From a virus: a stretch of DNA of 52,706 nucleotides. The stretch lies in the IMG/VR virus record IMGVR_UViG_3300021960_000096, positions 1 to 52,706 of that record. The stretch is one strand, 5' to 3'. Both the position numbers and the translations under genes were made by a program. Below, one piece after another: positions 1 to 52,706 of this stretch (position 1 is the stretch's first letter; each line of letters begins with the position of its first letter). The notes beneath the pieces are model-generated. The model was not told the origin of the DNA. It saw nothing but the letters and a program-made list of their open reading frames with translations, and made no database searches.

Positions 1-442
1 AGTTGTAATATGCATTTTCAGTTGTATCGTTTATAACTCTAGGATGAAATATGTTTCTGAAAAATGAATCTTCTTCTAGCCAGTCTACGTTTCCTCCTAC
101 TCCGTTTGCTGCATCTACGATAAAAGTTGCACCGATATCTCCCCAATTAAAATCTGAATTACCTTCAAATATTTCTTGATCATATAGATCTAGTCTTGCC
201 TGTGTCATAATACGAGGAATAAAGCCTCCTCCAGAGCCTAAACATACACAGTTCTTTGCTCTCATAAATTGAATGATAGAGTATACTAATAGACCATCTC
301 CTAAGTGGTAACGTGTTGCTCCATGTGCCCATGCATACTTAACTCTTTCATAGTCAATAATAATCTCACCACTTGGTGCTTTTTTATAAACTTGATTATT
401 CGTAATCTTATCGTAAACAAAATTCTTATCAACTATGCTCAT
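1..442 (-). CDS. Partial protein, possible SAM-dependent methyltransferase
   Basis: The reading frame starts with ATG at 440-442 and runs off the left edge, leaving about 147 N-terminal residues. A glycine-rich stretch near residue 60 (CLGSGGGFIPRIM) follows a hydrophobic strand, and FIVDAANGVGG comes later. This looks like the nucleotide or SAM-binding loop of a class I methyltransferase, but other Rossmann-type enzymes are possible. The start overlaps the stop of the upstream glycosyltransferase-like gene as ATGA, so the two are probably translationally coupled. A sugar- or polysaccharide-modifying pair would fit; this is inference only. Confidence 0.5.
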   Translation of the reverse strand, partial: MSIVDKNFVYDKITNNQVYKKAPSGEIIIDYERVKYAWAHGATRYHLGDGLLVYSIIQFMRAKNCVCLGSGGGFIPRIMTQARLDLYDQEIFEGNSDFNWGDIGATFIVDAANGVGGNVDWLEEDSFFRNIFHPRVINDTTENAYYN

Positions 443-1296
443 GGTTTCTCTATCATACTTAAGTCTATTAATTTATGAAAATTAATGCAATTAAGCAACA
501 TATCTATCTCTTTTTTGTAAGGAAATCCAGGGTCATCTGCTTTGTACCATTGCTTTAAAGGACCGTAGTGGTTATAGTACTTCCAAGAATCTTTTATAGT
601 CCATAGTCCGCTAAGTTCTGTTTTACTCCATTCCCATGCATCGCAGTCCCAAGCAGTAGATAACATACCTCGATGAGGTATATCATGCTTATCTAATAAA
701 TGTTTAAGTAGCAGTTGTTCTGCAAAAATTAAATATTTGGAATTTGGAGCTTCCATTTTTGTAAACTCATCCATTAACTGTAGGCTGAGTTTGGCATAAT
801 ACTGAGTGAACTCCGGGTCTGGTAGGTGAAGAAATGATACATTAACCGAATCAGTTTTCCATCTTGGTCTGTAAGATAATTTTCTTATATATGGATCTAT
901 TGAAGTAGGATAGTAGCCTCTTCCTATTTCAAAATTACTTACCATCACCTCATTAGGGTTTATTAACTCTTTTACTCTTTTGAAAACTAAAGTATCTCCA
1001 TCCATTATAATAATGGGTTCAGTCTGTCTTGATAGTACTTCTAGCTTAGAACTAGCCCAAAAAGTTTTTTTATCAATCTGATTATCAAAAGCTAATATTT
1101 CTACTTCATCATATATAGAAAGAACTCCTATAGATTTATAGAAGTCATATGTGAAGGGATCACAGTAGAGAACAGTACGGTCTTCGGGATGGTTCTTTTT
1201 CCATAAGCTTGCAGATGCAAGCATAACTAAGATATTGAACTTACTGAATGCAGATAGTTCTCTCTTAATATTCTCATAAACCCATATTACTTTCAA
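439..1296 (-). CDS. Putative glycosyltransferase
   Basis: The 285-aa product has a Rossmann-like start (MKVIWVYENI), a predicted strand ending in IIIMDGDTLVF near residues 95-105, and later His/Trp-rich motifs. The Asp-Gly-Asp after a hydrophobic strand is the DxD metal and sugar-nucleotide site typical of GT-A glycosyltransferases. It lies just downstream of the tail-fibre series and shares an ATGA overlap with the methyltransferase-like gene. It could decorate virion fibres or host surface glycans. The family assignment rests on the DxD context alone; donor and acceptor are unknown. Confidence 0.5.
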   Translation of the reverse strand: MKVIWVYENIKRELSAFSKFNILVMLASASLWKKNHPEDRTVLYCDPFTYDFYKSIGVLSIYDEVEILAFDNQIDKKTFWASSKLEVLSRQTEPIIIMDGDTLVFKRVKELINPNEVMVSNFEIGRGYYPTSIDPYIRKLSYRPRWKTDSVNVSFLHLPDPEFTQYYAKLSLQLMDEFTKMEAPNSKYLIFAEQLLLKHLLDKHDIPHRGMLSTAWDCDAWEWSKTELSGLWTIKDSWKYYNHYGPLKQWYKADDPGFPYKKEIDMLLNCINFHKLIDLSMIEKP

Positions 1297-1315
1297 AACC
1301 GTTTTCTTTTAGTTA

Positions 1316-1798
1316 TTAACTAGCTGGGTCGACGTGAGTTGTAGTAAAGTAAGCGTAGAATGTACCAACACCTGTATGAGTGCCGGATGTTAATGTAATA
1401 GTTCCTGATGTAGTTCCTTGTCCTGTAGTACTTAATTCTGTACCACCGCCAGATGCAGCAGTTCTAAAGGAATGAAAAGTATAAGGATATGATGCGGTTG
1501 CTGTAATTGTTACAGATGCAACTGAAGCAAAGTTAACGTTTTTAAGAGTAAAAGAAGACGTAGCAGCTTCTGTATATCCTGAAGTAACAGCGACTGTACC
1601 TCCGGTTCCTGCAATAACAGTTCCGTAAAGAAATGCATTAGAACGTAATTCCGATGCTGCGTAAGGTGCTGAATCTGCAGGTTGTAGGTTTGACATTACT
1701 GTAGCTAATGAGATATTGCTATCACTAGCGTACTGGGTAGACCAAGTATCAAATGAGCTCCAGCTTATATTAGTTGTTGAGTATGCTGCTACTGCCAT
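1316..1798 (-). CDS. Small Ser/Thr/Ala-rich tail-associated protein
   Basis: The 160-aa protein is rich in Ser, Thr, Ala and Gly, with alternating hydrophobic residues (SVTITATASYPY, GTITLTSGTH) that predict beta structure. It has no signal peptide. It is the last gene of the fibre series and lies 3 bases from the 182-aa gene. The composition matches exposed beta-sandwich fibre tips or adaptors. I do not recognise a family. Confidence 0.55.
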   Translation of the reverse strand: MAVAAYSTTNISWSSFDTWSTQYASDSNISLATVMSNLQPADSAPYAASELRSNAFLYGTVIAGTGGTVAVTSGYTEAATSSFTLKNVNFASVASVTITATASYPYTFHSFRTAASGGGTELSTTGQGTTSGTITLTSGTHTGVGTFYAYFTTTHVDPAS

Positions 1799-1801
1799 GT
1801 T

Positions 1802-2350
1802 TTAAATTTTTTCTATTGTTTCTTCTGGAAACAGTTTTTTTAAATTCTGTTTTACAACACCGTATGAATATTCATACAAATTACTAATAACGCTTGGATC
1901 AATAACCTTCCTTACTTCTTTATAACTAGATGCGATTTCTTTTTCTACTACTATCTCATCTTTATACTTTGTAATCTCGTCTCCATTGAAGTCGAAACTA
2001 ACATATGGAACTTGAACTAGTTTTTCTACCTCTTTGTAAGTATTAAACTCTACTTCTTGTTCTACTACAACGTTTGCTTTAAAAACATTTGGAATTGTTA
2101 TTTCCTCTCCTTCGCTTTCCGCATCAGGATAGTACAACACTTCTGCACCTATTAGACCAACAGCGTTCTTTAACGGCTCTTCTAAATACTGCCTGTTAAA
2201 GTTATGAGCCTTATCTATATCTAACCACGATGTAGTAGTTAAGACAATCTCACTTGTCACTTTATTGAAGCGGTAATTATCAATTCTAATATACGCTTCT
2301 TGTGTTGGTCCAGAACTTGTTTCTAAATCTACGTTTAATTTAAAACCCAT
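1802..2350 (-). CDS. Hypothetical tail-fibre-associated protein
   Basis: The 182-aa product is acidic, with an N-terminal half of predicted strands (YIRIDNYRFNKVTSEIVLTT) and a helical, charged C-terminus. Unlike its neighbours it lacks the Ser/Thr/Gly repeat composition. Position 14 bases after the S74-ended fibre suggests a fibre assembly chaperone or accessory protein, but no motif proves this. The leader before the ATG is A/T-rich (AAATAAAATAATGG) without a Shine-Dalgarno sequence. Confidence 0.5.
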   Translation of the reverse strand: MGFKLNVDLETSSGPTQEAYIRIDNYRFNKVTSEIVLTTTSWLDIDKAHNFNRQYLEEPLKNAVGLIGAEVLYYPDAESEGEEITIPNVFKANVVVEQEVEFNTYKEVEKLVQVPYVSFDFNGDEITKYKDEIVVEKEIASSYKEVRKVIDPSVISNLYEYSYGVVKQNLKKLFPEETIEKI

Positions 2351-2364
2351 TATTTTATTTTATT

Positions 2365-5151
2365 TTAACAGTTGCATTTGCTCTCTAAAGCATCAACCTT
2401 AGCCGATAATTCTTTTACAGCTTCGATTAATACAGCAGTTAGTTTAACGTAATCTACTGCTTTAGAGTCATTATGCTCTCTGTAATGTACTAATTCTGGG
2501 TATACTGCTTCTACTTCTTGGGCGATAACTCCGATATCATGTCCTTCGTATACATCTTGCTTATCATTCCAATCGAAGCTTACACCTCTAATTTGCTTAA
2601 CCTTATCAAGAGCTCCTTCTAATTGAGTTACATTGTCTTTAAATTGTGCATCAGAAGAATAGTATGCTACGATATCTCCAACACATCGAATAGTGTTAGC
2701 AGTTGCTCCTGTTGTTTGACCCACCATTAAACCTTCAAAGTGAACGTTTGATGTATTGTCTAGAGTCTGGTTAGCAGAATATGTGGTATAACCAGCACCG
2801 TTAGTTAACTGGTTGTTATTTGTAATATAGTTCGCATTAGTAGCTCCTGAGTATCCAAGGTCTGCTAATGTCATTGTACGTTTAGTGACGCTTGTAACGT
2901 GTCCGCTAGTATCTGATGTAAATACATCTAATACTTCAGCTCCTGCAGTGTCAATACTTCTTGCAGTATACGATGGGTGAGTATAAACTGTATTAGTATC
3001 AGTTGATGCGATTGTAAAGTTAGGATAAGTACCAGTAATAGTTACGTTAGATCCTGCTGTTAACGATACTGTTTGATCAGGGGCAGTGTTAGTAATAGTA
3101 AGTACATCATCTGCTGTAAAGTTAGAGGTAATACCTGTACCGGCAGCAATTTGTAATGTGTCTCCTGATGTAATAGTATAGGTAGTAGTATCTCCGTCTC
3201 TAATAGTCCAAGATGAGTAGTTATCTGCGTTCGTAGCTCCTGAGTATCCAAGGTCTGCTAATGTCATTGTACGCTTGGTAATAGCAGTAACGTGACCGCT
3301 AGTGTCCGAGGTAAATGTATCTAATACTTCAGCACCTGTAGTGTCAACACTTCTTGCAGTATACGATGGGTGAGTGTAGTTGTTAGCACTTGCTGCAATA
3401 CCGTCAAGTTTAGAATGGTCAGCATCTGTAAATACATTAGAATCAGTAGCTGATTCAACTAAAGTTCTAATTTCAGCTGCTGTCTGATCACCAGTTGCAC
3501 CTGCTTCGATACCGTCTAATTTAGTCCCATCTGCTGCTACATCTCTGCCGTCTACTGTTCCTGTAACAGTAATACTACCAGGTACGTATAAAGAATTAGA
3601 TAACGCCCATCTTGTATTTCCATTATCCCAAGTGAATGATTGATTAGATCCACTCAAGAAAAATCCACCACCATCAGAAGAAGCGGCAGTTGATCCACCT
3701 CTATTTAAAGAGATTAATTTATCTTCAACTCTTAGGTTAGTAGCATTTAACGATACTGTATCACCGTTAACTGTTAAGTCACCGGAAAGAGTTAAACTTC
3801 CAAATGTTACGTTAGATGTAGTCGTTAAACCGCTTACTACACCTGAGATAGTATCTCCTGATAATGTTAAGTTAATACCTGTTTGTCCAGTTGTATCTGA
3901 AACTGCAAGGTTAGTATCGTCAGAAATATCAATTACATTTCTAGTGATAACTTGACCTGCTATTGTTATATAGTCTCTTGTACCAGCTAAAGTAACATCA
4001 GTTGAGTTATCAGTTCCTGCTGCATCTACTCCTAGAGTTGTTCTAGCAGCACCTGCATCGGCATCGTCTACTAAACTCTTACCGAAGGTAGAGATTGTAG
4101 TGTTGTCTGGAACTGTAAGTGTTTTAACTCCAGATAAAGAAGTTAATTCAGAATCCATTAATGCACCTGCAGCAGTTACATTTGCATTATCTGTTACATC
4201 TGCACCTGCTTCAATTCCGTCTAACTTTGTACCGTCTGCTGATAAATCTCTACCATCTACTGTCTGTGCACCAGAGAAGGTAATGTTACCTGTCATCGTA
4301 CCTCCTGCTTTAGGAAGTGCTGCATCTGCTGTAGTACCTTGAGCTGCGGTTGCGTAATCAGCTGAGTTGAATGCTTTAACTTGAGCTAGATTAGTTACTT
4401 CTGAATCCATTAACGCGCCAGCTGCTTGTACATTGGTAGAATCGGTTACATCAGCATTTGCTTCAATACCATCTAATTTAGTACCATCTGCTGCTACATC
4501 TCTGCCGTCTACGTTTCCAGTTACTGTGATAGCGCCATTAACTGTTAAACCAGCGAAGGTAGGAGAGTCAGAAGTTTGAAGACCTAAATCTGTAGCTGTT
4601 GCAGCAACTCCGTTTGTTGTAAGAGTTACTTCACCTTGTGCCGCAGAAGATAGAGATGAACCTGAGATTAATCCATCTACATTAAATAATTCGTCTATTT
4701 GAGCGGAAGAAGAAACGATTCCGCTAGGAATGCTAGTTAGATCAGCATATGCTAATGAGCTGATAGTTGCAAAGTCTCCTAAACCTAATGACGCTCTTGC
4801 AGTTGCTCCAGATTCAGCTACAAAAGCAGATCCATTACCTACAATAAAATTACTATCAGAAACATTTAGTCCTGAAATATCGTTAAGGTTTTGGTGGTAA
4901 GCCTGTACATCTGTTCCAATTGCAACACCTAGTTGAGTTCTAGCATCAGATGCTGAACCGGAAATAATTCCGTTAGGGGCAATCTCAGTAAATACAATTT
5001 GACTTGAACCAGATACTAAGGTTGGTTTACCTGTTACGTTTGCATATGCTACCGAATCGGCTTGAATATCTCCTTCAAATGATCCGCTAAAAGATCCTTT
5101 AAATGAGCCGGTGGCAACGGCGTTGGTCATTATTGGGCTATCAATTCTCAT
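2365..5151 (-). CDS. Long tail fibre with C-terminal S74 intramolecular chaperone
   Basis: The 928-aa protein is a beta-rich fibre. Near its start it has the module IPSGIVSSSAQIDELFN shared with other tail genes here. It then carries three copies of a VDGRDxxADGTKLDGIEA repeat and two copies of a roughly 50-residue block (HPSYTARS...LGYSGATN). The last 110 residues form a peptidase S74 (endosialidase chaperone) domain: SSDAQFKDNV, then DIGVIAQEVEAVYPELV and a C-terminal coiled coil. In this family the domain trimerises the fibre and cleaves itself off before the Ser. The usual Arg in SDxRLK is Gln-Phe here, a mild deviation. Probable receptor-binding fibre. Confidence 0.85.
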   Translation of the reverse strand: MRIDSPIMTNAVATGSFKGSFSGSFEGDIQADSVAYANVTGKPTLVSGSSQIVFTEIAPNGIISGSASDARTQLGVAIGTDVQAYHQNLNDISGLNVSDSNFIVGNGSAFVAESGATARASLGLGDFATISSLAYADLTSIPSGIVSSSAQIDELFNVDGLISGSSLSSAAQGEVTLTTNGVAATATDLGLQTSDSPTFAGLTVNGAITVTGNVDGRDVAADGTKLDGIEANADVTDSTNVQAAGALMDSEVTNLAQVKAFNSADYATAAQGTTADAALPKAGGTMTGNITFSGAQTVDGRDLSADGTKLDGIEAGADVTDNANVTAAGALMDSELTSLSGVKTLTVPDNTTISTFGKSLVDDADAGAARTTLGVDAAGTDNSTDVTLAGTRDYITIAGQVITRNVIDISDDTNLAVSDTTGQTGINLTLSGDTISGVVSGLTTTSNVTFGSLTLSGDLTVNGDTVSLNATNLRVEDKLISLNRGGSTAASSDGGGFFLSGSNQSFTWDNGNTRWALSNSLYVPGSITVTGTVDGRDVAADGTKLDGIEAGATGDQTAAEIRTLVESATDSNVFTDADHSKLDGIAASANNYTHPSYTARSVDTTGAEVLDTFTSDTSGHVTAITKRTMTLADLGYSGATNADNYSSWTIRDGDTTTYTITSGDTLQIAAGTGITSNFTADDVLTITNTAPDQTVSLTAGSNVTITGTYPNFTIASTDTNTVYTHPSYTARSIDTAGAEVLDVFTSDTSGHVTSVTKRTMTLADLGYSGATNANYITNNNQLTNGAGYTTYSANQTLDNTSNVHFEGLMVGQTTGATANTIRCVGDIVAYYSSDAQFKDNVTQLEGALDKVKQIRGVSFDWNDKQDVYEGHDIGVIAQEVEAVYPELVHYREHNDSKAVDYVKLTAVLIEAVKELSAKVDALESKCNC
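2834..2982 (-). repeat. Direct repeat copy A inside the long fibre gene
   Basis: This 149-base segment is nearly identical in layout and length to 3227-3375. A stretch of about 38 bases is identical in both copies. It encodes the HPSYTARS...SGATN block, so it reflects internal duplication of a fibre repeat. Confidence 0.75.
3227..3375 (-). repeat. Direct repeat copy B inside the long fibre gene
   Basis: This is the second copy of the 149-base fibre repeat at 2834-2982. The copies are separated by 244 bases encoding a different beta segment. Differences between them are mostly at third codon positions, as expected for a selected duplicated domain. Confidence 0.75.
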
Positions 5152-5190
5152 TTTTTAAATTTTTTTGTTATGTTTCTTCTAAAATAAATA

Positions 5191-5751
5191 TCACTTTTTT
5201 ACAACTACCGTTCCATTAAATGACGTATCAAACGAAATAATTACATTATCTGCGTTTGAACTTGTGATTGCGGATGGAATGACTTGATTTTTATCTGTGT
5301 CGTATACTTGTACTATAGGGAAATCTTCGTTTAGATTATGGTTAATAGTGTATGAGACATCGCCTGAAACTGCTTCTTTGTATAATTGTACTGAACCTGA
5401 TACAAGGTGTCCTCCCTTAGCAACAACAACTCTACCAGAGGTTGATGAATCAAAGGTTATAATGACATTGTTAGTGTCAGAAGTCGTTATAGAAGAGGGG
5501 ATAATTAATTGATCGTTGTCGTTATAGACTGTAGCTATTACGTTTTTCGTACCAAAGTTATGTGTTACCGTTTTGGTTGTTACGGAAGTAAAAGTATCGG
5601 CAATAGTTGCTACTTCTGTTACTTCAGAGGTAATATTAGTTAATCCTGAACCGTCGCCAGAAAACGCTGTGGCGGTTACAGTATTATTAACGATAAGATT
5701 GTTCAAGCTAGCGTCTGATCCGCTAACTATCAGTTTTTTCCAATTCGGCAT
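5191..5751 (-). CDS. Tail fibre/adhesin protein, WKK-IVSGS paralog 1
   Basis: The 186-aa protein starts with MPNWKKLIVSGS, an N-terminus shared with the 399- and 446-aa proteins upstream. It continues with AFSGDGSGLTNI, also shared. Two similar segments of about 70 residues follow, each with a KTVTHNF or SYTINHNL pattern and FDxSxxGxVVV, suggesting a duplicated beta domain. A version of the same domain occurs in the 399-aa protein and the 1504-aa adhesin. The shared N-terminus probably attaches to a common tail site; receptor specificity is unknown. Confidence 0.65.
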   Translation of the reverse strand: MPNWKKLIVSGSDASLNNLIVNNTVTATAFSGDGSGLTNITSEVTEVATIADTFTSVTTKTVTHNFGTKNVIATVYNDNDQLIIPSSITTSDTNNVIITFDSSTSGRVVVAKGGHLVSGSVQLYKEAVSGDVSYTINHNLNEDFPIVQVYDTDKNQVIPSAITSSNADNVIISFDTSFNGTVVVKK

Positions 5752-5779
5752 TTTTAACTTATATTACGGTTGGTTACTC

Positions 5780-5806
5780 AGTGAGCCCACTTCCCTTTCG
5801 GGCCGA
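5780..5806 (-). other. Short G/C-rich hairpin in the intergenic leader
   Basis: On the coding strand, CCC-GAAA-GGG forms a compact stem with a GNRA-type loop. A competing GCCC/GGGC pairing uses the adjacent GTGGGC. It is markedly more G/C-rich than its surroundings. No T-run follows, so it is more likely a leader structure than a terminator. Confidence 0.3.
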
Positions 5807-5818
5807 TAATAGCTTTTA

Positions 5819-5826
5819 TATAAATA
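5819..5826 (-). promoter_or_regulatory. TATTTATA element before the 186-aa tail gene
   Basis: The exact 8-mer lies 67 bases upstream of the ATG at 5751 and just after the upstream gene. The longer gap leaves room for the hairpin at 5780-5806 in the transcript leader. Confidence 0.4.
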
Positions 5827-5851
5827 TAGCAAAAATAACTATTACCTCCTA

Positions 5852-6064
5852 CTATTTTGCAGGAAGTAAGTTAGAAAGTTTCGTAAAGATTACATAGAAT
5901 GTTTCAAACTCAGCGCCTTTGTAATTGGCTTCTCTAAGTTTAGCTAGAATGAATTGTATTTCCCTTTCGGTCAATCCTTGATTAGCAGATTGACGGAGTG
6001 CGTCATTCTGTAATTTATCTTCTGCTTCTTTACCTGTTAATAACTTATTGATATTTAAACCCAT
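5852..6064 (-). CDS. Small helical protein of the tail cluster
   Basis: The 70-aa product (MGLNINKLL...) is mostly helical and charged, ending LSNLLPAK. A longer frame starts at 6106, but that would overlap the end of the 399-aa gene by 26 bases. I prefer the ATG at 6062-6064, which follows an A-rich leader (TTTTTAAAAAAAATG) like other starts here. It is the only small non-beta protein between fibre genes, so a chaperone or joint role is possible. No family recognised. Confidence 0.55.
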   Translation of the reverse strand: MGLNINKLLTGKEAEDKLQNDALRQSANQGLTEREIQFILAKLREANYKGAEFETFYVIFTKLSNLLPAK

Positions 6065-6080
6065 TTTTTTTAAAAACTTC

Positions 6081-7280
6081 TTAAGAGTAAATGTATATTG
6101 TCCCACTATCTACTTTAATATTTCCATTTTTTTGATATTCAGAGATGTCTGAATGTCCTGCATCGATATCAACTACAGCAGCAGCGAAAGCACTCGGTGT
6201 AGCAGTTGTTGCATCATGAGCAAGAGCTTCATTAAATCCAAATCTTGCAGAACTAGCATTGAATATTAATGCGTGACCATTTCCTGATCCTTCATCTATA
6301 ATAATACCTCCTACGTCAGGATTAGCTGAACCAGAGTTTAATAAGATAAATTTATCCTCTACTAGAAGGTTTGCAGTTTCAATAGATGTAGTAGTTCCTT
6401 GTACTGTTAAATCTCCAGTTAATACTAAGTTAGTAAACGTCGGAGAGTCGTTAGTACCCATTCCGTTGACATCAACGTTTTGACCGTTAAATTTAATTTG
6501 ACCTTGAGCATCACCCTCTGTAGAACCAGATAGTAGTCCGTCAATGTTAAATAAAGCGTCAATTTGAGCTGATGAAGAAACAATACCTGAAGGTATGTTT
6601 GTAAAGTTATCGTAGTCTAGGTAGTAAGAACCTTCTTCACCATTTAGGCGGTTTACTGAACCAGAAACGATATGTCCACCTTTCATTACAACAATTCTAC
6701 CTGATGTAGAATTATCAAAGGTGACTGTAGCAACGTTATTACTTGTTAATGTTACGGTAGCAGGTAAGATTAATTCGTCATTAGAATTGTATACCTGTAC
6801 TGTTATATTTTTACTATCAAAACCGTGAGTAAGTGCTACTGAGGTTTGATTCGTAAAAGCAGAGGCTACTGTGGTTGCTTGGTCTACTGTGAGATTGGTT
6901 AAATTTGAACCGTCGCCAGAGAACGAATTGGCAACTATGTCTTCTCCTACTAAGCTGGCTACGACTTGAGCAGACCCAGAATGTACTCCATCAATGTTAA
7001 ATAATTCATCAATCTGTGCAGATGATGAAACAATTCCACTTGGGATATTAGTTAATTCGGTGTAGTCAGAAGTTAGCCCGTCAAAACGAGTTGCGATAGA
7101 GGCTGAAAGTGCGGTAAATGAGCCGGAGATATCAGAAGCGATTTCTCCCGAGTTATGAACTACACCTGTAATGTTACTACCATCTCCACTAAATCCAGTT
7201 GCAATTACGTTGTTTGTTACTGTTAGTGTGTTTAATTCTGCTACCGAACCACTAACTATTATCTTTTTCCAAGTTGCCAT
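6081..7280 (-). CDS. Tail fibre/adhesin protein, WKK-IVSGS paralog 2
   Basis: The 399-aa protein starts MATWKKIIVSGS and contains FSGDGSNITG and FSGDGSNLTNL. It has two copies of IPSGIVSSSAQIDxLFNIDG. A central domain resembles the 186-aa protein (SVALTHGF...FDNSTSGRIVVMKGGH). The C-terminal 130 residues (LNSGSANPDVGG to IKVDSGTIYIYS) are homologous to the end of the 446-aa protein. It looks like a mosaic of modules found in its neighbours, a common result of recombination between phage fibre genes. Confidence 0.7.
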   Translation of the reverse strand: MATWKKIIVSGSVAELNTLTVTNNVIATGFSGDGSNITGVVHNSGEIASDISGSFTALSASIATRFDGLTSDYTELTNIPSGIVSSSAQIDELFNIDGVHSGSAQVVASLVGEDIVANSFSGDGSNLTNLTVDQATTVASAFTNQTSVALTHGFDSKNITVQVYNSNDELILPATVTLTSNNVATVTFDNSTSGRIVVMKGGHIVSGSVNRLNGEEGSYYLDYDNFTNIPSGIVSSSAQIDALFNIDGLLSGSTEGDAQGQIKFNGQNVDVNGMGTNDSPTFTNLVLTGDLTVQGTTTSIETANLLVEDKFILLNSGSANPDVGGIIIDEGSGNGHALIFNASSARFGFNEALAHDATTATPSAFAAAVVDIDAGHSDISEYQKNGNIKVDSGTIYIYS

Positions 7281-7324
7281 TGAGTACTAATTTGTATATT
7301 AAAATATTGTTTTAGGTTACTTTA

Positions 7325-7358
7325 AAGAAAAGCGGGGGAGGAGGTGAACCCTCCCCTG
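7325..7358 (-). terminator. Rho-independent terminator candidate after the 446-aa tail gene
   Basis: Inverted repeats at 7335-7341 and 7350-7356 form a perfect 7-bp G/C stem (GGGGAGG/CCTCCCC) with an 8-base loop. On the coding strand it is followed by CGCTTTTCTTT. It lies between the stop at 7375 and the next start at 7280. Confidence 0.65.
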
Positions 7359-7374
7359 TTCTTCCTATAGTAAT

Positions 7375-8715
7375 TTAGACGTAGATGAAAATGTCATCAC
7401 TTGAATCAATCTTAATATTACCTCTTTTATGGTAATTTGTATCTGTTACATCGTGTGCAACGTTATCCTGATCTACTACTAAAGCAGCATATGCTTCAGA
7501 GTTAGCAGTACCAGAAGTAGAATCAACTGACATGTTAACTCCCCAACGAGCATCTCCAGCATCATAGATGAATGCAGGACCTGTTCCACTACCGTTATCA
7601 ATTACAAGACCACCTTCATCTGGGTTAGCTGAACCTGAGTTCAATAAGATGAATTTATCTTTGATTGCAGTGTTAGTAGTAGAAAGGGTAGTCATTGTAC
7701 CCTGTACTGTTAAGTCTCCAGTAATTACAGCATCACCACTAACGGTAAGACCTGCAAAGCTTGGCGAATCAACAGACTGTAATCCTAAATCAACATCAGT
7801 TTGTACGCCGTTGACTGTAGCTCTTACTGTACCTTGAGAAGGAGAAGAGAAGCTAGAACCAGAAACGATTCCGCCGGCGATGTCAATTTTAATATTGTTA
7901 TTTGATACTGTTGTAGTAACACCTAAACCTCCTTCGAAAGTTAATGTCTCACCACCAGCAACTGTATCAGTAGTTCCTGCATCAGCAGCTACACTAAATG
8001 AAGTAGCGATTACAGCTGTACTAGCAGCAGTTAAACGACCTTGTGCGTCAACTGTGATTACAGGTATTGCAGTAGTACTACCGTAAGTGTTAGCAGTTAC
8101 TCCAGTGTTATTTAATTTGTCACCAGTTACTGCATCGTCAGCAATTTTAGCTGTTGTTACTTGTAAATCACCTAAGTGAGCTGTATCGATTGCACCGTCT
8201 GCGATGTGCTCGCTATCTACTGCATCGTCAGCAATTTTGTCTCCATTTACTGCGTCAGCAGCTAATTTAGCAGTACTAATACCGCCATCTTTAACTCGTA
8301 CTGCACCAGTTCCGTCAGTAGCCGATAATTCGATAGTAGAACCGTCTACAGTTACTTCTACTTCATCAGCATTTACTGTGATACCGTCTCCACCAACTAC
8401 GTTGATAGTTACATCTCCAGTTGAACCATCAGGAGTAGTTAAACCGTTTCCAGCAACAATGCTAGTAATGTCACCTGATAAATCTGCATCGATTGTAAGT
8501 GTCCCGTTATCATCATCATAAGTTGCAGTAATATTGTTCCCACCAACGATAAGACTGCCAACAATATCTTCTACGCTTTCTGTAGCGTTACTAATATTGC
8601 TGAATGTAAGGTTTGTTAAACCTGAACCGTCTCCAGTCGTGGTCAAATAATTTGCATCATTTGACAGTTGGGAAACACCACTTCCCGAGACGATGACTTT
8701 TTTCCATGTTGCCAT
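7375..8715 (-). CDS. Tail fibre/adhesin protein, WKK-IVSGS paralog 3
   Basis: The 446-aa protein starts MATWKKVIVSGSG. Residues about 140-215 form a repeat of the type DAV-GDKI-ADDAV-SEHI-ADGAI, a short-period repeat common in phage tail fibres. The C-terminal domain (LNSGSANPDEGG to IKIDSSDDIFIYV) is a paralog of the end of the 399-aa protein. The hairpin at 7325-7358 probably ends its transcript. Function is inferred as a fibre or adhesin subunit. Confidence 0.7.
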   Translation of the reverse strand: MATWKKVIVSGSGVSQLSNDANYLTTTGDGSGLTNLTFSNISNATESVEDIVGSLIVGGNNITATYDDDNGTLTIDADLSGDITSIVAGNGLTTPDGSTGDVTINVVGGDGITVNADEVEVTVDGSTIELSATDGTGAVRVKDGGISTAKLAADAVNGDKIADDAVDSEHIADGAIDTAHLGDLQVTTAKIADDAVTGDKLNNTGVTANTYGSTTAIPVITVDAQGRLTAASTAVIATSFSVAADAGTTDTVAGGETLTFEGGLGVTTTVSNNNIKIDIAGGIVSGSSFSSPSQGTVRATVNGVQTDVDLGLQSVDSPSFAGLTVSGDAVITGDLTVQGTMTTLSTTNTAIKDKFILLNSGSANPDEGGLVIDNGSGTGPAFIYDAGDARWGVNMSVDSTSGTANSEAYAALVVDQDNVAHDVTDTNYHKRGNIKIDSSDDIFIYV

Positions 8716-8765
8716 AATTGTCTAAATTTTTGTTTTTGTTGTTAGTTAAGTTTTTTTTTCTTTGT

Positions 8766-8773
8766 TATAAATA
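8766..8773 (-). promoter_or_regulatory. TATTTATA element before the 446-aa tail gene
   Basis: The exact 8-mer lies three bases past the stop of the 269-aa gene and 50 bases before the ATG at 8715. The leader between them is almost only A, C and T on the coding strand. Confidence 0.4.
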
Positions 8774-8776
8774 GCA

Positions 8777-9586
8777 CTAATTTACTACTCCGGTCCAGAG
8801 TTGCCCATTATTGTCAAAATAAATTCCCCCAGCTTTTGGTGTAGGTGCTATTGATTGTGTTATAAATTGTAAAACTCCATCATTCCCGAATTTAAATAGC
8901 TCTGTAGAACCAGAAGTTATGTTAAGAGCATCTCCTAATCCGGTAAAATTTATTTGTAAAGAACCTGTTATTTGTAAGTTATTTGTTGTTGAGTAATATG
9001 AACCTGTCTGGGTAAAAATACCAGAGGTTGCAATATTATTAATTGCGTTTATAAAGTGTGCAGATCCTGTATCTAAGTTAACTGTACCTCCGTTAAGGTT
9101 TATACCTTGCCCGGGATTTACATCAAGAGAAACAGATCCTGCTGTTCCGCCGCCGATAAGTCCATCACCTGCAAATACTGCAGATATATCTCCTGTTCCG
9201 GAAACGTTACTAGCAACCCATTTACCTAAAGAGGAATTGTATTGAAGTACTTGACCGTTTGCTAGTGAACCAGTCTGTACATCTGTCAACTCTCCTAAAG
9301 AAGAAGCACCACCGCCTCCACCAAATCCATTAAATGTAGACCATGATACTGTATCTACAAAGCTACTAACATAGTCTGCTAAAGTTACAGAAGCTTGATA
9401 AAGTTGAGATGAACCTTCAACCCATACGATTTGCTTATCCTCGACTTGGGTGACGGGAATGTTATTTAGCTCACCAGTATTAGCTACAGTCCTGAAGGCA
9501 CCGCGGATAAACCTTACGTCCGCTAATGCAACTCCTGAGCCTGAGGCTGCTGATGTTAATTCTAATTTTGAACTAAATAATGGCAT
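8777..9586 (-). CDS. Tail fibre-associated structural protein
   Basis: The 269-aa product starts MPLFSSKLELTSAASG. It has a glycine run (FGGGGGA) near residue 90 and a beta-rich remainder with SLGELTDVQTGSLANGQVLQY, a module widespread in phage fibres. It ends IYFDNNGQLWTGVVN. It follows the 1504-aa adhesin by 10 bases and lacks the WKK and S74 modules. Likely a short fibre or tip protein. Confidence 0.6.
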   Translation of the reverse strand: MPLFSSKLELTSAASGSGVALADVRFIRGAFRTVANTGELNNIPVTQVEDKQIVWVEGSSQLYQASVTLADYVSSFVDTVSWSTFNGFGGGGGASSLGELTDVQTGSLANGQVLQYNSSLGKWVASNVSGTGDISAVFAGDGLIGGGTAGSVSLDVNPGQGINLNGGTVNLDTGSAHFINAINNIATSGIFTQTGSYYSTTNNLQITGSLQINFTGLGDALNITSGSTELFKFGNDGVLQFITQSIAPTPKAGGIYFDNNGQLWTGVVN

Positions 9587-9596
9587 CTGTTCTCTA

Positions 9597-12500
9597 TTAT
9601 GACGGTAAGCTACCGCTTGCGTTTACTAATCTTATATTAAATGAGCTTGCTATTGCATTCTGTGACTTACGTCCAAATACAAACCACTCACTATATCCTA
9701 AATGAGCAGAATCTAATACTAAAGAGTGAATGACTCCTGATTCGATTCCGTATCCATTTCCATCTACATTCATAGCTGGTACAGCACCACCTGCTGTGCT
9801 ATTAAATGATTCTTGTACTGAGGTAGGTACTGTCATATCTGATCCTGATGGATAGACGATTATTACCTGTCCTGTTTCTGCAGCGCTAATTGAACCTATA
9901 CTACTTAGTACTTGATCTAATCCTGCGCCAGATCCGCTTGCTCTAAGTGTTGCTGTTGCTCCACCTGCTAAACTTATAGTAGAACTTCCTACGTCTCCTG
10001 CTTTAAATTTATAATATGGTGATAAAGTATTTGCTGTATAGGAAGTAACTTCAGGTGGTGTGTCGCTATTAACTGTAGCTCCTCCCATTACTCCTAAGTA
10101 GTTAGCTGCAAAGCCGGCATCTGAACCATAAGTAGATGTATATACATAGACAAGTCCATAGTCTGCTGACTGTTCTACAGTTATAGTTGCTGTATCTGTT
10201 CCCGTCTTACCAAATGCATCTGTAGCAGTAGCTGTAAAGTTGTATGTACCTGCTGATAGAGCTGTATTTGCTACTATATTCCAGCTAGTACCGTCTCCGT
10301 TATTAGAAGTTGCAGTAAAACTTGAAGCGTCTGTTCCAGATAATGCTAAAGTAATTGGATAATCTGATTCTGCATCTGATACGCTTATTGTAGCTACTAA
10401 TGAACCAGAAATCGTATCTGTTTCTAGTCCTGATTGTTCACTAACTGTTACTGAGGGTGCTTGATTGGTTACAACGTTGACTGTTATGCTACCTGACCCT
10501 ACATTGCCATACTGATCTTGGAACGTTATATTTGAGGTAATTGTATCTCCTGAACCTGTTGCAGAGCCACTGATGTCAAGTCCTAGACTTAAGTTTCCAT
10601 CGCTTGCTACTACTATTGCAGCATTAGAAGAAGTATAAGCTTGAACTGCTTGACCGCCGTAATTAGGTGAGTAGCTAACTTCTAAATCTGCTTGAGTACC
10701 TGTTCTACCGTTACTGTTAGTTCTAATTAATGCACCATTCTCAGCTGATTCTATTATGTAGAAAGTACCGTTAGTGGTCAATGTTCCAACTACTGCTTGA
10801 GCAATTGTAAATGCGTGAGAAGAAGTTCTAGTTTCAAATCCTTCCACGTCAGCAATTGATGCAGTAACATTATAAGTACCTGCTGCTAAGTTACTATTAG
10901 CTCTTACTATTCTTGAGGCTCCACTTTCTACTATAGTTAAATCATGACCGCCAAATGAAGCAGAAAATGAATTCAAATCTACAGCATCAGAGTTAACTAA
11001 ATCTGCAAAGGTCATAGTAACTAAATTATTACCAGGAATTGCTTTGTTAGTATTTAAGTTAGCACTTGTATTTGTAAACGTAATTGTCGGTGCAACGTTG
11101 TCTGTTATATTAACTGTAAATGCTTGAGTAGCAGATGTACCGAAAGTATTAGTAGCAGTAACTATACCGCTCAATTGATCTCCTCCAACATCTGCTGAAC
11201 CAGAAATATCTCTAGCAAGAGTTAAATATCCAGTTGAACTTATAGCAAAATCATTTGAAGAGCTCACTGCCCAAGTTACAGTTTGATTAGCTGTAAATCT
11301 AGAAGTAGTTCCTGAGAATCCGTTCGAGTTATCGTATATTGCATGACCACTTGTTGCGGATTCAATTACGTATAAGGTTGTATCTCCGCTTATCGTAGGA
11401 GCGGTATCATCTACTATAGGGATAGATATGTAGCCTTTATCTGAACCGTTATTATATGGGTCAGTAACTGTTACTTCATATATAGCTTTATTAACTAGAT
11501 CAGAGTTTAAATATACTCCTACTTTTCTAGTAACAGTACCTGTTGATGATATACTAAATGCATCTTCAGTTGGATCACTTTGAGATGTACCGCCGTATGA
11601 ACCAGTAGGTACATTTACTCCATCCAATTGTTGGCTATGGAATCTTGCACTTTTAAATGTTACCGTATCTCCTTCTGGGTCTGTTGCTGTTATTGTACCA
11701 GCAGATGCTCCATCAGAACTATTTTCGTTTACTCCGGTTAATGTTTGATCATTAACTGTTGGTTGAGTGTTGTCGGTAACATTAATAGTAATTGGTATAG
11801 CAATAAAAGAATCTGCATCATCACCATCCTCGTAATGAGAATCAGATGCTGTTATACTCATATTATATTGAGTAATATTTTCATAATCTAAAGATGCTGT
11901 TACTTGAGTAATAGTTACATAGTTAGATGATTTTGAAATACTAAAGTGTCCGTTTAAATCAGATCCCGAGTTAATGGTGATGTTATCGCCTTCTGCATCT
12001 GTAAAATATATCTTAGTTACTTCTCCTGCACTAGCATTTTCATTTCTAGAAACAGAATAAGAAGATATTGCGTTACTTCCTACGTTAGGATGTCTGAATA
12101 CTGGTGCTTCATTAGGTGTTACTCTAATGTATATTGTTTTAGTAGAAGAAGCTCCTACTGTATCTGTTGCTTTTACTATAACAGGGTGAGCTAAGGTTCC
12201 ATCTCCTCTGTTATCTGTATTAAAAGCTGTTGCGGTAGGTAGTACATTTAATTTAAGTACTCCGTTATCAACTATTACGTATCCATCTGTATAAGAATCG
12301 TCAATACTAAATGTTATTGCTTGAGACTCTGCATCAGACCCTGCTAAAGTTACTATAGAAGTTCCATTAGCTGTATATTCGGCTATAGTTTGATTACCAG
12401 TAGAGATAGTTGGGGCAGTATTTGGATAAAAAACTGCATTTAAGAAGTCTTCTATAGTAGTGCTAGAGCCTGGATTAAAGGAATTAAATAAAGGATGCTC

Positions 12501-14111
12501 GGTATTCGAAATTATCCTATTTCCATCAAATTGATTATTAAAAGAAGACAGTACTGTACCGTCTGGGTTTACGAATTTGATAGACCCAGAAGAAATGTAC
12601 AAGTGTTGCCAAGGAGCTGCTTGACTTCCTAAATCATTAGTAGAAACTCCAGGAATTACATTACCAGTTATTGTCTGGGTACCTACAAAACTGTTTGAAC
12701 CAGTCGTTGCATAAGAACCTGTCTTAGCATTGAGCCCGTTTACATCTGAATGTGATGAGGTTAAGTATCCTAACGCTGCTATTTGCAGTGAAGAAGATAT
12801 TAATCCGTCAGGTATGTTTAATGTCGTATTAAAATCACTTCCAGTTACAAATCCTAAGTCTAAAATTTGAGCAGATGACGATATTGTACCAGAAGGCGCT
12901 ATATTTCCTCCTCCAAATCCTAAATTAGCAATTTGGGCAGAAGAAGAAATGATATTAGCAGGTATGTTTACTAAATCTTGATAAGTACTACCTGTTATAA
13001 ATCCTAATTCTATAATTTGAGCAGAAGACGATACAGTTCCTGATGGTGTTCCGCTTCCTCCAGCTCCAAATCCAAGTGCAGAAATTTGAGCAGAAGAAGA
13101 AATAATACCTGAAGGTACGTTAGTTAAGTTTTCCCATGCAGAAGAACCAGAAAATATATGTCCTCCTAGAGATGCTACAGCATATCCAGAAGTATTACTA
13201 TCGAATGTAACAACAGCAGTATTATTATCAGTTAATTGAACTGAGCTGGGAAGTAATTGGAATCCGTTACTGTCGTATACTGCTACATTTACATTTGGGC
13301 TATTAAAATTATGGTTAACAGTTACTGATGATGCATTATCAAAATCTTCTTTTATAGAAGTTACTTGTCCTACACTTATATTTGTAAGCCCAGAACCATC
13401 TCCAGAGAATTTAGAAGCAGAAACTACTCCTGTTCCGAAGTTAGTAGTTGTACCAAATAGGAAAGATTGTATTTGAGCTGAGCTAGATACTAGATCTACG
13501 GGGATATTGTCTAATTCAAAAAAGCTAGACCCTGTTATAAAGCCTAAAGTAGTTAGCTGAATAGAAGAACTAAGAATTCCAGAAGGAACATTATAAAGAT
13601 CGTCGTAATCTGCAATATTAGAAGAAGTAACGAATCCTAAATCTTGAATTTGTCGAGATCCAGATATTACATTTTTATTAAATCCTAAGTCTATAATTTG
13701 TTGTGATCCAGATATTACATCTCTATTGAATCCTAGTTCTATAATCTGATTAGAAGAGGATACTACGTTGGCTGAATCACTTTTTAAGAAATATGAGCTA
13801 GTTGAAGCATTTAATTGGTGTATACTTCCAGTTAAGTTCTCTATTCTCTGTACTCTAGCATCATTTGAACCGGTATAAATTAACATAGACCCGGAATGTA
13901 GCCTTAACGTACCAATATCAGGATCAGAACCTGCTGAAAGAGCGTCTATCTCTAATAAGATATTTCTTCCATTCAGAGTAAGCTGAGATCCTGTGATATT
14001 TAAGGAACCAGTAAGCGCTAACGAGTTTAAACCAGGGACCATCTGGGTTTGTACAACCCCGCCCTGTTTAAACGCTAACGAACCTGATATTTCACCGGTG
14101 AACTTTGCCAT
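9597..14111 (-). CDS. Giant tail adhesin with cadherin-like domains
   Basis: The 1504-aa protein is the largest in the window. The first 480 residues carry about ten copies of a short repeat, (I/V)SSSxQIxxLGF, spaced 20-60 residues. A copy of the THNF/FDSNTSGYxVxxxGGH domain found in the smaller tail genes is inserted among them. From about residue 560 there are four to six immunoglobulin-like or cadherin-like units with motifs such as DAEGDNITI, DPEGDTVTF and TATDAFGKTGTDTATITV. The C-terminus is a Gly/Ser-rich domain. Calcium binding by the DAEGD and DPEGD motifs is plausible but not shown. Probable receptor-binding adhesin or long tail fibre. Confidence 0.75.
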   Translation of the reverse strand: MAKFTGEISGSLAFKQGGVVQTQMVPGLNSLALTGSLNITGSQLTLNGRNILLEIDALSAGSDPDIGTLRLHSGSMLIYTGSNDARVQRIENLTGSIHQLNASTSSYFLKSDSANVVSSSNQIIELGFNRDVISGSQQIIDLGFNKNVISGSRQIQDLGFVTSSNIADYDDLYNVPSGILSSSIQLTTLGFITGSSFFELDNIPVDLVSSSAQIQSFLFGTTTNFGTGVVSASKFSGDGSGLTNISVGQVTSIKEDFDNASSVTVNHNFNSPNVNVAVYDSNGFQLLPSSVQLTDNNTAVVTFDSNTSGYAVASLGGHIFSGSSAWENLTNVPSGIISSSAQISALGFGAGGSGTPSGTVSSSAQIIELGFITGSTYQDLVNIPANIISSSAQIANLGFGGGNIAPSGTISSSAQILDLGFVTGSDFNTTLNIPDGLISSSLQIAALGYLTSSHSDVNGLNAKTGSYATTGSNSFVGTQTITGNVIPGVSTNDLGSQAAPWQHLYISSGSIKFVNPDGTVLSSFNNQFDGNRIISNTEHPLFNSFNPGSSTTIEDFLNAVFYPNTAPTISTGNQTIAEYTANGTSIVTLAGSDAESQAITFSIDDSYTDGYVIVDNGVLKLNVLPTATAFNTDNRGDGTLAHPVIVKATDTVGASSTKTIYIRVTPNEAPVFRHPNVGSNAISSYSVSRNENASAGEVTKIYFTDAEGDNITINSGSDLNGHFSISKSSNYVTITQVTASLDYENITQYNMSITASDSHYEDGDDADSFIAIPITINVTDNTQPTVNDQTLTGVNENSSDGASAGTITATDPEGDTVTFKSARFHSQQLDGVNVPTGSYGGTSQSDPTEDAFSISSTGTVTRKVGVYLNSDLVNKAIYEVTVTDPYNNGSDKGYISIPIVDDTAPTISGDTTLYVIESATSGHAIYDNSNGFSGTTSRFTANQTVTWAVSSSNDFAISSTGYLTLARDISGSADVGGDQLSGIVTATNTFGTSATQAFTVNITDNVAPTITFTNTSANLNTNKAIPGNNLVTMTFADLVNSDAVDLNSFSASFGGHDLTIVESGASRIVRANSNLAAGTYNVTASIADVEGFETRTSSHAFTIAQAVVGTLTTNGTFYIIESAENGALIRTNSNGRTGTQADLEVSYSPNYGGQAVQAYTSSNAAIVVASDGNLSLGLDISGSATGSGDTITSNITFQDQYGNVGSGSITVNVVTNQAPSVTVSEQSGLETDTISGSLVATISVSDAESDYPITLALSGTDASSFTATSNNGDGTSWNIVANTALSAGTYNFTATATDAFGKTGTDTATITVEQSADYGLVYVYTSTYGSDAGFAANYLGVMGGATVNSDTPPEVTSYTANTLSPYYKFKAGDVGSSTISLAGGATATLRASGSGAGLDQVLSSIGSISAAETGQVIIVYPSGSDMTVPTSVQESFNSTAGGAVPAMNVDGNGYGIESGVIHSLVLDSAHLGYSEWFVFGRKSQNAIASSFNIRLVNASGSLPS

Positions 14112-14146
14112 TTACTTCAGTTATAATATTATAAGTAGGAGAACCA

Positions 14147-14160
14147 GGTGAAGTTTCACC
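14147..14160 (-). other. Short hairpin in the adhesin leader
   Basis: GGTGA and TCACC pair around a 4-base loop between the gp15-like stop and the adhesin start. No T-run follows, so it is probably a leader structure rather than a terminator. Confidence 0.3.
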
Positions 14161-14166
14161 GTTTAA

Positions 14167-14174
14167 TATAAATA
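14167..14174 (-). promoter_or_regulatory. TATTTATA element before the giant adhesin
   Basis: The exact 8-mer is 10 bases past the stop of the gp15-like gene and 55 bases before the adhesin ATG. It marks the border between neck genes and the fibre series. Confidence 0.4.
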
Positions 14175-14184
14175 GAGCAGTCTG

Positions 14185-15042
14185 TTAAAGATTGCCCTCT
14201 GTTTCAGCACCAAATCTTAATTCTGACTTGGTATAAAACTTTTTGTTGTTATGAGGGTGTGCATTTATAGCGTCTGTAATAATATGCCCTAATAAATTTA
14301 TTTGAAACTCTGTTTTTACTATACGGTCATTACCTTGAACTATTTCGGTAGATGTAGTATAGGTATTAATCATAGCTCTAAATCTAAACTTATCTGGGTC
14401 CCCCCAATATGAATCTGAGGCAAAGTTGATTCCTTCTACTATTTTATTATTCTGCTCGACATAATCTGTAAAAATTATGCAAGTATAAACAATATTGACG
14501 TAATCAGGTATTGCTACAGCATAATATTCATCTATAGACTGTCTGTTGTTGAGTACAGCAAATCTGTCATATATATTCTTCTTTGAAAATTTCTTTTTAA
14601 ATATACCAAAATTGTTTGGGTTATTACCATCTAACTTATTTCCTAGGTTTCTATTCTTTTCTAAACTATCTCTTCTAAATACGATTAAAGGTGCTTGCAT
14701 CTTACCGTTTTTATCACGGTAATATCCATCTTTCTGCATGGCAGCCCAACGTTCAGGTGAACCATACACTAAAGGAACGTTAATCTGTTTACCATTTTGT
14801 AATACGTAAGGTTTCAATACATTGTTAAAATAGTAGTAGATGGCTTCATCTATATCTTTTATACCAATAGTTATGTTTCTTACATTATCATCAGCTCTAG
14901 ATACTTGCTTAGCTCTATTTTGAAGGTCTGTTAAACCTCCTTTTGCATTTACTTCAACATTAGTATCGGGATTCTTATATGTAGATATAGAATCCTGGCT
15001 GATTTGCTCTTGGCTTTTCGGTAAAGGTGTATTTTCTGCCAT
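14185..15042 (-). CDS. Tail completion/sheath stabiliser, T4 gp15-like
   Basis: The 285-aa length is close to T4 gp15 (272 aa). The order of motifs matches T4 gp15 as I recall it: an early VPLVYGSPERW (T4 has VPITYASKEHF), a central PDYVNIVYTCIIFTDYVEQNNKIVE (T4 has PIKMIYELSIFTRYEDDMFQIVE), then a ...VKTEFQINLLGHI strand. gp15 caps the tail tube and sheath and joins the tail to the neck. It follows the gp14-like and gp13-like genes in the same order as T4 13-14-15. Confidence 0.75.
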   Translation of the reverse strand: MAENTPLPKSQEQISQDSISTYKNPDTNVEVNAKGGLTDLQNRAKQVSRADDNVRNITIGIKDIDEAIYYYFNNVLKPYVLQNGKQINVPLVYGSPERWAAMQKDGYYRDKNGKMQAPLIVFRRDSLEKNRNLGNKLDGNNPNNFGIFKKKFSKKNIYDRFAVLNNRQSIDEYYAVAIPDYVNIVYTCIIFTDYVEQNNKIVEGINFASDSYWGDPDKFRFRAMINTYTTSTEIVQGNDRIVKTEFQINLLGHIITDAINAHPHNNKKFYTKSELRFGAETEGNL

Positions 15043-15046
15043 ATTC

Positions 15047-15538
15047 TTATCTATTTACTGCTTCTGCTAATCCTACTCTATCTGCTCTTGTCAAATGACA
15101 ATCAACTATAATGGCTAATGATGAACCATACCCGCTAGCATAGCTAGATAAGTTGTACTGGTTATCTCTACCTAAAAATAAAGTATTTTCTCTTACTGTA
15201 TCTACTTCATAGAAGTCATTATGCCATTCTACTATATCTCCAACTTCAGGAACTACGTTACTATCAACTAAATCCTGTCTAATAAAAGCAAATGATGCTT
15301 GTCTACCTAAATCTGGTCCAAATTCTGCTATGTCTATTACTTGATCTCCTCTAGTTATTAAACAATATAATTTAATAGCGTTCCAATAAGACTTTTCTAG
15401 TGATTCACCATATAAATTAATTTCTAAATCAGCTAAACTTAGTTTATGGTACAATATTTCCTGTTCTACTATATCTTTTAGTAGTTCACGGTTAATATTA
15501 ACCAGTAAATCAAAGTCTCTATTAGATCCAAACAGCAT
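15047..15538 (-). CDS. Neck protein, T4 gp14-like
   Basis: The 163-aa protein is shorter than T4 gp14 (256 aa), but it has the recognisable PEVGDIVEWHNDFYEVDTV...LGRDNQYNL segment. In gp14 this corresponds to PKEGDLIYFPMDNSLFEI...LGQNA. It lies directly between the gp13-like and gp15-like genes. gp14 helps form the neck ring that gates the packaged head. The assignment combines weak sequence likeness with strong synteny. Confidence 0.6.
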   Translation of the reverse strand: MLFGSNRDFDLLVNINRELLKDIVEQEILYHKLSLADLEINLYGESLEKSYWNAIKLYCLITRGDQVIDIAEFGPDLGRQASFAFIRQDLVDSNVVPEVGDIVEWHNDFYEVDTVRENTLFLGRDNQYNLSSYASGYGSSLAIIVDCHLTRADRVGLAEAVNR

Positions 15539-15837
15539 TATTTTTCTTCTATGGTGTTAGCCCCTACTTCTACTGCTATAACGTTAGTATACTTGGTTTC
15601 AGCATTAGTTTTAAAGGCTGTAAACGCCTCTTCTGGGGTTTTCTGTGTTATTAGTTTAACCTTATAGGTTGTTTTACCAGCTTCTGCATCAGAATTAGCT
15701 TTAGTTACAGTTGTTATACCGGGTAATGCACGTAAAGCATCATCATATCCTTCAGCACCCTCTTCTCCATAGGTAACCTGTACCATGGCCTCGTAAGACT
15801 TGTATTCTATTTCTAATATGATGTCTGTTAGCTTCAT
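15538..15837 (-). CDS. Small protein with candidate capsid-targeting N-terminus
   Basis: The 99-aa product begins MKLTDIILE, with Glu9 in an I-L-E context that fits a T4-type prohead protease site. The rest (residues 17-95) alternates strands and helices (MVQVTYGEEG, KTTYKVKLIT, EEAFTAFKTN), possibly a small alpha/beta domain. It sits between the gp13-like and gp14-like genes with one-base overlaps on both sides. Either a head-internal protein or a neck accessory protein is possible. Confidence 0.55.
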   Translation of the reverse strand: MKLTDIILEIEYKSYEAMVQVTYGEEGAEGYDDALRALPGITTVTKANSDAEAGKTTYKVKLITQKTPEEAFTAFKTNAETKYTNVIAVEVGANTIEEK

Positions 15838-16979
15838 TACCCTATATAAATCGTCATTGGTATTGATTTAAGTGTATTTTGTACATCTTCTGCTTCTTTT
15901 GCTTGTGCTTCTAGCTGTTTTCCACGTGATGTTTGATCTAACATCTCTCTAAGTGCAGTTAAAAGTGCTGTTTTTTCAGCTCTAGAATCGGTTAATAAGG
16001 CTTCCTGGTTTAGGGTAGCTTCAGAACCGGGTACAGGAACAACCTGATACTTACCTCTTATGTATCCTAGTACTTCTTTTGCTAAAGCTAAGGTATAATT
16101 AAATATCCATTGACGTCCAACGCTATTAATATGGCTATATCTAGGATTAGAGTACGGAACTTCACCTACGTTAGTAATATATCCAGGATTATTATCATAA
16201 TTTATCTGTCCTTTATCAGATTCTTTATAATACTCAAAGAATAAACTGCCTGTAGCACTAGGTATAGGGAATAATCGTAGTTCGTTGTTTACTATCTCAA
16301 AAGAATAAGTTGATTTACGAATTTGATCGTTAAATTCTATGGCTTGAGTCTTTAAAATATCGTACGAAGTAGGCATTAACATGAAATTGACTCCAGGAGA
16401 ATAAGCTCCGAAATCAAAAGCTGTCATTAACGATTGTACGCCGGTACCAGTACCTGCATAAGGATCAAAATAGCGTAATATAGCTGGTGGTGCTTCGTAA
16501 AATACTTTTCTTACTTCTATTCCACCAGTTATTCCTTGTTCTGATGCCCAAGTATCTAAATTATAGTTCTGCTGATTACTGTTTATAGCTATTGAACCGG
16601 TATGTCTAGTTACATTTCCACCTACTCCTGCTTCGGTCCCGTAATGTTTAGATATCTGAATGATACGATTTAAGGTAGGGTCGGTAAGTTGGTTATTCAT
16701 TGAACTTCCAGTTCTCGATCCTTCTAAATTTAAGTAATTTTCTCTAATTTTATATTGAAATACTTCGTTACCATATGTAGTGATAGCTTCTTCAAAACAA
16801 GCATACATCTGCTCTTGTTGAAGCTCTACATCCATAAGCGGATAACCAAGTCTAGTTCCTACAAATCTAGCTACTTTAACTGCATCTGCTTGAAAAGTAG
16901 TATCAGAATCGTAGAATCCGAAAGGAGTATCGCCTACATTAAAGGTAGCAGTACCGTTCCATATGCTTACGTTGGCCAT
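15837..16979 (-). CDS. Neck/head-completion protein, gp13-like by synteny
   Basis: The 380-aa protein starts MANVSIWNGTATF and contains FGFYDSDTTFQ, RLGYPLMDVELQ and YGNEVFQYKIRENYL. I associate this set with a structural protein near the capsid gene in many marine T4-like phages. T4 gp13 is 309 aa. Its place immediately before gp14- and gp15-like genes supports a neck role. No enzymatic motif is present. The gp13 label is by gene order, not clear homology. Confidence 0.6.
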   Translation of the reverse strand: MANVSIWNGTATFNVGDTPFGFYDSDTTFQADAVKVARFVGTRLGYPLMDVELQQEQMYACFEEAITTYGNEVFQYKIRENYLNLEGSRTGSSMNNQLTDPTLNRIIQISKHYGTEAGVGGNVTRHTGSIAINSNQQNYNLDTWASEQGITGGIEVRKVFYEAPPAILRYFDPYAGTGTGVQSLMTAFDFGAYSPGVNFMLMPTSYDILKTQAIEFNDQIRKSTYSFEIVNNELRLFPIPSATGSLFFEYYKESDKGQINYDNNPGYITNVGEVPYSNPRYSHINSVGRQWIFNYTLALAKEVLGYIRGKYQVVPVPGSEATLNQEALLTDSRAEKTALLTALREMLDQTSRGKQLEAQAKEAEDVQNTLKSIPMTIYIG

Positions 16980-16994
16980 TTTATATAGTTTTCT

Positions 16995-17002
16995 TATAAA
17001 TA
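16995..17002 (-). promoter_or_regulatory. TATTTATA element before the gp13-like gene
   Basis: The exact 8-mer (context CTATTTATAAG) is five bases past the PhoH stop and 15 bases before the ATG at 16979. If it acts as a -10-like element the leader would be very short. Confidence 0.45.
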
Positions 17003-17006
17003 GCTA

Positions 17007-17717
17007 TTAATTTCTGAAGGTTTTGTATACTTCTAGGATAGGAGCAACTATATCATGCCTGTGGTTATGTGCTAATGAGCAAGTTACAAAGCCTTCTACA
17101 TGTTCTTCTAATCTAGAAAGAAAGGAAAAGCCAGTTTCTCTTTTATCTTTTAAGTCTATTTGCGCTAAATCACCACAAATCACCATTTTAGATCCTTTCC
17201 CAAGACGTCCAATAACAGTTTCCATATGATCATGGGTAACATTCTGAGCTTCATCTACAATCACAAACGAATCTACGAATGTTCTACCTCTCATAAATGC
17301 AAAAGGTACAATTTCTATATTCCCAAGCTCCATTTCCTTTCGTACTTTAGCTTCGTCATATAACATGAATAGATTGTGATGAATTGGTGCTAACCAAGGG
17401 TCCATCTTCTCCCTAATATCTCCTGGTAGAAAGCCTATTTCTTCTTTAGATACAGTAGGACGTGTTATAATAACCTTATTTACTTGTCTTGTAAATAACA
17501 TATCCAGAGCTACTTGTGCTGCTAATAACGTTTTACCGCTTCCAGCCATTCCATTAAGGACTGTTATGGGATTTAATAGTATTTTTTCTTTTGCTTTTTT
17601 TTGTTCTTCGTTTAGTTGGACTTTAAACTTAACTGGGTTTTTAGGTCTTCGTTTCTCTTTGAACACCTCATCGTAATAAGAGTTGCTGCTCATATAGTTA
17701 TGTATTATGTAGAACAA
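17007..17717 (-). CDS. phoH: PhoH-like ATPase
   Basis: The 236-aa product has a Walker A motif, GMAGSGKT, at residues 56-63 and a Walker B motif, SFVIVDEAQN, in the middle. It also has the MRGRTFVDSF segment and a C-terminal HNHRHDIVAPIL, all typical of PhoH proteins. These are P-loop ATPases related to SF1 helicases and common in marine phages; their phage role is not settled. An alternative start is Met9 (MSSNSYYDE). The gene is flanked by a terminator and a TATTTATA element upstream, so it seems to start its own transcript. Confidence 0.9.
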   Translation of the reverse strand: MFYIIHNYMSSNSYYDEVFKEKRRPKNPVKFKVQLNEEQKKAKEKILLNPITVLNGMAGSGKTLLAAQVALDMLFTRQVNKVIITRPTVSKEEIGFLPGDIREKMDPWLAPIHHNLFMLYDEAKVRKEMELGNIEIVPFAFMRGRTFVDSFVIVDEAQNVTHDHMETVIGRLGKGSKMVICGDLAQIDLKDKRETGFSFLSRLEEHVEGFVTCSLAHNHRHDIVAPILEVYKTFRN

Positions 17718-17730
17718 TTATTTGTCTTCT

Positions 17731-17738
17731 TATAAATA
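17731..17738 (-). promoter_or_regulatory. TATTTATA element before phoH
   Basis: The 8-mer sits inside an A/T-rich palindrome (TCTTCT-n7-AGAAGA), 13 bases before the phoH ATG. It comes immediately after the capsid terminator, as expected for a fresh promoter. Confidence 0.5.
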
Positions 17739-17743
17739 GAAGA

Positions 17744-17777
17744 TAAAAAAAAAGGGCCTGCAAAGCAAGCCCTCTTT
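17744..17777 (-). terminator. Rho-independent terminator after the major capsid gene
   Basis: On the coding strand, AGGGC-TTGC and GCA-GGCCCT pair around a TTT loop (stem arms at 17754-17761 and 17765-17772, one mismatch). A run of nine T follows at once. It lies 23 bases past the capsid stop, a classical intrinsic terminator. Confidence 0.85.
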
Positions 17778-17799
17778 ATTAATCTGTCCTAAGGTTATC

Positions 17800-19395
17800 T
17801 TAGATCTGAGCTAAGTCAGAAACGAAGATTTTACCGTAGAATTCAGGTCTGATCATCTTCTTAGCGTAACGAGTCATTAAACCTTTTCTTGGAGTGAAGG
17901 TTTCTGGATCGTATACAAGAGGAGTCATTAATAATGGTACATATGGAGCATATACAGCACCTGCTTCCAAGAACTGAGAACCTCTAAATCCTAATAGGAT
18001 AACGTTTTCAGTCATGTAAGGGTTTTTGTATACTTGGAATCTGTTAGCTAAGCTACCGATTTTCTGTACGCCCATTGCAAATTTCTCTTGGTTACCGTCA
18101 GTTTGAGCAGCATATCCAGGAATTGATTCAAGGATAGTAGCAACTGTTGGAGAACATACTAAGAAATTAGCTCCACCTCTAAGAGTTTTTTGGTGAATCT
18201 TGTTAGATACTTTTTGTACTTTAGTACCTAAAGTTTGGAACCACTGACCTTGAGTGTTGTAGAAATCAGAAGTAGAAGTAGACCATGCAGATCCGTTCCA
18301 TACTTTGTTGTTTTCTGCAGACCATTTCTCAGTTGTTCTTGCACCGTTGATCAACATATCTAAGATCTCAAGATCGATTTCCATAGAGATGTACTCGCTT
18401 AATAAAGAAGTAAGTTCAGCCTCAGCATCGATTGAGTGATATGCGTTAAGATCTTGTGCAAATTCAGGAGTCCATTGTGCTTTTAACTTTCTAGTCTTAG
18501 CAACGATAGCCTCACTTTGTAATTTAACGTCGATCTCTGGGATAGAGATAGAAGTATCTACAGCAGCATTTGAATCAGCTTCGAAGTCACCTCTGTCGTT
18601 ATCAACTGGTTGTTTGTGGTAAACAACTTTTACGTTGTCACCGTTATTGATACCGCCTGCAGCAGACTGTACTAATACCAAGTTAGATCCAGAAATTTTA
18701 GTAAATTCTTTGTGAAGAGTTACACCAGCAGCAGAACCAGAATCTAATACTACGAATGCTCTACATCCTTCTACGTCGTAGTTAGAGATAGAAGATAAAG
18801 GAATAGATACGATCTCATAGTTTCCTAAAGTAAGACCAGCATCGTATCCAACATCTTTAAGAGCAGCAGCTCCTACAGTTGCAGCTACTTCAGTACCTGT
18901 TGCTTGGTTGATTGAATATCCAAACTGTCCAGCTCCGTAAAGACCACCAGCGACATCTAAGTCAGCGGCCATCTTGCTAGAACCTGCAGTTACGTTACCG
19001 TACATGTTTTCTCCGTCACTTCTACCGTTAGTAGCAGTACCGTACTTAAAGTCTAAGTAGAATACTAGCCCTGAAGGCAAGTTCATTGGTTGTACAGATA
19101 CGAAGTCTTGAGCTACGATTTGAGCGAAGACTTTTCTTACAAGTGGTAAAGCTACTCCTGCCCACTGCTCACCTTGACCAGCTGCGAAAGAGGCACCACC
19201 TACGTTTGTGTTGTTAGCCTCAGCTACGATTTGTTTAGCTTGGTTTTCTAGTACCATAGCCATGTTAGTTTTAGCTTTCTCATCAGAGATGCCTTCTAAC
19301 AAACCAGATTGAGACCACTTATCTGCTAATCTAGCAGCGTCAGCTTGCATACTTTTGTAAGTATTTGAGCTTTCTAAAAGTTGGTTAATTTCCAT
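17800..19395 (-). CDS. Major capsid protein, T4 gp23-like
   Basis: The 531-aa protein matches T4 gp23 in size (521 aa), in position after protease and core genes, and in layout. The N-terminal helical propeptide has QIVAE at residues 55-59, followed by ANNTNVGG. This resembles the T4 cleavage region FLTE/AEIGG, so the mature protein probably starts at Ala60. The C-terminus (PLVYDPETFTPRKGLMTRYAK) is typical of the family. The first residues, MEINQLLE, faintly resemble the targeting motif of the putative cargo proteins. A strong terminator follows. Confidence 0.9.
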   Translation of the reverse strand: MEINQLLESSNTYKSMQADAARLADKWSQSGLLEGISDEKAKTNMAMVLENQAKQIVAEANNTNVGGASFAAGQGEQWAGVALPLVRKVFAQIVAQDFVSVQPMNLPSGLVFYLDFKYGTATNGRSDGENMYGNVTAGSSKMAADLDVAGGLYGAGQFGYSINQATGTEVAATVGAAALKDVGYDAGLTLGNYEIVSIPLSSISNYDVEGCRAFVVLDSGSAAGVTLHKEFTKISGSNLVLVQSAAGGINNGDNVKVVYHKQPVDNDRGDFEADSNAAVDTSISIPEIDVKLQSEAIVAKTRKLKAQWTPEFAQDLNAYHSIDAEAELTSLLSEYISMEIDLEILDMLINGARTTEKWSAENNKVWNGSAWSTSTSDFYNTQGQWFQTLGTKVQKVSNKIHQKTLRGGANFLVCSPTVATILESIPGYAAQTDGNQEKFAMGVQKIGSLANRFQVYKNPYMTENVILLGFRGSQFLEAGAVYAPYVPLLMTPLVYDPETFTPRKGLMTRYAKKMIRPEFYGKIFVSDLAQI

Positions 19396-19418
19396 GTTAT
19401 TTCAGTTCTTTAAATTAA

Positions 19419-20477
19419 TTATTTTATAATTCCAGCTAATTTTTGCATTCTAAGAACAGCAGCGTTAGCTTCAGTAATTACTCCTGGTTTACTTGCAGTA
19501 GTACCAGTTGCTTTAGAAGCCATTCCTTTGTTCTCTTTAATTGTAGTTTCTTTTTTGGCAACTACGTTATCGCTAACAGTTTCAAAAACAAGTTTAACTT
19601 CTTTAACAGTCTCGGCTTTATCAAAAGCAGCGATGATGTTAACTTTTTGTGACTCGCTTAAATTGTTAGCTTTGAAAATTTTGTTGACGTAGAGCAACTT
19701 AGAATTTAGAAGATTTACTTCGCTAAGTTCTTTTCTTAATGTCTTAATAGTTTCAAGAGCTTCGTTTAAGTCTTCCTTAACTACTCTATTGATGTTCTTC
19801 TCTTTGGTTTCAGGAGTAGAAGCTACTTCGTTAGCACCAGGTCCTTCTGTTACTTCTTCCATAGTGTCTTCTTCTTCTTTTGTACCTTCAAGTTCTCTAA
19901 TCAATTCATCAAGGTCGATTTCTTCTTCGTCTTCTCCACCAGCTAAAGGATCACCTTCACCCGGTACTTCTAAGTCAGCGCCAGCGTCCATATCGTCAGC
20001 AGGTACTTCAGCGCCCATTTCAGCTCCCATGTCTTCAGCACCACCACCCATTTCTTGAGCGATAAGGTCTCTGATCATGTCTTTGAAATCTGCTACTGTT
20101 AAGTTACCTAACTCTTCGTCTTCAGCAGGCTCATCTTCAGATTCTAATTCTTCTCCAGCTTCGTCCTCAGCTTCTTCTGAGTCATCCTCTACAGGAGCTT
20201 CTTCGTCTTCTTCAGCTACTTCTTGAAATGCTGAAAGATCTTCCTCTACTGTTTCTTCTTTGTCGTTTTTAGCAGATTCTTCTACTTCTTCATCATCCAT
20301 TTCGTTTACTGCTTCTTCGTTTTGAGAATCTTCCATCTCTTGAAGTTTAGCAGCTAACATATCTCTTAGATGAGGAGTTAAAGACTCTTCCAAAGCTTCC
20401 TTAGCGTTAGCAATAGCGGCTTCTCTTACAGACTTAGCTTCAGCAATAGCTTGCTTGAATAAATCTTTGTTTGCCAT
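19419..20477 (-). CDS. Prohead core/scaffold protein, gp22-like
   Basis: The 352-aa protein has a helical N-terminus and a very acidic Glu/Asp-rich centre (about residues 45-215) with Met/Gly-rich breaks. A helical coiled-coil segment follows (LNEALETIKTLRKELSEVN) and it ends in LRMQKLAGIIK. The acidic composition and the place between protease and capsid genes fit a T4 gp22-type core that is degraded by the protease. VITEAN near the C-terminus contains an I-T-E site. T4 gp22 is 269 aa, so this one is enlarged. Confidence 0.75.
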   Translation of the reverse strand: MANKDLFKQAIAEAKSVREAAIANAKEALEESLTPHLRDMLAAKLQEMEDSQNEEAVNEMDDEEVEESAKNDKEETVEEDLSAFQEVAEEDEEAPVEDDSEEAEDEAGEELESEDEPAEDEELGNLTVADFKDMIRDLIAQEMGGGAEDMGAEMGAEVPADDMDAGADLEVPGEGDPLAGGEDEEEIDLDELIRELEGTKEEEDTMEEVTEGPGANEVASTPETKEKNINRVVKEDLNEALETIKTLRKELSEVNLLNSKLLYVNKIFKANNLSESQKVNIIAAFDKAETVKEVKLVFETVSDNVVAKKETTIKENKGMASKATGTTASKPGVITEANAAVLRMQKLAGIIK

Positions 20478-20541
20478 TTTTATTTTTTTTTGTGATTTCT
20501 ACAGTTATTAAAGAACTGCAATAGGAAATAATAAGATATAG

Positions 20542-20562
20542 ATACAGTATAGGTCACTGTAT
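20542..20562 (-). promoter_or_regulatory. Inverted repeat upstream of the core gene
   Basis: ATACAGT at 20542-20548 and ACTGTAT at 20556-20562 form a 7-bp inverted repeat with a 7-base spacer. It sits in the 128-base gap before the core gene start at 20477. It could be an operator or a leader hairpin; no T-run supports termination. Confidence 0.4.
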
Positions 20563-20569
20563 ATTTGTA

Positions 20570-20577
20570 TATAAATA
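20570..20577 (-). promoter_or_regulatory. TATTTATA element upstream of the core gene
   Basis: The exact 8-mer is embedded in TATATTTATATAC, 92 bases before the ATG at 20477. The inverted repeat at 20542-20562 lies between it and the gene. This is the longest untranslated leader in the head cluster. Confidence 0.4.
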
Positions 20578-20605
20578 TATACCTTTTACAAAACCATTAA
20601 ATAAT

Positions 20606-21145
20606 TTAACTAGTTAGGTCAGTTACTGCGTGGGTAATTAAGTTATTAACTTCTATACCTTTAATTAAAGCTTTTGCGGTATACATTGCTGCTTGAGCCC
20701 ATCTAGTCTTTTTGAGTAAGGCAAGAGCTTCTCCACCAGCTGATCCTGCCATAGCAAATATTACTATTGCGTAAAGTATTTTAGTAATACCTTCTTTCTT
20801 TTTCGGATCTTTAATAAATAAACTAATTACGCGGTTGATAGGAGACATAAACGCTACTTCATTATCATGAGTAAAATGTTCCCACCACTCAGCTGATTTT
20901 TGCATTTTTTGGGAACCTATTTTTTTAGCTAAAAACTTAGCCATTTTAGCAATCATATTAGCAACTGTATTAGAAAGAAGAATCAAACCTATGACACCAA
21001 CAACACCTGCTGCTTCATCGATATTTTCTTTTTCTTTCTCTAACTCAGCCTCTACAGCTTTAGCCATTTGAGCACCGAAATTATCCATTTCCGGAAAATC
21101 TAAATTTTCTTCTTGTTCTAATATAATGTTTGCTAGCTTAATCAT
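20606..21145 (-). CDS. Membrane-active putative head-internal protein
   Basis: The 179-aa protein begins MIKLANIILE with Glu10 in the I-L-E context. An acidic helix follows, then hydrophobic segments at about residues 45-75 (GVVGVIGLILLSNTVANMI) and 125-150 (ILYAIVIFAMAGSAGGEALALL). It lies between protease and core genes, where T4-like phages keep core and internal proteins. It overlaps the protease gene by four bases. A protein packaged in the head and able to insert in a membrane could aid DNA entry or block superinfection; both ideas are inference. Confidence 0.5.
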   Translation of the reverse strand: MIKLANIILEQEENLDFPEMDNFGAQMAKAVEAELEKEKENIDEAAGVVGVIGLILLSNTVANMIAKMAKFLAKKIGSQKMQKSAEWWEHFTHDNEVAFMSPINRVISLFIKDPKKKEGITKILYAIVIFAMAGSAGGEALALLKKTRWAQAAMYTAKALIKGIEVNNLITHAVTDLTS

Positions 21146-21720
21146 GCTCTGAGAATATCGTTGATAATAAAATCTAAACTTGCGTATTTTGATACTTTAG
21201 TTTTGCCTTCATTTAACGATACTGGGTTCATAAACGCACCATGAGTTGATGGATTAGAAACGAAATCCCAGCATACTAATTCAAAGTCTGGTTGTACTTC
21301 TAAAGTTCCCTCATTGGTTTGTTGAACTGATCCGGTACCTCTAGATGAAATACCGATTGTATGGCCTGCTCTAATAATCTCTTTTACGATATTACCTGCA
21401 GGGGTATTTAGTAGTTCTACACGTCCCATAAGGTCGTCTCCCTTCCACCATAACTCTTTTACTATGTGAGAGGCGTTCTTAAGAGAGACAACAGGAGACT
21501 CAGGGTGGTCAAGTTCTCCGAATGCATTACCATTTTTTACGAACTCTTTAATGTACTTACTACATTCTCTTTCTAGAATCTCTTTTTTATAAACTCTACC
21601 GTTTTGGTTTTGTGCTGATGCTCTCTGCATAACACCCTCAACTTCAAAGACTCCAGGTTTACTTTTGGACTCTTTAATGGTAGGTCTAAATGGCGTAACG
21701 TCTACTAATAATTGTGCCAT
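21142..21720 (-). CDS. Prohead protease, T4 gp21-like
   Basis: The 192-aa protein has the features of T4 gp21-type serine proteases: NQNGRVYKKEIL near residue 40, a catalytic His72 in FGELDHPE, and a catalytic Ser in GISSRGTG (Ser125 or Ser126). FELVCWDFVSNPST follows. In T4 this enzyme matures the head by cutting capsid and core proteins after (L/I)-x-E. T4 gp21 is 212 aa. It sits just upstream of core and capsid genes, as in T4. Confidence 0.9.
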   Translation of the reverse strand: MAQLLVDVTPFRPTIKESKSKPGVFEVEGVMQRASAQNQNGRVYKKEILERECSKYIKEFVKNGNAFGELDHPESPVVSLKNASHIVKELWWKGDDLMGRVELLNTPAGNIVKEIIRAGHTIGISSRGTGSVQQTNEGTLEVQPDFELVCWDFVSNPSTHGAFMNPVSLNEGKTKVSKYASLDFIINDILRA

Positions 21721-21722
21721 AA

Positions 21723-23465
21723 TTAAATATTAGGTGTAAAGATAGTTTGTTTTGACTGTGCTTCAGTTTCTCCTAGTGGACTTTGTCCTGAGTTATGCGA
21801 ATCAATATCTGCTTGAGACAATACTCTTACTTTAGGTTGTGATAATCCTCTAGTAAATCCGTCTTTAACAGCAGGTCTTAGGTCTTTATTGAAAGCAGCT
21901 TCGATTGCAGGAGCTAAAAATCCTCCTACTTTTAAGCCTTCTTCATTTCTGATATCACCTAGCTTATCATATACGTTTTGAATCTTAGCTCTAGTCTTAT
22001 CATAGAAAGATTCGATCTCAGTAACTATATTTTGTAGGTCAACAATTGCACCTTTCATTCCATCAAATCCAGCATAGTCTTCAGCCATTCTAGCTAACTC
22101 TGCTGTTGCAGCTTCATTTATTACCTGCTCTTCCAATACTTTAGCAATGATACTTTTTACTGCCTCATTGACTTTTTTGCCCATCGCTTTTTTGATAGCT
22201 TTGTCTTTAGCAGACTTGTAGTCGTCTCCGTCTACATCTCCATCTCCGTCGTGGTCTTTACCTTTCTTTTCTTGCATTACTACCGCTGAAGCGTTTTCAA
22301 GTTCTTGTACAGATCTTCTCTCTCTAGCAAATTCTCCTTCTGCTACTCCTGATCTCCAAGTACTCATTGTTTTTTTAATTTCAGCTCTAAACTCTTTTAA
22401 ATGTTTTTTAGCTGCTGGGATATTACCTGCTTCAAGTTCTTCAATAGCAATACCTAGATGACGATTTTCTCTGTGGTAGTTTACGTCTTCAAAGGAATCA
22501 GAAATAGCCTTCATTACTTTGATAGGAGTATTAATATTGATTTTTAAACCAGCCATCATCATTCCATCATAGTCGAAATCATCTGACCACATATCACCGG
22601 TGTTATAAAAACGCTCCTCATTAGCCCAGATTTTTTCTTTTGCATTAGATAAAGCTGATACTTCATCGTCATCTTCTTTTTTATTACCTAATCTGTCAAC
22701 ACCACCTACTTCTTGTTGCATAAAGTCAGAAGGGTATTCGTAATTAACTGAATAGAATTCTTCAAACTCGTCTCCTATTTGATCTAAAGACATTCCTTGT
22801 ATGTCCTTTGCATGAGTCTTAATAAAGTCTTTTATTACTTCATTATCGGCAGCTTTTTCCTTTTTTAAGTAATCAACTACTGGTGCTAAGTTTTCTTTAG
22901 TTAGTTTGCCTTTTTCTGCTTCGATTGCCTTTTCAGTATCCTCTGGTGTTCTGCCCATTTCTCTTTCCCACTCTTCATCATCGATGTGCATACCTTCTTT
23001 TAGGCTGGCTTTTTTGAGTTGGTTTTTAGCATCAACATCTTTTGCACCTCTTTTAGTCTCTTTCATTTTATCGTTCTTATCAACGCTTGGAGACTCTTTT
23101 GCAAGCAAGTCGTAGTAGTGAGTAGGATTTTTCTGCAGGTTAGAAATTACTTTTCTTTTAGCTTGAAGATATTGATCTTTAGTAACTGTACCGGTTGGAT
23201 CAATTCCCATTACTTCTAGTTCACAATCGACTCCTCTATCGATAGTGTCCAAAGGAAATTGATCTGCAAGTGCAGTAATACCGCTTTCTTGTTTTGCATG
23301 TGCTTCAAAGATCATACCTTTATTTTTTAAAATTTGTACGGTATCATCAAAGCCGTTCCATTGAGTCACGAATTGAGGAAATTCTTGACGCATTTGACGG
23401 ACAAACTCAGTCTTAGCGAATTTGCCTTCTTTTACGGCGTTATATTTTTCGGTTGCAGTTCTCAT
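21723..23465 (-). CDS. Large charged head-internal/core protein with EF-hand-like motif
   Basis: The 580-aa product is highly charged and helical. Near residue 415 it has DHDGDGDVDGDDYKSAKDKA, an Asp/Gly-rich loop like an EF-hand or dockerin calcium site, followed by a basic helix. Possible protease sites include EGKLTKE and KVLEEQVINEA. It ends in a predicted helical domain and GQSPLGETEAQSKQTIF. Position between portal and protease suggests a core or internal head component. I do not recognise an enzymatic function. Confidence 0.55.
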   Translation of the reverse strand: MRTATEKYNAVKEGKFAKTEFVRQMRQEFPQFVTQWNGFDDTVQILKNKGMIFEAHAKQESGITALADQFPLDTIDRGVDCELEVMGIDPTGTVTKDQYLQAKRKVISNLQKNPTHYYDLLAKESPSVDKNDKMKETKRGAKDVDAKNQLKKASLKEGMHIDDEEWEREMGRTPEDTEKAIEAEKGKLTKENLAPVVDYLKKEKAADNEVIKDFIKTHAKDIQGMSLDQIGDEFEEFYSVNYEYPSDFMQQEVGGVDRLGNKKEDDDEVSALSNAKEKIWANEERFYNTGDMWSDDFDYDGMMMAGLKININTPIKVMKAISDSFEDVNYHRENRHLGIAIEELEAGNIPAAKKHLKEFRAEIKKTMSTWRSGVAEGEFARERRSVQELENASAVVMQEKKGKDHDGDGDVDGDDYKSAKDKAIKKAMGKKVNEAVKSIIAKVLEEQVINEAATAELARMAEDYAGFDGMKGAIVDLQNIVTEIESFYDKTRAKIQNVYDKLGDIRNEEGLKVGGFLAPAIEAAFNKDLRPAVKDGFTRGLSQPKVRVLSQADIDSHNSGQSPLGETEAQSKQTIFTPNI

Positions 23466-23472
23466 ATTTTAA

Positions 23473-23649
23473 CTAAATATCTTTTGTCTTTTTGTATCCT
23501 TGTTTAGTCAGTACTTTAGTAGCTCTTTTAGAAGGTCTTTTACTAAATGCATTTGGCGTAAGGTATGCACCTACGCCTCCAGAAGTATTAGCTTCTTCTA
23601 ATTCTCGCATTACTTCTCTTATTAACGAAATAATCTCTGATCTTTTCAT
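23473..23649 (-). CDS. Small protein with GGVGAYLTPNAF motif
   Basis: The 58-aa gene starts at 23647-23649 (TAATG overlap with the upstream stop) and ends at 23473. It has an N-terminal helix MKRSEIISLIREVMRELEE, then SGGVGAYLTPNAFSK and a basic tail. I recall the Gly-Tyr-x-Thr-Pro-x-Ala-Phe motif from small proteins next to head genes in other marine myoviruses, which supports this as real. IRE at residues 10-12 could be a protease site. Function unknown. Confidence 0.6.
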   Translation of the reverse strand: MKRSEIISLIREVMRELEEANTSGGVGAYLTPNAFSKRPSKRATKVLTKQGYKKTKDI

Positions 23650-24503
23650 TACAGAGTCTTTAACTCGTTCACTAAGTCGTAATACTGCATTAAATTAATC
23701 AGATGTATATCAGTGATAGTTTCCGTTTTCTTCAAAGGTACTATCGCTTTAGCTACTTCATCTAACTTAATCTTTACAACTTGGTCTTTGACCTTTGACG
23801 ATAACTTTTGCACCTCATTTGCAATCTTAGAAAGTTCTTCGTTGATTACATTGCGTAAACGTGTCCTGGAGTTGACAGAGGTAATAAACTCCTTTAATAT
23901 ATTCTTTTGCTCTGGGAGTAGGTCTTTATACTTGTTATTGAATTTTTCAAGTAGTATTCTAAACGTTAGTAGTTTTAAATCTTTATCGTACTTAGAATAT
24001 TCTTCTATTAAAGTATCTTTTACATCTTCTTGGTTTTGAGACTTAGATGTTAAGTATTCTAAAATAGTTACTTTATTTTCAATTAAGTATTGAGGATCTA
24101 CTAATTCAGTATTATTTTGTGCTTCTAATAAACAGTAAAGAGCAGCTAAAGGTTTATAACTTTTAACTTGAATACTAAAAAATTCATCAAGATTATAACT
24201 CTCTTTAATTCTAGATATTAGTTTATATTTTTGATTCTTTAATACATCTTGATCTAGCTTTCTAGATATCTCAGTAATAGTAGAAAGAATTGCTTCTGCT
24301 TTTGTTTGATTAACACCTTCAGCTTTTAATATAAGGTTGTATAATTTATACTCCTTAGATAAAGCATTCTTAGTGCTATAAAATTCTTTGATTATAGAAA
24401 TTGCGGCAGAATCACTACCGTTTAAAGTATCGGCAGCAATCTGCTTGACTAATAATTCAAATATTAGTCCAGTATTTCTATACTTTGAATGTTTTATTTT
24501 CAT
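23649..24503 (-). CDS. Conserved helical protein next to the portal
   Basis: The 284-aa protein is almost entirely helical and rich in Lys, Leu and Glu. It starts MKIKHSKYRNTGLIFELLVK. No enzymatic motif, signal or membrane segment is visible. It lies between the portal gene and the 58-aa gene. A head assembly, core or portal chaperone role is plausible from context only. Confidence 0.6.
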   Translation of the reverse strand: MKIKHSKYRNTGLIFELLVKQIAADTLNGSDSAAISIIKEFYSTKNALSKEYKLYNLILKAEGVNQTKAEAILSTITEISRKLDQDVLKNQKYKLISRIKESYNLDEFFSIQVKSYKPLAALYCLLEAQNNTELVDPQYLIENKVTILEYLTSKSQNQEDVKDTLIEEYSKYDKDLKLLTFRILLEKFNNKYKDLLPEQKNILKEFITSVNSRTRLRNVINEELSKIANEVQKLSSKVKDQVVKIKLDEVAKAIVPLKKTETITDIHLINLMQYYDLVNELKTL

Positions 24504-24519
24504 TATACACGTTTACTAT

Positions 24520-24527
24520 TATAAATA
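24520..24527 (-). promoter_or_regulatory. TATTTATA element after the portal gene
   Basis: The exact 8-mer lies four bases past the portal stop and 16 bases before the ATG of the 284-aa gene. Confidence 0.45.
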
Positions 24528-24531
24528 TGCA

Positions 24532-26427
24532 CTACTTGCCTAAATCTTTGATGTTCTCCTCATTAAGTAAGCTACTCTCTTCAGATTTATCATCTGCCTT
24601 GAAGACAATGCGTTTAAACGTATCTTCATTTTGTTTGTATACTAGCTGAGCTTTAGCTTCATTTACATTATCAGCATCGCTTGGGAAACCACCTTTCATA
24701 CCATGCTGTCCTAGAGGATCACGTCCTCCTACAGGGTTTGCAGTAGTTCCATATACAGAAGCCTTTTCTCTTGGTCTTCCACCTTCTGGTCCTGGCTCTC
24801 CCCATTCAGGTATCTCTTCGTATCCTTTAGGTACTGAACCTGGTTCTCCACCTTTAGGAGTTGAAGTAGCTCTTCTACCATACATAGAAGCTAAATCGTG
24901 AGGTGTACCGTAAGTTACTCCAGATAATGCAGGATCATTTCCTTCTCCTTCAATCTGTGCTCTTCTGAACCTACGTTTCTCATCTTCAATCATAAGATCT
25001 CTCATTTCCATGTAAGTATCTTCTGAAAGGTCAAATATATTTTCGTAGATATAATCTGATGAGAATAATTTAGAATCTTGCATTTGTGTAGCTAAATCGA
25101 TTTTTTCTTTCAATAAAGCTACTTTCTCTTGTTCAAATATAATAGATGGAGTAGTTAACTTAATCTCAAAATTAGTTAAGCTTTCTCCTTGAAAACCTTG
25201 TGTATATAAATGCACCAGAGCAATTTTAGTTAACTCTGATTCTAATATTTTTTGTATTCTTTCTACAGTTCTAGCAAATCTAATATCCTCTGCTGCTAGT
25301 GTTGCTTTACCTGAAAGATCTCCTTCATAGCCGAAATATGCTTTAGGAATTTTAAGAGCAGCAAATAACTTAGCTTGTAAGTATTGAACGTCAGTAGTAC
25401 CGTCGTACTCTAATCCTTTTGTAGTTTCAATACGGGTAGAAGTATCTCCTCCACGAACAGGAAGGTAGAAATCTTCCATCATATTCTGCATATTAAACTT
25501 CAAGTTATATTGACCTGTTTGAGGATCAACATAAGGAGTCTTCTTCATTTGGTTGATAGTTTTTTGCATAAACTGATCAACTTCGTTTGGAGGAATTGAA
25601 CCAACATTAATATAGAACATTCTCTTTTCAGGAGCTCTCATGATACGGTGAATTAACATCGCATCTTCCATTAATGTTGTTTGCTTAAATATTTTTCTTG
25701 CTGGCTCTAAATAAGAACGTCCATAGGGTAGATAATGAACATCAGAAATTAATCTGAAGTGAGCCATTTCATAATTATCTATCTGTATTTTTCTAGATTG
25801 CTTTCTATTAGGTAGATAGTTTGTATCTGTAGAAGCCGCAATACCGTCAGGATCTAATTCGAATTCTACTTTAGCAGGATTATCAGGATCATGTCCTTCT
25901 AGTCTAGCTATATGGTAAACAGTATAAGGTAGAACATTATAAACACCAAACTTCTCTGCTATTTCTAACTTTAAAAAGAAGTCTCCGTACTTACACATTT
26001 GTCTAGTCCATGACCATAAGTTAAACTCAATGTTCAGTACATCGTAAAATAAATTGTAAAGTACTCGTTGAATATTTTCGTCTGATGATTTAATTCCTAG
26101 TACTTCTCCTTGGTCATTCTTTACCGTAGCTTCATCAGCAATAATATCCAATGCAGAGGCTATAATTGGATCACTATCCATAGCTTCGTAATCAGAATAA
26201 AGCTGTATTCTTAACGTTTGGTAGTTAAGGTTTGGATTAAAGATGTTTGCTTTATTGTAGGTATATAGACGCGTAAACCTATCCATCAATGAATTGGTTT
26301 GATACCTACCTGTGGTCTGTATATTGTTTACGTCGGAAACTTTTAACTGATTTCCTCCTACGTTTCTAATTACTACGTCTGAAGAAAAGAGTCTTTGTAG
26401 TCTCCCAAATAATGATCGATCGGCCAT
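24532..26427 (-). CDS. Portal vertex protein, T4 gp20-like
   Basis: The 631-aa protein (T4 gp20 is 524 aa) has family features: SDYEAMDSDPIIASALDIIADEA near residue 85, then LPYGRSYLEPARKIFKQ..LMEDAMLIHRI and MRAPEKRMFYINVG. DFYLPVR, then GDLSGKATLAAEDIRFARTVERIQ, come later. It forms the 12-fold ring through which DNA is packaged and ejected. The last 110 residues are Gly/Pro-rich and probably disordered, which accounts for the extra length. Confidence 0.92.
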   Translation of the reverse strand: MADRSLFGRLQRLFSSDVVIRNVGGNQLKVSDVNNIQTTGRYQTNSLMDRFTRLYTYNKANIFNPNLNYQTLRIQLYSDYEAMDSDPIIASALDIIADEATVKNDQGEVLGIKSSDENIQRVLYNLFYDVLNIEFNLWSWTRQMCKYGDFFLKLEIAEKFGVYNVLPYTVYHIARLEGHDPDNPAKVEFELDPDGIAASTDTNYLPNRKQSRKIQIDNYEMAHFRLISDVHYLPYGRSYLEPARKIFKQTTLMEDAMLIHRIMRAPEKRMFYINVGSIPPNEVDQFMQKTINQMKKTPYVDPQTGQYNLKFNMQNMMEDFYLPVRGGDTSTRIETTKGLEYDGTTDVQYLQAKLFAALKIPKAYFGYEGDLSGKATLAAEDIRFARTVERIQKILESELTKIALVHLYTQGFQGESLTNFEIKLTTPSIIFEQEKVALLKEKIDLATQMQDSKLFSSDYIYENIFDLSEDTYMEMRDLMIEDEKRRFRRAQIEGEGNDPALSGVTYGTPHDLASMYGRRATSTPKGGEPGSVPKGYEEIPEWGEPGPEGGRPREKASVYGTTANPVGGRDPLGQHGMKGGFPSDADNVNEAKAQLVYKQNEDTFKRIVFKADDKSEESSLLNEENIKDLGK

Positions 26428-26442
26428 TCGAATATATTTTTA

Positions 26443-26450
26443 TATAAATA
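26443..26450 (-). promoter_or_regulatory. TATTTATA element before the portal gene
   Basis: The exact 8-mer (GACTATTTATATAAAAA) lies just past the terminase stop and 15 bases before the portal ATG. Confidence 0.45.
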
Positions 26451-26452
26451 GT

Positions 26453-28030
26453 CTATTTTAAAAGCCAGCGAATATCTTCTTCGACTTGCCCATTACTTAT
26501 AATATACGGATTGTTTTGCATATAACCAACTGAACTCATAACAGATTGGTTTCTAGCGTTTAAATTAGAGAAAGAAGATAGTTGTGCTCTAGCTAAATCT
26601 ACACCTTGCTGACGTAGTCTAAGTGCAGTATCTCTAACGTATAAAGCAGTAGCACATGATATTAAAAGGTCATCATTATACCTATCTTGTGCTTGAGCCT
26701 TTCCGTTCTTCCATATAAATACTCTCATTTCACTCATTAACCTTTTAGATTGAATGGTAACAGAGCGGTCTCTTATATACTCTATCATTTTAGCAATTAC
26801 TAACGGTCTGGTACGTGCAGACATGGTGAAACCCGGTACTAACTTATCTCGTTCATACTTATGCATATAAGACTCTACTGTCTCCATATTATTAGTAGCA
26901 CTATAGAATAAATTTCTATATTCCCTTTCTAATATCTGTTCTATAGTAGCCCAACCAATATTAGCATTCTCACAAACTAGTAATGCTTCATTATATTCTG
27001 ATGCGATCCCGACAAGCATATTTCCAAAGTCTTTAGGAGATATTTTTCCTTTATACTCTGCTACTTGTGTTGCTGTTTCTACATCAAATATATGAAATGC
27101 AGAATAATCTTGTCCGTCACCTCGAGCAACGTCAGCTACAACCATATAAGATTTAGTATAATCAACTCCTTCCCATACCCATAAGTTACCGTCAATACCT
27201 CTTCTTTCAAGAGGATCTCTCTGGTATGTTTCTTCAAAGAAGGCCATATCTTCTGGTTCAAATACGGTATCCCCAGAAGCTAAGAAATCACAATCACATT
27301 CCTGACCGGCCATTCTAGGACCTAAATCAGCATCTTGCTGATCTCTCCAAGATTGGTTTCTTTCAGGGTGAACAGTCCAAGGTAACCTTACAGGTACAAA
27401 AGAATTCTCTCCTGTTTCTGCTCTTTCCCATGTCTGGTGAAACCAGTTACCAACTCCATTAGGAGTAGACAGTGCCATACATTGTCCACCCGTCGCTAAC
27501 GTTTGTTGAGCAGCAGTAAAGGTTTCATCTACGTTTTCAATAAAAGCAGCCTCATCCATTAGTAGTAACGATACCGCTTCTGAACGTGCAGCATCTGGTG
27601 ATGATGATTTAGCTTGTACTTTTGATCCGTTTGTTAAACGTAGAGATAATTTGTTCTTTTCTACCGCCGGTAACTTTAACCACTTTGGTAGCTCATCGTA
27701 CATAAAGATTACTTTAGTAACTAAGTTACGAGCAGTAGCTTGGGTAGTTGCTAATGCTAATACGTTTTTATCTTTATGAAATAACATTAACCATAAACTA
27801 TAAGCAGCAGCTAGAGTTGAAATACCTAGCTGTCTAGACTTAAGTGTAATGATGTATTGATTATCTCTAAATAAATGTAATACCTTTTCTTGAAATGGGT
27901 ATAGATTAAACAGAATACGTCCTCTAGTAGGGTGCTGTATATGACAGTACTTTTTCATAAAGTAGGCCGGATCTTTAGCACACTTTATGTATTCTGCTGC
28001 TATTACTTTTTTAATCTCTGTCTGTGACAT
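26453..28030 (-). CDS. Terminase large subunit, T4 gp17-like
   Basis: The 525-aa packaging motor has an ATPase with SRQLGIST at residues 65-72 (Walker A variant), LLLMDEAAF at 155-163 (Walker B with Glu160) and STPNG at 188-192 (coupling motif). The C-terminal RNase H-like nuclease has Asp300 in VVADVARGDGQDYSAF, Glu354 in VCENANIGW, and a late YNDDLLISCA. Length is slightly shorter than T4 gp17 (610 aa). Portal follows directly; the tail sheath and tube genes found between them in T4 are absent here. Confidence 0.95.
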   Translation of the reverse strand: MSQTEIKKVIAAEYIKCAKDPAYFMKKYCHIQHPTRGRILFNLYPFQEKVLHLFRDNQYIITLKSRQLGISTLAAAYSLWLMLFHKDKNVLALATTQATARNLVTKVIFMYDELPKWLKLPAVEKNKLSLRLTNGSKVQAKSSSPDAARSEAVSLLLMDEAAFIENVDETFTAAQQTLATGGQCMALSTPNGVGNWFHQTWERAETGENSFVPVRLPWTVHPERNQSWRDQQDADLGPRMAGQECDCDFLASGDTVFEPEDMAFFEETYQRDPLERRGIDGNLWVWEGVDYTKSYMVVADVARGDGQDYSAFHIFDVETATQVAEYKGKISPKDFGNMLVGIASEYNEALLVCENANIGWATIEQILEREYRNLFYSATNNMETVESYMHKYERDKLVPGFTMSARTRPLVIAKMIEYIRDRSVTIQSKRLMSEMRVFIWKNGKAQAQDRYNDDLLISCATALYVRDTALRLRQQGVDLARAQLSSFSNLNARNQSVMSSVGYMQNNPYIISNGQVEEDIRWLLK

Positions 28031-28033
28031 AAC

Positions 28034-29203
28034 TTATTTTCTTTTATAATCACACATTATGTGCGAAGGATATAAGCCACCTTGCTTATTTCTTATGTTC
28101 ATTTTAAAACTATATTCTGAAGATTCAAAATGAATATCTACTCTTTTTCCTTTGCCGTCTGCGCCGCCATATTGAATATTAATACCTCCGATAGGAGTCG
28201 CTGCTTTTCTAGCATACTCTTCAGTAATTTCATAAAAAGTAGAGCCTTTACCAGAACCTTTTAACATCCAATATCCACTACCAATTCCAGAATGAACTAA
28301 GTTGAATAGCTTTTCCCTATCAAAGTTATCTGAGGAGGTGTGGTATTGTTTAAAATCTGTCTGTCCATATTCGTTAAATACTCTACAGAATATTTCGTTA
28401 TCTATTCCAAGCATTTCTAATAAAGAAACACCAGCAGGATTTGTTACTCTACCTTGTTCAATTTCTTTTGCTGGAAAGGTACTTACTGCTACTCCAGCGT
28501 TAAAGAATGTTAATGTACTGCCGTACTTAAGAGAGAGAAAGTATGTCTTACCTTCTGTTTTAATTGTAAGATCAGTTAGTGTAGCTGCAACACTTTCTCC
28601 AGAGTGAGCAATTATAGGTCCGTTCTCTGTAAACTCTAAAGGTCTTTTCTGGTTTTTAGATCCTTCTTCTATAATTTCGAACTTACCTGGTTTTAGGTTG
28701 AATGTTTTAATTATCTCTTCTACTACTTCTTTATGTACGTATTCATCACTACCTTGATTGTAGTTTTGTAAATCTTGTGCAATTTGTAATTCGTAGTTTA
28801 CACCTTGATTAGCAGATGCTCCTCCAGCTAAATAAATACTAACATTATTACCGTCATCGTCGAAAGTATACATGTTAAATTTACTGCTCTTATTAGAACC
28901 GGATTTTGGAGGTGTTACTTCTACTTCAACTTCAGCCCCATAGGTAGATTTTATAGCATCGACAAATTCATCTGAAGATACTTTGGCAGTATTAGCTATC
29001 CTAAAATCATTTGACATTGTGTCAAACTTACCTGGGTTAGCATCAATAATTTTTTTGATTGCATTTTTTTCTTTGAGTCCCTCACTAAGAGTAAAGCCAA
29101 ATATAGACTCAAATACCCTTAAATCTGTTTCATTGTTCAGATCAGGGTATCCTTTTTTGGTTCTAAATGACCATTCAAGTATAGCTTTATCAATAAGGTT
29201 CAT
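28034..29203 (-). CDS. Putative packaged protein with nuclease-like core
   Basis: The 389-aa protein starts MNLIDKAILE with Glu10 in the I-L-E context of a prohead protease site. In the middle, Glu138 (NYELQIAQDL), Asp211 (TLTDLTIKT) and Ser224-Leu-Lys226 (YFLSLKYG) are spaced like a PD-(D/E)XK nuclease core. The C-terminus has Gly-rich and His-containing strands (VDIHFESSEYSF). It sits between terminase and other putative core proteins. The nuclease call is tentative; a structural protein is the alternative. Confidence 0.45.
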   Translation of the reverse strand: MNLIDKAILEWSFRTKKGYPDLNNETDLRVFESIFGFTLSEGLKEKNAIKKIIDANPGKFDTMSNDFRIANTAKVSSDEFVDAIKSTYGAEVEVEVTPPKSGSNKSSKFNMYTFDDDGNNVSIYLAGGASANQGVNYELQIAQDLQNYNQGSDEYVHKEVVEEIIKTFNLKPGKFEIIEEGSKNQKRPLEFTENGPIIAHSGESVAATLTDLTIKTEGKTYFLSLKYGSTLTFFNAGVAVSTFPAKEIEQGRVTNPAGVSLLEMLGIDNEIFCRVFNEYGQTDFKQYHTSSDNFDREKLFNLVHSGIGSGYWMLKGSGKGSTFYEITEEYARKAATPIGGINIQYGGADGKGKRVDIHFESSEYSFKMNIRNKQGGLYPSHIMCDYKRK

Positions 29204-30756
29204 TATGCTTCAGGTTCTTCTCCTGGTTCTTCAAAATCAATTGGTTCTCCGCCTAAGTCAGCTCCGCCTTCTTCACCACCAGCTTCTGGTGCTCCTTCTT
29301 CGCCTCCAAGGTCTTCTCCGCCTTCAGCGCCTCCCTCTTCACCAGGGAAGTCACCGCCACCTCCTCCACCGCTTCCGGTATCAGATGGTTCAGCGGCGTC
29401 TCCTTCTCCAGCCCCGCTCATCGGGCCTTCTTGATAAAGTCTCGCCAATTTATCTAAAGCTTGTTGGTATTCGTCTATTTTATCAATATAGTAACGTTTA
29501 CCTTGTATTTGAGCCTCCCAGCCAGTTCCAGTCCACTTAAGTATATAGTATTGTCCGTTTTTAATGTTCACCCTGAATGACGATGGTCTAGGAGAAATCC
29601 AATCTATACTGTCTACGAACTCTTTAAACTGATCTGTTTGAAGCTTAATAATTGCTTTTTTTAAAGTTGGGAACTTCCCTAGTATTTCATCAGTAGCATC
29701 TTCTAATACTGTTTCTGGACCAGCTTTTGGATCTGGTTCTTGCTCTGGTTGTGGTTCATCTGCTTCTGCTTCTTCAATATCTTGCCATAAGGCTTCTCTA
29801 ATTTTACCTTCAGAGAACATTTGCATCATTTTTGAAAAATCTTCTCCAAAGAATGCTCTAAGGTATGATCTTTTAGCTTGTTGTACTAAACTTTCTCTTC
29901 CTTGACGAGTTTGATATTCTTCCCAATCGTCCCAGTAGAAATCTACTGCATCTTCAACAGCACTTTCAAATTCATGAGAGAAAGGAGAAGGCATTTTTTT
30001 AGGATTGCCTAAATCTCTATGAATAGCTTGATTCATAGCATATTGATCTGATGATCCCCAATCCTCTCTAAGAGATTTTTTTGCTTGTTTTACTATAGAA
30101 TGCCAGTTACTTAAATCGTATGCATCCCAATTATCTACATCTTTTTGATTTAAATAATGAGAGTCTTGTCCAATTTTTCTAAGTACGTTATAAACCTCAT
30201 CTTGATCTGGGTAATCTTTTTTACGTTTCGAGGGTGTACCTGATTTTATAGCTTCTTCTAGGTCTTTTAATTCCCAAATATTCTCACTTAAGCTTCTTCT
30301 CATTTTTAACAGTAAGTACTGTTCAGGTCTTTCTGTACGTAAGTAACGCTGTAATTTTCTAAAGTTAGTTTTTATTAAATCAAATAGTTCTCTAGCCGCT
30401 AGATCTTTTCTAACGTCATCTGATCTCATTAGAGTTTTTAGGTCCTCTATAATGTCAGAAAAATTAAAGTATAGCGCATCGAAAGAGGGCATTCTAACTA
30501 TTTCGTGTGCTACTGATCCGGTTTCCCTATTTACTTTAGAAGTTTTAAAATAGGTAGTACCGTCAGAACTAATAAAGTCAAACTTAGGCTCTACTCCCCT
30601 ACCATATCTATCTTCAATAGTCTTCTTCATTGAAGGAGACAAATTATCTACACGGGTAGTATTGTCTCTTTTAGAACCCATATGATCGGTGTCTTCTTCT
30701 TTTTCTCGAAGATAGGCACCTAATTGTTCTAATATGATTTTTTCTAACTTATGCAT
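29203..30756 (-). CDS. Putative head-internal protein with Gly/Glu-rich tail
   Basis: The 517-aa protein begins MHKLEKIILE (Glu10). The body is helical and charged. Residues about 380-430 form a compact Trp/Tyr-rich region (IDWISPRPSSFRVNIKNGQYY, then WTGTGWEAQIQGKRYYID). The last 75 residues are an acidic Gly/Glu/Pro repeat, low in complexity. Acidic tails of this kind occur in T4-type core proteins. It overlaps the 389-aa gene by one base (TAATG). Enzymatic function not recognised. Confidence 0.5.
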   Translation of the reverse strand: MHKLEKIILEQLGAYLREKEEDTDHMGSKRDNTTRVDNLSPSMKKTIEDRYGRGVEPKFDFISSDGTTYFKTSKVNRETGSVAHEIVRMPSFDALYFNFSDIIEDLKTLMRSDDVRKDLAARELFDLIKTNFRKLQRYLRTERPEQYLLLKMRRSLSENIWELKDLEEAIKSGTPSKRKKDYPDQDEVYNVLRKIGQDSHYLNQKDVDNWDAYDLSNWHSIVKQAKKSLREDWGSSDQYAMNQAIHRDLGNPKKMPSPFSHEFESAVEDAVDFYWDDWEEYQTRQGRESLVQQAKRSYLRAFFGEDFSKMMQMFSEGKIREALWQDIEEAEADEPQPEQEPDPKAGPETVLEDATDEILGKFPTLKKAIIKLQTDQFKEFVDSIDWISPRPSSFRVNIKNGQYYILKWTGTGWEAQIQGKRYYIDKIDEYQQALDKLARLYQEGPMSGAGEGDAAEPSDTGSGGGGGGDFPGEEGGAEGGEDLGGEEGAPEAGGEEGGADLGGEPIDFEEPGEEPEA

Positions 30757-30762
30757 AATGTT

Positions 30763-33093
30763 TTATTTTGGGCAAGATTGAGATTTTTTATGTGTCTTAC
30801 CACAAGCACCGCAATATGTAGCTTTTTCTTCTTTTACTTGCTCTTGATTTTCGTCTAGATCACTATTACCGTCAAATCCGTCAATGTTTTGACCTGCCCC
30901 GAAATTACCTACTGCTTTTTCCAAACTGTGTTCTAGTTTCTTTTTTTGTGCAGTCAAATCTCTTAGTTGATCAATTACTGAATGGTCTCCTGATTTATAT
31001 ACTTTAGCTAAGTCTTTCATTTTAGCAACTACTAATCCGTGTGCTTTTTGAATTTTAGCAAGTGATGCTTCATCTATGTTTTTACCTCTAGGTAATTGTC
31101 TAGACATATCTTTTAAGTCATCTTGGACTGATTGCATAGCTCTAACTAAGAAAGGATATTCTTCAGCAGGTACAACAATATATTTGTCACCGATAGTAAT
31201 TTGAACCATTACTCCTTTTTCTCCACCAGAAAATCTTTTAATATAGATACCGTTTCTAGCATATAGTTCAGTACCTTCGTTTACTCCTTCTTCTAAAGCT
31301 AATTGATCGATAGCAGGTTGTTTTTCTTCTCCTTCTAGATAATGCTGTGCTGCAGACATATACTCTCTAGCAAGAGTTACTTTTTTCTGCCACCAGTGAG
31401 GAAAATCTACTTCACCGTCATGCTGGTCGTATTTATCTAGCTGCTTATAAAGTTTAGCAGCATAAGTAATAACATCATAAAGGTCTTTTTTAAGCATGTT
31501 TGGTTCATCATCTTGATGTCCTACATCTAAGTCTCCTCCGTCTGTGTCTACTTCCGTTTCACTCACATTCGTACCTCCGTGTTTAGCCATTGCAGCTTTG
31601 AAATCTCCTTTATATAGTTGCTTAACTATTTTACGCCCTAACTCTTCTAGTTGGTCCATACTTAAATTAAAAGAAATAGGGTATGCTTGGGAAGCATTCA
31701 TTCCGTTTAAATAGTTTTGAGCTATTACTATATAATCAGCTGGATCAATGACGTCTGCTACACTAGTTGCTTGAACTTCATTGTAATCAGATTCTTTAGT
31801 AACTGCTGGTTTAGGTTCGATGAGTGCAAGTACAGCATGTAAAGGTACTGTTTTACCTTTTTTAGCCATACTGGTATCTGTAAGGAATGTTACTGTCCAA
31901 TCAGTACCATCGCTTTTTGCTCCTTTATTTACCTGTACCGGTCTTCCGTGTAAGTGGTAGCTTTCTTCTCCTTCGTCCATTTCAGCTTTTCTACGAGCAA
32001 AGTAATCATTAGAAGGCTCTTTATATTTTTTTGGAGGAACGTCTCTTTTAGAAGGCTGGTAATCTCTTTCAGCTGCTCTACGTTTTGCGTAGTCTGATTT
32101 ATACTCTTCTAAATTATCTTCCTCTACGTTTGTATCTACTACTTCTATCCCATGAGCTCCAAGGTCCATCATAGCGTCGTAGGCTAATTGTTCATCTTTA
32201 AAATAATATACGTTAGAACCGTTCATTTCAAAGTCCTTCCTGTATTGATCATCCATGATAGCTAATGCTTTTCTAGCATCTCTTATAGATACTTCAATAT
32301 AGAACATTCCCTTAGGAGCTTCATTAACTCCTTTTTCTTTTTGCATCATAGCTTGTACAGCTTTGATTTTATCTTTTTCAGGATGCTTCTCTAATCTATC
32401 TGCTTCTTTAGCATCAGCGTATTCTTGATCTGACATTCCTTCTTTTGTTAGTGAACTCCAATGCTTAGCTAAAGCATCAGCAAGAACGTCTACCTGTACT
32501 ATTGGTTCACCCGAAGGTTTTTGTCCTATTTCACCTACTTCTTTTTTAAAAGAAAAATCAATTAATACTAATTTATCTCCATTAAGGTAGAAACTAAATT
32601 CATCTAGATTAACATCTCCTCCTTTATATTGTACCTGTATTTCAAAAGAGCTGTCTTCAATATTAGTAGCTTTCATAGTCTTGACTTCGTCACCTAATGA
32701 CTTAAGTCCTTTATAGACTGCTTCACCTACTTTTTTAGCAATGAGTTTTGTTTGTTCTAGATCAAAATTAAGTTGTTCTTTGATTTGTTGTCCATCAACA
32801 CCTTTAATTGAATCTACATCATCAGCATCTTTTAATCCTTCTACTTCATCATCTGACATAGATGCAGCAGTTGGTTTACCGCCTTTAGGTGTAATAAGGT
32901 ATGTTTTTTCAGCTTCTTTAAGCATCTTTTTATATTTTGATATCTGTTCGTTGAGTGTTTTAACTGCCTTTTCTACTTGAACTGTTTTAGTAGTAGACTT
33001 AGGTAGCTGGTCAGAAGCTAATCTGATCTTCTTTAGCGACATCTCACATTGTGTGAGTTTCTCTTTAATCTCTTTATATGTCATTGCTTTCAA
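30763..33093 (-). CDS. Large multi-domain internal protein, possible polyprotein
   Basis: The 776-aa protein looks like a string of domains separated by charged linkers. It has a helical N-terminus, an alpha/beta segment (about 140-190), a GMFYIEVSIRDARKAL domain (about 265-330), a YHLHGRPVQVNKGAKSDG segment, a helical HWWQKKVTLAREYMSAAQHYL unit, and a C-terminal zinc-ribbon-like ATYCGACGKTHKKSQSCPK. Several L/I-x-E sites lie in the linkers (for example LALEEGVNEG). Cutting there by the prohead protease could yield separate head-internal peptides. It starts the head transcript. Confidence 0.5.
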   Translation of the reverse strand: MKAMTYKEIKEKLTQCEMSLKKIRLASDQLPKSTTKTVQVEKAVKTLNEQISKYKKMLKEAEKTYLITPKGGKPTAASMSDDEVEGLKDADDVDSIKGVDGQQIKEQLNFDLEQTKLIAKKVGEAVYKGLKSLGDEVKTMKATNIEDSSFEIQVQYKGGDVNLDEFSFYLNGDKLVLIDFSFKKEVGEIGQKPSGEPIVQVDVLADALAKHWSSLTKEGMSDQEYADAKEADRLEKHPEKDKIKAVQAMMQKEKGVNEAPKGMFYIEVSIRDARKALAIMDDQYRKDFEMNGSNVYYFKDEQLAYDAMMDLGAHGIEVVDTNVEEDNLEEYKSDYAKRRAAERDYQPSKRDVPPKKYKEPSNDYFARRKAEMDEGEESYHLHGRPVQVNKGAKSDGTDWTVTFLTDTSMAKKGKTVPLHAVLALIEPKPAVTKESDYNEVQATSVADVIDPADYIVIAQNYLNGMNASQAYPISFNLSMDQLEELGRKIVKQLYKGDFKAAMAKHGGTNVSETEVDTDGGDLDVGHQDDEPNMLKKDLYDVITYAAKLYKQLDKYDQHDGEVDFPHWWQKKVTLAREYMSAAQHYLEGEEKQPAIDQLALEEGVNEGTELYARNGIYIKRFSGGEKGVMVQITIGDKYIVVPAEEYPFLVRAMQSVQDDLKDMSRQLPRGKNIDEASLAKIQKAHGLVVAKMKDLAKVYKSGDHSVIDQLRDLTAQKKKLEHSLEKAVGNFGAGQNIDGFDGNSDLDENQEQVKEEKATYCGACGKTHKKSQSCPK

Positions 33094-33107
33094 AATTTAT
33101 ACAGGTA

Positions 33108-33115
33108 TATAAATA
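33108..33115 (-). promoter_or_regulatory. TATTTATA element opening the head cluster
   Basis: The exact 8-mer in CTATTTATTTATATACC lies 14 bases before the ATG at 33093. It marks the boundary between accessory and head genes. Confidence 0.45.
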
Positions 33116-33141
33116 AATAGATTAACAAATCCAAATATGCA

Positions 33142-33666
33142 TTACCAGCCCCAATAAGGGTTATCGTTATTTTCCCACCAGAATGTTAACCCCCCTTGTT
33201 TATCAAAAGAAAACTCTTCGACGTAGTAGTCTGGTTCAAAGACTGAGTTACCTTGTTTGTATAGGCAGGCGAACTTTCTTTGTTTCGGTTTTAGGTATTC
33301 TTCCATTACATTATCTAATATATTAAAGTTCCTACCTCGTAAAACCCCAGAGTCTATAAATAGTAATTTTCTATCCGCATTAACATACTTTCTACCAAAT
33401 GTTTCTAAATCCTCTATGTAATCTTCTTCAGAATACAGTTGTTGACCAGGATAGGGCATTTCTAAAAAATCCATATCAAAGGGTACGTTATTATTACGGT
33501 GTGAAAGTTTGTGGTTGATAATTTGTGATAGTATTGAGCTATATTCCGGAGAACAGCATACAATAACAGTAGAAGAATCCACCCAGATATCGTTATTAAT
33601 TTTTTCGATTAACTTTAGAGTATCGAGATACTCTTTAACTGGTTTGATGTAAAACTGCTTGGACAT
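33142..33666 (-). CDS. Phosphoribosyltransferase-like protein
   Basis: The 174-aa protein has KLLFIDSGVLRGRNF near residues 99-113. There two hydrophobic residues and an acidic residue precede a Gly/Arg loop, the place of the PRPP-binding motif in type I phosphoribosyltransferases. The C-terminal PDYYVEEF...FWWENNDNPYW also resembles the end of such enzymes. The canonical second acidic residue of the PRPP loop is replaced by Ser, so activity is uncertain. It might act in nucleotide salvage. Confidence 0.5.
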   Translation of the reverse strand: MSKQFYIKPVKEYLDTLKLIEKINNDIWVDSSTVIVCCSPEYSSILSQIINHKLSHRNNNVPFDMDFLEMPYPGQQLYSEEDYIEDLETFGRKYVNADRKLLFIDSGVLRGRNFNILDNVMEEYLKPKQRKFACLYKQGNSVFEPDYYVEEFSFDKQGGLTFWWENNDNPYWGW

Positions 33667-33678
33667 ACATAACTTAGC

Positions 33679-34506
33679 TTAGAATTTAAATTTTTTCTTT
33701 ATACTCTTACCAGCGTTACTTACACCTTTAGATGCTGAGTTACCAACATCTTTAGCACTACCAACTACGGCGTTACCAGCGTTGTTTACAGGTTCTGCTA
33801 CTTTATCTACCACTTTGGTAGTTTCTTTAGCAACTGTGTTTGCGGTATCTACTACTGCCTCTTGTGCTGGTTTGGTATCTACGCTAACCGAAAGGTCTAC
33901 GTCTACTCCAACTAATAGAGCAACTTCACCTTCAACTCCGATAGTTGCAACACCATCATCCATTGTAGCACCACCACCAACTTCAGCACCTACTTGTGCC
34001 CCAACCGATACTCCAGCACCGGCTTCAGCACCATTACCATTTTCATCGTAAGTTCCATTGGATACCCCAACTCCTACCGATGCTCCAGCCATTGCTCCGG
34101 CATGTCCTTCAGCTCCATCCATTCCAACTTGTCCGCTTGCTCCAACATACGCTTTAGCTTCTGCTCCTGCATGGACTTCAGTTGTATTAGTTACACCGCC
34201 ATATTCTACTGAATTGGATGCTCCTGCTTCTACAGATGCTCCGACTTCTGCGTGTGCATCTACTGTTGCGTTTCTACCATCCCATCCAGCTTCGGTTGTT
34301 GCTTCCGCATGAACCTCTGCTTCTGCATGAGCTTCTTGTGAAATAGTTACATCACCGATTTGGTTTGAATTTTCTACGTTTGCATGAACCTCAGCTCCTG
34401 CTTCTACACCAGCACTTACTGATGTATTAGTAACTTCAGTTCCAACAGATGCTCCTGCTGATGCTCCGGCGTTATCGTTACCAACCGATTTATTTACTTC
34501 ACTCAT
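33679..34506 (-). CDS. Ala/Gly/Val-rich low-complexity protein
   Basis: The 275-aa protein is built from alternating short-period repeats such as AGASVG, AEVHAEA and GAEAGAGVSVGAQVGAEVG. Asn and Asp are frequent and there are no Cys residues. A helical stretch with repeated Val-Asp/Lys precedes a basic end, KSIKKKFKF. The two-residue alternation suggests a beta-solenoid or fibrous structure. It has no signal peptide. It overlaps the holin-like gene by eight bases. A structural, adhesive or envelope-active role is possible; no family recognised. Confidence 0.5.
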   Translation of the reverse strand: MSEVNKSVGNDNAGASAGASVGTEVTNTSVSAGVEAGAEVHANVENSNQIGDVTISQEAHAEAEVHAEATTEAGWDGRNATVDAHAEVGASVEAGASNSVEYGGVTNTTEVHAGAEAKAYVGASGQVGMDGAEGHAGAMAGASVGVGVSNGTYDENGNGAEAGAGVSVGAQVGAEVGGGATMDDGVATIGVEGEVALLVGVDVDLSVSVDTKPAQEAVVDTANTVAKETTKVVDKVAEPVNNAGNAVVGSAKDVGNSASKGVSNAGKSIKKKFKF

Positions 34507-34711
34507 CTTTTTTATTTTTATTATTAAACCAATAGTCTACAACCTTACCAAAGTTACCAATCAAGGCACCTAAAAGTAGAAGAAGTAATTCTTTCCAATC
34601 TGCATTTAAAGTAAAGTTTTGATTCATGGCTACTGTTATACCATGTATTGTAACTAAAAAACTTAATACAATAACAATACTTAAAATTATTCTATGTCTA
34701 GTTTCATTCAT
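34499..34711 (-). CDS. Small two-helix membrane protein, holin-like
   Basis: The 70-aa protein has a first transmembrane segment at about residues 8-28 (IILSIVIVLSFLVTIHGI) and a second at about 42-55 (LLLLLLGALIGNFG). It ends in a charged tail, NNKNKKDE. Size, two helices and a polar end fit a class II holin. The LLGALIGNFGKVVDYWF pattern recurs in phage holin-like proteins I know of. No endolysin is recognised in the window, so lysis function is unproven. Confidence 0.5.
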   Translation of the reverse strand: MNETRHRIILSIVIVLSFLVTIHGITVAMNQNFTLNADWKELLLLLLGALIGNFGKVVDYWFNNKNKKDE

Positions 34712-34714
34712 AAA

Positions 34715-35398
34715 CTACTTACCACCTTTCATGTTTGCACACCAGTGATACATTTTACCTTTTTCTCCTCCGTACTTTTTAGCTTTAGCTCGTAAGTCGG
34801 TTACTGAACCTTTACATGAGGCTCCTGATTTTTTAACTCTACCGGGTCTAGATTTTCCTTTTACTTTACCGTCGGCGTAGTTTTCGTTAGAAGGAACTTT
34901 TAAAGGCTGTGTAGCAAAATATTCTTTTAAATTCACTCCTTGTTTTTTAGCATCTGCTAAAGGCATAGTCTTAGGAAGTTTATTTTCATCCCACTCTACA
35001 CCTTGATCAGCTAATAATATTTTGTCGTCTGATAAGATTCTTGCATTAATCTGTGGTAGTTTACCAATAGTAAAAGCACCTAATCTATGGTTACCGTCTA
35101 TGACTGCGTATTTACCGTTAATGATTGGGTGGGGTATAGCTACTATGGGTGGAAATTTTTTCCAGCCATCTCCAGAAGCATCTTTTATCATGTCCTCTAC
35201 ATACTGCTTTTTTTCAGTTGTAAAGTAGTTATAATCTTTTCCTGGTTCGTTACCTATACAATCAGCTACATTTAAAACTTTATTAGTACCGGCAATATTT
35301 TCATCTGTATCTACACCTTGAAAATTATGGTATACGATAACCTTACCTTTTTTGAAGGCCTCAAAAAGTATCTCGTTTACAAGGCGTGTTAATTTCAT
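34715..35398 (-). CDS. ParB/sulfiredoxin-fold protein with basic Cys tail
   Basis: The 227-aa protein has a ParB-like nuclease or NTPase domain. PPIVAIPHPIINGKYAVIDGNHRLGAF holds the diagnostic Asp101-Gly-Asn-His104-Arg105. The N-terminus MKLTRLVNEILFE contains L-F-E at 11-13, a possible protease site. The last 45 residues form a basic module with two Cys (SCKGSVTDLRAKAKK, YHWCANMK), probably nucleic-acid binding. ParB-like domains hydrolyse CTP or act as nucleases in different families. Role here unknown. Confidence 0.6.
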   Translation of the reverse strand: MKLTRLVNEILFEAFKKGKVIVYHNFQGVDTDENIAGTNKVLNVADCIGNEPGKDYNYFTTEKKQYVEDMIKDASGDGWKKFPPIVAIPHPIINGKYAVIDGNHRLGAFTIGKLPQINARILSDDKILLADQGVEWDENKLPKTMPLADAKKQGVNLKEYFATQPLKVPSNENYADGKVKGKSRPGRVKKSGASCKGSVTDLRAKAKKYGGEKGKMYHWCANMKGGK

Positions 35399-35399
35399 T

Positions 35400-36311
35400 T
35401 TACAATTTAGAAAAGTAATCTTTTAGCATTTGTATGTAGAGTTGTTTATCTTCACCTTTCAGTTCTACAAATGCCTTAGTATAATAGTACTTTACGTTGC
35501 CAAACCATCTAACAGCATCTGATTTATCTTCTCCAAGATTTGTAGATTGTCTACCGCCTTGAGGCATAATAGTATCTTCTGCTGAAGCCATTAGAGATTT
35601 AATAGAGCCAAATACTCTTCCTCCTGCTTCCCATTCTTTTCCTGTCTTAGCATCTATTAGAGCATATTTAGCTCTATCAGGCATTACCTTAATTAATTTA
35701 AAGATAATATCTCCGTGTCTTGATGGAACTTCTTCTGGCCATTCTTCTCCTTCATTTAGTTTACCAGAAGCTTCTATATTACTAATTACAGATTGAACTA
35801 AGTAGATTGCATCTTTAGCTCCGTAACCGTATCGCTTAGCTAACTTCATAATAAAGTCACCAACTAATTTTTCTGCTTCAGGGTTAACGTTTGCTTCAGA
35901 TACTTTAGTGGCTTCTTTTACCCGCTGGGTGTTAAATATTTTAAGTATCTCGTCTACTACTTCTTTATGAAGGTTACCGTTCTCATCTGCTACATAATAA
36001 GCAGTCATATTTCTACTGCCTTTATCTAATTGATAAGATTTTTCAACTTCTTTTTTCGCTTCTGCGTAAGAGTCGTATGGAGTTTTAAATATACCTTTGC
36101 CTTGTCCTCTACCTAGATTATACCCTACGTAGAATTTACCTTGTTCTTCAGACATTTTATTAATCTTCTTACCAGCTGCTACTGCATCTTTATGTGCATT
36201 AGAATTACCGTGAGAAGGTTTTTCTCCTTTTTCTCTTTTAGCTCTAATGTTAGCCCAAAGTCCTGGTTTTTCTTCTTGTAGCTCTTTAAGTGCTTGTTTT
36301 AGGTTTTTCAT
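35400..36311 (-). CDS. Hypothetical protein with GLWANI basic motif
   Basis: The 303-aa protein starts MKNLKQALKE, with Glu10 in an L-K-E context, then GLWANIRAKREKGEKPSHG. That basic motif recurs in many unrelated phage proteins as I remember them. A central region (FYVGYNLGRGQGKGIFKTPYD) and a helical domain (about 150-190) follow. The C-terminus has WFGNVKYYYTKAFVELKGEDK. Candidate packaged protein. No catalytic motif recognised. Confidence 0.5.
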   Translation of the reverse strand: MKNLKQALKELQEEKPGLWANIRAKREKGEKPSHGNSNAHKDAVAAGKKINKMSEEQGKFYVGYNLGRGQGKGIFKTPYDSYAEAKKEVEKSYQLDKGSRNMTAYYVADENGNLHKEVVDEILKIFNTQRVKEATKVSEANVNPEAEKLVGDFIMKLAKRYGYGAKDAIYLVQSVISNIEASGKLNEGEEWPEEVPSRHGDIIFKLIKVMPDRAKYALIDAKTGKEWEAGGRVFGSIKSLMASAEDTIMPQGGRQSTNLGEDKSDAVRWFGNVKYYYTKAFVELKGEDKQLYIQMLKDYFSKL

Positions 36312-36312
36312 A

Positions 36313-36672
36313 TTACTGAAGTTTGTCTGAATGCATCATTAGCATTCTGATGATGATAGATGCTAAAATACCAAAAATAACCCAAAGGGCCTTAGTAACT
36401 CCATTCTTCCAAGTTTCGATTTCAGAAATTTTAGCCATCTGAGTATCGAATTCTTTTTGATTAGACTGAAGAGATTGTCTAAATTCTGTGTTTTTGTTGG
36501 TATTTACAATAACTCCATTGTCGGGATTGAGTAATGTGTATTTGAGATCTGACATATCATCCTTAAGGTTTTCCATATCTTTTTGCATAGCCTTTAACTC
36601 ACCGTTAGGCATATGCGTTTTAATGTGTCTTATTTCCGCTAATACAGCATCAAGTACTTCTTTCTGTGTCAT
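36313..36672 (-). CDS. Coiled-coil protein with C-terminal membrane anchor
   Basis: The 119-aa protein is helical with heptad-like spacing (MQKDMENLKDDMSDLKYTLLNP). It contains NGVIVNTNKNTEFRQ and a single membrane segment near residues 95-112 (ALWVIFGILASIIIRMLMM). This layout, a coiled coil then a C-terminal anchor, is common in phage lysis-cassette and membrane proteins. It could be holin-related or a spanin-like adaptor. Evidence for either is weak. Confidence 0.45.
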   Translation of the reverse strand: MTQKEVLDAVLAEIRHIKTHMPNGELKAMQKDMENLKDDMSDLKYTLLNPDNGVIVNTNKNTEFRQSLQSNQKEFDTQMAKISEIETWKNGVTKALWVIFGILASIIIRMLMMHSDKLQ

Positions 36673-36699
36673 CGTAGAGTATATAGAGTTACTATTTGT

Positions 36700-36707
36700 T
36701 ATAAATA
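36700..36707 (-). promoter_or_regulatory. TATTTATA element before the coiled-coil membrane gene
   Basis: The exact 8-mer (GTATATTTATAACA) is three bases past the zinc-finger gene and 27 bases before the ATG at 36672. Confidence 0.4.
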
Positions 36708-36710
36708 TAC

Positions 36711-37286
36711 CTAAACAACGTGTTCTTTCAAATGTGAAACATATAGTTTCATATCTTCAAGAATTTTATTCTTATAACCTGTGGATAACTGTCCCCACTC
36801 TTCTACATCTCCTTGTTCAGTTACAAAAGACATCTGTTCTTCTAAAGTCTCTTGTACCCAGTTTTCTATATCTTTGACGAATGACTGAATATTGCCGGAC
36901 ATCATCTTTTTTTCATACTCTTCGTACAGTCCAGCTTTTCTTAAACTAGCTTCGTAGTCTACTGTGCAATCAAAACAGAAACCATGAATAAAGTACATCT
37001 TTTTATCAAGACGTTTCTTCATTCTATTATTACATTTAGGACATGTTAGTGGAAGTCTAGTAAGTTTTTTAGCATTGTCTAATTTAGTAATGTTCTGTTT
37101 GAGTCCATTCTTAATTGTCCATTGCTTACCGTTTTCTTCCCAGACGTCACCTTCCTTATACCTAGTCTCTTTTTTAGAATATCCGGATTGAGATTTAGTT
37201 CCTGCAGTAAAGTCTTTTTTAACTAGATTCCTAATGCGTTCAACATCGGCTTGATTGAACTCTTTTTTCAGTAAAGTCTCTTTCAT
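36711..37286 (-). CDS. Zinc-finger protein of unknown function
   Basis: The 191-aa protein has a four-Cys zinc site: LTCPKCNNRMKKRLDKKMY, then GFCFDCTVDYE, giving CxxC-x(n)-CxxC near residues 80-107. The N-terminal third is basic and helical. A central EENGKQWTIKNGLKQNITKLD precedes the finger, and the C-terminus is an acidic helix. The spacing suggests a treble-clef or zinc-ribbon fold. It may bind nucleic acid or a host protein. Confidence 0.6.
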   Translation of the reverse strand: MKETLLKKEFNQADVERIRNLVKKDFTAGTKSQSGYSKKETRYKEGDVWEENGKQWTIKNGLKQNITKLDNAKKLTRLPLTCPKCNNRMKKRLDKKMYFIHGFCFDCTVDYEASLRKAGLYEEYEKKMMSGNIQSFVKDIENWVQETLEEQMSFVTEQGDVEEWGQLSTGYKNKILEDMKLYVSHLKEHVV

Positions 37287-37291
37287 TTTAT

Positions 37292-37459
37292 CTATTCTCC
37301 TTTTTTAAGGACGATCCATAAAATTAGATAAATAAAAAGAAAACCGCCAAAAATAGCAATTACCCTCCATAGTACCGGATCGATTCCTGTATGTTTTCCA
37401 AGTCCTTCACAAACTCCTCCAATATATCCTCTTTTAGGAAATCTATATAGTTTATTCAT
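37292..37459 (-). CDS. PspC-domain membrane peptide
   Basis: This 55-aa gene has its ATG at 37457-37459 and TAG at 37292. The product has the PspC pattern: MNKLYRFPKRGYIGGVCEGL, then HTGIDPVLWRV, then a hydrophobic segment (VIAIFGGFLFIYLILWIVL) and KKGE. PspC domains respond to or protect against membrane stress in bacteria. A phage copy could stabilise the host envelope or modulate the response during infection. The motif match over nearly its full length makes this a confident call. Confidence 0.8.
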   Translation of the reverse strand: MNKLYRFPKRGYIGGVCEGLGKHTGIDPVLWRVIAIFGGFLFIYLILWIVLKKGE

Positions 37460-37461
37460 AA

Positions 37462-37596
37462 TTATTTCCCTCTACCGGATTTTTTTACTGCGGTGGATCT
37501 TTTTACATTTTGTCTATTACCTGTAACATTTTTTGTATTTTGATCTTTTTTGATATTATCATTCAATGATCTACTCGAAAAAAATTTACTACTCAT
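37462..37596 (-). CDS. Small basic peptide
   Basis: The 44-aa gene (ATG 37594-37596, TAA 37462) encodes a Lys/Ser/Asn-rich peptide starting MSSKFFSSRSLND and ending KKSGRGK. It overlaps the end of the HAD gene by eight bases and abuts the PspC gene by two bases. It resembles the other tiny basic proteins at 44616 and 45007. Nucleic-acid binding is possible. Function unknown. Confidence 0.5.
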   Translation of the reverse strand: MSSKFFSSRSLNDNIKKDQNTKNVTGNRQNVKRSTAVKKSGRGK

Positions 37597-38134
37597 ATCC
37601 TAGTTTTTTTAATTCTTCAATTACATGATTTACGTCTCCATTTTTACATCTGATAGCTATCCCGCCTTTGGATGCCCATTCATTAATGTTTGATTTTTTA
37701 TCATCAATAAGAATAGCATCAGGCTGTGCGTACTGTTGCTTATCAGCTGAATATGCAAAGTTTACTTTTGGTTTAGGGTTTAGATTATTTCTAACCCATA
37801 AGTTTTTTCCTAATCTAGATTCATTATTTCTAGAAGGGGAAGTTAAAAGATCCGGTTTATATGGTTTTATAAAATTCCAAAGTTGTCTACCTTGAGGCAT
37901 CCAATCCATTCCTACCCAGAATTTAACTCCTACTTTAACATCTATTAAATTCCAAAACTGTTCAGTACCGTATTGACTTTCGTACTCTTGAGGATTCATT
38001 CCAGTGAAGTGGTCAAACCTTGCTTCAAAGTCTGTTAACACTCCATCCATATCGCAGTATATTTTATACTTTGGAAGTTCTTTTTGTTCGGGAAGAGGAT
38101 AAGCTTCTAATAAGTCTACTAACTTTTTTTTCAT
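37589..38134 (-). CDS. HAD-superfamily phosphatase, candidate packaged enzyme
   Basis: The 181-aa protein has HAD motif I as YCDMDGVL (Asp28, Asp30), motif II LLTSPSR, and motif IV LIDDKKSN. It resembles small 5'-nucleotidase or polynucleotide 3'-phosphatase domains. The N-terminus MKKKLVDLLE, with Glu10 after L-L, fits the putative capsid-targeting signal. The start overlaps the stop of the nucleotidyltransferase gene (ATGA), and that gene overlaps the kinase gene the same way. The three may act in one pathway of end or nucleotide repair; that is inference. Confidence 0.75.
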   Translation of the reverse strand: MKKKLVDLLEAYPLPEQKELPKYKIYCDMDGVLTDFEARFDHFTGMNPQEYESQYGTEQFWNLIDVKVGVKFWVGMDWMPQGRQLWNFIKPYKPDLLTSPSRNNESRLGKNLWVRNNLNPKPKVNFAYSADKQQYAQPDAILIDDKKSNINEWASKGGIAIRCKNGDVNHVIEELKKLGYE

Positions 38135-39837
38135 AACCTTTGATTTATACCTAATGAAGGTAGTCTTTTATTCCATAATATACGAATTTTTTCGCGGACT
38201 TCCAACGATTCTCCTGTTTTTTTCAGGTAGTCATCTACTACATCTGAGAATGGCTTTTTAGACTTTTTGGCTTTAAAATATAAGCCTTGTATCATAGCAT
38301 CTACTTCCTTAGGTAGGTAGTAATAGTTTTCTTTATCTAGTATACCCTGATCAATCAAGTCTCTTAAATCCTTGTCATCTGGTATGTATTTACCCTGTCT
38401 AACATTTTCACCGTCTTGAGTAAGGTGTTCTAATTCATGTCTAACGACATCTTTTAGATCCATAGAGATTTCTTGCCAATCTGGGTCTAGAGGTATATTG
38501 AATACTACGTTAATTAAAGGATAAATTTCATCTCCCTCGTCATCAAATCCAGCATTAGCTCCACCGTCAACAGAATAGATATCATCTTTAAATTCGGCGT
38601 ATACATTAAAATCTACTTCAAATTGAGTAGACTCTATATCAACGTCATCATGTTCTGGGTTGCCTACTCTAATGGTAGTGTTTACATTTTTTCTACCTTC
38701 TTCATGTGCTTTTTTTAAAACATCAAAAGCATATCTAGAAAGTACATTAGATATCTTGCCGTACTTGCCTTCTGCCACAACTTCTTGTTTTGGTTTATTT
38801 TTAATAGAATCTTCCCAATTGCGAAAAGTTATATTTCCTTTTAAGTAAGCTTCTTTTTCTATCTCTAGTAAATCATCGTCTTCGTTTGTATTACTTGTAC
38901 CAATATTACCTAACCTGCCTTCTAAGTTCTGCATATGGTGAATCATTTCATGTACAAATGATCTTACGATATCTTTAGGGTGTCTTCCTTCAACGTAAAG
39001 AACAACTTCTTGTTTATTTGGATCATAATGAGCTGTTTTACCAAAAAAGTCTGCAGCATTTGCTTCATCTCTAACTGTCTTGACTTCTGGTAGAGGAAGT
39101 ACTTTCATCTTCTGATCAATCATATACTCTAATATAGAAGCAATATATTTAGTATACTCAGGAACTTCTTCTTTTTCTTCTTGAATTTCTGGCTGTGCAA
39201 AATACTCTGTTATGTAGCCGTCAATATTTGATCCAATAATTTCTGCTACGATCTTATCTTTCAAATCAACTAATATACGTAGTATCTCTCCTCTTTCCAA
39301 CTCTTTAGGAAAAAAGTCTACAATTTTATCTAAATTGCCTGCTAGTATACTTGCTCTAAAATCTGTTGCTCTAACTCCAGAACCTGGTGCTGCTGCTAAT
39401 GCTAAACCTTGTACGTTAGGTGTATTGGCAAATGTAGTAACTCTTCTTAAGTCTACAAAGTCTTTTTCACCTCTAATTCCAGTTACAGCTACAAATTCTT
39501 CGTTTGGATTATCTTTTGCATAATTTTTAGCACCAAACATTGGATTCTGTCCACCGTCTAATATTTCTACATTTCCTAAATGCTTGGCATATATGTTCCA
39601 AATAGTTAAAGCTTCTTGTTTGTCTATACCGTTTCTTTCTCCAGCACCTACAAAAACTACAACCTTATCAATATTAGGTTTATCTCCTGCTTCTTTTAAA
39701 AATAAGCTTGCGCCTTTTTCTTTATAATCGTCTTTAGAATAGATTGTACCATTATAGGAGCCGTCGAGTAAAGATTTTACTACGTTAAAATGTCCTCTAT
39801 GAGGTGGTTTAAATGCTCCTGGGTATAATGCTATCAT
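38131..39837 (-). CDS. Nucleotidyltransferase fused to two metalloprotease-like domains
   Basis: The 568-aa protein has an HxGH-type nucleotidyltransferase at residues 1-215, with PGAFKPPHRGHF (His13, His16) and GSGVRATDFRAS as the second signature. A second domain has HEMIHH (296-301) followed by LLEIEKEAYLKGN, the HExxH plus distal Glu layout of zinc metallopeptidases. A third domain has HELEH (467-471) and EVDAMIQGLYFKAKK downstream. Such a three-part fusion is unusual. The protease-like domains could process host proteins or release the enzyme. It overlaps both kinase and HAD genes by four bases. Confidence 0.75.
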   Translation of the reverse strand: MIALYPGAFKPPHRGHFNVVKSLLDGSYNGTIYSKDDYKEKGASLFLKEAGDKPNIDKVVVFVGAGERNGIDKQEALTIWNIYAKHLGNVEILDGGQNPMFGAKNYAKDNPNEEFVAVTGIRGEKDFVDLRRVTTFANTPNVQGLALAAAPGSGVRATDFRASILAGNLDKIVDFFPKELERGEILRILVDLKDKIVAEIIGSNIDGYITEYFAQPEIQEEKEEVPEYTKYIASILEYMIDQKMKVLPLPEVKTVRDEANAADFFGKTAHYDPNKQEVVLYVEGRHPKDIVRSFVHEMIHHMQNLEGRLGNIGTSNTNEDDDLLEIEKEAYLKGNITFRNWEDSIKNKPKQEVVAEGKYGKISNVLSRYAFDVLKKAHEEGRKNVNTTIRVGNPEHDDVDIESTQFEVDFNVYAEFKDDIYSVDGGANAGFDDEGDEIYPLINVVFNIPLDPDWQEISMDLKDVVRHELEHLTQDGENVRQGKYIPDDKDLRDLIDQGILDKENYYYLPKEVDAMIQGLYFKAKKSKKPFSDVVDDYLKKTGESLEVREKIRILWNKRLPSLGINQRL

Positions 39838-40769
39838 GCTAAAAAGTCCTGTAATGCTTTATCTATTTCTTGTGCAGATGAATGCTTTAATTGTTCTTGA
39901 AACTCTGGACTAAATAACATTTCAGCAATATTCTCTAATACTTCTTCTTGTTTTTGATCATTTTTAGCTTTAAGGTCTCTGTATTTCTTTACTGCATCTT
40001 TTAGTTTATCTGCACCAGGCCCTACACCATTCTTTTGGAAAGCATCTAAGAACGCTTTCTTGATGGCTCTATCTTCACTATAGTTTCCTTTATCCCAATC
40101 AATACCTTGAGTGGCTTTGAAGAATTCGTTTTCTTCTTCTTGAGACATTTCTAATGGCTTTCTAAAAGTAGAACCGTCATCGTCAGGGTTTTTAGAGGTA
40201 ACCCATCTTTTTAAAAAGTCTGATATTCCTTTAGCACCGTTTTTAGCTGCAGTATCAAATGCCTCTACCTCTGCAGCATACTTACCTTTTCTGTCATTAA
40301 TGTATAAAGAGAATTGACCACCAGTCATTTTATTGTAGTCTTTAATTAACTGATAGACATTTCTCCAGGTTGAGAATACAGCTGCTTCTGGTACTCTTCT
40401 CTCTCTCTTAAAGTTTCCTACGAAAGCATTCATAGGGTGAGTATAGACCATAACCATATAGACATCATAGCCTTTAGTTATAAGTTCTTTAACTTTAGTA
40501 GGGTTAGAAGCTGTAGTATCCCAAACAAATGACTGTTTAGTTGTCGAGAGGTCTTCTGCCTCCTTGTCTGCTAGGGCTGCTGCTCTTGATAGGTTGTTGT
40601 ACGCTTGGTGGTTGGGATCCTCTACGTATTTGTCGGGGTTGACTATTGGGAGTGATCCTAGGTTGAGTTTGTCTAGGAGAGATGACTTCCCTGCTGCTGC
40701 TCCTCCTGCCATTACTATTACCTTCGGCCGGCCTTTCGCTTCTAAAATTAGGTCTGTTAAATTGATCAT
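39834..40769 (-). CDS. Zeta-toxin-like P-loop kinase, candidate packaged effector
   Basis: The 311-aa protein has Walker A GGAAAGKSS at residues 22-30, then VNPDKYVED and FVWDTTASNPTKV, then VYMVMVYTHP. This order resembles zeta-toxin kinases, which in known cases phosphorylate UDP-N-acetylglucosamine and stop wall synthesis. A polynucleotide kinase is the alternative. The N-terminus MINLTDLILE (Glu10) fits the putative capsid-targeting signal. The first 77 codons overlap the end of the lipoprotein gene in another frame. The start is fixed because Walker A lies only 20 residues in. Confidence 0.7.
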   Translation of the reverse strand: MINLTDLILEAKGRPKVIVMAGGAAAGKSSLLDKLNLGSLPIVNPDKYVEDPNHQAYNNLSRAAALADKEAEDLSTTKQSFVWDTTASNPTKVKELITKGYDVYMVMVYTHPMNAFVGNFKRERRVPEAAVFSTWRNVYQLIKDYNKMTGGQFSLYINDRKGKYAAEVEAFDTAAKNGAKGISDFLKRWVTSKNPDDDGSTFRKPLEMSQEEENEFFKATQGIDWDKGNYSEDRAIKKAFLDAFQKNGVGPGADKLKDAVKKYRDLKAKNDQKQEEVLENIAEMLFSPEFQEQLKHSSAQEIDKALQDFLA

Positions 40770-41151
40770 TTCTTTCTAAGTTATTACTTCCTCTTCTTCC
40801 TCGAATTATAGTTCTAGGTCTGTTCAGAGGCACTGTTACACTGGGTCCAATATATGGTCTGTTATAAATAGTGCTTCCATACCATCTATAGGGGTTAGAG
40901 TAAAAGTAGTAAGGAAAAGCTTGATAAGGGTACCACTGGTTATTCCAATTAAAGCTCCAGTTCTGATAGCTGCCATAACTGTACTCTCTAAGAACTCTAT
41001 CAATAGAAACTTGTACGGTATCACCAGCAGAGTTAATAGCAAGCAATTTTTCTACTCTTACTCTAGGTTGGGTATTGATTAGATATGTACCACAACCACC
41101 TAAAGATAAGAAAATTAATGCAAAGAAAAAACTTTTAATTATATTTTTCAT
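40537..41151 (-). CDS. Lipoprotein whose tail is overprinted on the kinase gene
   Basis: The 204-aa protein has a lipoprotein signal: basic start, hydrophobic core IIKSFFFALIFLSLGG and lipidation Cys20 (lipobox LGGC). The mature part is Tyr/Trp-rich (NWSFNWNNQWYPYQAFPYYFY), then a disordered Arg/Ser/Pro/Gln-rich tail from about residue 120. The last 77 codons overlap the kinase gene by 233 bases in a different frame. It would be lipid-anchored in the host envelope, possibly for superinfection exclusion or lysis. The dual-coding stretch is G/C-richer than its surroundings. Confidence 0.65.
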   Translation of the reverse strand: MKNIIKSFFFALIFLSLGGCGTYLINTQPRVRVEKLLAINSAGDTVQVSIDRVLREYSYGSYQNWSFNWNNQWYPYQAFPYYFYSNPYRWYGSTIYNRPYIGPSVTVPLNRPRTIIRGRRGSNNLERNDQFNRPNFRSERPAEGNSNGRRSSSREVISPRQTQPRITPNSQPRQIRRGSQPPSVQQPIKSSSPSRQGGRRPLDN

Positions 41152-41930
41152 AGTTTTAATGTTGTAGGGTAACTATTATAAATAGGTTCGGTTACTGGGT
41201 TTTCTAATTTGTAAAGTTCATAGATCATTTTAAATAATTCAAAATTCTTATCTATTTCGTCTGTTACTTTAATTTGCCAGCCCTTACCTTGGTAAGTTCC
41301 TTTCTTAGTTGATTTACTTCTTGTATGAGCTTTTAACCAAAGAATACCTGTGCGGTCTATTTTAATTCCTTTACATTCTTCTAAAGCTTTTGCGTAAGAA
41401 GCAAGCTGTAAGTCATAAGATTTATGTAAACTGTTTGAAGTTTTAAGATCTAATAACCAAACTTCTCCGTCCATTTTAACTACTAAGTCAGCAGTACCTG
41501 CGTATTGATGTTCGTCAGACCAAACAAAGTCTTCAGTAGAAATTAATTCTGGTTTATGAGTTCTCCAAAATTCACAGAACTTCAATATCATTTCCCATAC
41601 TAGTTGAGAATACTTAGCGTTACCGTAATCGTCCATCCACCTAATCTCTTCTCCTTTGATCAATCTTTCTGCAGCTTCGTGAACCTGTGTTCCTTCTTTA
41701 CCTGCTTTTCTCATAATAAGATCGGCGTTATGCCCAACATCTTTTAACCAAGTTTCGAAAAAAGAATTCTTGGGCATGTATTGGAGTATAGTAGTTACGG
41801 ATGGATAGTATACTCCTTCGCCTCTCTTGTAAACTCTCCTATCTAGAAAGTTTATTTGTTGTAAGTCTGGATTATAGTCAAGTCGTTTTTTCTCGTTTTG
41901 CTCGAGAATATTCATTCCTTGTTTTATCAT
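41148..41930 (-). CDS. RecB/Cas4-family PD-(D/E)XK nuclease
   Basis: The 260-aa protein has the RecB-type nuclease set in order: His84 (GTQVHEAAE), Asp148 (GTADLVV), Asp161-Leu-Lys163 (LLDLKTS), and Gln175...Tyr179 (QLASYA). The early YPSVTTILQYM is usual in phage members. Such nucleases process DNA ends, for example as exonucleases in recombination. It overlaps the primase gene by four bases and the lipoprotein gene by four. The first residues, MIKQGMNILE (Glu10), also fit the putative targeting pattern, though a replication role is equally likely. Confidence 0.8.
   Translation of the reverse strand: MIKQGMNILEQNEKKRLDYNPDLQQINFLDRRVYKRGEGVYYPSVTTILQYMPKNSFFETWLKDVGHNADLIMRKAGKEGTQVHEAAERLIKGEEIRWMDDYGNAKYSQLVWEMILKFCEFWRTHKPELISTEDFVWSDEHQYAGTADLVVKMDGEVWLLDLKTSNSLHKSYDLQLASYAKALEECKGIKIDRTGILWLKAHTRSKSTKKGTYQGKGWQIKVTDEIDKNFELFKMIYELYKLENPVTEPIYNSYPTTLKL
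41177..41184 (-). promoter_or_regulatory. TATTTATA element upstream of the lipoprotein gene
   Basis: The exact 8-mer lies in the last codons of the nuclease gene, 25 bases before the lipoprotein ATG. Its spacing to the start matches the intergenic copies. Confidence 0.4.
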
Positions 41931-42850
41931 AATTGTAGTTTATGCCGGAGGAGGGAGTTTAAATTAAATTCCTCGGCTGATTGAATATGGCTAGTAAATG
42001 CTCTAAATCCCATCTCAGAAGGATCCTTATCAGGAAGTTCTACTAAGAAAACTCTCTTACCTTGATTTAAGAACTTTTCTGCGATTTCCTGTGCTCTATC
42101 TTGAGCATCTATATCTAACGCAATGTAAATTTCTTGTACACCACTTGTTAATATTTTCTTATAGAGTTCATTAGACACGCTTTTACCTAGTAGAGGTACA
42201 GCGTTACGTCTAATAGCAATAGCATCAAATACACCCTCACATAAAATTATAGGTGCATTCCAATTTATTAAATTTTCAAAAAAGATTATGTCTTTGGAAG
42301 CTTCTGGGTTCTTATACTTAAAGTAATTGCCATCATAAGATCTCGCAACAAAGAAATTGAGTTGTCCGGATTCAGAAAAACTTGGGATAATAATTCGTCC
42401 TCCATATTCTCCAGTTGTACAGTATCCAATGCTATATTTAAGATAATCGATCTCGGTAAGTCCTCTGTCATTTAAATACTTTCTTACAATATTAGCTACT
42501 ACCGATGTATGTGAAGCGTTATATAATGGTTGATACTCCTTAGGTAGTTCTACTATAGATAGCTGTTGATACTCAACTTCAGAACCTTTCGGAAGGTATT
42601 TAAGTATATCTTGAGCAATATCTCTAGGAGTTTTAAGTTGCTTGAGAAGAGAGCGTATAGTACGTCCACGAGTTTGGCATACCCAACACTCCCAAGGATT
42701 ATGTCCCTGTTCGTTAGTAGCCAAGTTTATTTCAAGCTTTGGCTTTCTATGATTGCAAAAAGGACAGTGAAAAGCATAATTGTCCCTTGCTCTCTTATGA
42801 CTCTTACCAAGAACTCTCTCGATAGAGCTTAATAGAAAAGTATAATCCAT
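41927..42850 (-). CDS. DNA primase with zinc finger and Toprim domain
   Basis: The 307-aa protein has a CHC2-type zinc finger with Cys29-PF-Cys32 and Cys55-WV-Cys58. A Toprim domain follows, with ILCEGVFDAIAI (catalytic Glu), IALDIDAQ (DxD) and DKDPSEMG. It makes RNA primers for DNA replication. T4 gp61 is 342 aa, so the size fits a T4-type primase without a helicase domain. The helicase is not in the window. It forms a coupled pair with the downstream nuclease gene (ATGA). Confidence 0.88.
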   Translation of the reverse strand: MDYTFLLSSIERVLGKSHKRARDNYAFHCPFCNHRKPKLEINLATNEQGHNPWECWVCQTRGRTIRSLLKQLKTPRDIAQDILKYLPKGSEVEYQQLSIVELPKEYQPLYNASHTSVVANIVRKYLNDRGLTEIDYLKYSIGYCTTGEYGGRIIIPSFSESGQLNFFVARSYDGNYFKYKNPEASKDIIFFENLINWNAPIILCEGVFDAIAIRRNAVPLLGKSVSNELYKKILTSGVQEIYIALDIDAQDRAQEIAEKFLNQGKRVFLVELPDKDPSEMGFRAFTSHIQSAEEFNLNSLLRHKLQL

Positions 42851-42893
42851 TCGTTAATCCGTAACTATTACTTGTAATATAAGAAAAATATTT

Positions 42894-43322
42894 CTAAATA
42901 TCAACTAATTTTAAATGATTTTTTTGATTAATCATTACATTAGAGGGTCTTATATCTAATTCTTCAGGATCTAATCCTAGTCTTTCTGCTTCTGCTTCTG
43001 TAGCATCGATCCACTCTTCTGGTATCTCTCCTTTGAAATCTCCTAAGACTTCAAGTTGAATAATACCTAACTTAGGACCTAACGTTTCAGCATCGTAGAT
43101 GTAAGCAAAGTTGTTTGTTTTTTTACCCTTAAGGATATGGGCGTGTTCTAATTCTATTTCGTCTGTGGTTACTTTATAGACACGTCCGTTAAGTAGATAA
43201 GCTGATCCGTAATCACCTGAACCTAGGTACTTACCGCCTTGATCCTTTATTTTGTCAATTTCTTTTTCAAACTCAGGATTGTAGTAAAGTATTTCTCCTA
43301 ATATGACGTGTGATAGTCTCAT
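42894..43322 (-). CDS. Miniature protein-kinase-like protein, candidate packaged effector
   Basis: The 142-aa protein has a glycine-rich loop, LGSGDYGSAY (33-41), and a Lys50 in VYKVT. Its catalytic-loop pattern is Asp123-IRPS-Asn128-VM, followed by Asp141 in LVD. The spacings of 5 (Asp to Asn) and 13 (Asn to Asp) equal those of eukaryotic-type kinases (Asp166, Asn171, Asp184 in PKA). The protein then stops at residue 142, so the substrate lobe is missing. The N-terminus MRLSHVILGE (Glu10) fits the targeting signal. It may phosphorylate a small molecule or a host protein. Confidence 0.65.
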   Translation of the reverse strand: MRLSHVILGEILYYNPEFEKEIDKIKDQGGKYLGSGDYGSAYLLNGRVYKVTTDEIELEHAHILKGKKTNNFAYIYDAETLGPKLGIIQLEVLGDFKGEIPEEWIDATEAEAERLGLDPEELDIRPSNVMINQKNHLKLVDI

Positions 43323-43327
43323 ACATT

Positions 43328-43687
43328 TTAATCTAAACCAGAAGTTCTTCCGGCTTGTCTTTCTTTATCTAACCAAGCTGCTTTACCAGCTGTGTATCTA
43401 TTCTTATCTGATATAAACCTATCGTCAAGTATTTTAACTTTCTCCCAGTACCCTGCTTCAGCATCTATTCTCAAATTAAAATCTCCATATCTTTTCTCCA
43501 TAAGTGATTTCCAATACCCTAATTGAGTTTCGGTATAAATTGATGAAGAAGAATCATCCGTGTTAGGAAGATTATACGGGGGTTTACCAAGTGTAGAAGC
43601 TAGTACATCCATAGTTAGCTCGCTTAGCTTCACTGTAGCTTGTCTAGGTCCTGGTTCTTCGTTAAGAATAATATCTGAAAGCTTCAT
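43328..43687 (-). CDS. Small protein with candidate capsid-targeting N-terminus
   Basis: The 119-aa protein starts MKLSDIILNE, with Glu10 in an L-N-E context. The middle is rich in Ser/Asp/Thr (NTDDSSSSIYTETQ). The C-terminus is charged and helical (YGDFNLRIDAEAGYWEKVK, KAAWLDKERQAG). The first nine residues are nearly identical in type to the 99-aa protein at 15538 (MKLTDIILE), although the bodies are unrelated. No function recognised. Confidence 0.55.
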   Translation of the reverse strand: MKLSDIILNEEPGPRQATVKLSELTMDVLASTLGKPPYNLPNTDDSSSSIYTETQLGYWKSLMEKRYGDFNLRIDAEAGYWEKVKILDDRFISDKNRYTAGKAAWLDKERQAGRTSGLD

Positions 43688-43712
43688 TATAAATCAGGTT
43701 ATGTTATCCATT

Positions 43713-43720
43713 AATAAATA
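43713..43720 (-). promoter_or_regulatory. Variant TATTTATT element
   Basis: This is a one-mismatch relative of the common element (context ACTATTTATTAATGG), 25 bases before the ATG at 43687 and just past the glycosyltransferase stop. Confidence 0.3.
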
Positions 43721-43722
43721 GT

Positions 43723-44613
43723 TTATAAAAGACTATTCTCACTGACTTGATTAAATTTGAACGATATACCTGTAGGTCCATTTTCTAAACTTTTCTTCTC
43801 AGCTGATGATATGTACTCTTTAAAACCAGGTGCTACATTTTCGTATAACCCATCATAGTGCCTTGTATCATAATCTTCCCAATCAGGTTGAGTTGTACTG
43901 CCCCAGATTCTATTAGGATGATTAAATGGCATAAATCTTGTATGAAGTATATGAGAGTGTTGTCTGATATATGACCAATTTGGACTAAAATATCTTTTAT
44001 CGTTATAGCATACTATGTCTATAAAAACGTCTGCAGGGTGAGTGATTTGATAAGAGCATTTTAAAAGCTCTAAAAGCATACTATGATTAACCATATAGGC
44101 ATGTGCACCAAACCCTTGCCATGGGTCAGGTATCTTAATATGTTTATTATAGTAGTTACCTGATACTTTTTCAGAAGCTCTACCCCACCAAAAACAGTCT
44201 ACTGAGTTTCTTTCAATAAACTTTAATACCTTTCTAAACTCTCCGTTAGTAAAAGCTTCTTTAGTAAAATGTTCAGTTGGAATAGCGTCATCTTCCATAA
44301 TTAGGAAGTAGCTAGTTTCGGTAATTCTTTCTTGAGTTTTTAAAATATGCTCCCATACAGATCTATGAGATAAGAAGCAACCTAATATATTTTTCGATAT
44401 TGCTCCTTCACCGCACCAAAACTCTTTTAAACGTTCTTCTTTTATTAATGCATCTACATCGATATCATCACCCATAATAGCATCAACAAACTTGTAGCTA
44501 AAGTCATCAAATATGCCCCAGCTATCTACGAAACGTTTTCTTCTCTCTAAATTTTTAGGATCACTTATAACGTATATACCTTGGGCGCCAAATTCATGTA
44601 CGCTCGGTTTCAT
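43723..44613 (-). CDS. GT25-like glycosyltransferase
   Basis: The 296-aa protein has the layout of GT25 (LPS glycosyltransferase) enzymes: an early GIYVISDPKNLERRKRF, DAIMGDDIDV, GCFLSHRSVWEHIL near residue 78-91, and the metal-binding FLIMEDDAIP near residue 105. WGRASEKV, then GAHAYMVNHSMLLELL, come later. These enzymes transfer sugars to LPS or to hydroxylysine in related families. In a phage it may modify the host surface or phage proteins. It is well separated from the other glycosyltransferase-like gene at 439-1296. Confidence 0.75.
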   Translation of the reverse strand: MKPSVHEFGAQGIYVISDPKNLERRKRFVDSWGIFDDFSYKFVDAIMGDDIDVDALIKEERLKEFWCGEGAISKNILGCFLSHRSVWEHILKTQERITETSYFLIMEDDAIPTEHFTKEAFTNGEFRKVLKFIERNSVDCFWWGRASEKVSGNYYNKHIKIPDPWQGFGAHAYMVNHSMLLELLKCSYQITHPADVFIDIVCYNDKRYFSPNWSYIRQHSHILHTRFMPFNHPNRIWGSTTQPDWEDYDTRHYDGLYENVAPGFKEYISSAEKKSLENGPTGISFKFNQVSENSLL

Positions 44614-44615
44614 TT

Positions 44616-44765
44616 TTATTTTCCTTGTCCTCTATACGGCTTAACGTAATTTTTAGACCCTTTGTTGCTAGATTGTTTTGTTTTAGCATGTACGCCTGGT
44701 CTTGATACTTTAGATTTTACTCTGTAGGTATTGAATTGAATACCTTTTGTTGATTTTGCTGCCAT
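44616..44765 (-). CDS. Small basic conserved peptide
   Basis: The 49-aa gene (ATG 44763-44765, TAA 44616) encodes MAAKSTKGIQFNTYRVKSK and then a Lys/Arg/Gly-rich C-terminus ending YRGQGK. It is adjacent to both neighbours with almost no gap. I recall very similar short proteins (KSTKGIQFNTYRVKSK, ending RGQGK) in other marine myoviruses, which supports coding. Its high charge suggests DNA or RNA binding. Confidence 0.6.
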   Translation of the reverse strand: MAAKSTKGIQFNTYRVKSKVSRPGVHAKTKQSSNKGSKNYVKPYRGQGK

Positions 44766-45020
44766 TTACAACTTTGTGATTTTAACTTTTAAATTACCTG
44801 TTCCTTTTATAAGACGGTGATACGTCTCTTTAGGAATAAATAGCTTATCAATAAAGACCGGGAATTCGTTATCCAATTGAAACTTCCAATCAGTCTCATG
44901 CAGGGCTTCGACTATTCTGTCTTCCCTGTCTCTATGCCATACTAATTCTATAGGGGAAATATCTTGAGAGAATTCTCTGATAACAAAACCGTCTTGCTCT
45001 TCTTCTTTATAAGGTCGCAT
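44766..45020 (-). CDS. Small cupin-like conserved phage protein
   Basis: The 84-aa protein starts MRPYKEEEQDGFVIREFS, with ELVWHRDREDRIVEAL and TDWKFQLDNEFPVFID following. Then IPKETYHRLIKGTGNLKVKI comes near the end. The two His-containing strands (WHRD and YHRLIKG) resemble a one-domain cupin barrel. I recall it as widespread in T4-like marine phages without known function. Confidence 0.6.
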   Translation of the reverse strand: MRPYKEEEQDGFVIREFSQDISPIELVWHRDREDRIVEALHETDWKFQLDNEFPVFIDKLFIPKETYHRLIKGTGNLKVKITKL

Positions 45021-45135
45021 TTAATTTAATTAAAACCGAGTTATTATGCTTTAAAAGCTTTAATAATTTATTTTGAGACTTTTTACGTTTACCGTACTTA
45101 GTTCTCTGCGGGGATGAGTGTTGACCTCTTGCCAT
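45007..45135 (-). CDS. Small Lys/Arg-rich peptide
   Basis: The 42-aa gene (ATG 45133-45135, TAA 45007) encodes MARGQHSSPQRTKYGKRKK, then a Leu/Lys helix ending VLIKLNATL. Its start overlaps the stop of the 261-aa gene (TAATG), and its end overlaps the cupin-like gene by 14 bases. The overlap and composition fit a real tiny phage gene, but the short length leaves doubt. Confidence 0.5.
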   Translation of the reverse strand: MARGQHSSPQRTKYGKRKKSQNKLLKLLKHNNSVLIKLNATL

Positions 45136-45920
45136 TACCAGTATCCTGAGAAGTTAGAACTACCGCCTAATGATTTCCAGTAACGTCCGATGTTACAAGA
45201 CCAGTAGCCAGCTTTTGTTTTATCTTTCTTAGTATCACATTTATGTCTTGCAGCAAATGAAGCTCTTGCTCCTTTTTGTTTAAATTTAACTGAAAGACCA
45301 GTATCACCAAATGATACTTTCTGTACATTTCCTTTTTTATTCTTTACGTAAACGTAGAATTTTTTAGAGCCTCCTCTTTTAGGTTTATTTAACTGAACCT
45401 TTTTACCTTGGTATTCAGATTCGTTCATATACCCTACTGAGGCTTTTAATAAGTCAAATCCAGAATAATCAAAAGATTCGTTATTCACTTTAACTGCTTT
45501 TCTGAATCTGTCCATATCGATTTGGCCACCAATTGATTCGACTAACTCTTTTACTAGATCATAATCGATCATTTCCTCAATAGAGGCTGCTTCGTCAATT
45601 GTATCCTCGTTCTCAATCATTTCATCAATTAGAGCGCCAATTTCGAATAGTGGATTATATTTTGTAGAGACCATTGGAAGATCTAAAGGAACTTTCATAC
45701 CGTTGTAATCTCCGTACTCTCCGATGTCAGTGGTTTCTAAAAGGTCTTCATCTTGCTCATTAAGTGTGATATAACCGTCTCTCCACGCTTGTCTTGCCTC
45801 AGCGAATAACTGTATAAAGGCATCAGAGCTATAACGGTAGACATTCTCAGATAAGGTGAGACCATTGTCTAAATGGTACTGTAGTGATGGTAGTCCAACT
45901 ATTTCTCTTAACTGTATCAT
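45135..45920 (-). CDS. Hypothetical protein with basic Cys-containing C-terminal module
   Basis: The 261-aa protein has an acidic helical N-terminal half. The C-terminal 90-residue module is basic: KKFYVYVKNKKGNVQKVSFG, then ARASFAARHKCDTKKDKTKAG and YWSCNIGRYWKS. The His-x-Cys and Cys in this module may bind metal. The module recurs in many marine phages to my knowledge, usually with unrelated N-termini. The N-terminus MIQLREIVG lacks the Glu of the targeting pattern. Function unknown. Confidence 0.55.
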   Translation of the reverse strand: MIQLREIVGLPSLQYHLDNGLTLSENVYRYSSDAFIQLFAEARQAWRDGYITLNEQDEDLLETTDIGEYGDYNGMKVPLDLPMVSTKYNPLFEIGALIDEMIENEDTIDEAASIEEMIDYDLVKELVESIGGQIDMDRFRKAVKVNNESFDYSGFDLLKASVGYMNESEYQGKKVQLNKPKRGGSKKFYVYVKNKKGNVQKVSFGDTGLSVKFKQKGARASFAARHKCDTKKDKTKAGYWSCNIGRYWKSLGGSSNFSGYW

Positions 45921-45922
45921 AA

Positions 45923-46420
45923 TTAATCTTCTGGTATAAAATCTTTCCTGTAAAATTTACCAAGTACGTTATCATTAATGTAATTGGTTCTATTCTCTAG
46001 TACTTCATTTATAAATAGGTGTTTACATTCAAAATACGTTAAAAGCTTTTTATTTGGTACAAAATCTAATATTCTACGCTCAAAATCTTCACGTAGATCT
46101 TTTGATTCTTTTACTAACTTTATAATTTGTGGATGGGATCCATAATAATCTTTCCAATCTGATTCTGTTACCACTTTTTCTTTTAAAGGAGTTCTTCCTC
46201 CAATCCCATTTGCCTTTCTTTCCTCTCTCAAGGCTTCAAGGGCTCTTTTTCCAAGTCTTTTGTTTCGCTCAAAGAATAGTACTTTTTTTCCTATATACTT
46301 TAAGCCGGTTGGCTTATGTAATGTTTCGTAAATAAAACCATAAGTGCCTTGCGGCATGTCTGAAATATCTGTTATAAGCCTACCCTGAAAAGACCAGGTA
46401 GGTAGTGTTGGCATGTTCAT
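45923..46420 (-). CDS. GIY-YIG-like nuclease
   Basis: The 165-aa protein has YGFIY at residues 27-31 and YIGKK at 42-46, at the spacing of a GIY-YIG catalytic domain. WKDYYGSHPQI near residue 90 and a Glu-containing helix follow. It is short, with no clear DNA-recognition domain beyond the core. Such phage proteins are homing endonucleases or repair nucleases. Two bases separate it from the 261-aa gene. Confidence 0.6.
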   Translation of the reverse strand: MNMPTLPTWSFQGRLITDISDMPQGTYGFIYETLHKPTGLKYIGKKVLFFERNKRLGKRALEALREERKANGIGGRTPLKEKVVTESDWKDYYGSHPQIIKLVKESKDLREDFERRILDFVPNKKLLTYFECKHLFINEVLENRTNYINDNVLGKFYRKDFIPED

Positions 46421-46438
46421 ATGTTTAGGTTTGTGTCG

Positions 46439-48346
46439 CTAGAGCTTACTTTTAAGCTCATCAATCTGAAGTTGCTGCTCTTTAACAGCTTGTATTAATA
46501 ACGCGACTATTTTTTCATAACGTACTGCTTTATATCCATTATCTCTTTCTGCTACTACTTCTGGCAGCACTTTTTCAATTTCTTGAGCAATAACACCAAC
46601 ATCGTGACCGCTATGCTCAGAATTACCATTCCAGTCAAATTCATATCCTCCAATTTGATTTATTTTAACTAATGCATCAGCTATAGGTGTAACATTATCT
46701 TTTAACCTAGAGTCAGATGTATGGTATGCAGTGATATCTCCTGTAACGTTGACTGATCCAGAAACGGTTAAGTTAGTTCCTACTGTTGTAAGACCGGCTT
46801 TAGTCTGGAATAAAAGTTTGTCGTAGGCTGCTCCATAAGCATAATAATCTCCGTCTCCAGAAATTACTGAGAATGAATCACTAGTATCATTGTCTCTAAC
46901 ACCAACTACTACGTGTCCGTTGGCTTGTCCTTCGATTATTGTACCGAAATTAGATCCTTCAACTAATCCTACGATATCAGTATTGGCAGATGTATAGTTT
47001 GTTAACTCTGTGCTACCAATAGTAAGAGTAGTTCCGTCAAATGTTAAATTAGCTTCACCATTGAGTGTACTATCACCATTAGCAGTTAATATTCTATTAT
47101 TAGCATCATTATTAATTGTAATAGTGCCTGCAGTTAAAGCTGCTAAAGAAGAAGATACGGAAGTAAATCCGTTTAAAGTTAAATCAACAAATGTAGGGCT
47201 ATCTGCTGTTTGTAGTCCGGTATCAATATTTCCTCCCGATACTCCGTTAGTGGTTAGTCTAACTGTACCTTGGTTAGGAGAAGATAAAACTGATCCAGAA
47301 ACTACAGATGCTGGTAATAATTTCTTAACTTGAACTGATCCAGAAACTACAGATGCTGGTAATAAGCTCTTAACTTGAATTGAAGAAGAAACTATACCAG
47401 TAGGTATGTTCTGTAAATCATTATAGTCTGTTGATAGAGCTCCAATAGTTGTATTGATACTTGCTAACGAAGCTGATACACTACCCCATTGGTTAATTCT
47501 AACATCAGAACCAGTTATTGCTTGTTGTGTGACAATACTACCGGTAAAGATATGTTTGTCTGATGCTGCATCACCAAAGATGTTTGAACCTGAGTTGTAT
47601 AAAATAGAAGAGCTTACATAGGTAGTATTTATTTCAACTGCATTAATTCTACCTGTTACCGTTAAGTCTCCTGTAAATGTATCTGTTGTATTAAGTAGGT
47701 ATGTAGCTGCTGCTGAAGCACTATTAGCGGTTATGTCTGCTGCAAGTGAAGCGCTGTTGGCTACTATGTCTGCTGCAAGGGAAGCTGAAGCATCGGTAGA
47801 AAATCTTAAATTAGAGGCAAAAGAAGCAGAAACACTTCCCCATCCGTCTATGTAAGCATCTGACCCTGTTATACTTCCTTCTACTTCTAAACTACCAGTA
47901 AAGGCATGCGTATCATCAAATGAGTTTCCAAACTTAGTTGAACCTGAGTCAAATACTATAGAAGCATTATTGAACTCAGTTCTCATTTCTTGAGCAGTAA
48001 CTGTACCTGTTACAACTAAATCTCCATCTATTGTTGCATTTCCTACGTTATAAAAAGAACCAGTATTTTTTAATGCTGATTGTCTATAGTCATATAAAAA
48101 GTTAGCAGAAGAAGAAACTAAGGCATTAGCACCTGATGGTTCGTTACCTTCTTTAAATTGAATATGGTAATCGTATCCAGCAGGAGGAGCAATAGGTAGT
48201 TGAATCTCGTTATTAAGAGAAGCGGAAGTATATAAATAAATTGATGTTCCGCTATATGAAGCAGAATAGAAAAAGGATCTAAAGTTGTTATCTAACTCTA
48301 GGTGTGTTAATGCTTGTCCTTTATCTCCTCTTAATTTGATTGCCAT
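46439..48346 (-). CDS. Long tail fibre with S74 chaperone (long isoform)
   Basis: The 635-aa protein starts MAIKLRGDKGQALTHLELDN, an N-terminus shared with the 211-aa protein next to it. The middle contains repeated NASxAADITANSAS and GSVQVKxLLPASVV segments, IPTGIVSSSIQV, and a beta-rich region. The last 105 residues are an S74 chaperone: YHTSDSRLKDNV, VGVIAQEIEKVLPEVV, and a C-terminal coiled coil. Self-cleavage before Ser in TSDSR is expected. The 2 x 45-base tandem repeat at 47288-47377 lies inside. Confidence 0.85.
   Translation of the reverse strand: MAIKLRGDKGQALTHLELDNNFRSFFYSASYSGTSIYLYTSASLNNEIQLPIAPPAGYDYHIQFKEGNEPSGANALVSSSANFLYDYRQSALKNTGSFYNVGNATIDGDLVVTGTVTAQEMRTEFNNASIVFDSGSTKFGNSFDDTHAFTGSLEVEGSITGSDAYIDGWGSVSASFASNLRFSTDASASLAADIVANSASLAADITANSASAAATYLLNTTDTFTGDLTVTGRINAVEINTTYVSSSILYNSGSNIFGDAASDKHIFTGSIVTQQAITGSDVRINQWGSVSASLASINTTIGALSTDYNDLQNIPTGIVSSSIQVKSLLPASVVSGSVQVKKLLPASVVSGSVLSSPNQGTVRLTTNGVSGGNIDTGLQTADSPTFVDLTLNGFTSVSSSLAALTAGTITINNDANNRILTANGDSTLNGEANLTFDGTTLTIGSTELTNYTSANTDIVGLVEGSNFGTIIEGQANGHVVVGVRDNDTSDSFSVISGDGDYYAYGAAYDKLLFQTKAGLTTVGTNLTVSGSVNVTGDITAYHTSDSRLKDNVTPIADALVKINQIGGYEFDWNGNSEHSGHDVGVIAQEIEKVLPEVVAERDNGYKAVRYEKIVALLIQAVKEQQLQIDELKSKL
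47288..47377 (-). repeat. Tandem 45-base repeat inside the fibre gene
   Basis: Two nearly identical 45-base units (47288-47332 and 47333-47377) encode 15 residues each (VKxLLPASVVSGSVQ). Length variation here would stay in frame. Confidence 0.85.
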
Positions 48347-48347
48347 C

Positions 48348-48983
48348 TTACTTTTCTAATTTAGATATTCTTTCTTCTAAATCCATTATAATGCTATTTT
48401 GTTCATTAATAGCTTCAACTAGAAGAGGAACAATTTTAGAGTAGTCTACAGAAAGGTATGAATTATTATCTTCCGAAACAACTTCTGGAAGGACTTTCTG
48501 TACGTTTTGGGCTATTACCCCGACCTGTCTTTCTGGTTGATCTTTCCAATTAAAGTATACTCCTTCTATCTGTCCTACTCTCGATAATGCATTGTCTATA
48601 GGATAAATATTTTCTTTTAACCTTTCGTCAGAGTTTGATAGTAAACCATCGGATGCTCTAATACTACCGGAAACTTCTAGGTTATAGGTTAAATTTTCTA
48701 CTGATGTATTAATACCTACTTTAGAGCCGCTATAAATGAAGTCTGCTGCTCCTGCTAGGTTATTGTTATTATTGTACTGTACATTCCATACAGTTCCCGC
48801 AACAGTACCTACTGATAAAGGAATTCTATGTGAAGATTGGTTTACAGGGACGTTTAAACTACTCGTATAGTGTAGGTATAAGTCGCTACCAGCAATAGAG
48901 CTCGAGTAATAGAATGAACCTAAGTTCGTATCCATTTCGGCGTACGTTAATGCTTGTCCCTTATTTGCTCTAAATTTTATCAT
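48348..48983 (-). CDS. Short S74-ended fibre (short isoform)
   Basis: The 211-aa protein shares its first 35 residues in pattern with the 635-aa fibre (MIKFRANKGQALTYAEMD, SFYYSSS). It also has an S74 domain at its end: SDERLKENI, QVGVIAQNVQKVLPEVV and a coiled coil. The middle is only about 60 residues. It therefore looks like the same anchor and chaperone with a minimal shaft. The catalytic Ser-Asp and Lys of the family are present. Confidence 0.8.
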   Translation of the reverse strand: MIKFRANKGQALTYAEMDTNLGSFYYSSSIAGSDLYLHYTSSLNVPVNQSSHRIPLSVGTVAGTVWNVQYNNNNNLAGAADFIYSGSKVGINTSVENLTYNLEVSGSIRASDGLLSNSDERLKENIYPIDNALSRVGQIEGVYFNWKDQPERQVGVIAQNVQKVLPEVVSEDNNSYLSVDYSKIVPLLVEAINEQNSIIMDLEERISKLEK

Positions 48984-49996
48984 TATAGGTCTAATTTTAC
49001 AACAAATGTCATGTCACTGTTTTGGGTTTTCTGAATCGGTCTATTTGTCTTTGCAATTGCTATTAATTCATTTGCATCATTATATAGTCCTATCGAAGTT
49101 ACATAAGGCGAGAACATACTTCCTGTTACGTTGCTCGCTATCACCCCATTTGAGCCTGTCTGTGCTGATGGGTTGTATGTAAAATTCATTTCAGAATCTT
49201 TAACCTTACAATGAACGTTATATGTATAAATAGGTTGGTTTGATTTCCATCGCAGTATATGTCTAGAATAAGTACTTAAATATCTAGCAACGTCTGTGTC
49301 TGTTATTATGGCCAGCCCTTGATTATAAATAATATCGCCAACAATTTTTTTAGGTTCTGTATAATTAAATTCTGACCCAGAAAAAATTAATCCTCCGTTA
49401 CCGTCATCAACTATTTCTATACGCTGTTGGCCTCTATCAATATCAGTATAGTCTTCCTCTACGTATGAATCTTCATTTGCTAGATAATCATCTGTATCTA
49501 TAGGATTAGAACTATACCAGTAGTTGGGATGTTCTATAAATTGATCCTCTCCTGAGAATCTATCTTGACAATATCCGTCAATTACAAATTCATCGTAGTC
49601 AGTTTCAAATAGAGGTTTAAATTCAAAAGTTTTAGGTACTACAAAAGTACCAAATACGTCTCTAGGTATTGATATAACTCCTACTTCAGATTTAATATCT
49701 CTAGCGCCGCTAACTGTTAATGTAGTTTGAAGAGATAAATCTCTAGAACCACTAAACACGCCTGCACCAATACCATCGGCGTAGTAGCCGTGGTTGATGC
49801 TATCGTATACAAGTTTCTCGTATCTGTTATTACGTAAGTCAGAGGGATAGGGGAAGCCTGGTGTAGAACCAGAAAAGCCCCTAAGTGTTTCTATGTTATA
49901 GGTAGTTAATAAACTTCCACTAGCAACCCACTGTTTACGTGCAGAGTAATCAGAAACATATACGTCTTGACGATTCAGTTTTTTGAAGGCGCTCAT
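48983..49996 (-). CDS. Tail/baseplate structural protein, paralog A
   Basis: The 337-aa protein begins MSAFKKLNRQDVYVSDYSARK and ends with YVTSIGLYNDANELIAIAKTNRP. That C-terminal module is shared with the 348-aa protein upstream (YVTAVGLYNDNNDLLAVAKLSRP). Other shared features are FSGSR-type Gly/Ser turns and a late FTYNPSAQTGSNG. Likely a baseplate wedge or fibre-connector protein duplicated in tandem. I recall similar proteins in marine T4-like phages, without a firm function. Confidence 0.65.
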   Translation of the reverse strand: MSAFKKLNRQDVYVSDYSARKQWVASGSLLTTYNIETLRGFSGSTPGFPYPSDLRNNRYEKLVYDSINHGYYADGIGAGVFSGSRDLSLQTTLTVSGARDIKSEVGVISIPRDVFGTFVVPKTFEFKPLFETDYDEFVIDGYCQDRFSGEDQFIEHPNYWYSSNPIDTDDYLANEDSYVEEDYTDIDRGQQRIEIVDDGNGGLIFSGSEFNYTEPKKIVGDIIYNQGLAIITDTDVARYLSTYSRHILRWKSNQPIYTYNVHCKVKDSEMNFTYNPSAQTGSNGVIASNVTGSMFSPYVTSIGLYNDANELIAIAKTNRPIQKTQNSDMTFVVKLDL

Positions 49997-49999
49997 TCA

Positions 50000-51046
50000 T
50001 TAATAATCAAGCTTAACTCTTACTAATGCCTCTTTTGTAAAGTCCTTTAATAAAGGTCTAGAAAGCTTAGCAACAGCAAGTAGGTCGTTGTTATCATTAT
50101 ACAGTCCAACTGCAGTAACATATGATTGAGGTGAATCAATCATAACAGAGTGTCTTATTTCTCCTGATCCTGTAATTAGAGATGGGTTTGTTGAGTAGTT
50201 AAATTCTCCGTTTCTTGCTCTAACAAATACGAAGTTAGAAGAAATAGTTTCTTCTGATTGAATTCTAAAGCCTCCTCCTCTTCTAAATAAATCGTATCCT
50301 TGTTGTAGGTTACTCTTACTTCCTGAGTAAATAATTCTGTTGGATAATTCGTTAGCTTCAAATCTAAGACCACCACTCACAGGTGATTCGTTTAAAGCAT
50401 TTACGTTTAGTAATACTACTCCGATATCAGGTAGTATCTTTCCGTAAGAACCTTTCGATACTGTATATCCATTATTATTTAAAGAAGTATTGACTACTCC
50501 TAATGAACCGGAAACTAATTCGTAAACTCTACCAGCATCTGTAAACGTTACAGTACTAGCTACCTGACTGTTGTCAGTAAGTGTTCTGCTGTAAATTCTT
50601 CCGTTACTTGCAGAATGTTCTAGAGTCAAGGTTAGTGTACCAGGTAAAAGTTTTTCTTTAAATCTAGCTCTCTCAATACTGATAGCATAAAATTGTTCAG
50701 AAGCTACTCCTCCAAATACGAAATCAGAATCTTCATCTCCTAGAATTAATGATCTATATTGACCATAAATTGTAGAAGAAGGAGTTTTACCAGGAACGTT
50801 AGGGTTATAGTACAAGCTACCAGATCCTTTTTTATGACCATATGCTAGAGAGAATTGTACTCTAGCTTCGTCAAGTGCTGAGCCTGTTTGAAAAACATCG
50901 TAGTAATAGTCACCGGATGAACCTCCGGTTTGTGTTGATGATGTATAGAAGCCTGTTAGAGTAGTCTTATTACCTGTCCATACTGGTGTAGAGACTGACT
51001 CTGCACTTACTACTACATCTTCTGCATCGAATCTTTTAAATGACAT
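50000..51046 (-). CDS. Tail/baseplate structural protein, paralog B
   Basis: The 348-aa protein starts MSFKRFDAEDVVVSAESVS and has a Ser/Tyr/Gly-rich middle. FNYSTNPSLITGSGEIRHSV precedes the YVTAVGLYNDNNDLLAVAKL end. It is the tandem paralog of the 337-aa gene, with three bases between them. Both end in acidic or Tyr residues after VKLD. Confidence 0.65.
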   Translation of the reverse strand: MSFKRFDAEDVVVSAESVSTPVWTGNKTTLTGFYTSSTQTGGSSGDYYYDVFQTGSALDEARVQFSLAYGHKKGSGSLYYNPNVPGKTPSSTIYGQYRSLILGDEDSDFVFGGVASEQFYAISIERARFKEKLLPGTLTLTLEHSASNGRIYSRTLTDNSQVASTVTFTDAGRVYELVSGSLGVVNTSLNNNGYTVSKGSYGKILPDIGVVLLNVNALNESPVSGGLRFEANELSNRIIYSGSKSNLQQGYDLFRRGGGFRIQSEETISSNFVFVRARNGEFNYSTNPSLITGSGEIRHSVMIDSPQSYVTAVGLYNDNNDLLAVAKLSRPLLKDFTKEALVRVKLDY

Positions 51047-51048
51047 GA

Positions 51049-51705
51049 TTAGTTAGTTTTAGTTATGGTTACAGGAATAGTTAATCTAGCTCCAGAATCT
51101 CTACCAACTACTGTTAAGGTTGTCTGTAATCTGACTCTTGAACCAAATAATGTATTAACAGTTGTTGCAGTCAAGTTGACTGATGTTCCAATTACAGTCT
51201 TAGAAACATTAGTTCCGATAGTAGTTGTAGTATTAAGTCTTTCAGCTTCTTCTGTATTGATACCAACACCAGTTAAGTTGTTTAGTACTCTAATATCAGC
51301 AATTGTTGCTGTATATCCACCTGCTTCAAATGTAGAAGTAGCACCACCAAAATTAAGTGTTTGAGGGGTTATAGCTAGTGCTTCTCCTTGCTTAAGTGTA
51401 ATAGAAGTATATCCAAGACCAAGTACTGGTAATTTCGATGTACCTCTTGGTAAGGTAGCAAGCTTATACTTCATAATAGTTGTCTCGTCAGGAAATGCTT
51501 CTAATAACGGCATGTTTTCAATAGCTTCTCCATAGAGTGCAGAACCAGAGGGATGTTGTGGATTGTATAAGGTGTAGTCAATCTCATCGTCAGATAAAGC
51601 GAATTGAGTGATTTTGAAAGAGCCGTCCCCTCTAGCTAACAGCTCTCTTCCTTTTTTTGTTAGGATCGCATCCACTGTGACGATCGAATTGTCTAAATAT
51701 CCCAT
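51049..51705 (-). CDS. Structural protein, possible baseplate/tail component
   Basis: The 218-aa protein starts MGYLDNSIVTVDAILTKKGR, then ELLARGDGSFKITQFALSDDEIDYTLYNP. This N-terminal pattern recurs in phage structural proteins and suggests a short helical start followed by a beta domain. The C-terminal half is Thr/Val-rich beta (LFGSRVRLQTTLTVV). Two bases separate it from paralog B. No T4 counterpart assigned. Confidence 0.6.
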   Translation of the reverse strand: MGYLDNSIVTVDAILTKKGRELLARGDGSFKITQFALSDDEIDYTLYNPQHPSGSALYGEAIENMPLLEAFPDETTIMKYKLATLPRGTSKLPVLGLGYTSITLKQGEALAITPQTLNFGGATSTFEAGGYTATIADIRVLNNLTGVGINTEEAERLNTTTTIGTNVSKTVIGTSVNLTATTVNTLFGSRVRLQTTLTVVGRDSGARLTIPVTITKTN

Positions 51706-51724
51706 TTTGTGTTATTGTGTTTTA

Positions 51725-51732
51725 TATAAATA
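51725..51732 (-). promoter_or_regulatory. TATTTATA element before the 218-aa structural gene
   Basis: The exact 8-mer (ATATATTTATATAAAAC) lies 15 bases past the upstream stop and 19 bases before the ATG at 51705. Confidence 0.45.
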
Positions 51733-51747
51733 TATGTTGTTAATGTT

Positions 51748-52695
51748 TTATGATTGTTCTGTTATAATTCTACCTAATTCATTTGTAGTAAATACGCTTC
51801 CTTTATCAGTTGCATGTACTTTTCTCTCAACAATTTTTACAAAACTATTACCCTGTTCTTCATATAAAAAGTTTCCTGGAAACGTAGGTATTGAGTTTGT
51901 TCCGGAAGCAGGTATAGGATAAGAGCTTGCTGTAACAAAGTATACTGGTCCGCTTGATCCACTTCTTATTATAGAAGTAGGCTTTCTGTCTACGTTAAAA
52001 TAAATAGTTTTTACTTCTGAATCGGTAGTGTTAGCTAAGATAGTGGTAATATTAGCATCTTTAGGATGAATACTTCCTTTAAATGTTTTATACGCTGCAG
52101 CAGTATCATCGCCTGATATTTTGCTAGTATTTTTAGATCCGTAGTATCTTGCATTAGTCCACCCTGATATTTGGTAGTTACTATCTTGAGTAGAAGCAGG
52201 TGTAGCGGTTCTAGTAATAATGGCAGCTAAGTTAGTAGGATTAGCTTGATCTGTCTTTTTATCAACCTGAACTGCTACAGAATTAGTAGTGGATAATATT
52301 GCATTACTAATAAGAGCATTAAAGTCGCTATTATTAAACTTAGCTGCTAAATATGGTTCAAATATAAACTCCACACCTTCAACAAAAGGTGTTCCTGAGT
52401 TATCTACTCCGTCTAAGAAAGTAAATACATCTACAGGGTTAGTTCTAATATGATAATACCCAGAACGTTTAGTTACCTGACTTACAGTTACGGTTGCTTC
52501 TGAACCTCCAAACATAAATCTTAGTTTAGTAACTGCGGCAAGGGTTTGTTCTAGTTCAACTGCGTTTGCACTTTGAAAAGGTACTGTTAATCCTAATATT
52601 CTATAAGGAGGAAAGAAAGCTTCTTCTTTATAGTAAGTTCTTATACCCCCTATATAATCTTCTCTATCGTATGCAAAAGAACCAGATGCTCCATA
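51748..52695 (-). CDS. Partial tail structural protein, start outside or broken
   Basis: An ATG occurs at 52513-52515, but the frame stays open and clearly coding upstream of it (ANAVELEQTLAAVTKLRFMFGG), to 52695. An in-frame TAG then lies at 52696-52698 without any ATG, GTG or TTG between. The true start is therefore beyond the edge or lost by a frameshift near 52690-52700. The visible part is beta-rich (TVSQVTKRSGYYHIRTNPVDV, KTIYFNVDRKPTSI). Probably a baseplate or tail structural protein. Confidence 0.6.
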   Translation of the reverse strand, partial: YGASGSFAYDREDYIGGIRTYYKEEAFFPPYRILGLTVPFQSANAVELEQTLAAVTKLRFMFGGSEATVTVSQVTKRSGYYHIRTNPVDVFTFLDGVDNSGTPFVEGVEFIFEPYLAAKFNNSDFNALISNAILSTTNSVAVQVDKKTDQANPTNLAAIITRTATPASTQDSNYQISGWTNARYYGSKNTSKISGDDTAAAYKTFKGSIHPKDANITTILANTTDSEVKTIYFNVDRKPTSIIRSGSSGPVYFVTASSYPIPASGTNSIPTFPGNFLYEEQGNSFVKIVERKVHATDKGSVFTTNELGRIITEQS

Positions 52696-52706
52696 CTACC
52701 AGCAGG

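Follow-up and report, generated by a model that had tools for sequence, protein, structure and literature searches.

The N-terminal signature shared by about ten otherwise dissimilar proteins of the phage genome examined here is very probably a capsid-targeting propeptide of the T4 kind, whose bearers would be packaged, cut free and injected; in the absence of virion proteomics, these three steps are inferred. The window, that is, the whole stretch of DNA analysed, comprises 52,706 nucleotides. It belongs to a large T4-type phage, probably one infecting Bacteroidota, the near-whole genome of which (G009) is 99.95-100% identical over window positions 6-51,255; Flavobacterium phage immuto (host Flavobacterium sp. 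LMO8) is a cultured relative, with gp087 (nucleotidase), gp093 (kinase-like) and gp078 among its tagged proteins. On the best reading, the approximately ten substrates include a deoxyribonucleotidase, two kinases (a mini protein kinase and a zeta-toxin-like one) and a payload resembling a restriction enzyme. Seen directly in the sequence were the tag, the rules governing its positions, its modular behaviour and its limits, together with a gene for the protease and the place of the tagged genes in the genome.

All the N-termini quoted in a preliminary description of this DNA were located in the window, in the genes it had named, and sequence comparison bore out that the bodies are unrelated and have the tag alone in common. 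In the window and 80 capsid-centred loci (ATG starts, at least 70 aa), a regular expression matched 177 of 970 genes versus 15 of 5,804 internal-Met controls. It should be noted that these 177 matches are not independent because many of them are orthologues. A strict motif (hydrophobic-x-x-hydrophobic-hydrophobic-x-E at the N-terminus) was compared with its rate within protein bodies; a looser form allowed one or two residues before Glu. Observed and expected numbers of strict matches were 11 and 1.1 in the window, 18 and 3.7 in immuto, 15 and 2.0 in G003, 11 and 4.0 in T4, 8 and 4.0 in Mel-JY01, 5 and 2.8 in P-SSM4, and 5 and 4.2 in RM378. As a positive control, the search of T4 recovered the MKTYQEFIAE proteins, a MMELITELFDE protein and gp24. 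The signature noted beforehand is real and far above chance: in G009, the strict motif was present in 11 of the 32 genes of the head and cargo region (7.5-35.8 kb) versus 1 of the 180 genes outside it (Fisher p = 1.9e-9), the boundaries of this region being picked post hoc, when tag positions were already known. Among these 11 hits, PhoH and a 119-aa protein at 36313 were judged to be false; three true members (142, 181 and 119 aa, the last at 43328) missed the strict form by one residue.

The final position of the motif was particularly selective. Glu was observed 128 times versus 29 expected (4.4-fold enrichment), whereas Asp was observed 16 times versus 26 expected (0.6-fold), and Glu was retained through indels in the tag N-termini. 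Ser, Ala, Gln and Gly were likewise raised at this position (1.7-2.4-fold), which counts against the propeptide reading. According to the accessible part of one report, IPIII genetics in T4 assigned positions 4 and 7 to targeting and positions 8 and 10 to cleavage, and Asp at the cleavage position blocked processing (PMC9026906). The hydrophobic and Glu positions of the window tags coincide with IPIII positions 4/7/8 and 10.

The resemblance could also reflect chance, a bias at translation starts or a single short stretch of DNA having been copied recently, which we regard as practically negligible. Short patterns do arise randomly, and some strict hits (PhoH and the MATLNYNIRERV family) are false; codons for the same residue across window tags were identical in 46 of 69 comparisons, slightly above the codon-usage expectation and hence lending copying some support, although the result is indecisive. 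On the other hand, different synonymous codons were used in the other 23 of 69 comparisons, and this whole explanation is contradicted by the localisation and the Glu/Asp control; the internal-Met controls and the strict-motif excess also count against it.

It had been stated beforehand that a pattern equally common among structural and replication proteins in relatives would refute the proposal. This comparison was run and gave no such outcome: the strict motif was absent from portal proteins (0/40), terminases (0/36), proteases (0/47), primases (0/7) and three neck-region families (0/69, 0/66 and 0/76), and was present in 1 of 46 PhoH proteins, a match judged false. Terminase was rejected as a tagged protein; it was left uncounted because all 36 sequences lacked the strict form despite looser matches in 27. 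Strict matches in families starting with MATLNYNIRERV and MAVYRIFPEKD were also judged false. The 119-aa protein at 36313 was omitted, with weak virion-structural and hemolysin PHROG hits and the look of a coiled-coil membrane protein, while carrying the strict motif in all 4 members.

A gp21-like protease had been recognised at 21142-21720 (-), and this assignment was confirmed (PHROG 207, E 5.9e-54); the enzyme is presumed to be the cutter of the tags. Nearby head genes carry tags or tag-like starts. The 99-aa protein (15538-15837 (-); tag MKLTDIILE, 15811-15837) adjoins the neck genes, and 56 of 68 members of its family were strict-tagged. The 179-aa protein (20606-21145 (-); tag MIKLANIILE, 21116-21145) lies between protease and scaffold (12 of 15 strict-tagged), and its immuto counterpart bears type C, one of three tag types. 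The scaffold-like protein (19419-20477 (-)), so named because of its gene order at the gp22 position, had no PHROG hit and begins with the tag-like ANKDLFKQAIAEA (51 of 74 strict-tagged). The major capsid protein of the gp23 type (17800-19395 (-); PHROG 138, E 1.8e-75) has the tag-like N-terminus MEINQLLE, with the strict motif in 10 of 79 cases. Its propeptide is predicted to span residues 1-59 (19219-19395), with a cut between IVAE and A, by comparison with T4 gp23, for which the part of the source available gives cleavage at residue 65 (PMC9958956). The 58-aa protein (23473-23649 (-)) carries a type C tag, MKRSEIISLIREVMRELEE (23593-23649), and 40 of 42 members of its family were strict-tagged. 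Among 40 genomes, 28 have relatives that aligned with the capsid protein across the site of its predicted cleavage; in the remaining 12, including the window and immuto, at least one of 50 shuffles did as well as the protein in the comparison with the capsid protein, and the window copy had no similarity to it. The 58-aa protein, the scaffold and the tag-like capsid N-terminus had been overlooked in the preliminary description.

The tagged families with the strongest conservation (99, 179 and 58 aa and the scaffold) are small and lie within the head gene cluster, as would suit tags that are prohead-assembly signals only, on proteins that help in building or maturing the head or that, as happens to T4 gp22, gp67 and gp68, are broken down, with few or none delivered to the host. 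We consider this unlikely, since the enzyme bodies (kinase, zeta-like kinase and nucleotidase) and a hypervariable payload would be improbable assembly parts. Tagged genes are also interspersed with non-head genes, for example, primase and exonuclease, which counts against the propeptide reading.

Among the enzymes, the 181-aa 5'(3')-deoxyribonucleotidase (37589-38134 (-); PHROG 2643, E 1.6e-23) starts with MKKKLVDLLE (38105-38134). Its relatives have tagged N-termini, with the tag Glu missing in 4 of 55 complete ones. Eight homologues outside the group were compared: five begin directly at the catalytic motif without a tag, that of phiM5 is embedded within a longer protein, and those of HTVC008M and Melnitz, both marine phages of the T4 superfamily, carry an extension at odds with the strict motif. 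The 311-aa zeta-toxin-like P-loop kinase (39834-40769 (-); tag MINLTDLILE, 40740-40769) matched Pfam Zeta_toxin at 41.4 bits (curated cutoff 22.3), and no solved relative was found by sequence at E 0.01. The tag Glu was present in 46 of 47 distinct N-termini of this family, the remaining one being truncated. The 142-aa mini protein kinase (42894-43322 (-); tag MRLSHVILGE, 43293-43322) was modelled with disorder confined to the tag, and the model matched the kinase N-lobe of 6d3k (Z 10.6, rmsd 3.6, 121 aligned). G34, G36, G39, K50, N128 and D141 were invariant in 25 of 25 members, which we take to represent the glycine loop, Lys, catalytic loop and DFG-type Asp. A complete C-lobe with activation segment is absent, the 25 aligned kinases stopping one residue past the last invariant Asp. 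The count for mini-kinase N-termini, 48 of 48, was read from the listed N-termini; a scripted test found no anchor. Most cargo proteins had no match in Pfam.

Membership as first proposed mostly held, with reservations about three proteins. The 260-aa PD-(D/E)XK exonuclease (41148-41930 (-); PHROG 298, E 2.4e-43), starting with MIKQGMNILE, is ambiguous because the strict motif fails in all 7 members yet (I/V)-L-(x)-E is kept, and it is a doubtful member. The 303-aa protein (35400-36311 (-)) has a degenerate tag, MKNLKQALKE; a G002 relative shows a clearer one, MKKSVLTELIREIIKEE, preceding the same motif, and membership appears probable. It is likewise only probable for the 227-aa protein (34715-35398 (-); tag MKLTRLVNEILFE, 35360-35398), supported because its recurrent C-terminal module occurs with other tags. 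The 119-aa protein at 43328-43687 (-) starts with MKLSDIILNE (43658-43687), and a G011 protein resembling it by eye starts with MKLSDIILAE.

As far as sequence can tell, the tag behaves as a module. A single body bears different tag types in different phages, and tag types are exchanged with C-terminal modules too; the 517-aa protein (29203-30756 (-); tag MHKLEKIILE, 30727-30756) belongs to a family with type C in other phages. One of the five proteins with C-terminal module A (in G006) has no tag, and the tag Glu is lost in most members of a 261-aa family, which counts against the propeptide reading. Peptide searches of the phage collection with tag types B and C matched only four immuto records.

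A clear boundary is found directly upstream of the terminase gene, in the 389-aa protein (28034-29203 (-)). Because a single-sequence scan with this protein yielded one locus, an alignment was used instead, and 80 of 396 relatives were kept. At this locus, one constant module of about 41 residues (residues 1-41; 29081-29203) is joined to six dissimilar body clusters and terminates in L-x-E at the body junction. Trimming near residue 10 had been expected, whereas for this protein a piece of about 41 residues is more likely. Against the propeptide reading, the N-terminal module was modelled as helical without disorder, at middling confidence (block means 76, 79, 77 and 67), and E10-W11 lies within that helix. 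Such a helix, together with membrane-like stretches seen by eye in some tagged proteins, would also befit an amphipathic N-terminus that is left uncut and docks onto something else (portal, tail, membrane or host protein). This seems very unlikely, as both the one-position selection for Glu and against Asp, kept through indels, and the L-x-E at the module boundary point to a protease. The variable body may be restriction-endonuclease-like, judging from a model that matched HinP1I (2fkc; Z 8.3, rmsd 4.4, 200 aligned), with a best Foldseek E of only 0.07; when the PD-(D/E)XK active-site pattern D...(E/S)-x-K was sought, D211, S224 and K226 were invariant in 25 sequences. For residues 19-132 of the model, the matches were nucleotidyltransferase-like but no more than weak (Z about 5-7), and in Pfam the locus had only a weak Fibritin_C match (2 of 14).

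Taken together, the comparative tests support the proposed T4-like capsid-targeting propeptide, while packaging, trimming and delivery remain inference. Residue positions, preference for Glu over Asp, tag swapping and module boundaries fit it, as do untagged versions of the same body in outside phages and the proximity of tagged genes to head genes and a gp21-type protease. In such a mechanism, hydrophobic residues among the first approximately ten positions, or the module of about 41 residues in the 389-aa protein, would bind the scaffold core during head assembly, and each tagged protein would thereby be incorporated into the prohead. The protease would then cut after the Glu of (L/I/V)-x-E, of which only the site motif was seen, and the bodies released in this way, among them the two kinases, the nucleotidase and the nuclease-like payload, would remain with the packaged DNA and enter the host at infection.

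The accessible parts of several reports describe a capsid targeting sequence and gp21 cleavage for T4 IPI-III and Alt (PMC9026906, PMC9958956, PMC3012670, PMC12373910), and one already states that T4-like phages may package various proteins via the tag (PMC9026906). As far as these sources go, the two systems share tags of about 10 residues with hydrophobic positions 4, 7 and 8 and Glu 10, unrelated bodies, a gp21-type protease and a cargo set that differs between phages. Unlike T4 with its four substrates, the window phage has about ten, including several enzymes; it also has three tag types and a locus with exchanged bodies behind a module of about 41 residues, and it belongs to a different phage lineage. 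Head ejection proteins of SPN3US and phiKZ similarly lose propeptides after a short Glu-ending motif, and a targeting role has been proposed for them; within the portions consulted, those propeptides are mostly much longer (over 100 residues) and have an A-x-E motif (PMC5694885, PMC7411985). DarB of phage P1 also has a short N-terminal signal, which suffices to package a reporter, whereas a consensus among Dar proteins was not found, according to the excerpted text (PMC9024508). Searches of an open-licence literature library showed no account of tags of this sort in these phages, and no virion proteomics of immuto or HTVC008M.

More tentatively, and with somewhat less than even confidence, we suggest that in this lineage of T4-type phages the capsid serves as an all-purpose vehicle for delivering proteins. 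The label would recombine onto many bodies; the constant terminase-adjacent targeting module, with a protease site at its end, would swap hypervariable payloads resembling restriction endonucleases, much as polymorphic toxins do; and the truncated protein kinase would be co-delivered with the zeta-like kinase, both acting on the host before phage gene expression. The cultured phage immuto makes experimental testing practical. If the propeptide reading is true, sequence alone would reveal which proteins are injected by a large, mostly uncultured phage group, and the tag would flag genes acting at the very start of infection. Delivery from the head, known for four proteins in T4, would then extend to an enzyme-rich set of about ten in a distant lineage. 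The tags would also constitute a new family of packaging signals that can be transferred between proteins, and would lead to effectors not yet studied and to the host defences that these may counteract.

The 52.7-kb viral record encodes head proteins of the T4 type, namely a terminase, a portal, a gp21-type protease and a gp23-type capsid protein. A related record of 169,750 bases (G009) was 99.95–100% identical to window positions 6–51,255, so it is the window's virus, nearly whole. The closest cultured relative seen was Flavobacterium phage immuto (66.9% identity between capsid proteins), from which a Bacteroidota host is inferred.

The N-termini quoted in the preliminary description as a shared hydrophobic pattern ending in Glu were all present in the window. 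We searched for a strict motif (hydrophobic-x-x-hydrophobic-hydrophobic-x-Glu near the protein start), using its rate inside protein bodies as the expectation. The window contained 11 matches versus 1.1 expected, and excesses were also found in immuto (18 versus 3.7), T4 (11 versus 4.0) and related genomes (G002, 17 versus 4.0; G003, 15 versus 2.0; G008, 10 versus 0.7; G009, 12 versus 3.8; G010, 14 versus 3.6; G011, 12 versus 4.3). Little excess was observed in Mel-JY01 (8 versus 4.0), P-SSM4 (5 versus 2.8) and RM378 (5 versus 4.2). In G009, matches clustered in one block, whose bounds were set around the region first described (11 of 32 genes there, 1 of 180 elsewhere). Among these eleven, PhoH and the 119-aa protein at 36313 were judged false; the 142-aa, 181-aa and other 119-aa (at 43328) proteins were true members one residue off the strict form.

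The tag was convincing in the proteins of 99, 58, 179, 389, 517, 181, 311, 142 and 119 aa (43328), probable in those of 227 and 303 aa and doubtful in that of 260 aa. Equal frequency of the pattern among structural and replication proteins of relatives would have argued against a capsid-targeting role, and the strict motif was absent from portal (0/40), terminase (0/36), protease (0/47), primase (0/7) and three neck-region families (0/69, 0/66 and 0/76) and nearly so from PhoH (1/46). It occurred in 51 of 74 scaffold and 10 of 79 capsid proteins. Eighteen of 136 families with at least three members were majority-tagged, at least three of them judged false. Mel-JY01 (PP395634) encodes tagged proteins at 60276–62718 and 79976–80464, three being paralogues that start MIKLxSLxxEIISDRVWHLT or alike and recall, by eye only, ADP-ribosyltransferases, the activity of T4 Alt. 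A 204-aa lipoprotein-like ORF (window 40537–41151), read in a different frame, shares ∼230 bases with the beginning of the gene for the 311-aa kinase.

A looser scan of T4 recovered two MKTYQEFIAE proteins, gp24 and a 683-aa protein starting MMELITELFDE, presumably Alt. The MKTYQEFIAE ORF that we take to be IPIII has hydrophobic residues at positions 4, 7 and 8 and Glu at position 10. According to a review, residues 4 and 7 of IPIII control targeting, residues 8 and 10 control processing, Asp at position 10 inhibits processing, and gp21 cleaves after L/I-x-E (PMC9026906). Position by position, the tag agrees with these genetics. At the last motif position in ten related records pooled, Glu was observed 128 times versus 29 expected, Asp 16 versus 26 and Lys 22 versus 29; Ser (58 versus 24), Ala (42 versus 22), Gln (26 versus 15) and Gly (40 versus 23) were mildly raised.

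The gene for the small tagged protein (58 aa in the window) lies between the portal and protease genes. In 28 of 40 genomes, this protein and the capsid protein aligned over, or starting at, the latter's predicted cut, above all 50 shuffles each (for example, LDE/ANTTNVGGASF versus VSE/ANSTNVGGGSF at related locus L009, the slash marking the cut); no such alignment passed the 50-shuffle test in the other 12, including the window and immuto. T4 gp61.1 likewise aligned with gp23 (score 82, reached by none of 1,000 shuffles). Since these proteins align with the capsid protein across its cut, the tag-family cut may be of the same kind. T4 gp61.1 (54 aa, annotated as hypothetical; NC_000866, 18966–19130) has a tag-like start, MKTFKEFIKE, and its alignment, the best among T4 ORFs below 200 aa, spans the gp23 cleavage site.

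The tag also behaves as a module. The window's deoxyribonucleotidase has a tagged N-terminal extension of ∼22 residues; the enzyme begins straight at the catalytic motif in Atu_ph07, Phosso, Cr30, OLIVR1 and BUCT-ZZ01, is embedded within a longer protein in phiM5, and has an extension not fitting the motif in HTVC008M and Melnitz. The tag Glu survives one-residue indels in the nucleotidase (LLE-AYP versus LLKE-, LLGE- and LLNE-GYP), where it was retained in 51 of 55 complete distinct N-termini and lost in four; it was also kept in 46 of 47 zeta-like kinase N-termini (the remaining one truncated) and at all 48 loci of the 142-aa kinase. Within the 517-aa family, the tag is of type A (MHKLEKIILE) or type C (for example, MKKSQLRDIIVEA) depending on the phage; the immuto member of the 179-aa family has tag C. 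Recurring C-terminal modules were paired with different tags, one of five module-A proteins having none. Cys-containing basic C-terminal modules (GSVTDLRAKAKKYGG..YHWCANM; GILKKRLGKLTCSKVR..YLNYHC) recur on otherwise different, mostly tagged proteins in the window (34715–35398), G003, G005, G006, G008, G010, G011 and immuto. The 261-aa family (window 45135–45920) offers a natural pair of tagged and untagged members, with a strict tag in two of seven relatives and none in the others, window included. In the Pelagibacter phage HTVC008M (7414–12570) and the Methylophilales phage Melnitz (1647–6522), a cytidylyltransferase-like gene lies near the nucleotidase gene, as in the window, and both proteins start with other short Glu-ending leaders.

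The 389-aa protein, whose gene lies a short way upstream of the terminase gene, has a constant module at residues 1 to ∼41 (E10, W11, G18, P20 and D27 invariant in 14 of 14), modelled as helices without disorder. Among 63 proteins of at least 280 residues, drawn from 80 of 396 related loci, the bodies formed six clusters (39, 12, 3, 3, 3 and 3). Of the 600 pairs with an identity of 70% or more across the first 36 residues, 365 had no body similarity at E 0.01; loci L132 and L444 share 35 of 36 N-terminal residues and nothing detectable beyond. In 49 proteins with the FG variant, conservation was high at L39 (0.90) and E41 (0.86) and dropped to 0.22–0.49 over residues 42–50, so the constant part ends in L-x-E. 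A terminase gene lay within 3.5 kb for 33 of 64 distinct proteins of this locus; short contigs are the likely, though unchecked, cause of its absence near the rest. The predicted structure (pLDDT 82.9) resembled restriction endonuclease HinP1I (Z 8.3, rmsd 4.4, 200 aligned), and D211, S224 and K226 of the body were invariant in 25; with a Foldseek E of only 0.07, a putative nuclease identity is just a lead.

The 142-aa protein was modelled well (pLDDT 88.8) apart from residues 1–11, which are the tag. Residues 16–142 resemble protein kinases (PKR 6d3k, Z 10.6, rmsd 3.6, 121 aligned; best Foldseek E 3.8e-5). The chain ends one residue past the DFG-type Asp and therefore lacks the greater part of the C-lobe; any phosphorylating activity is putative.

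The sequence signal of the tag is clear, and the tag is most likely a T4-type capsid-targeting propeptide, with core binding, cleavage and delivery inferred. A tagged protein would bind the prohead core, become enclosed, be trimmed after Glu, and its body would exit with the DNA. The 99-aa, 179-aa and 58-aa proteins may instead belong to the core or the shell and not be delivered. In T4-like phages, the set of proteins injected by means of such a signal is already known to vary, and at least 10 of them were found through it (PMC12373910, PMC3012670, PMC9958956). The present set is therefore not new in kind: delivery behind such a signal is already known in T4-like phages, and what is new here is a larger, enzyme-rich version.
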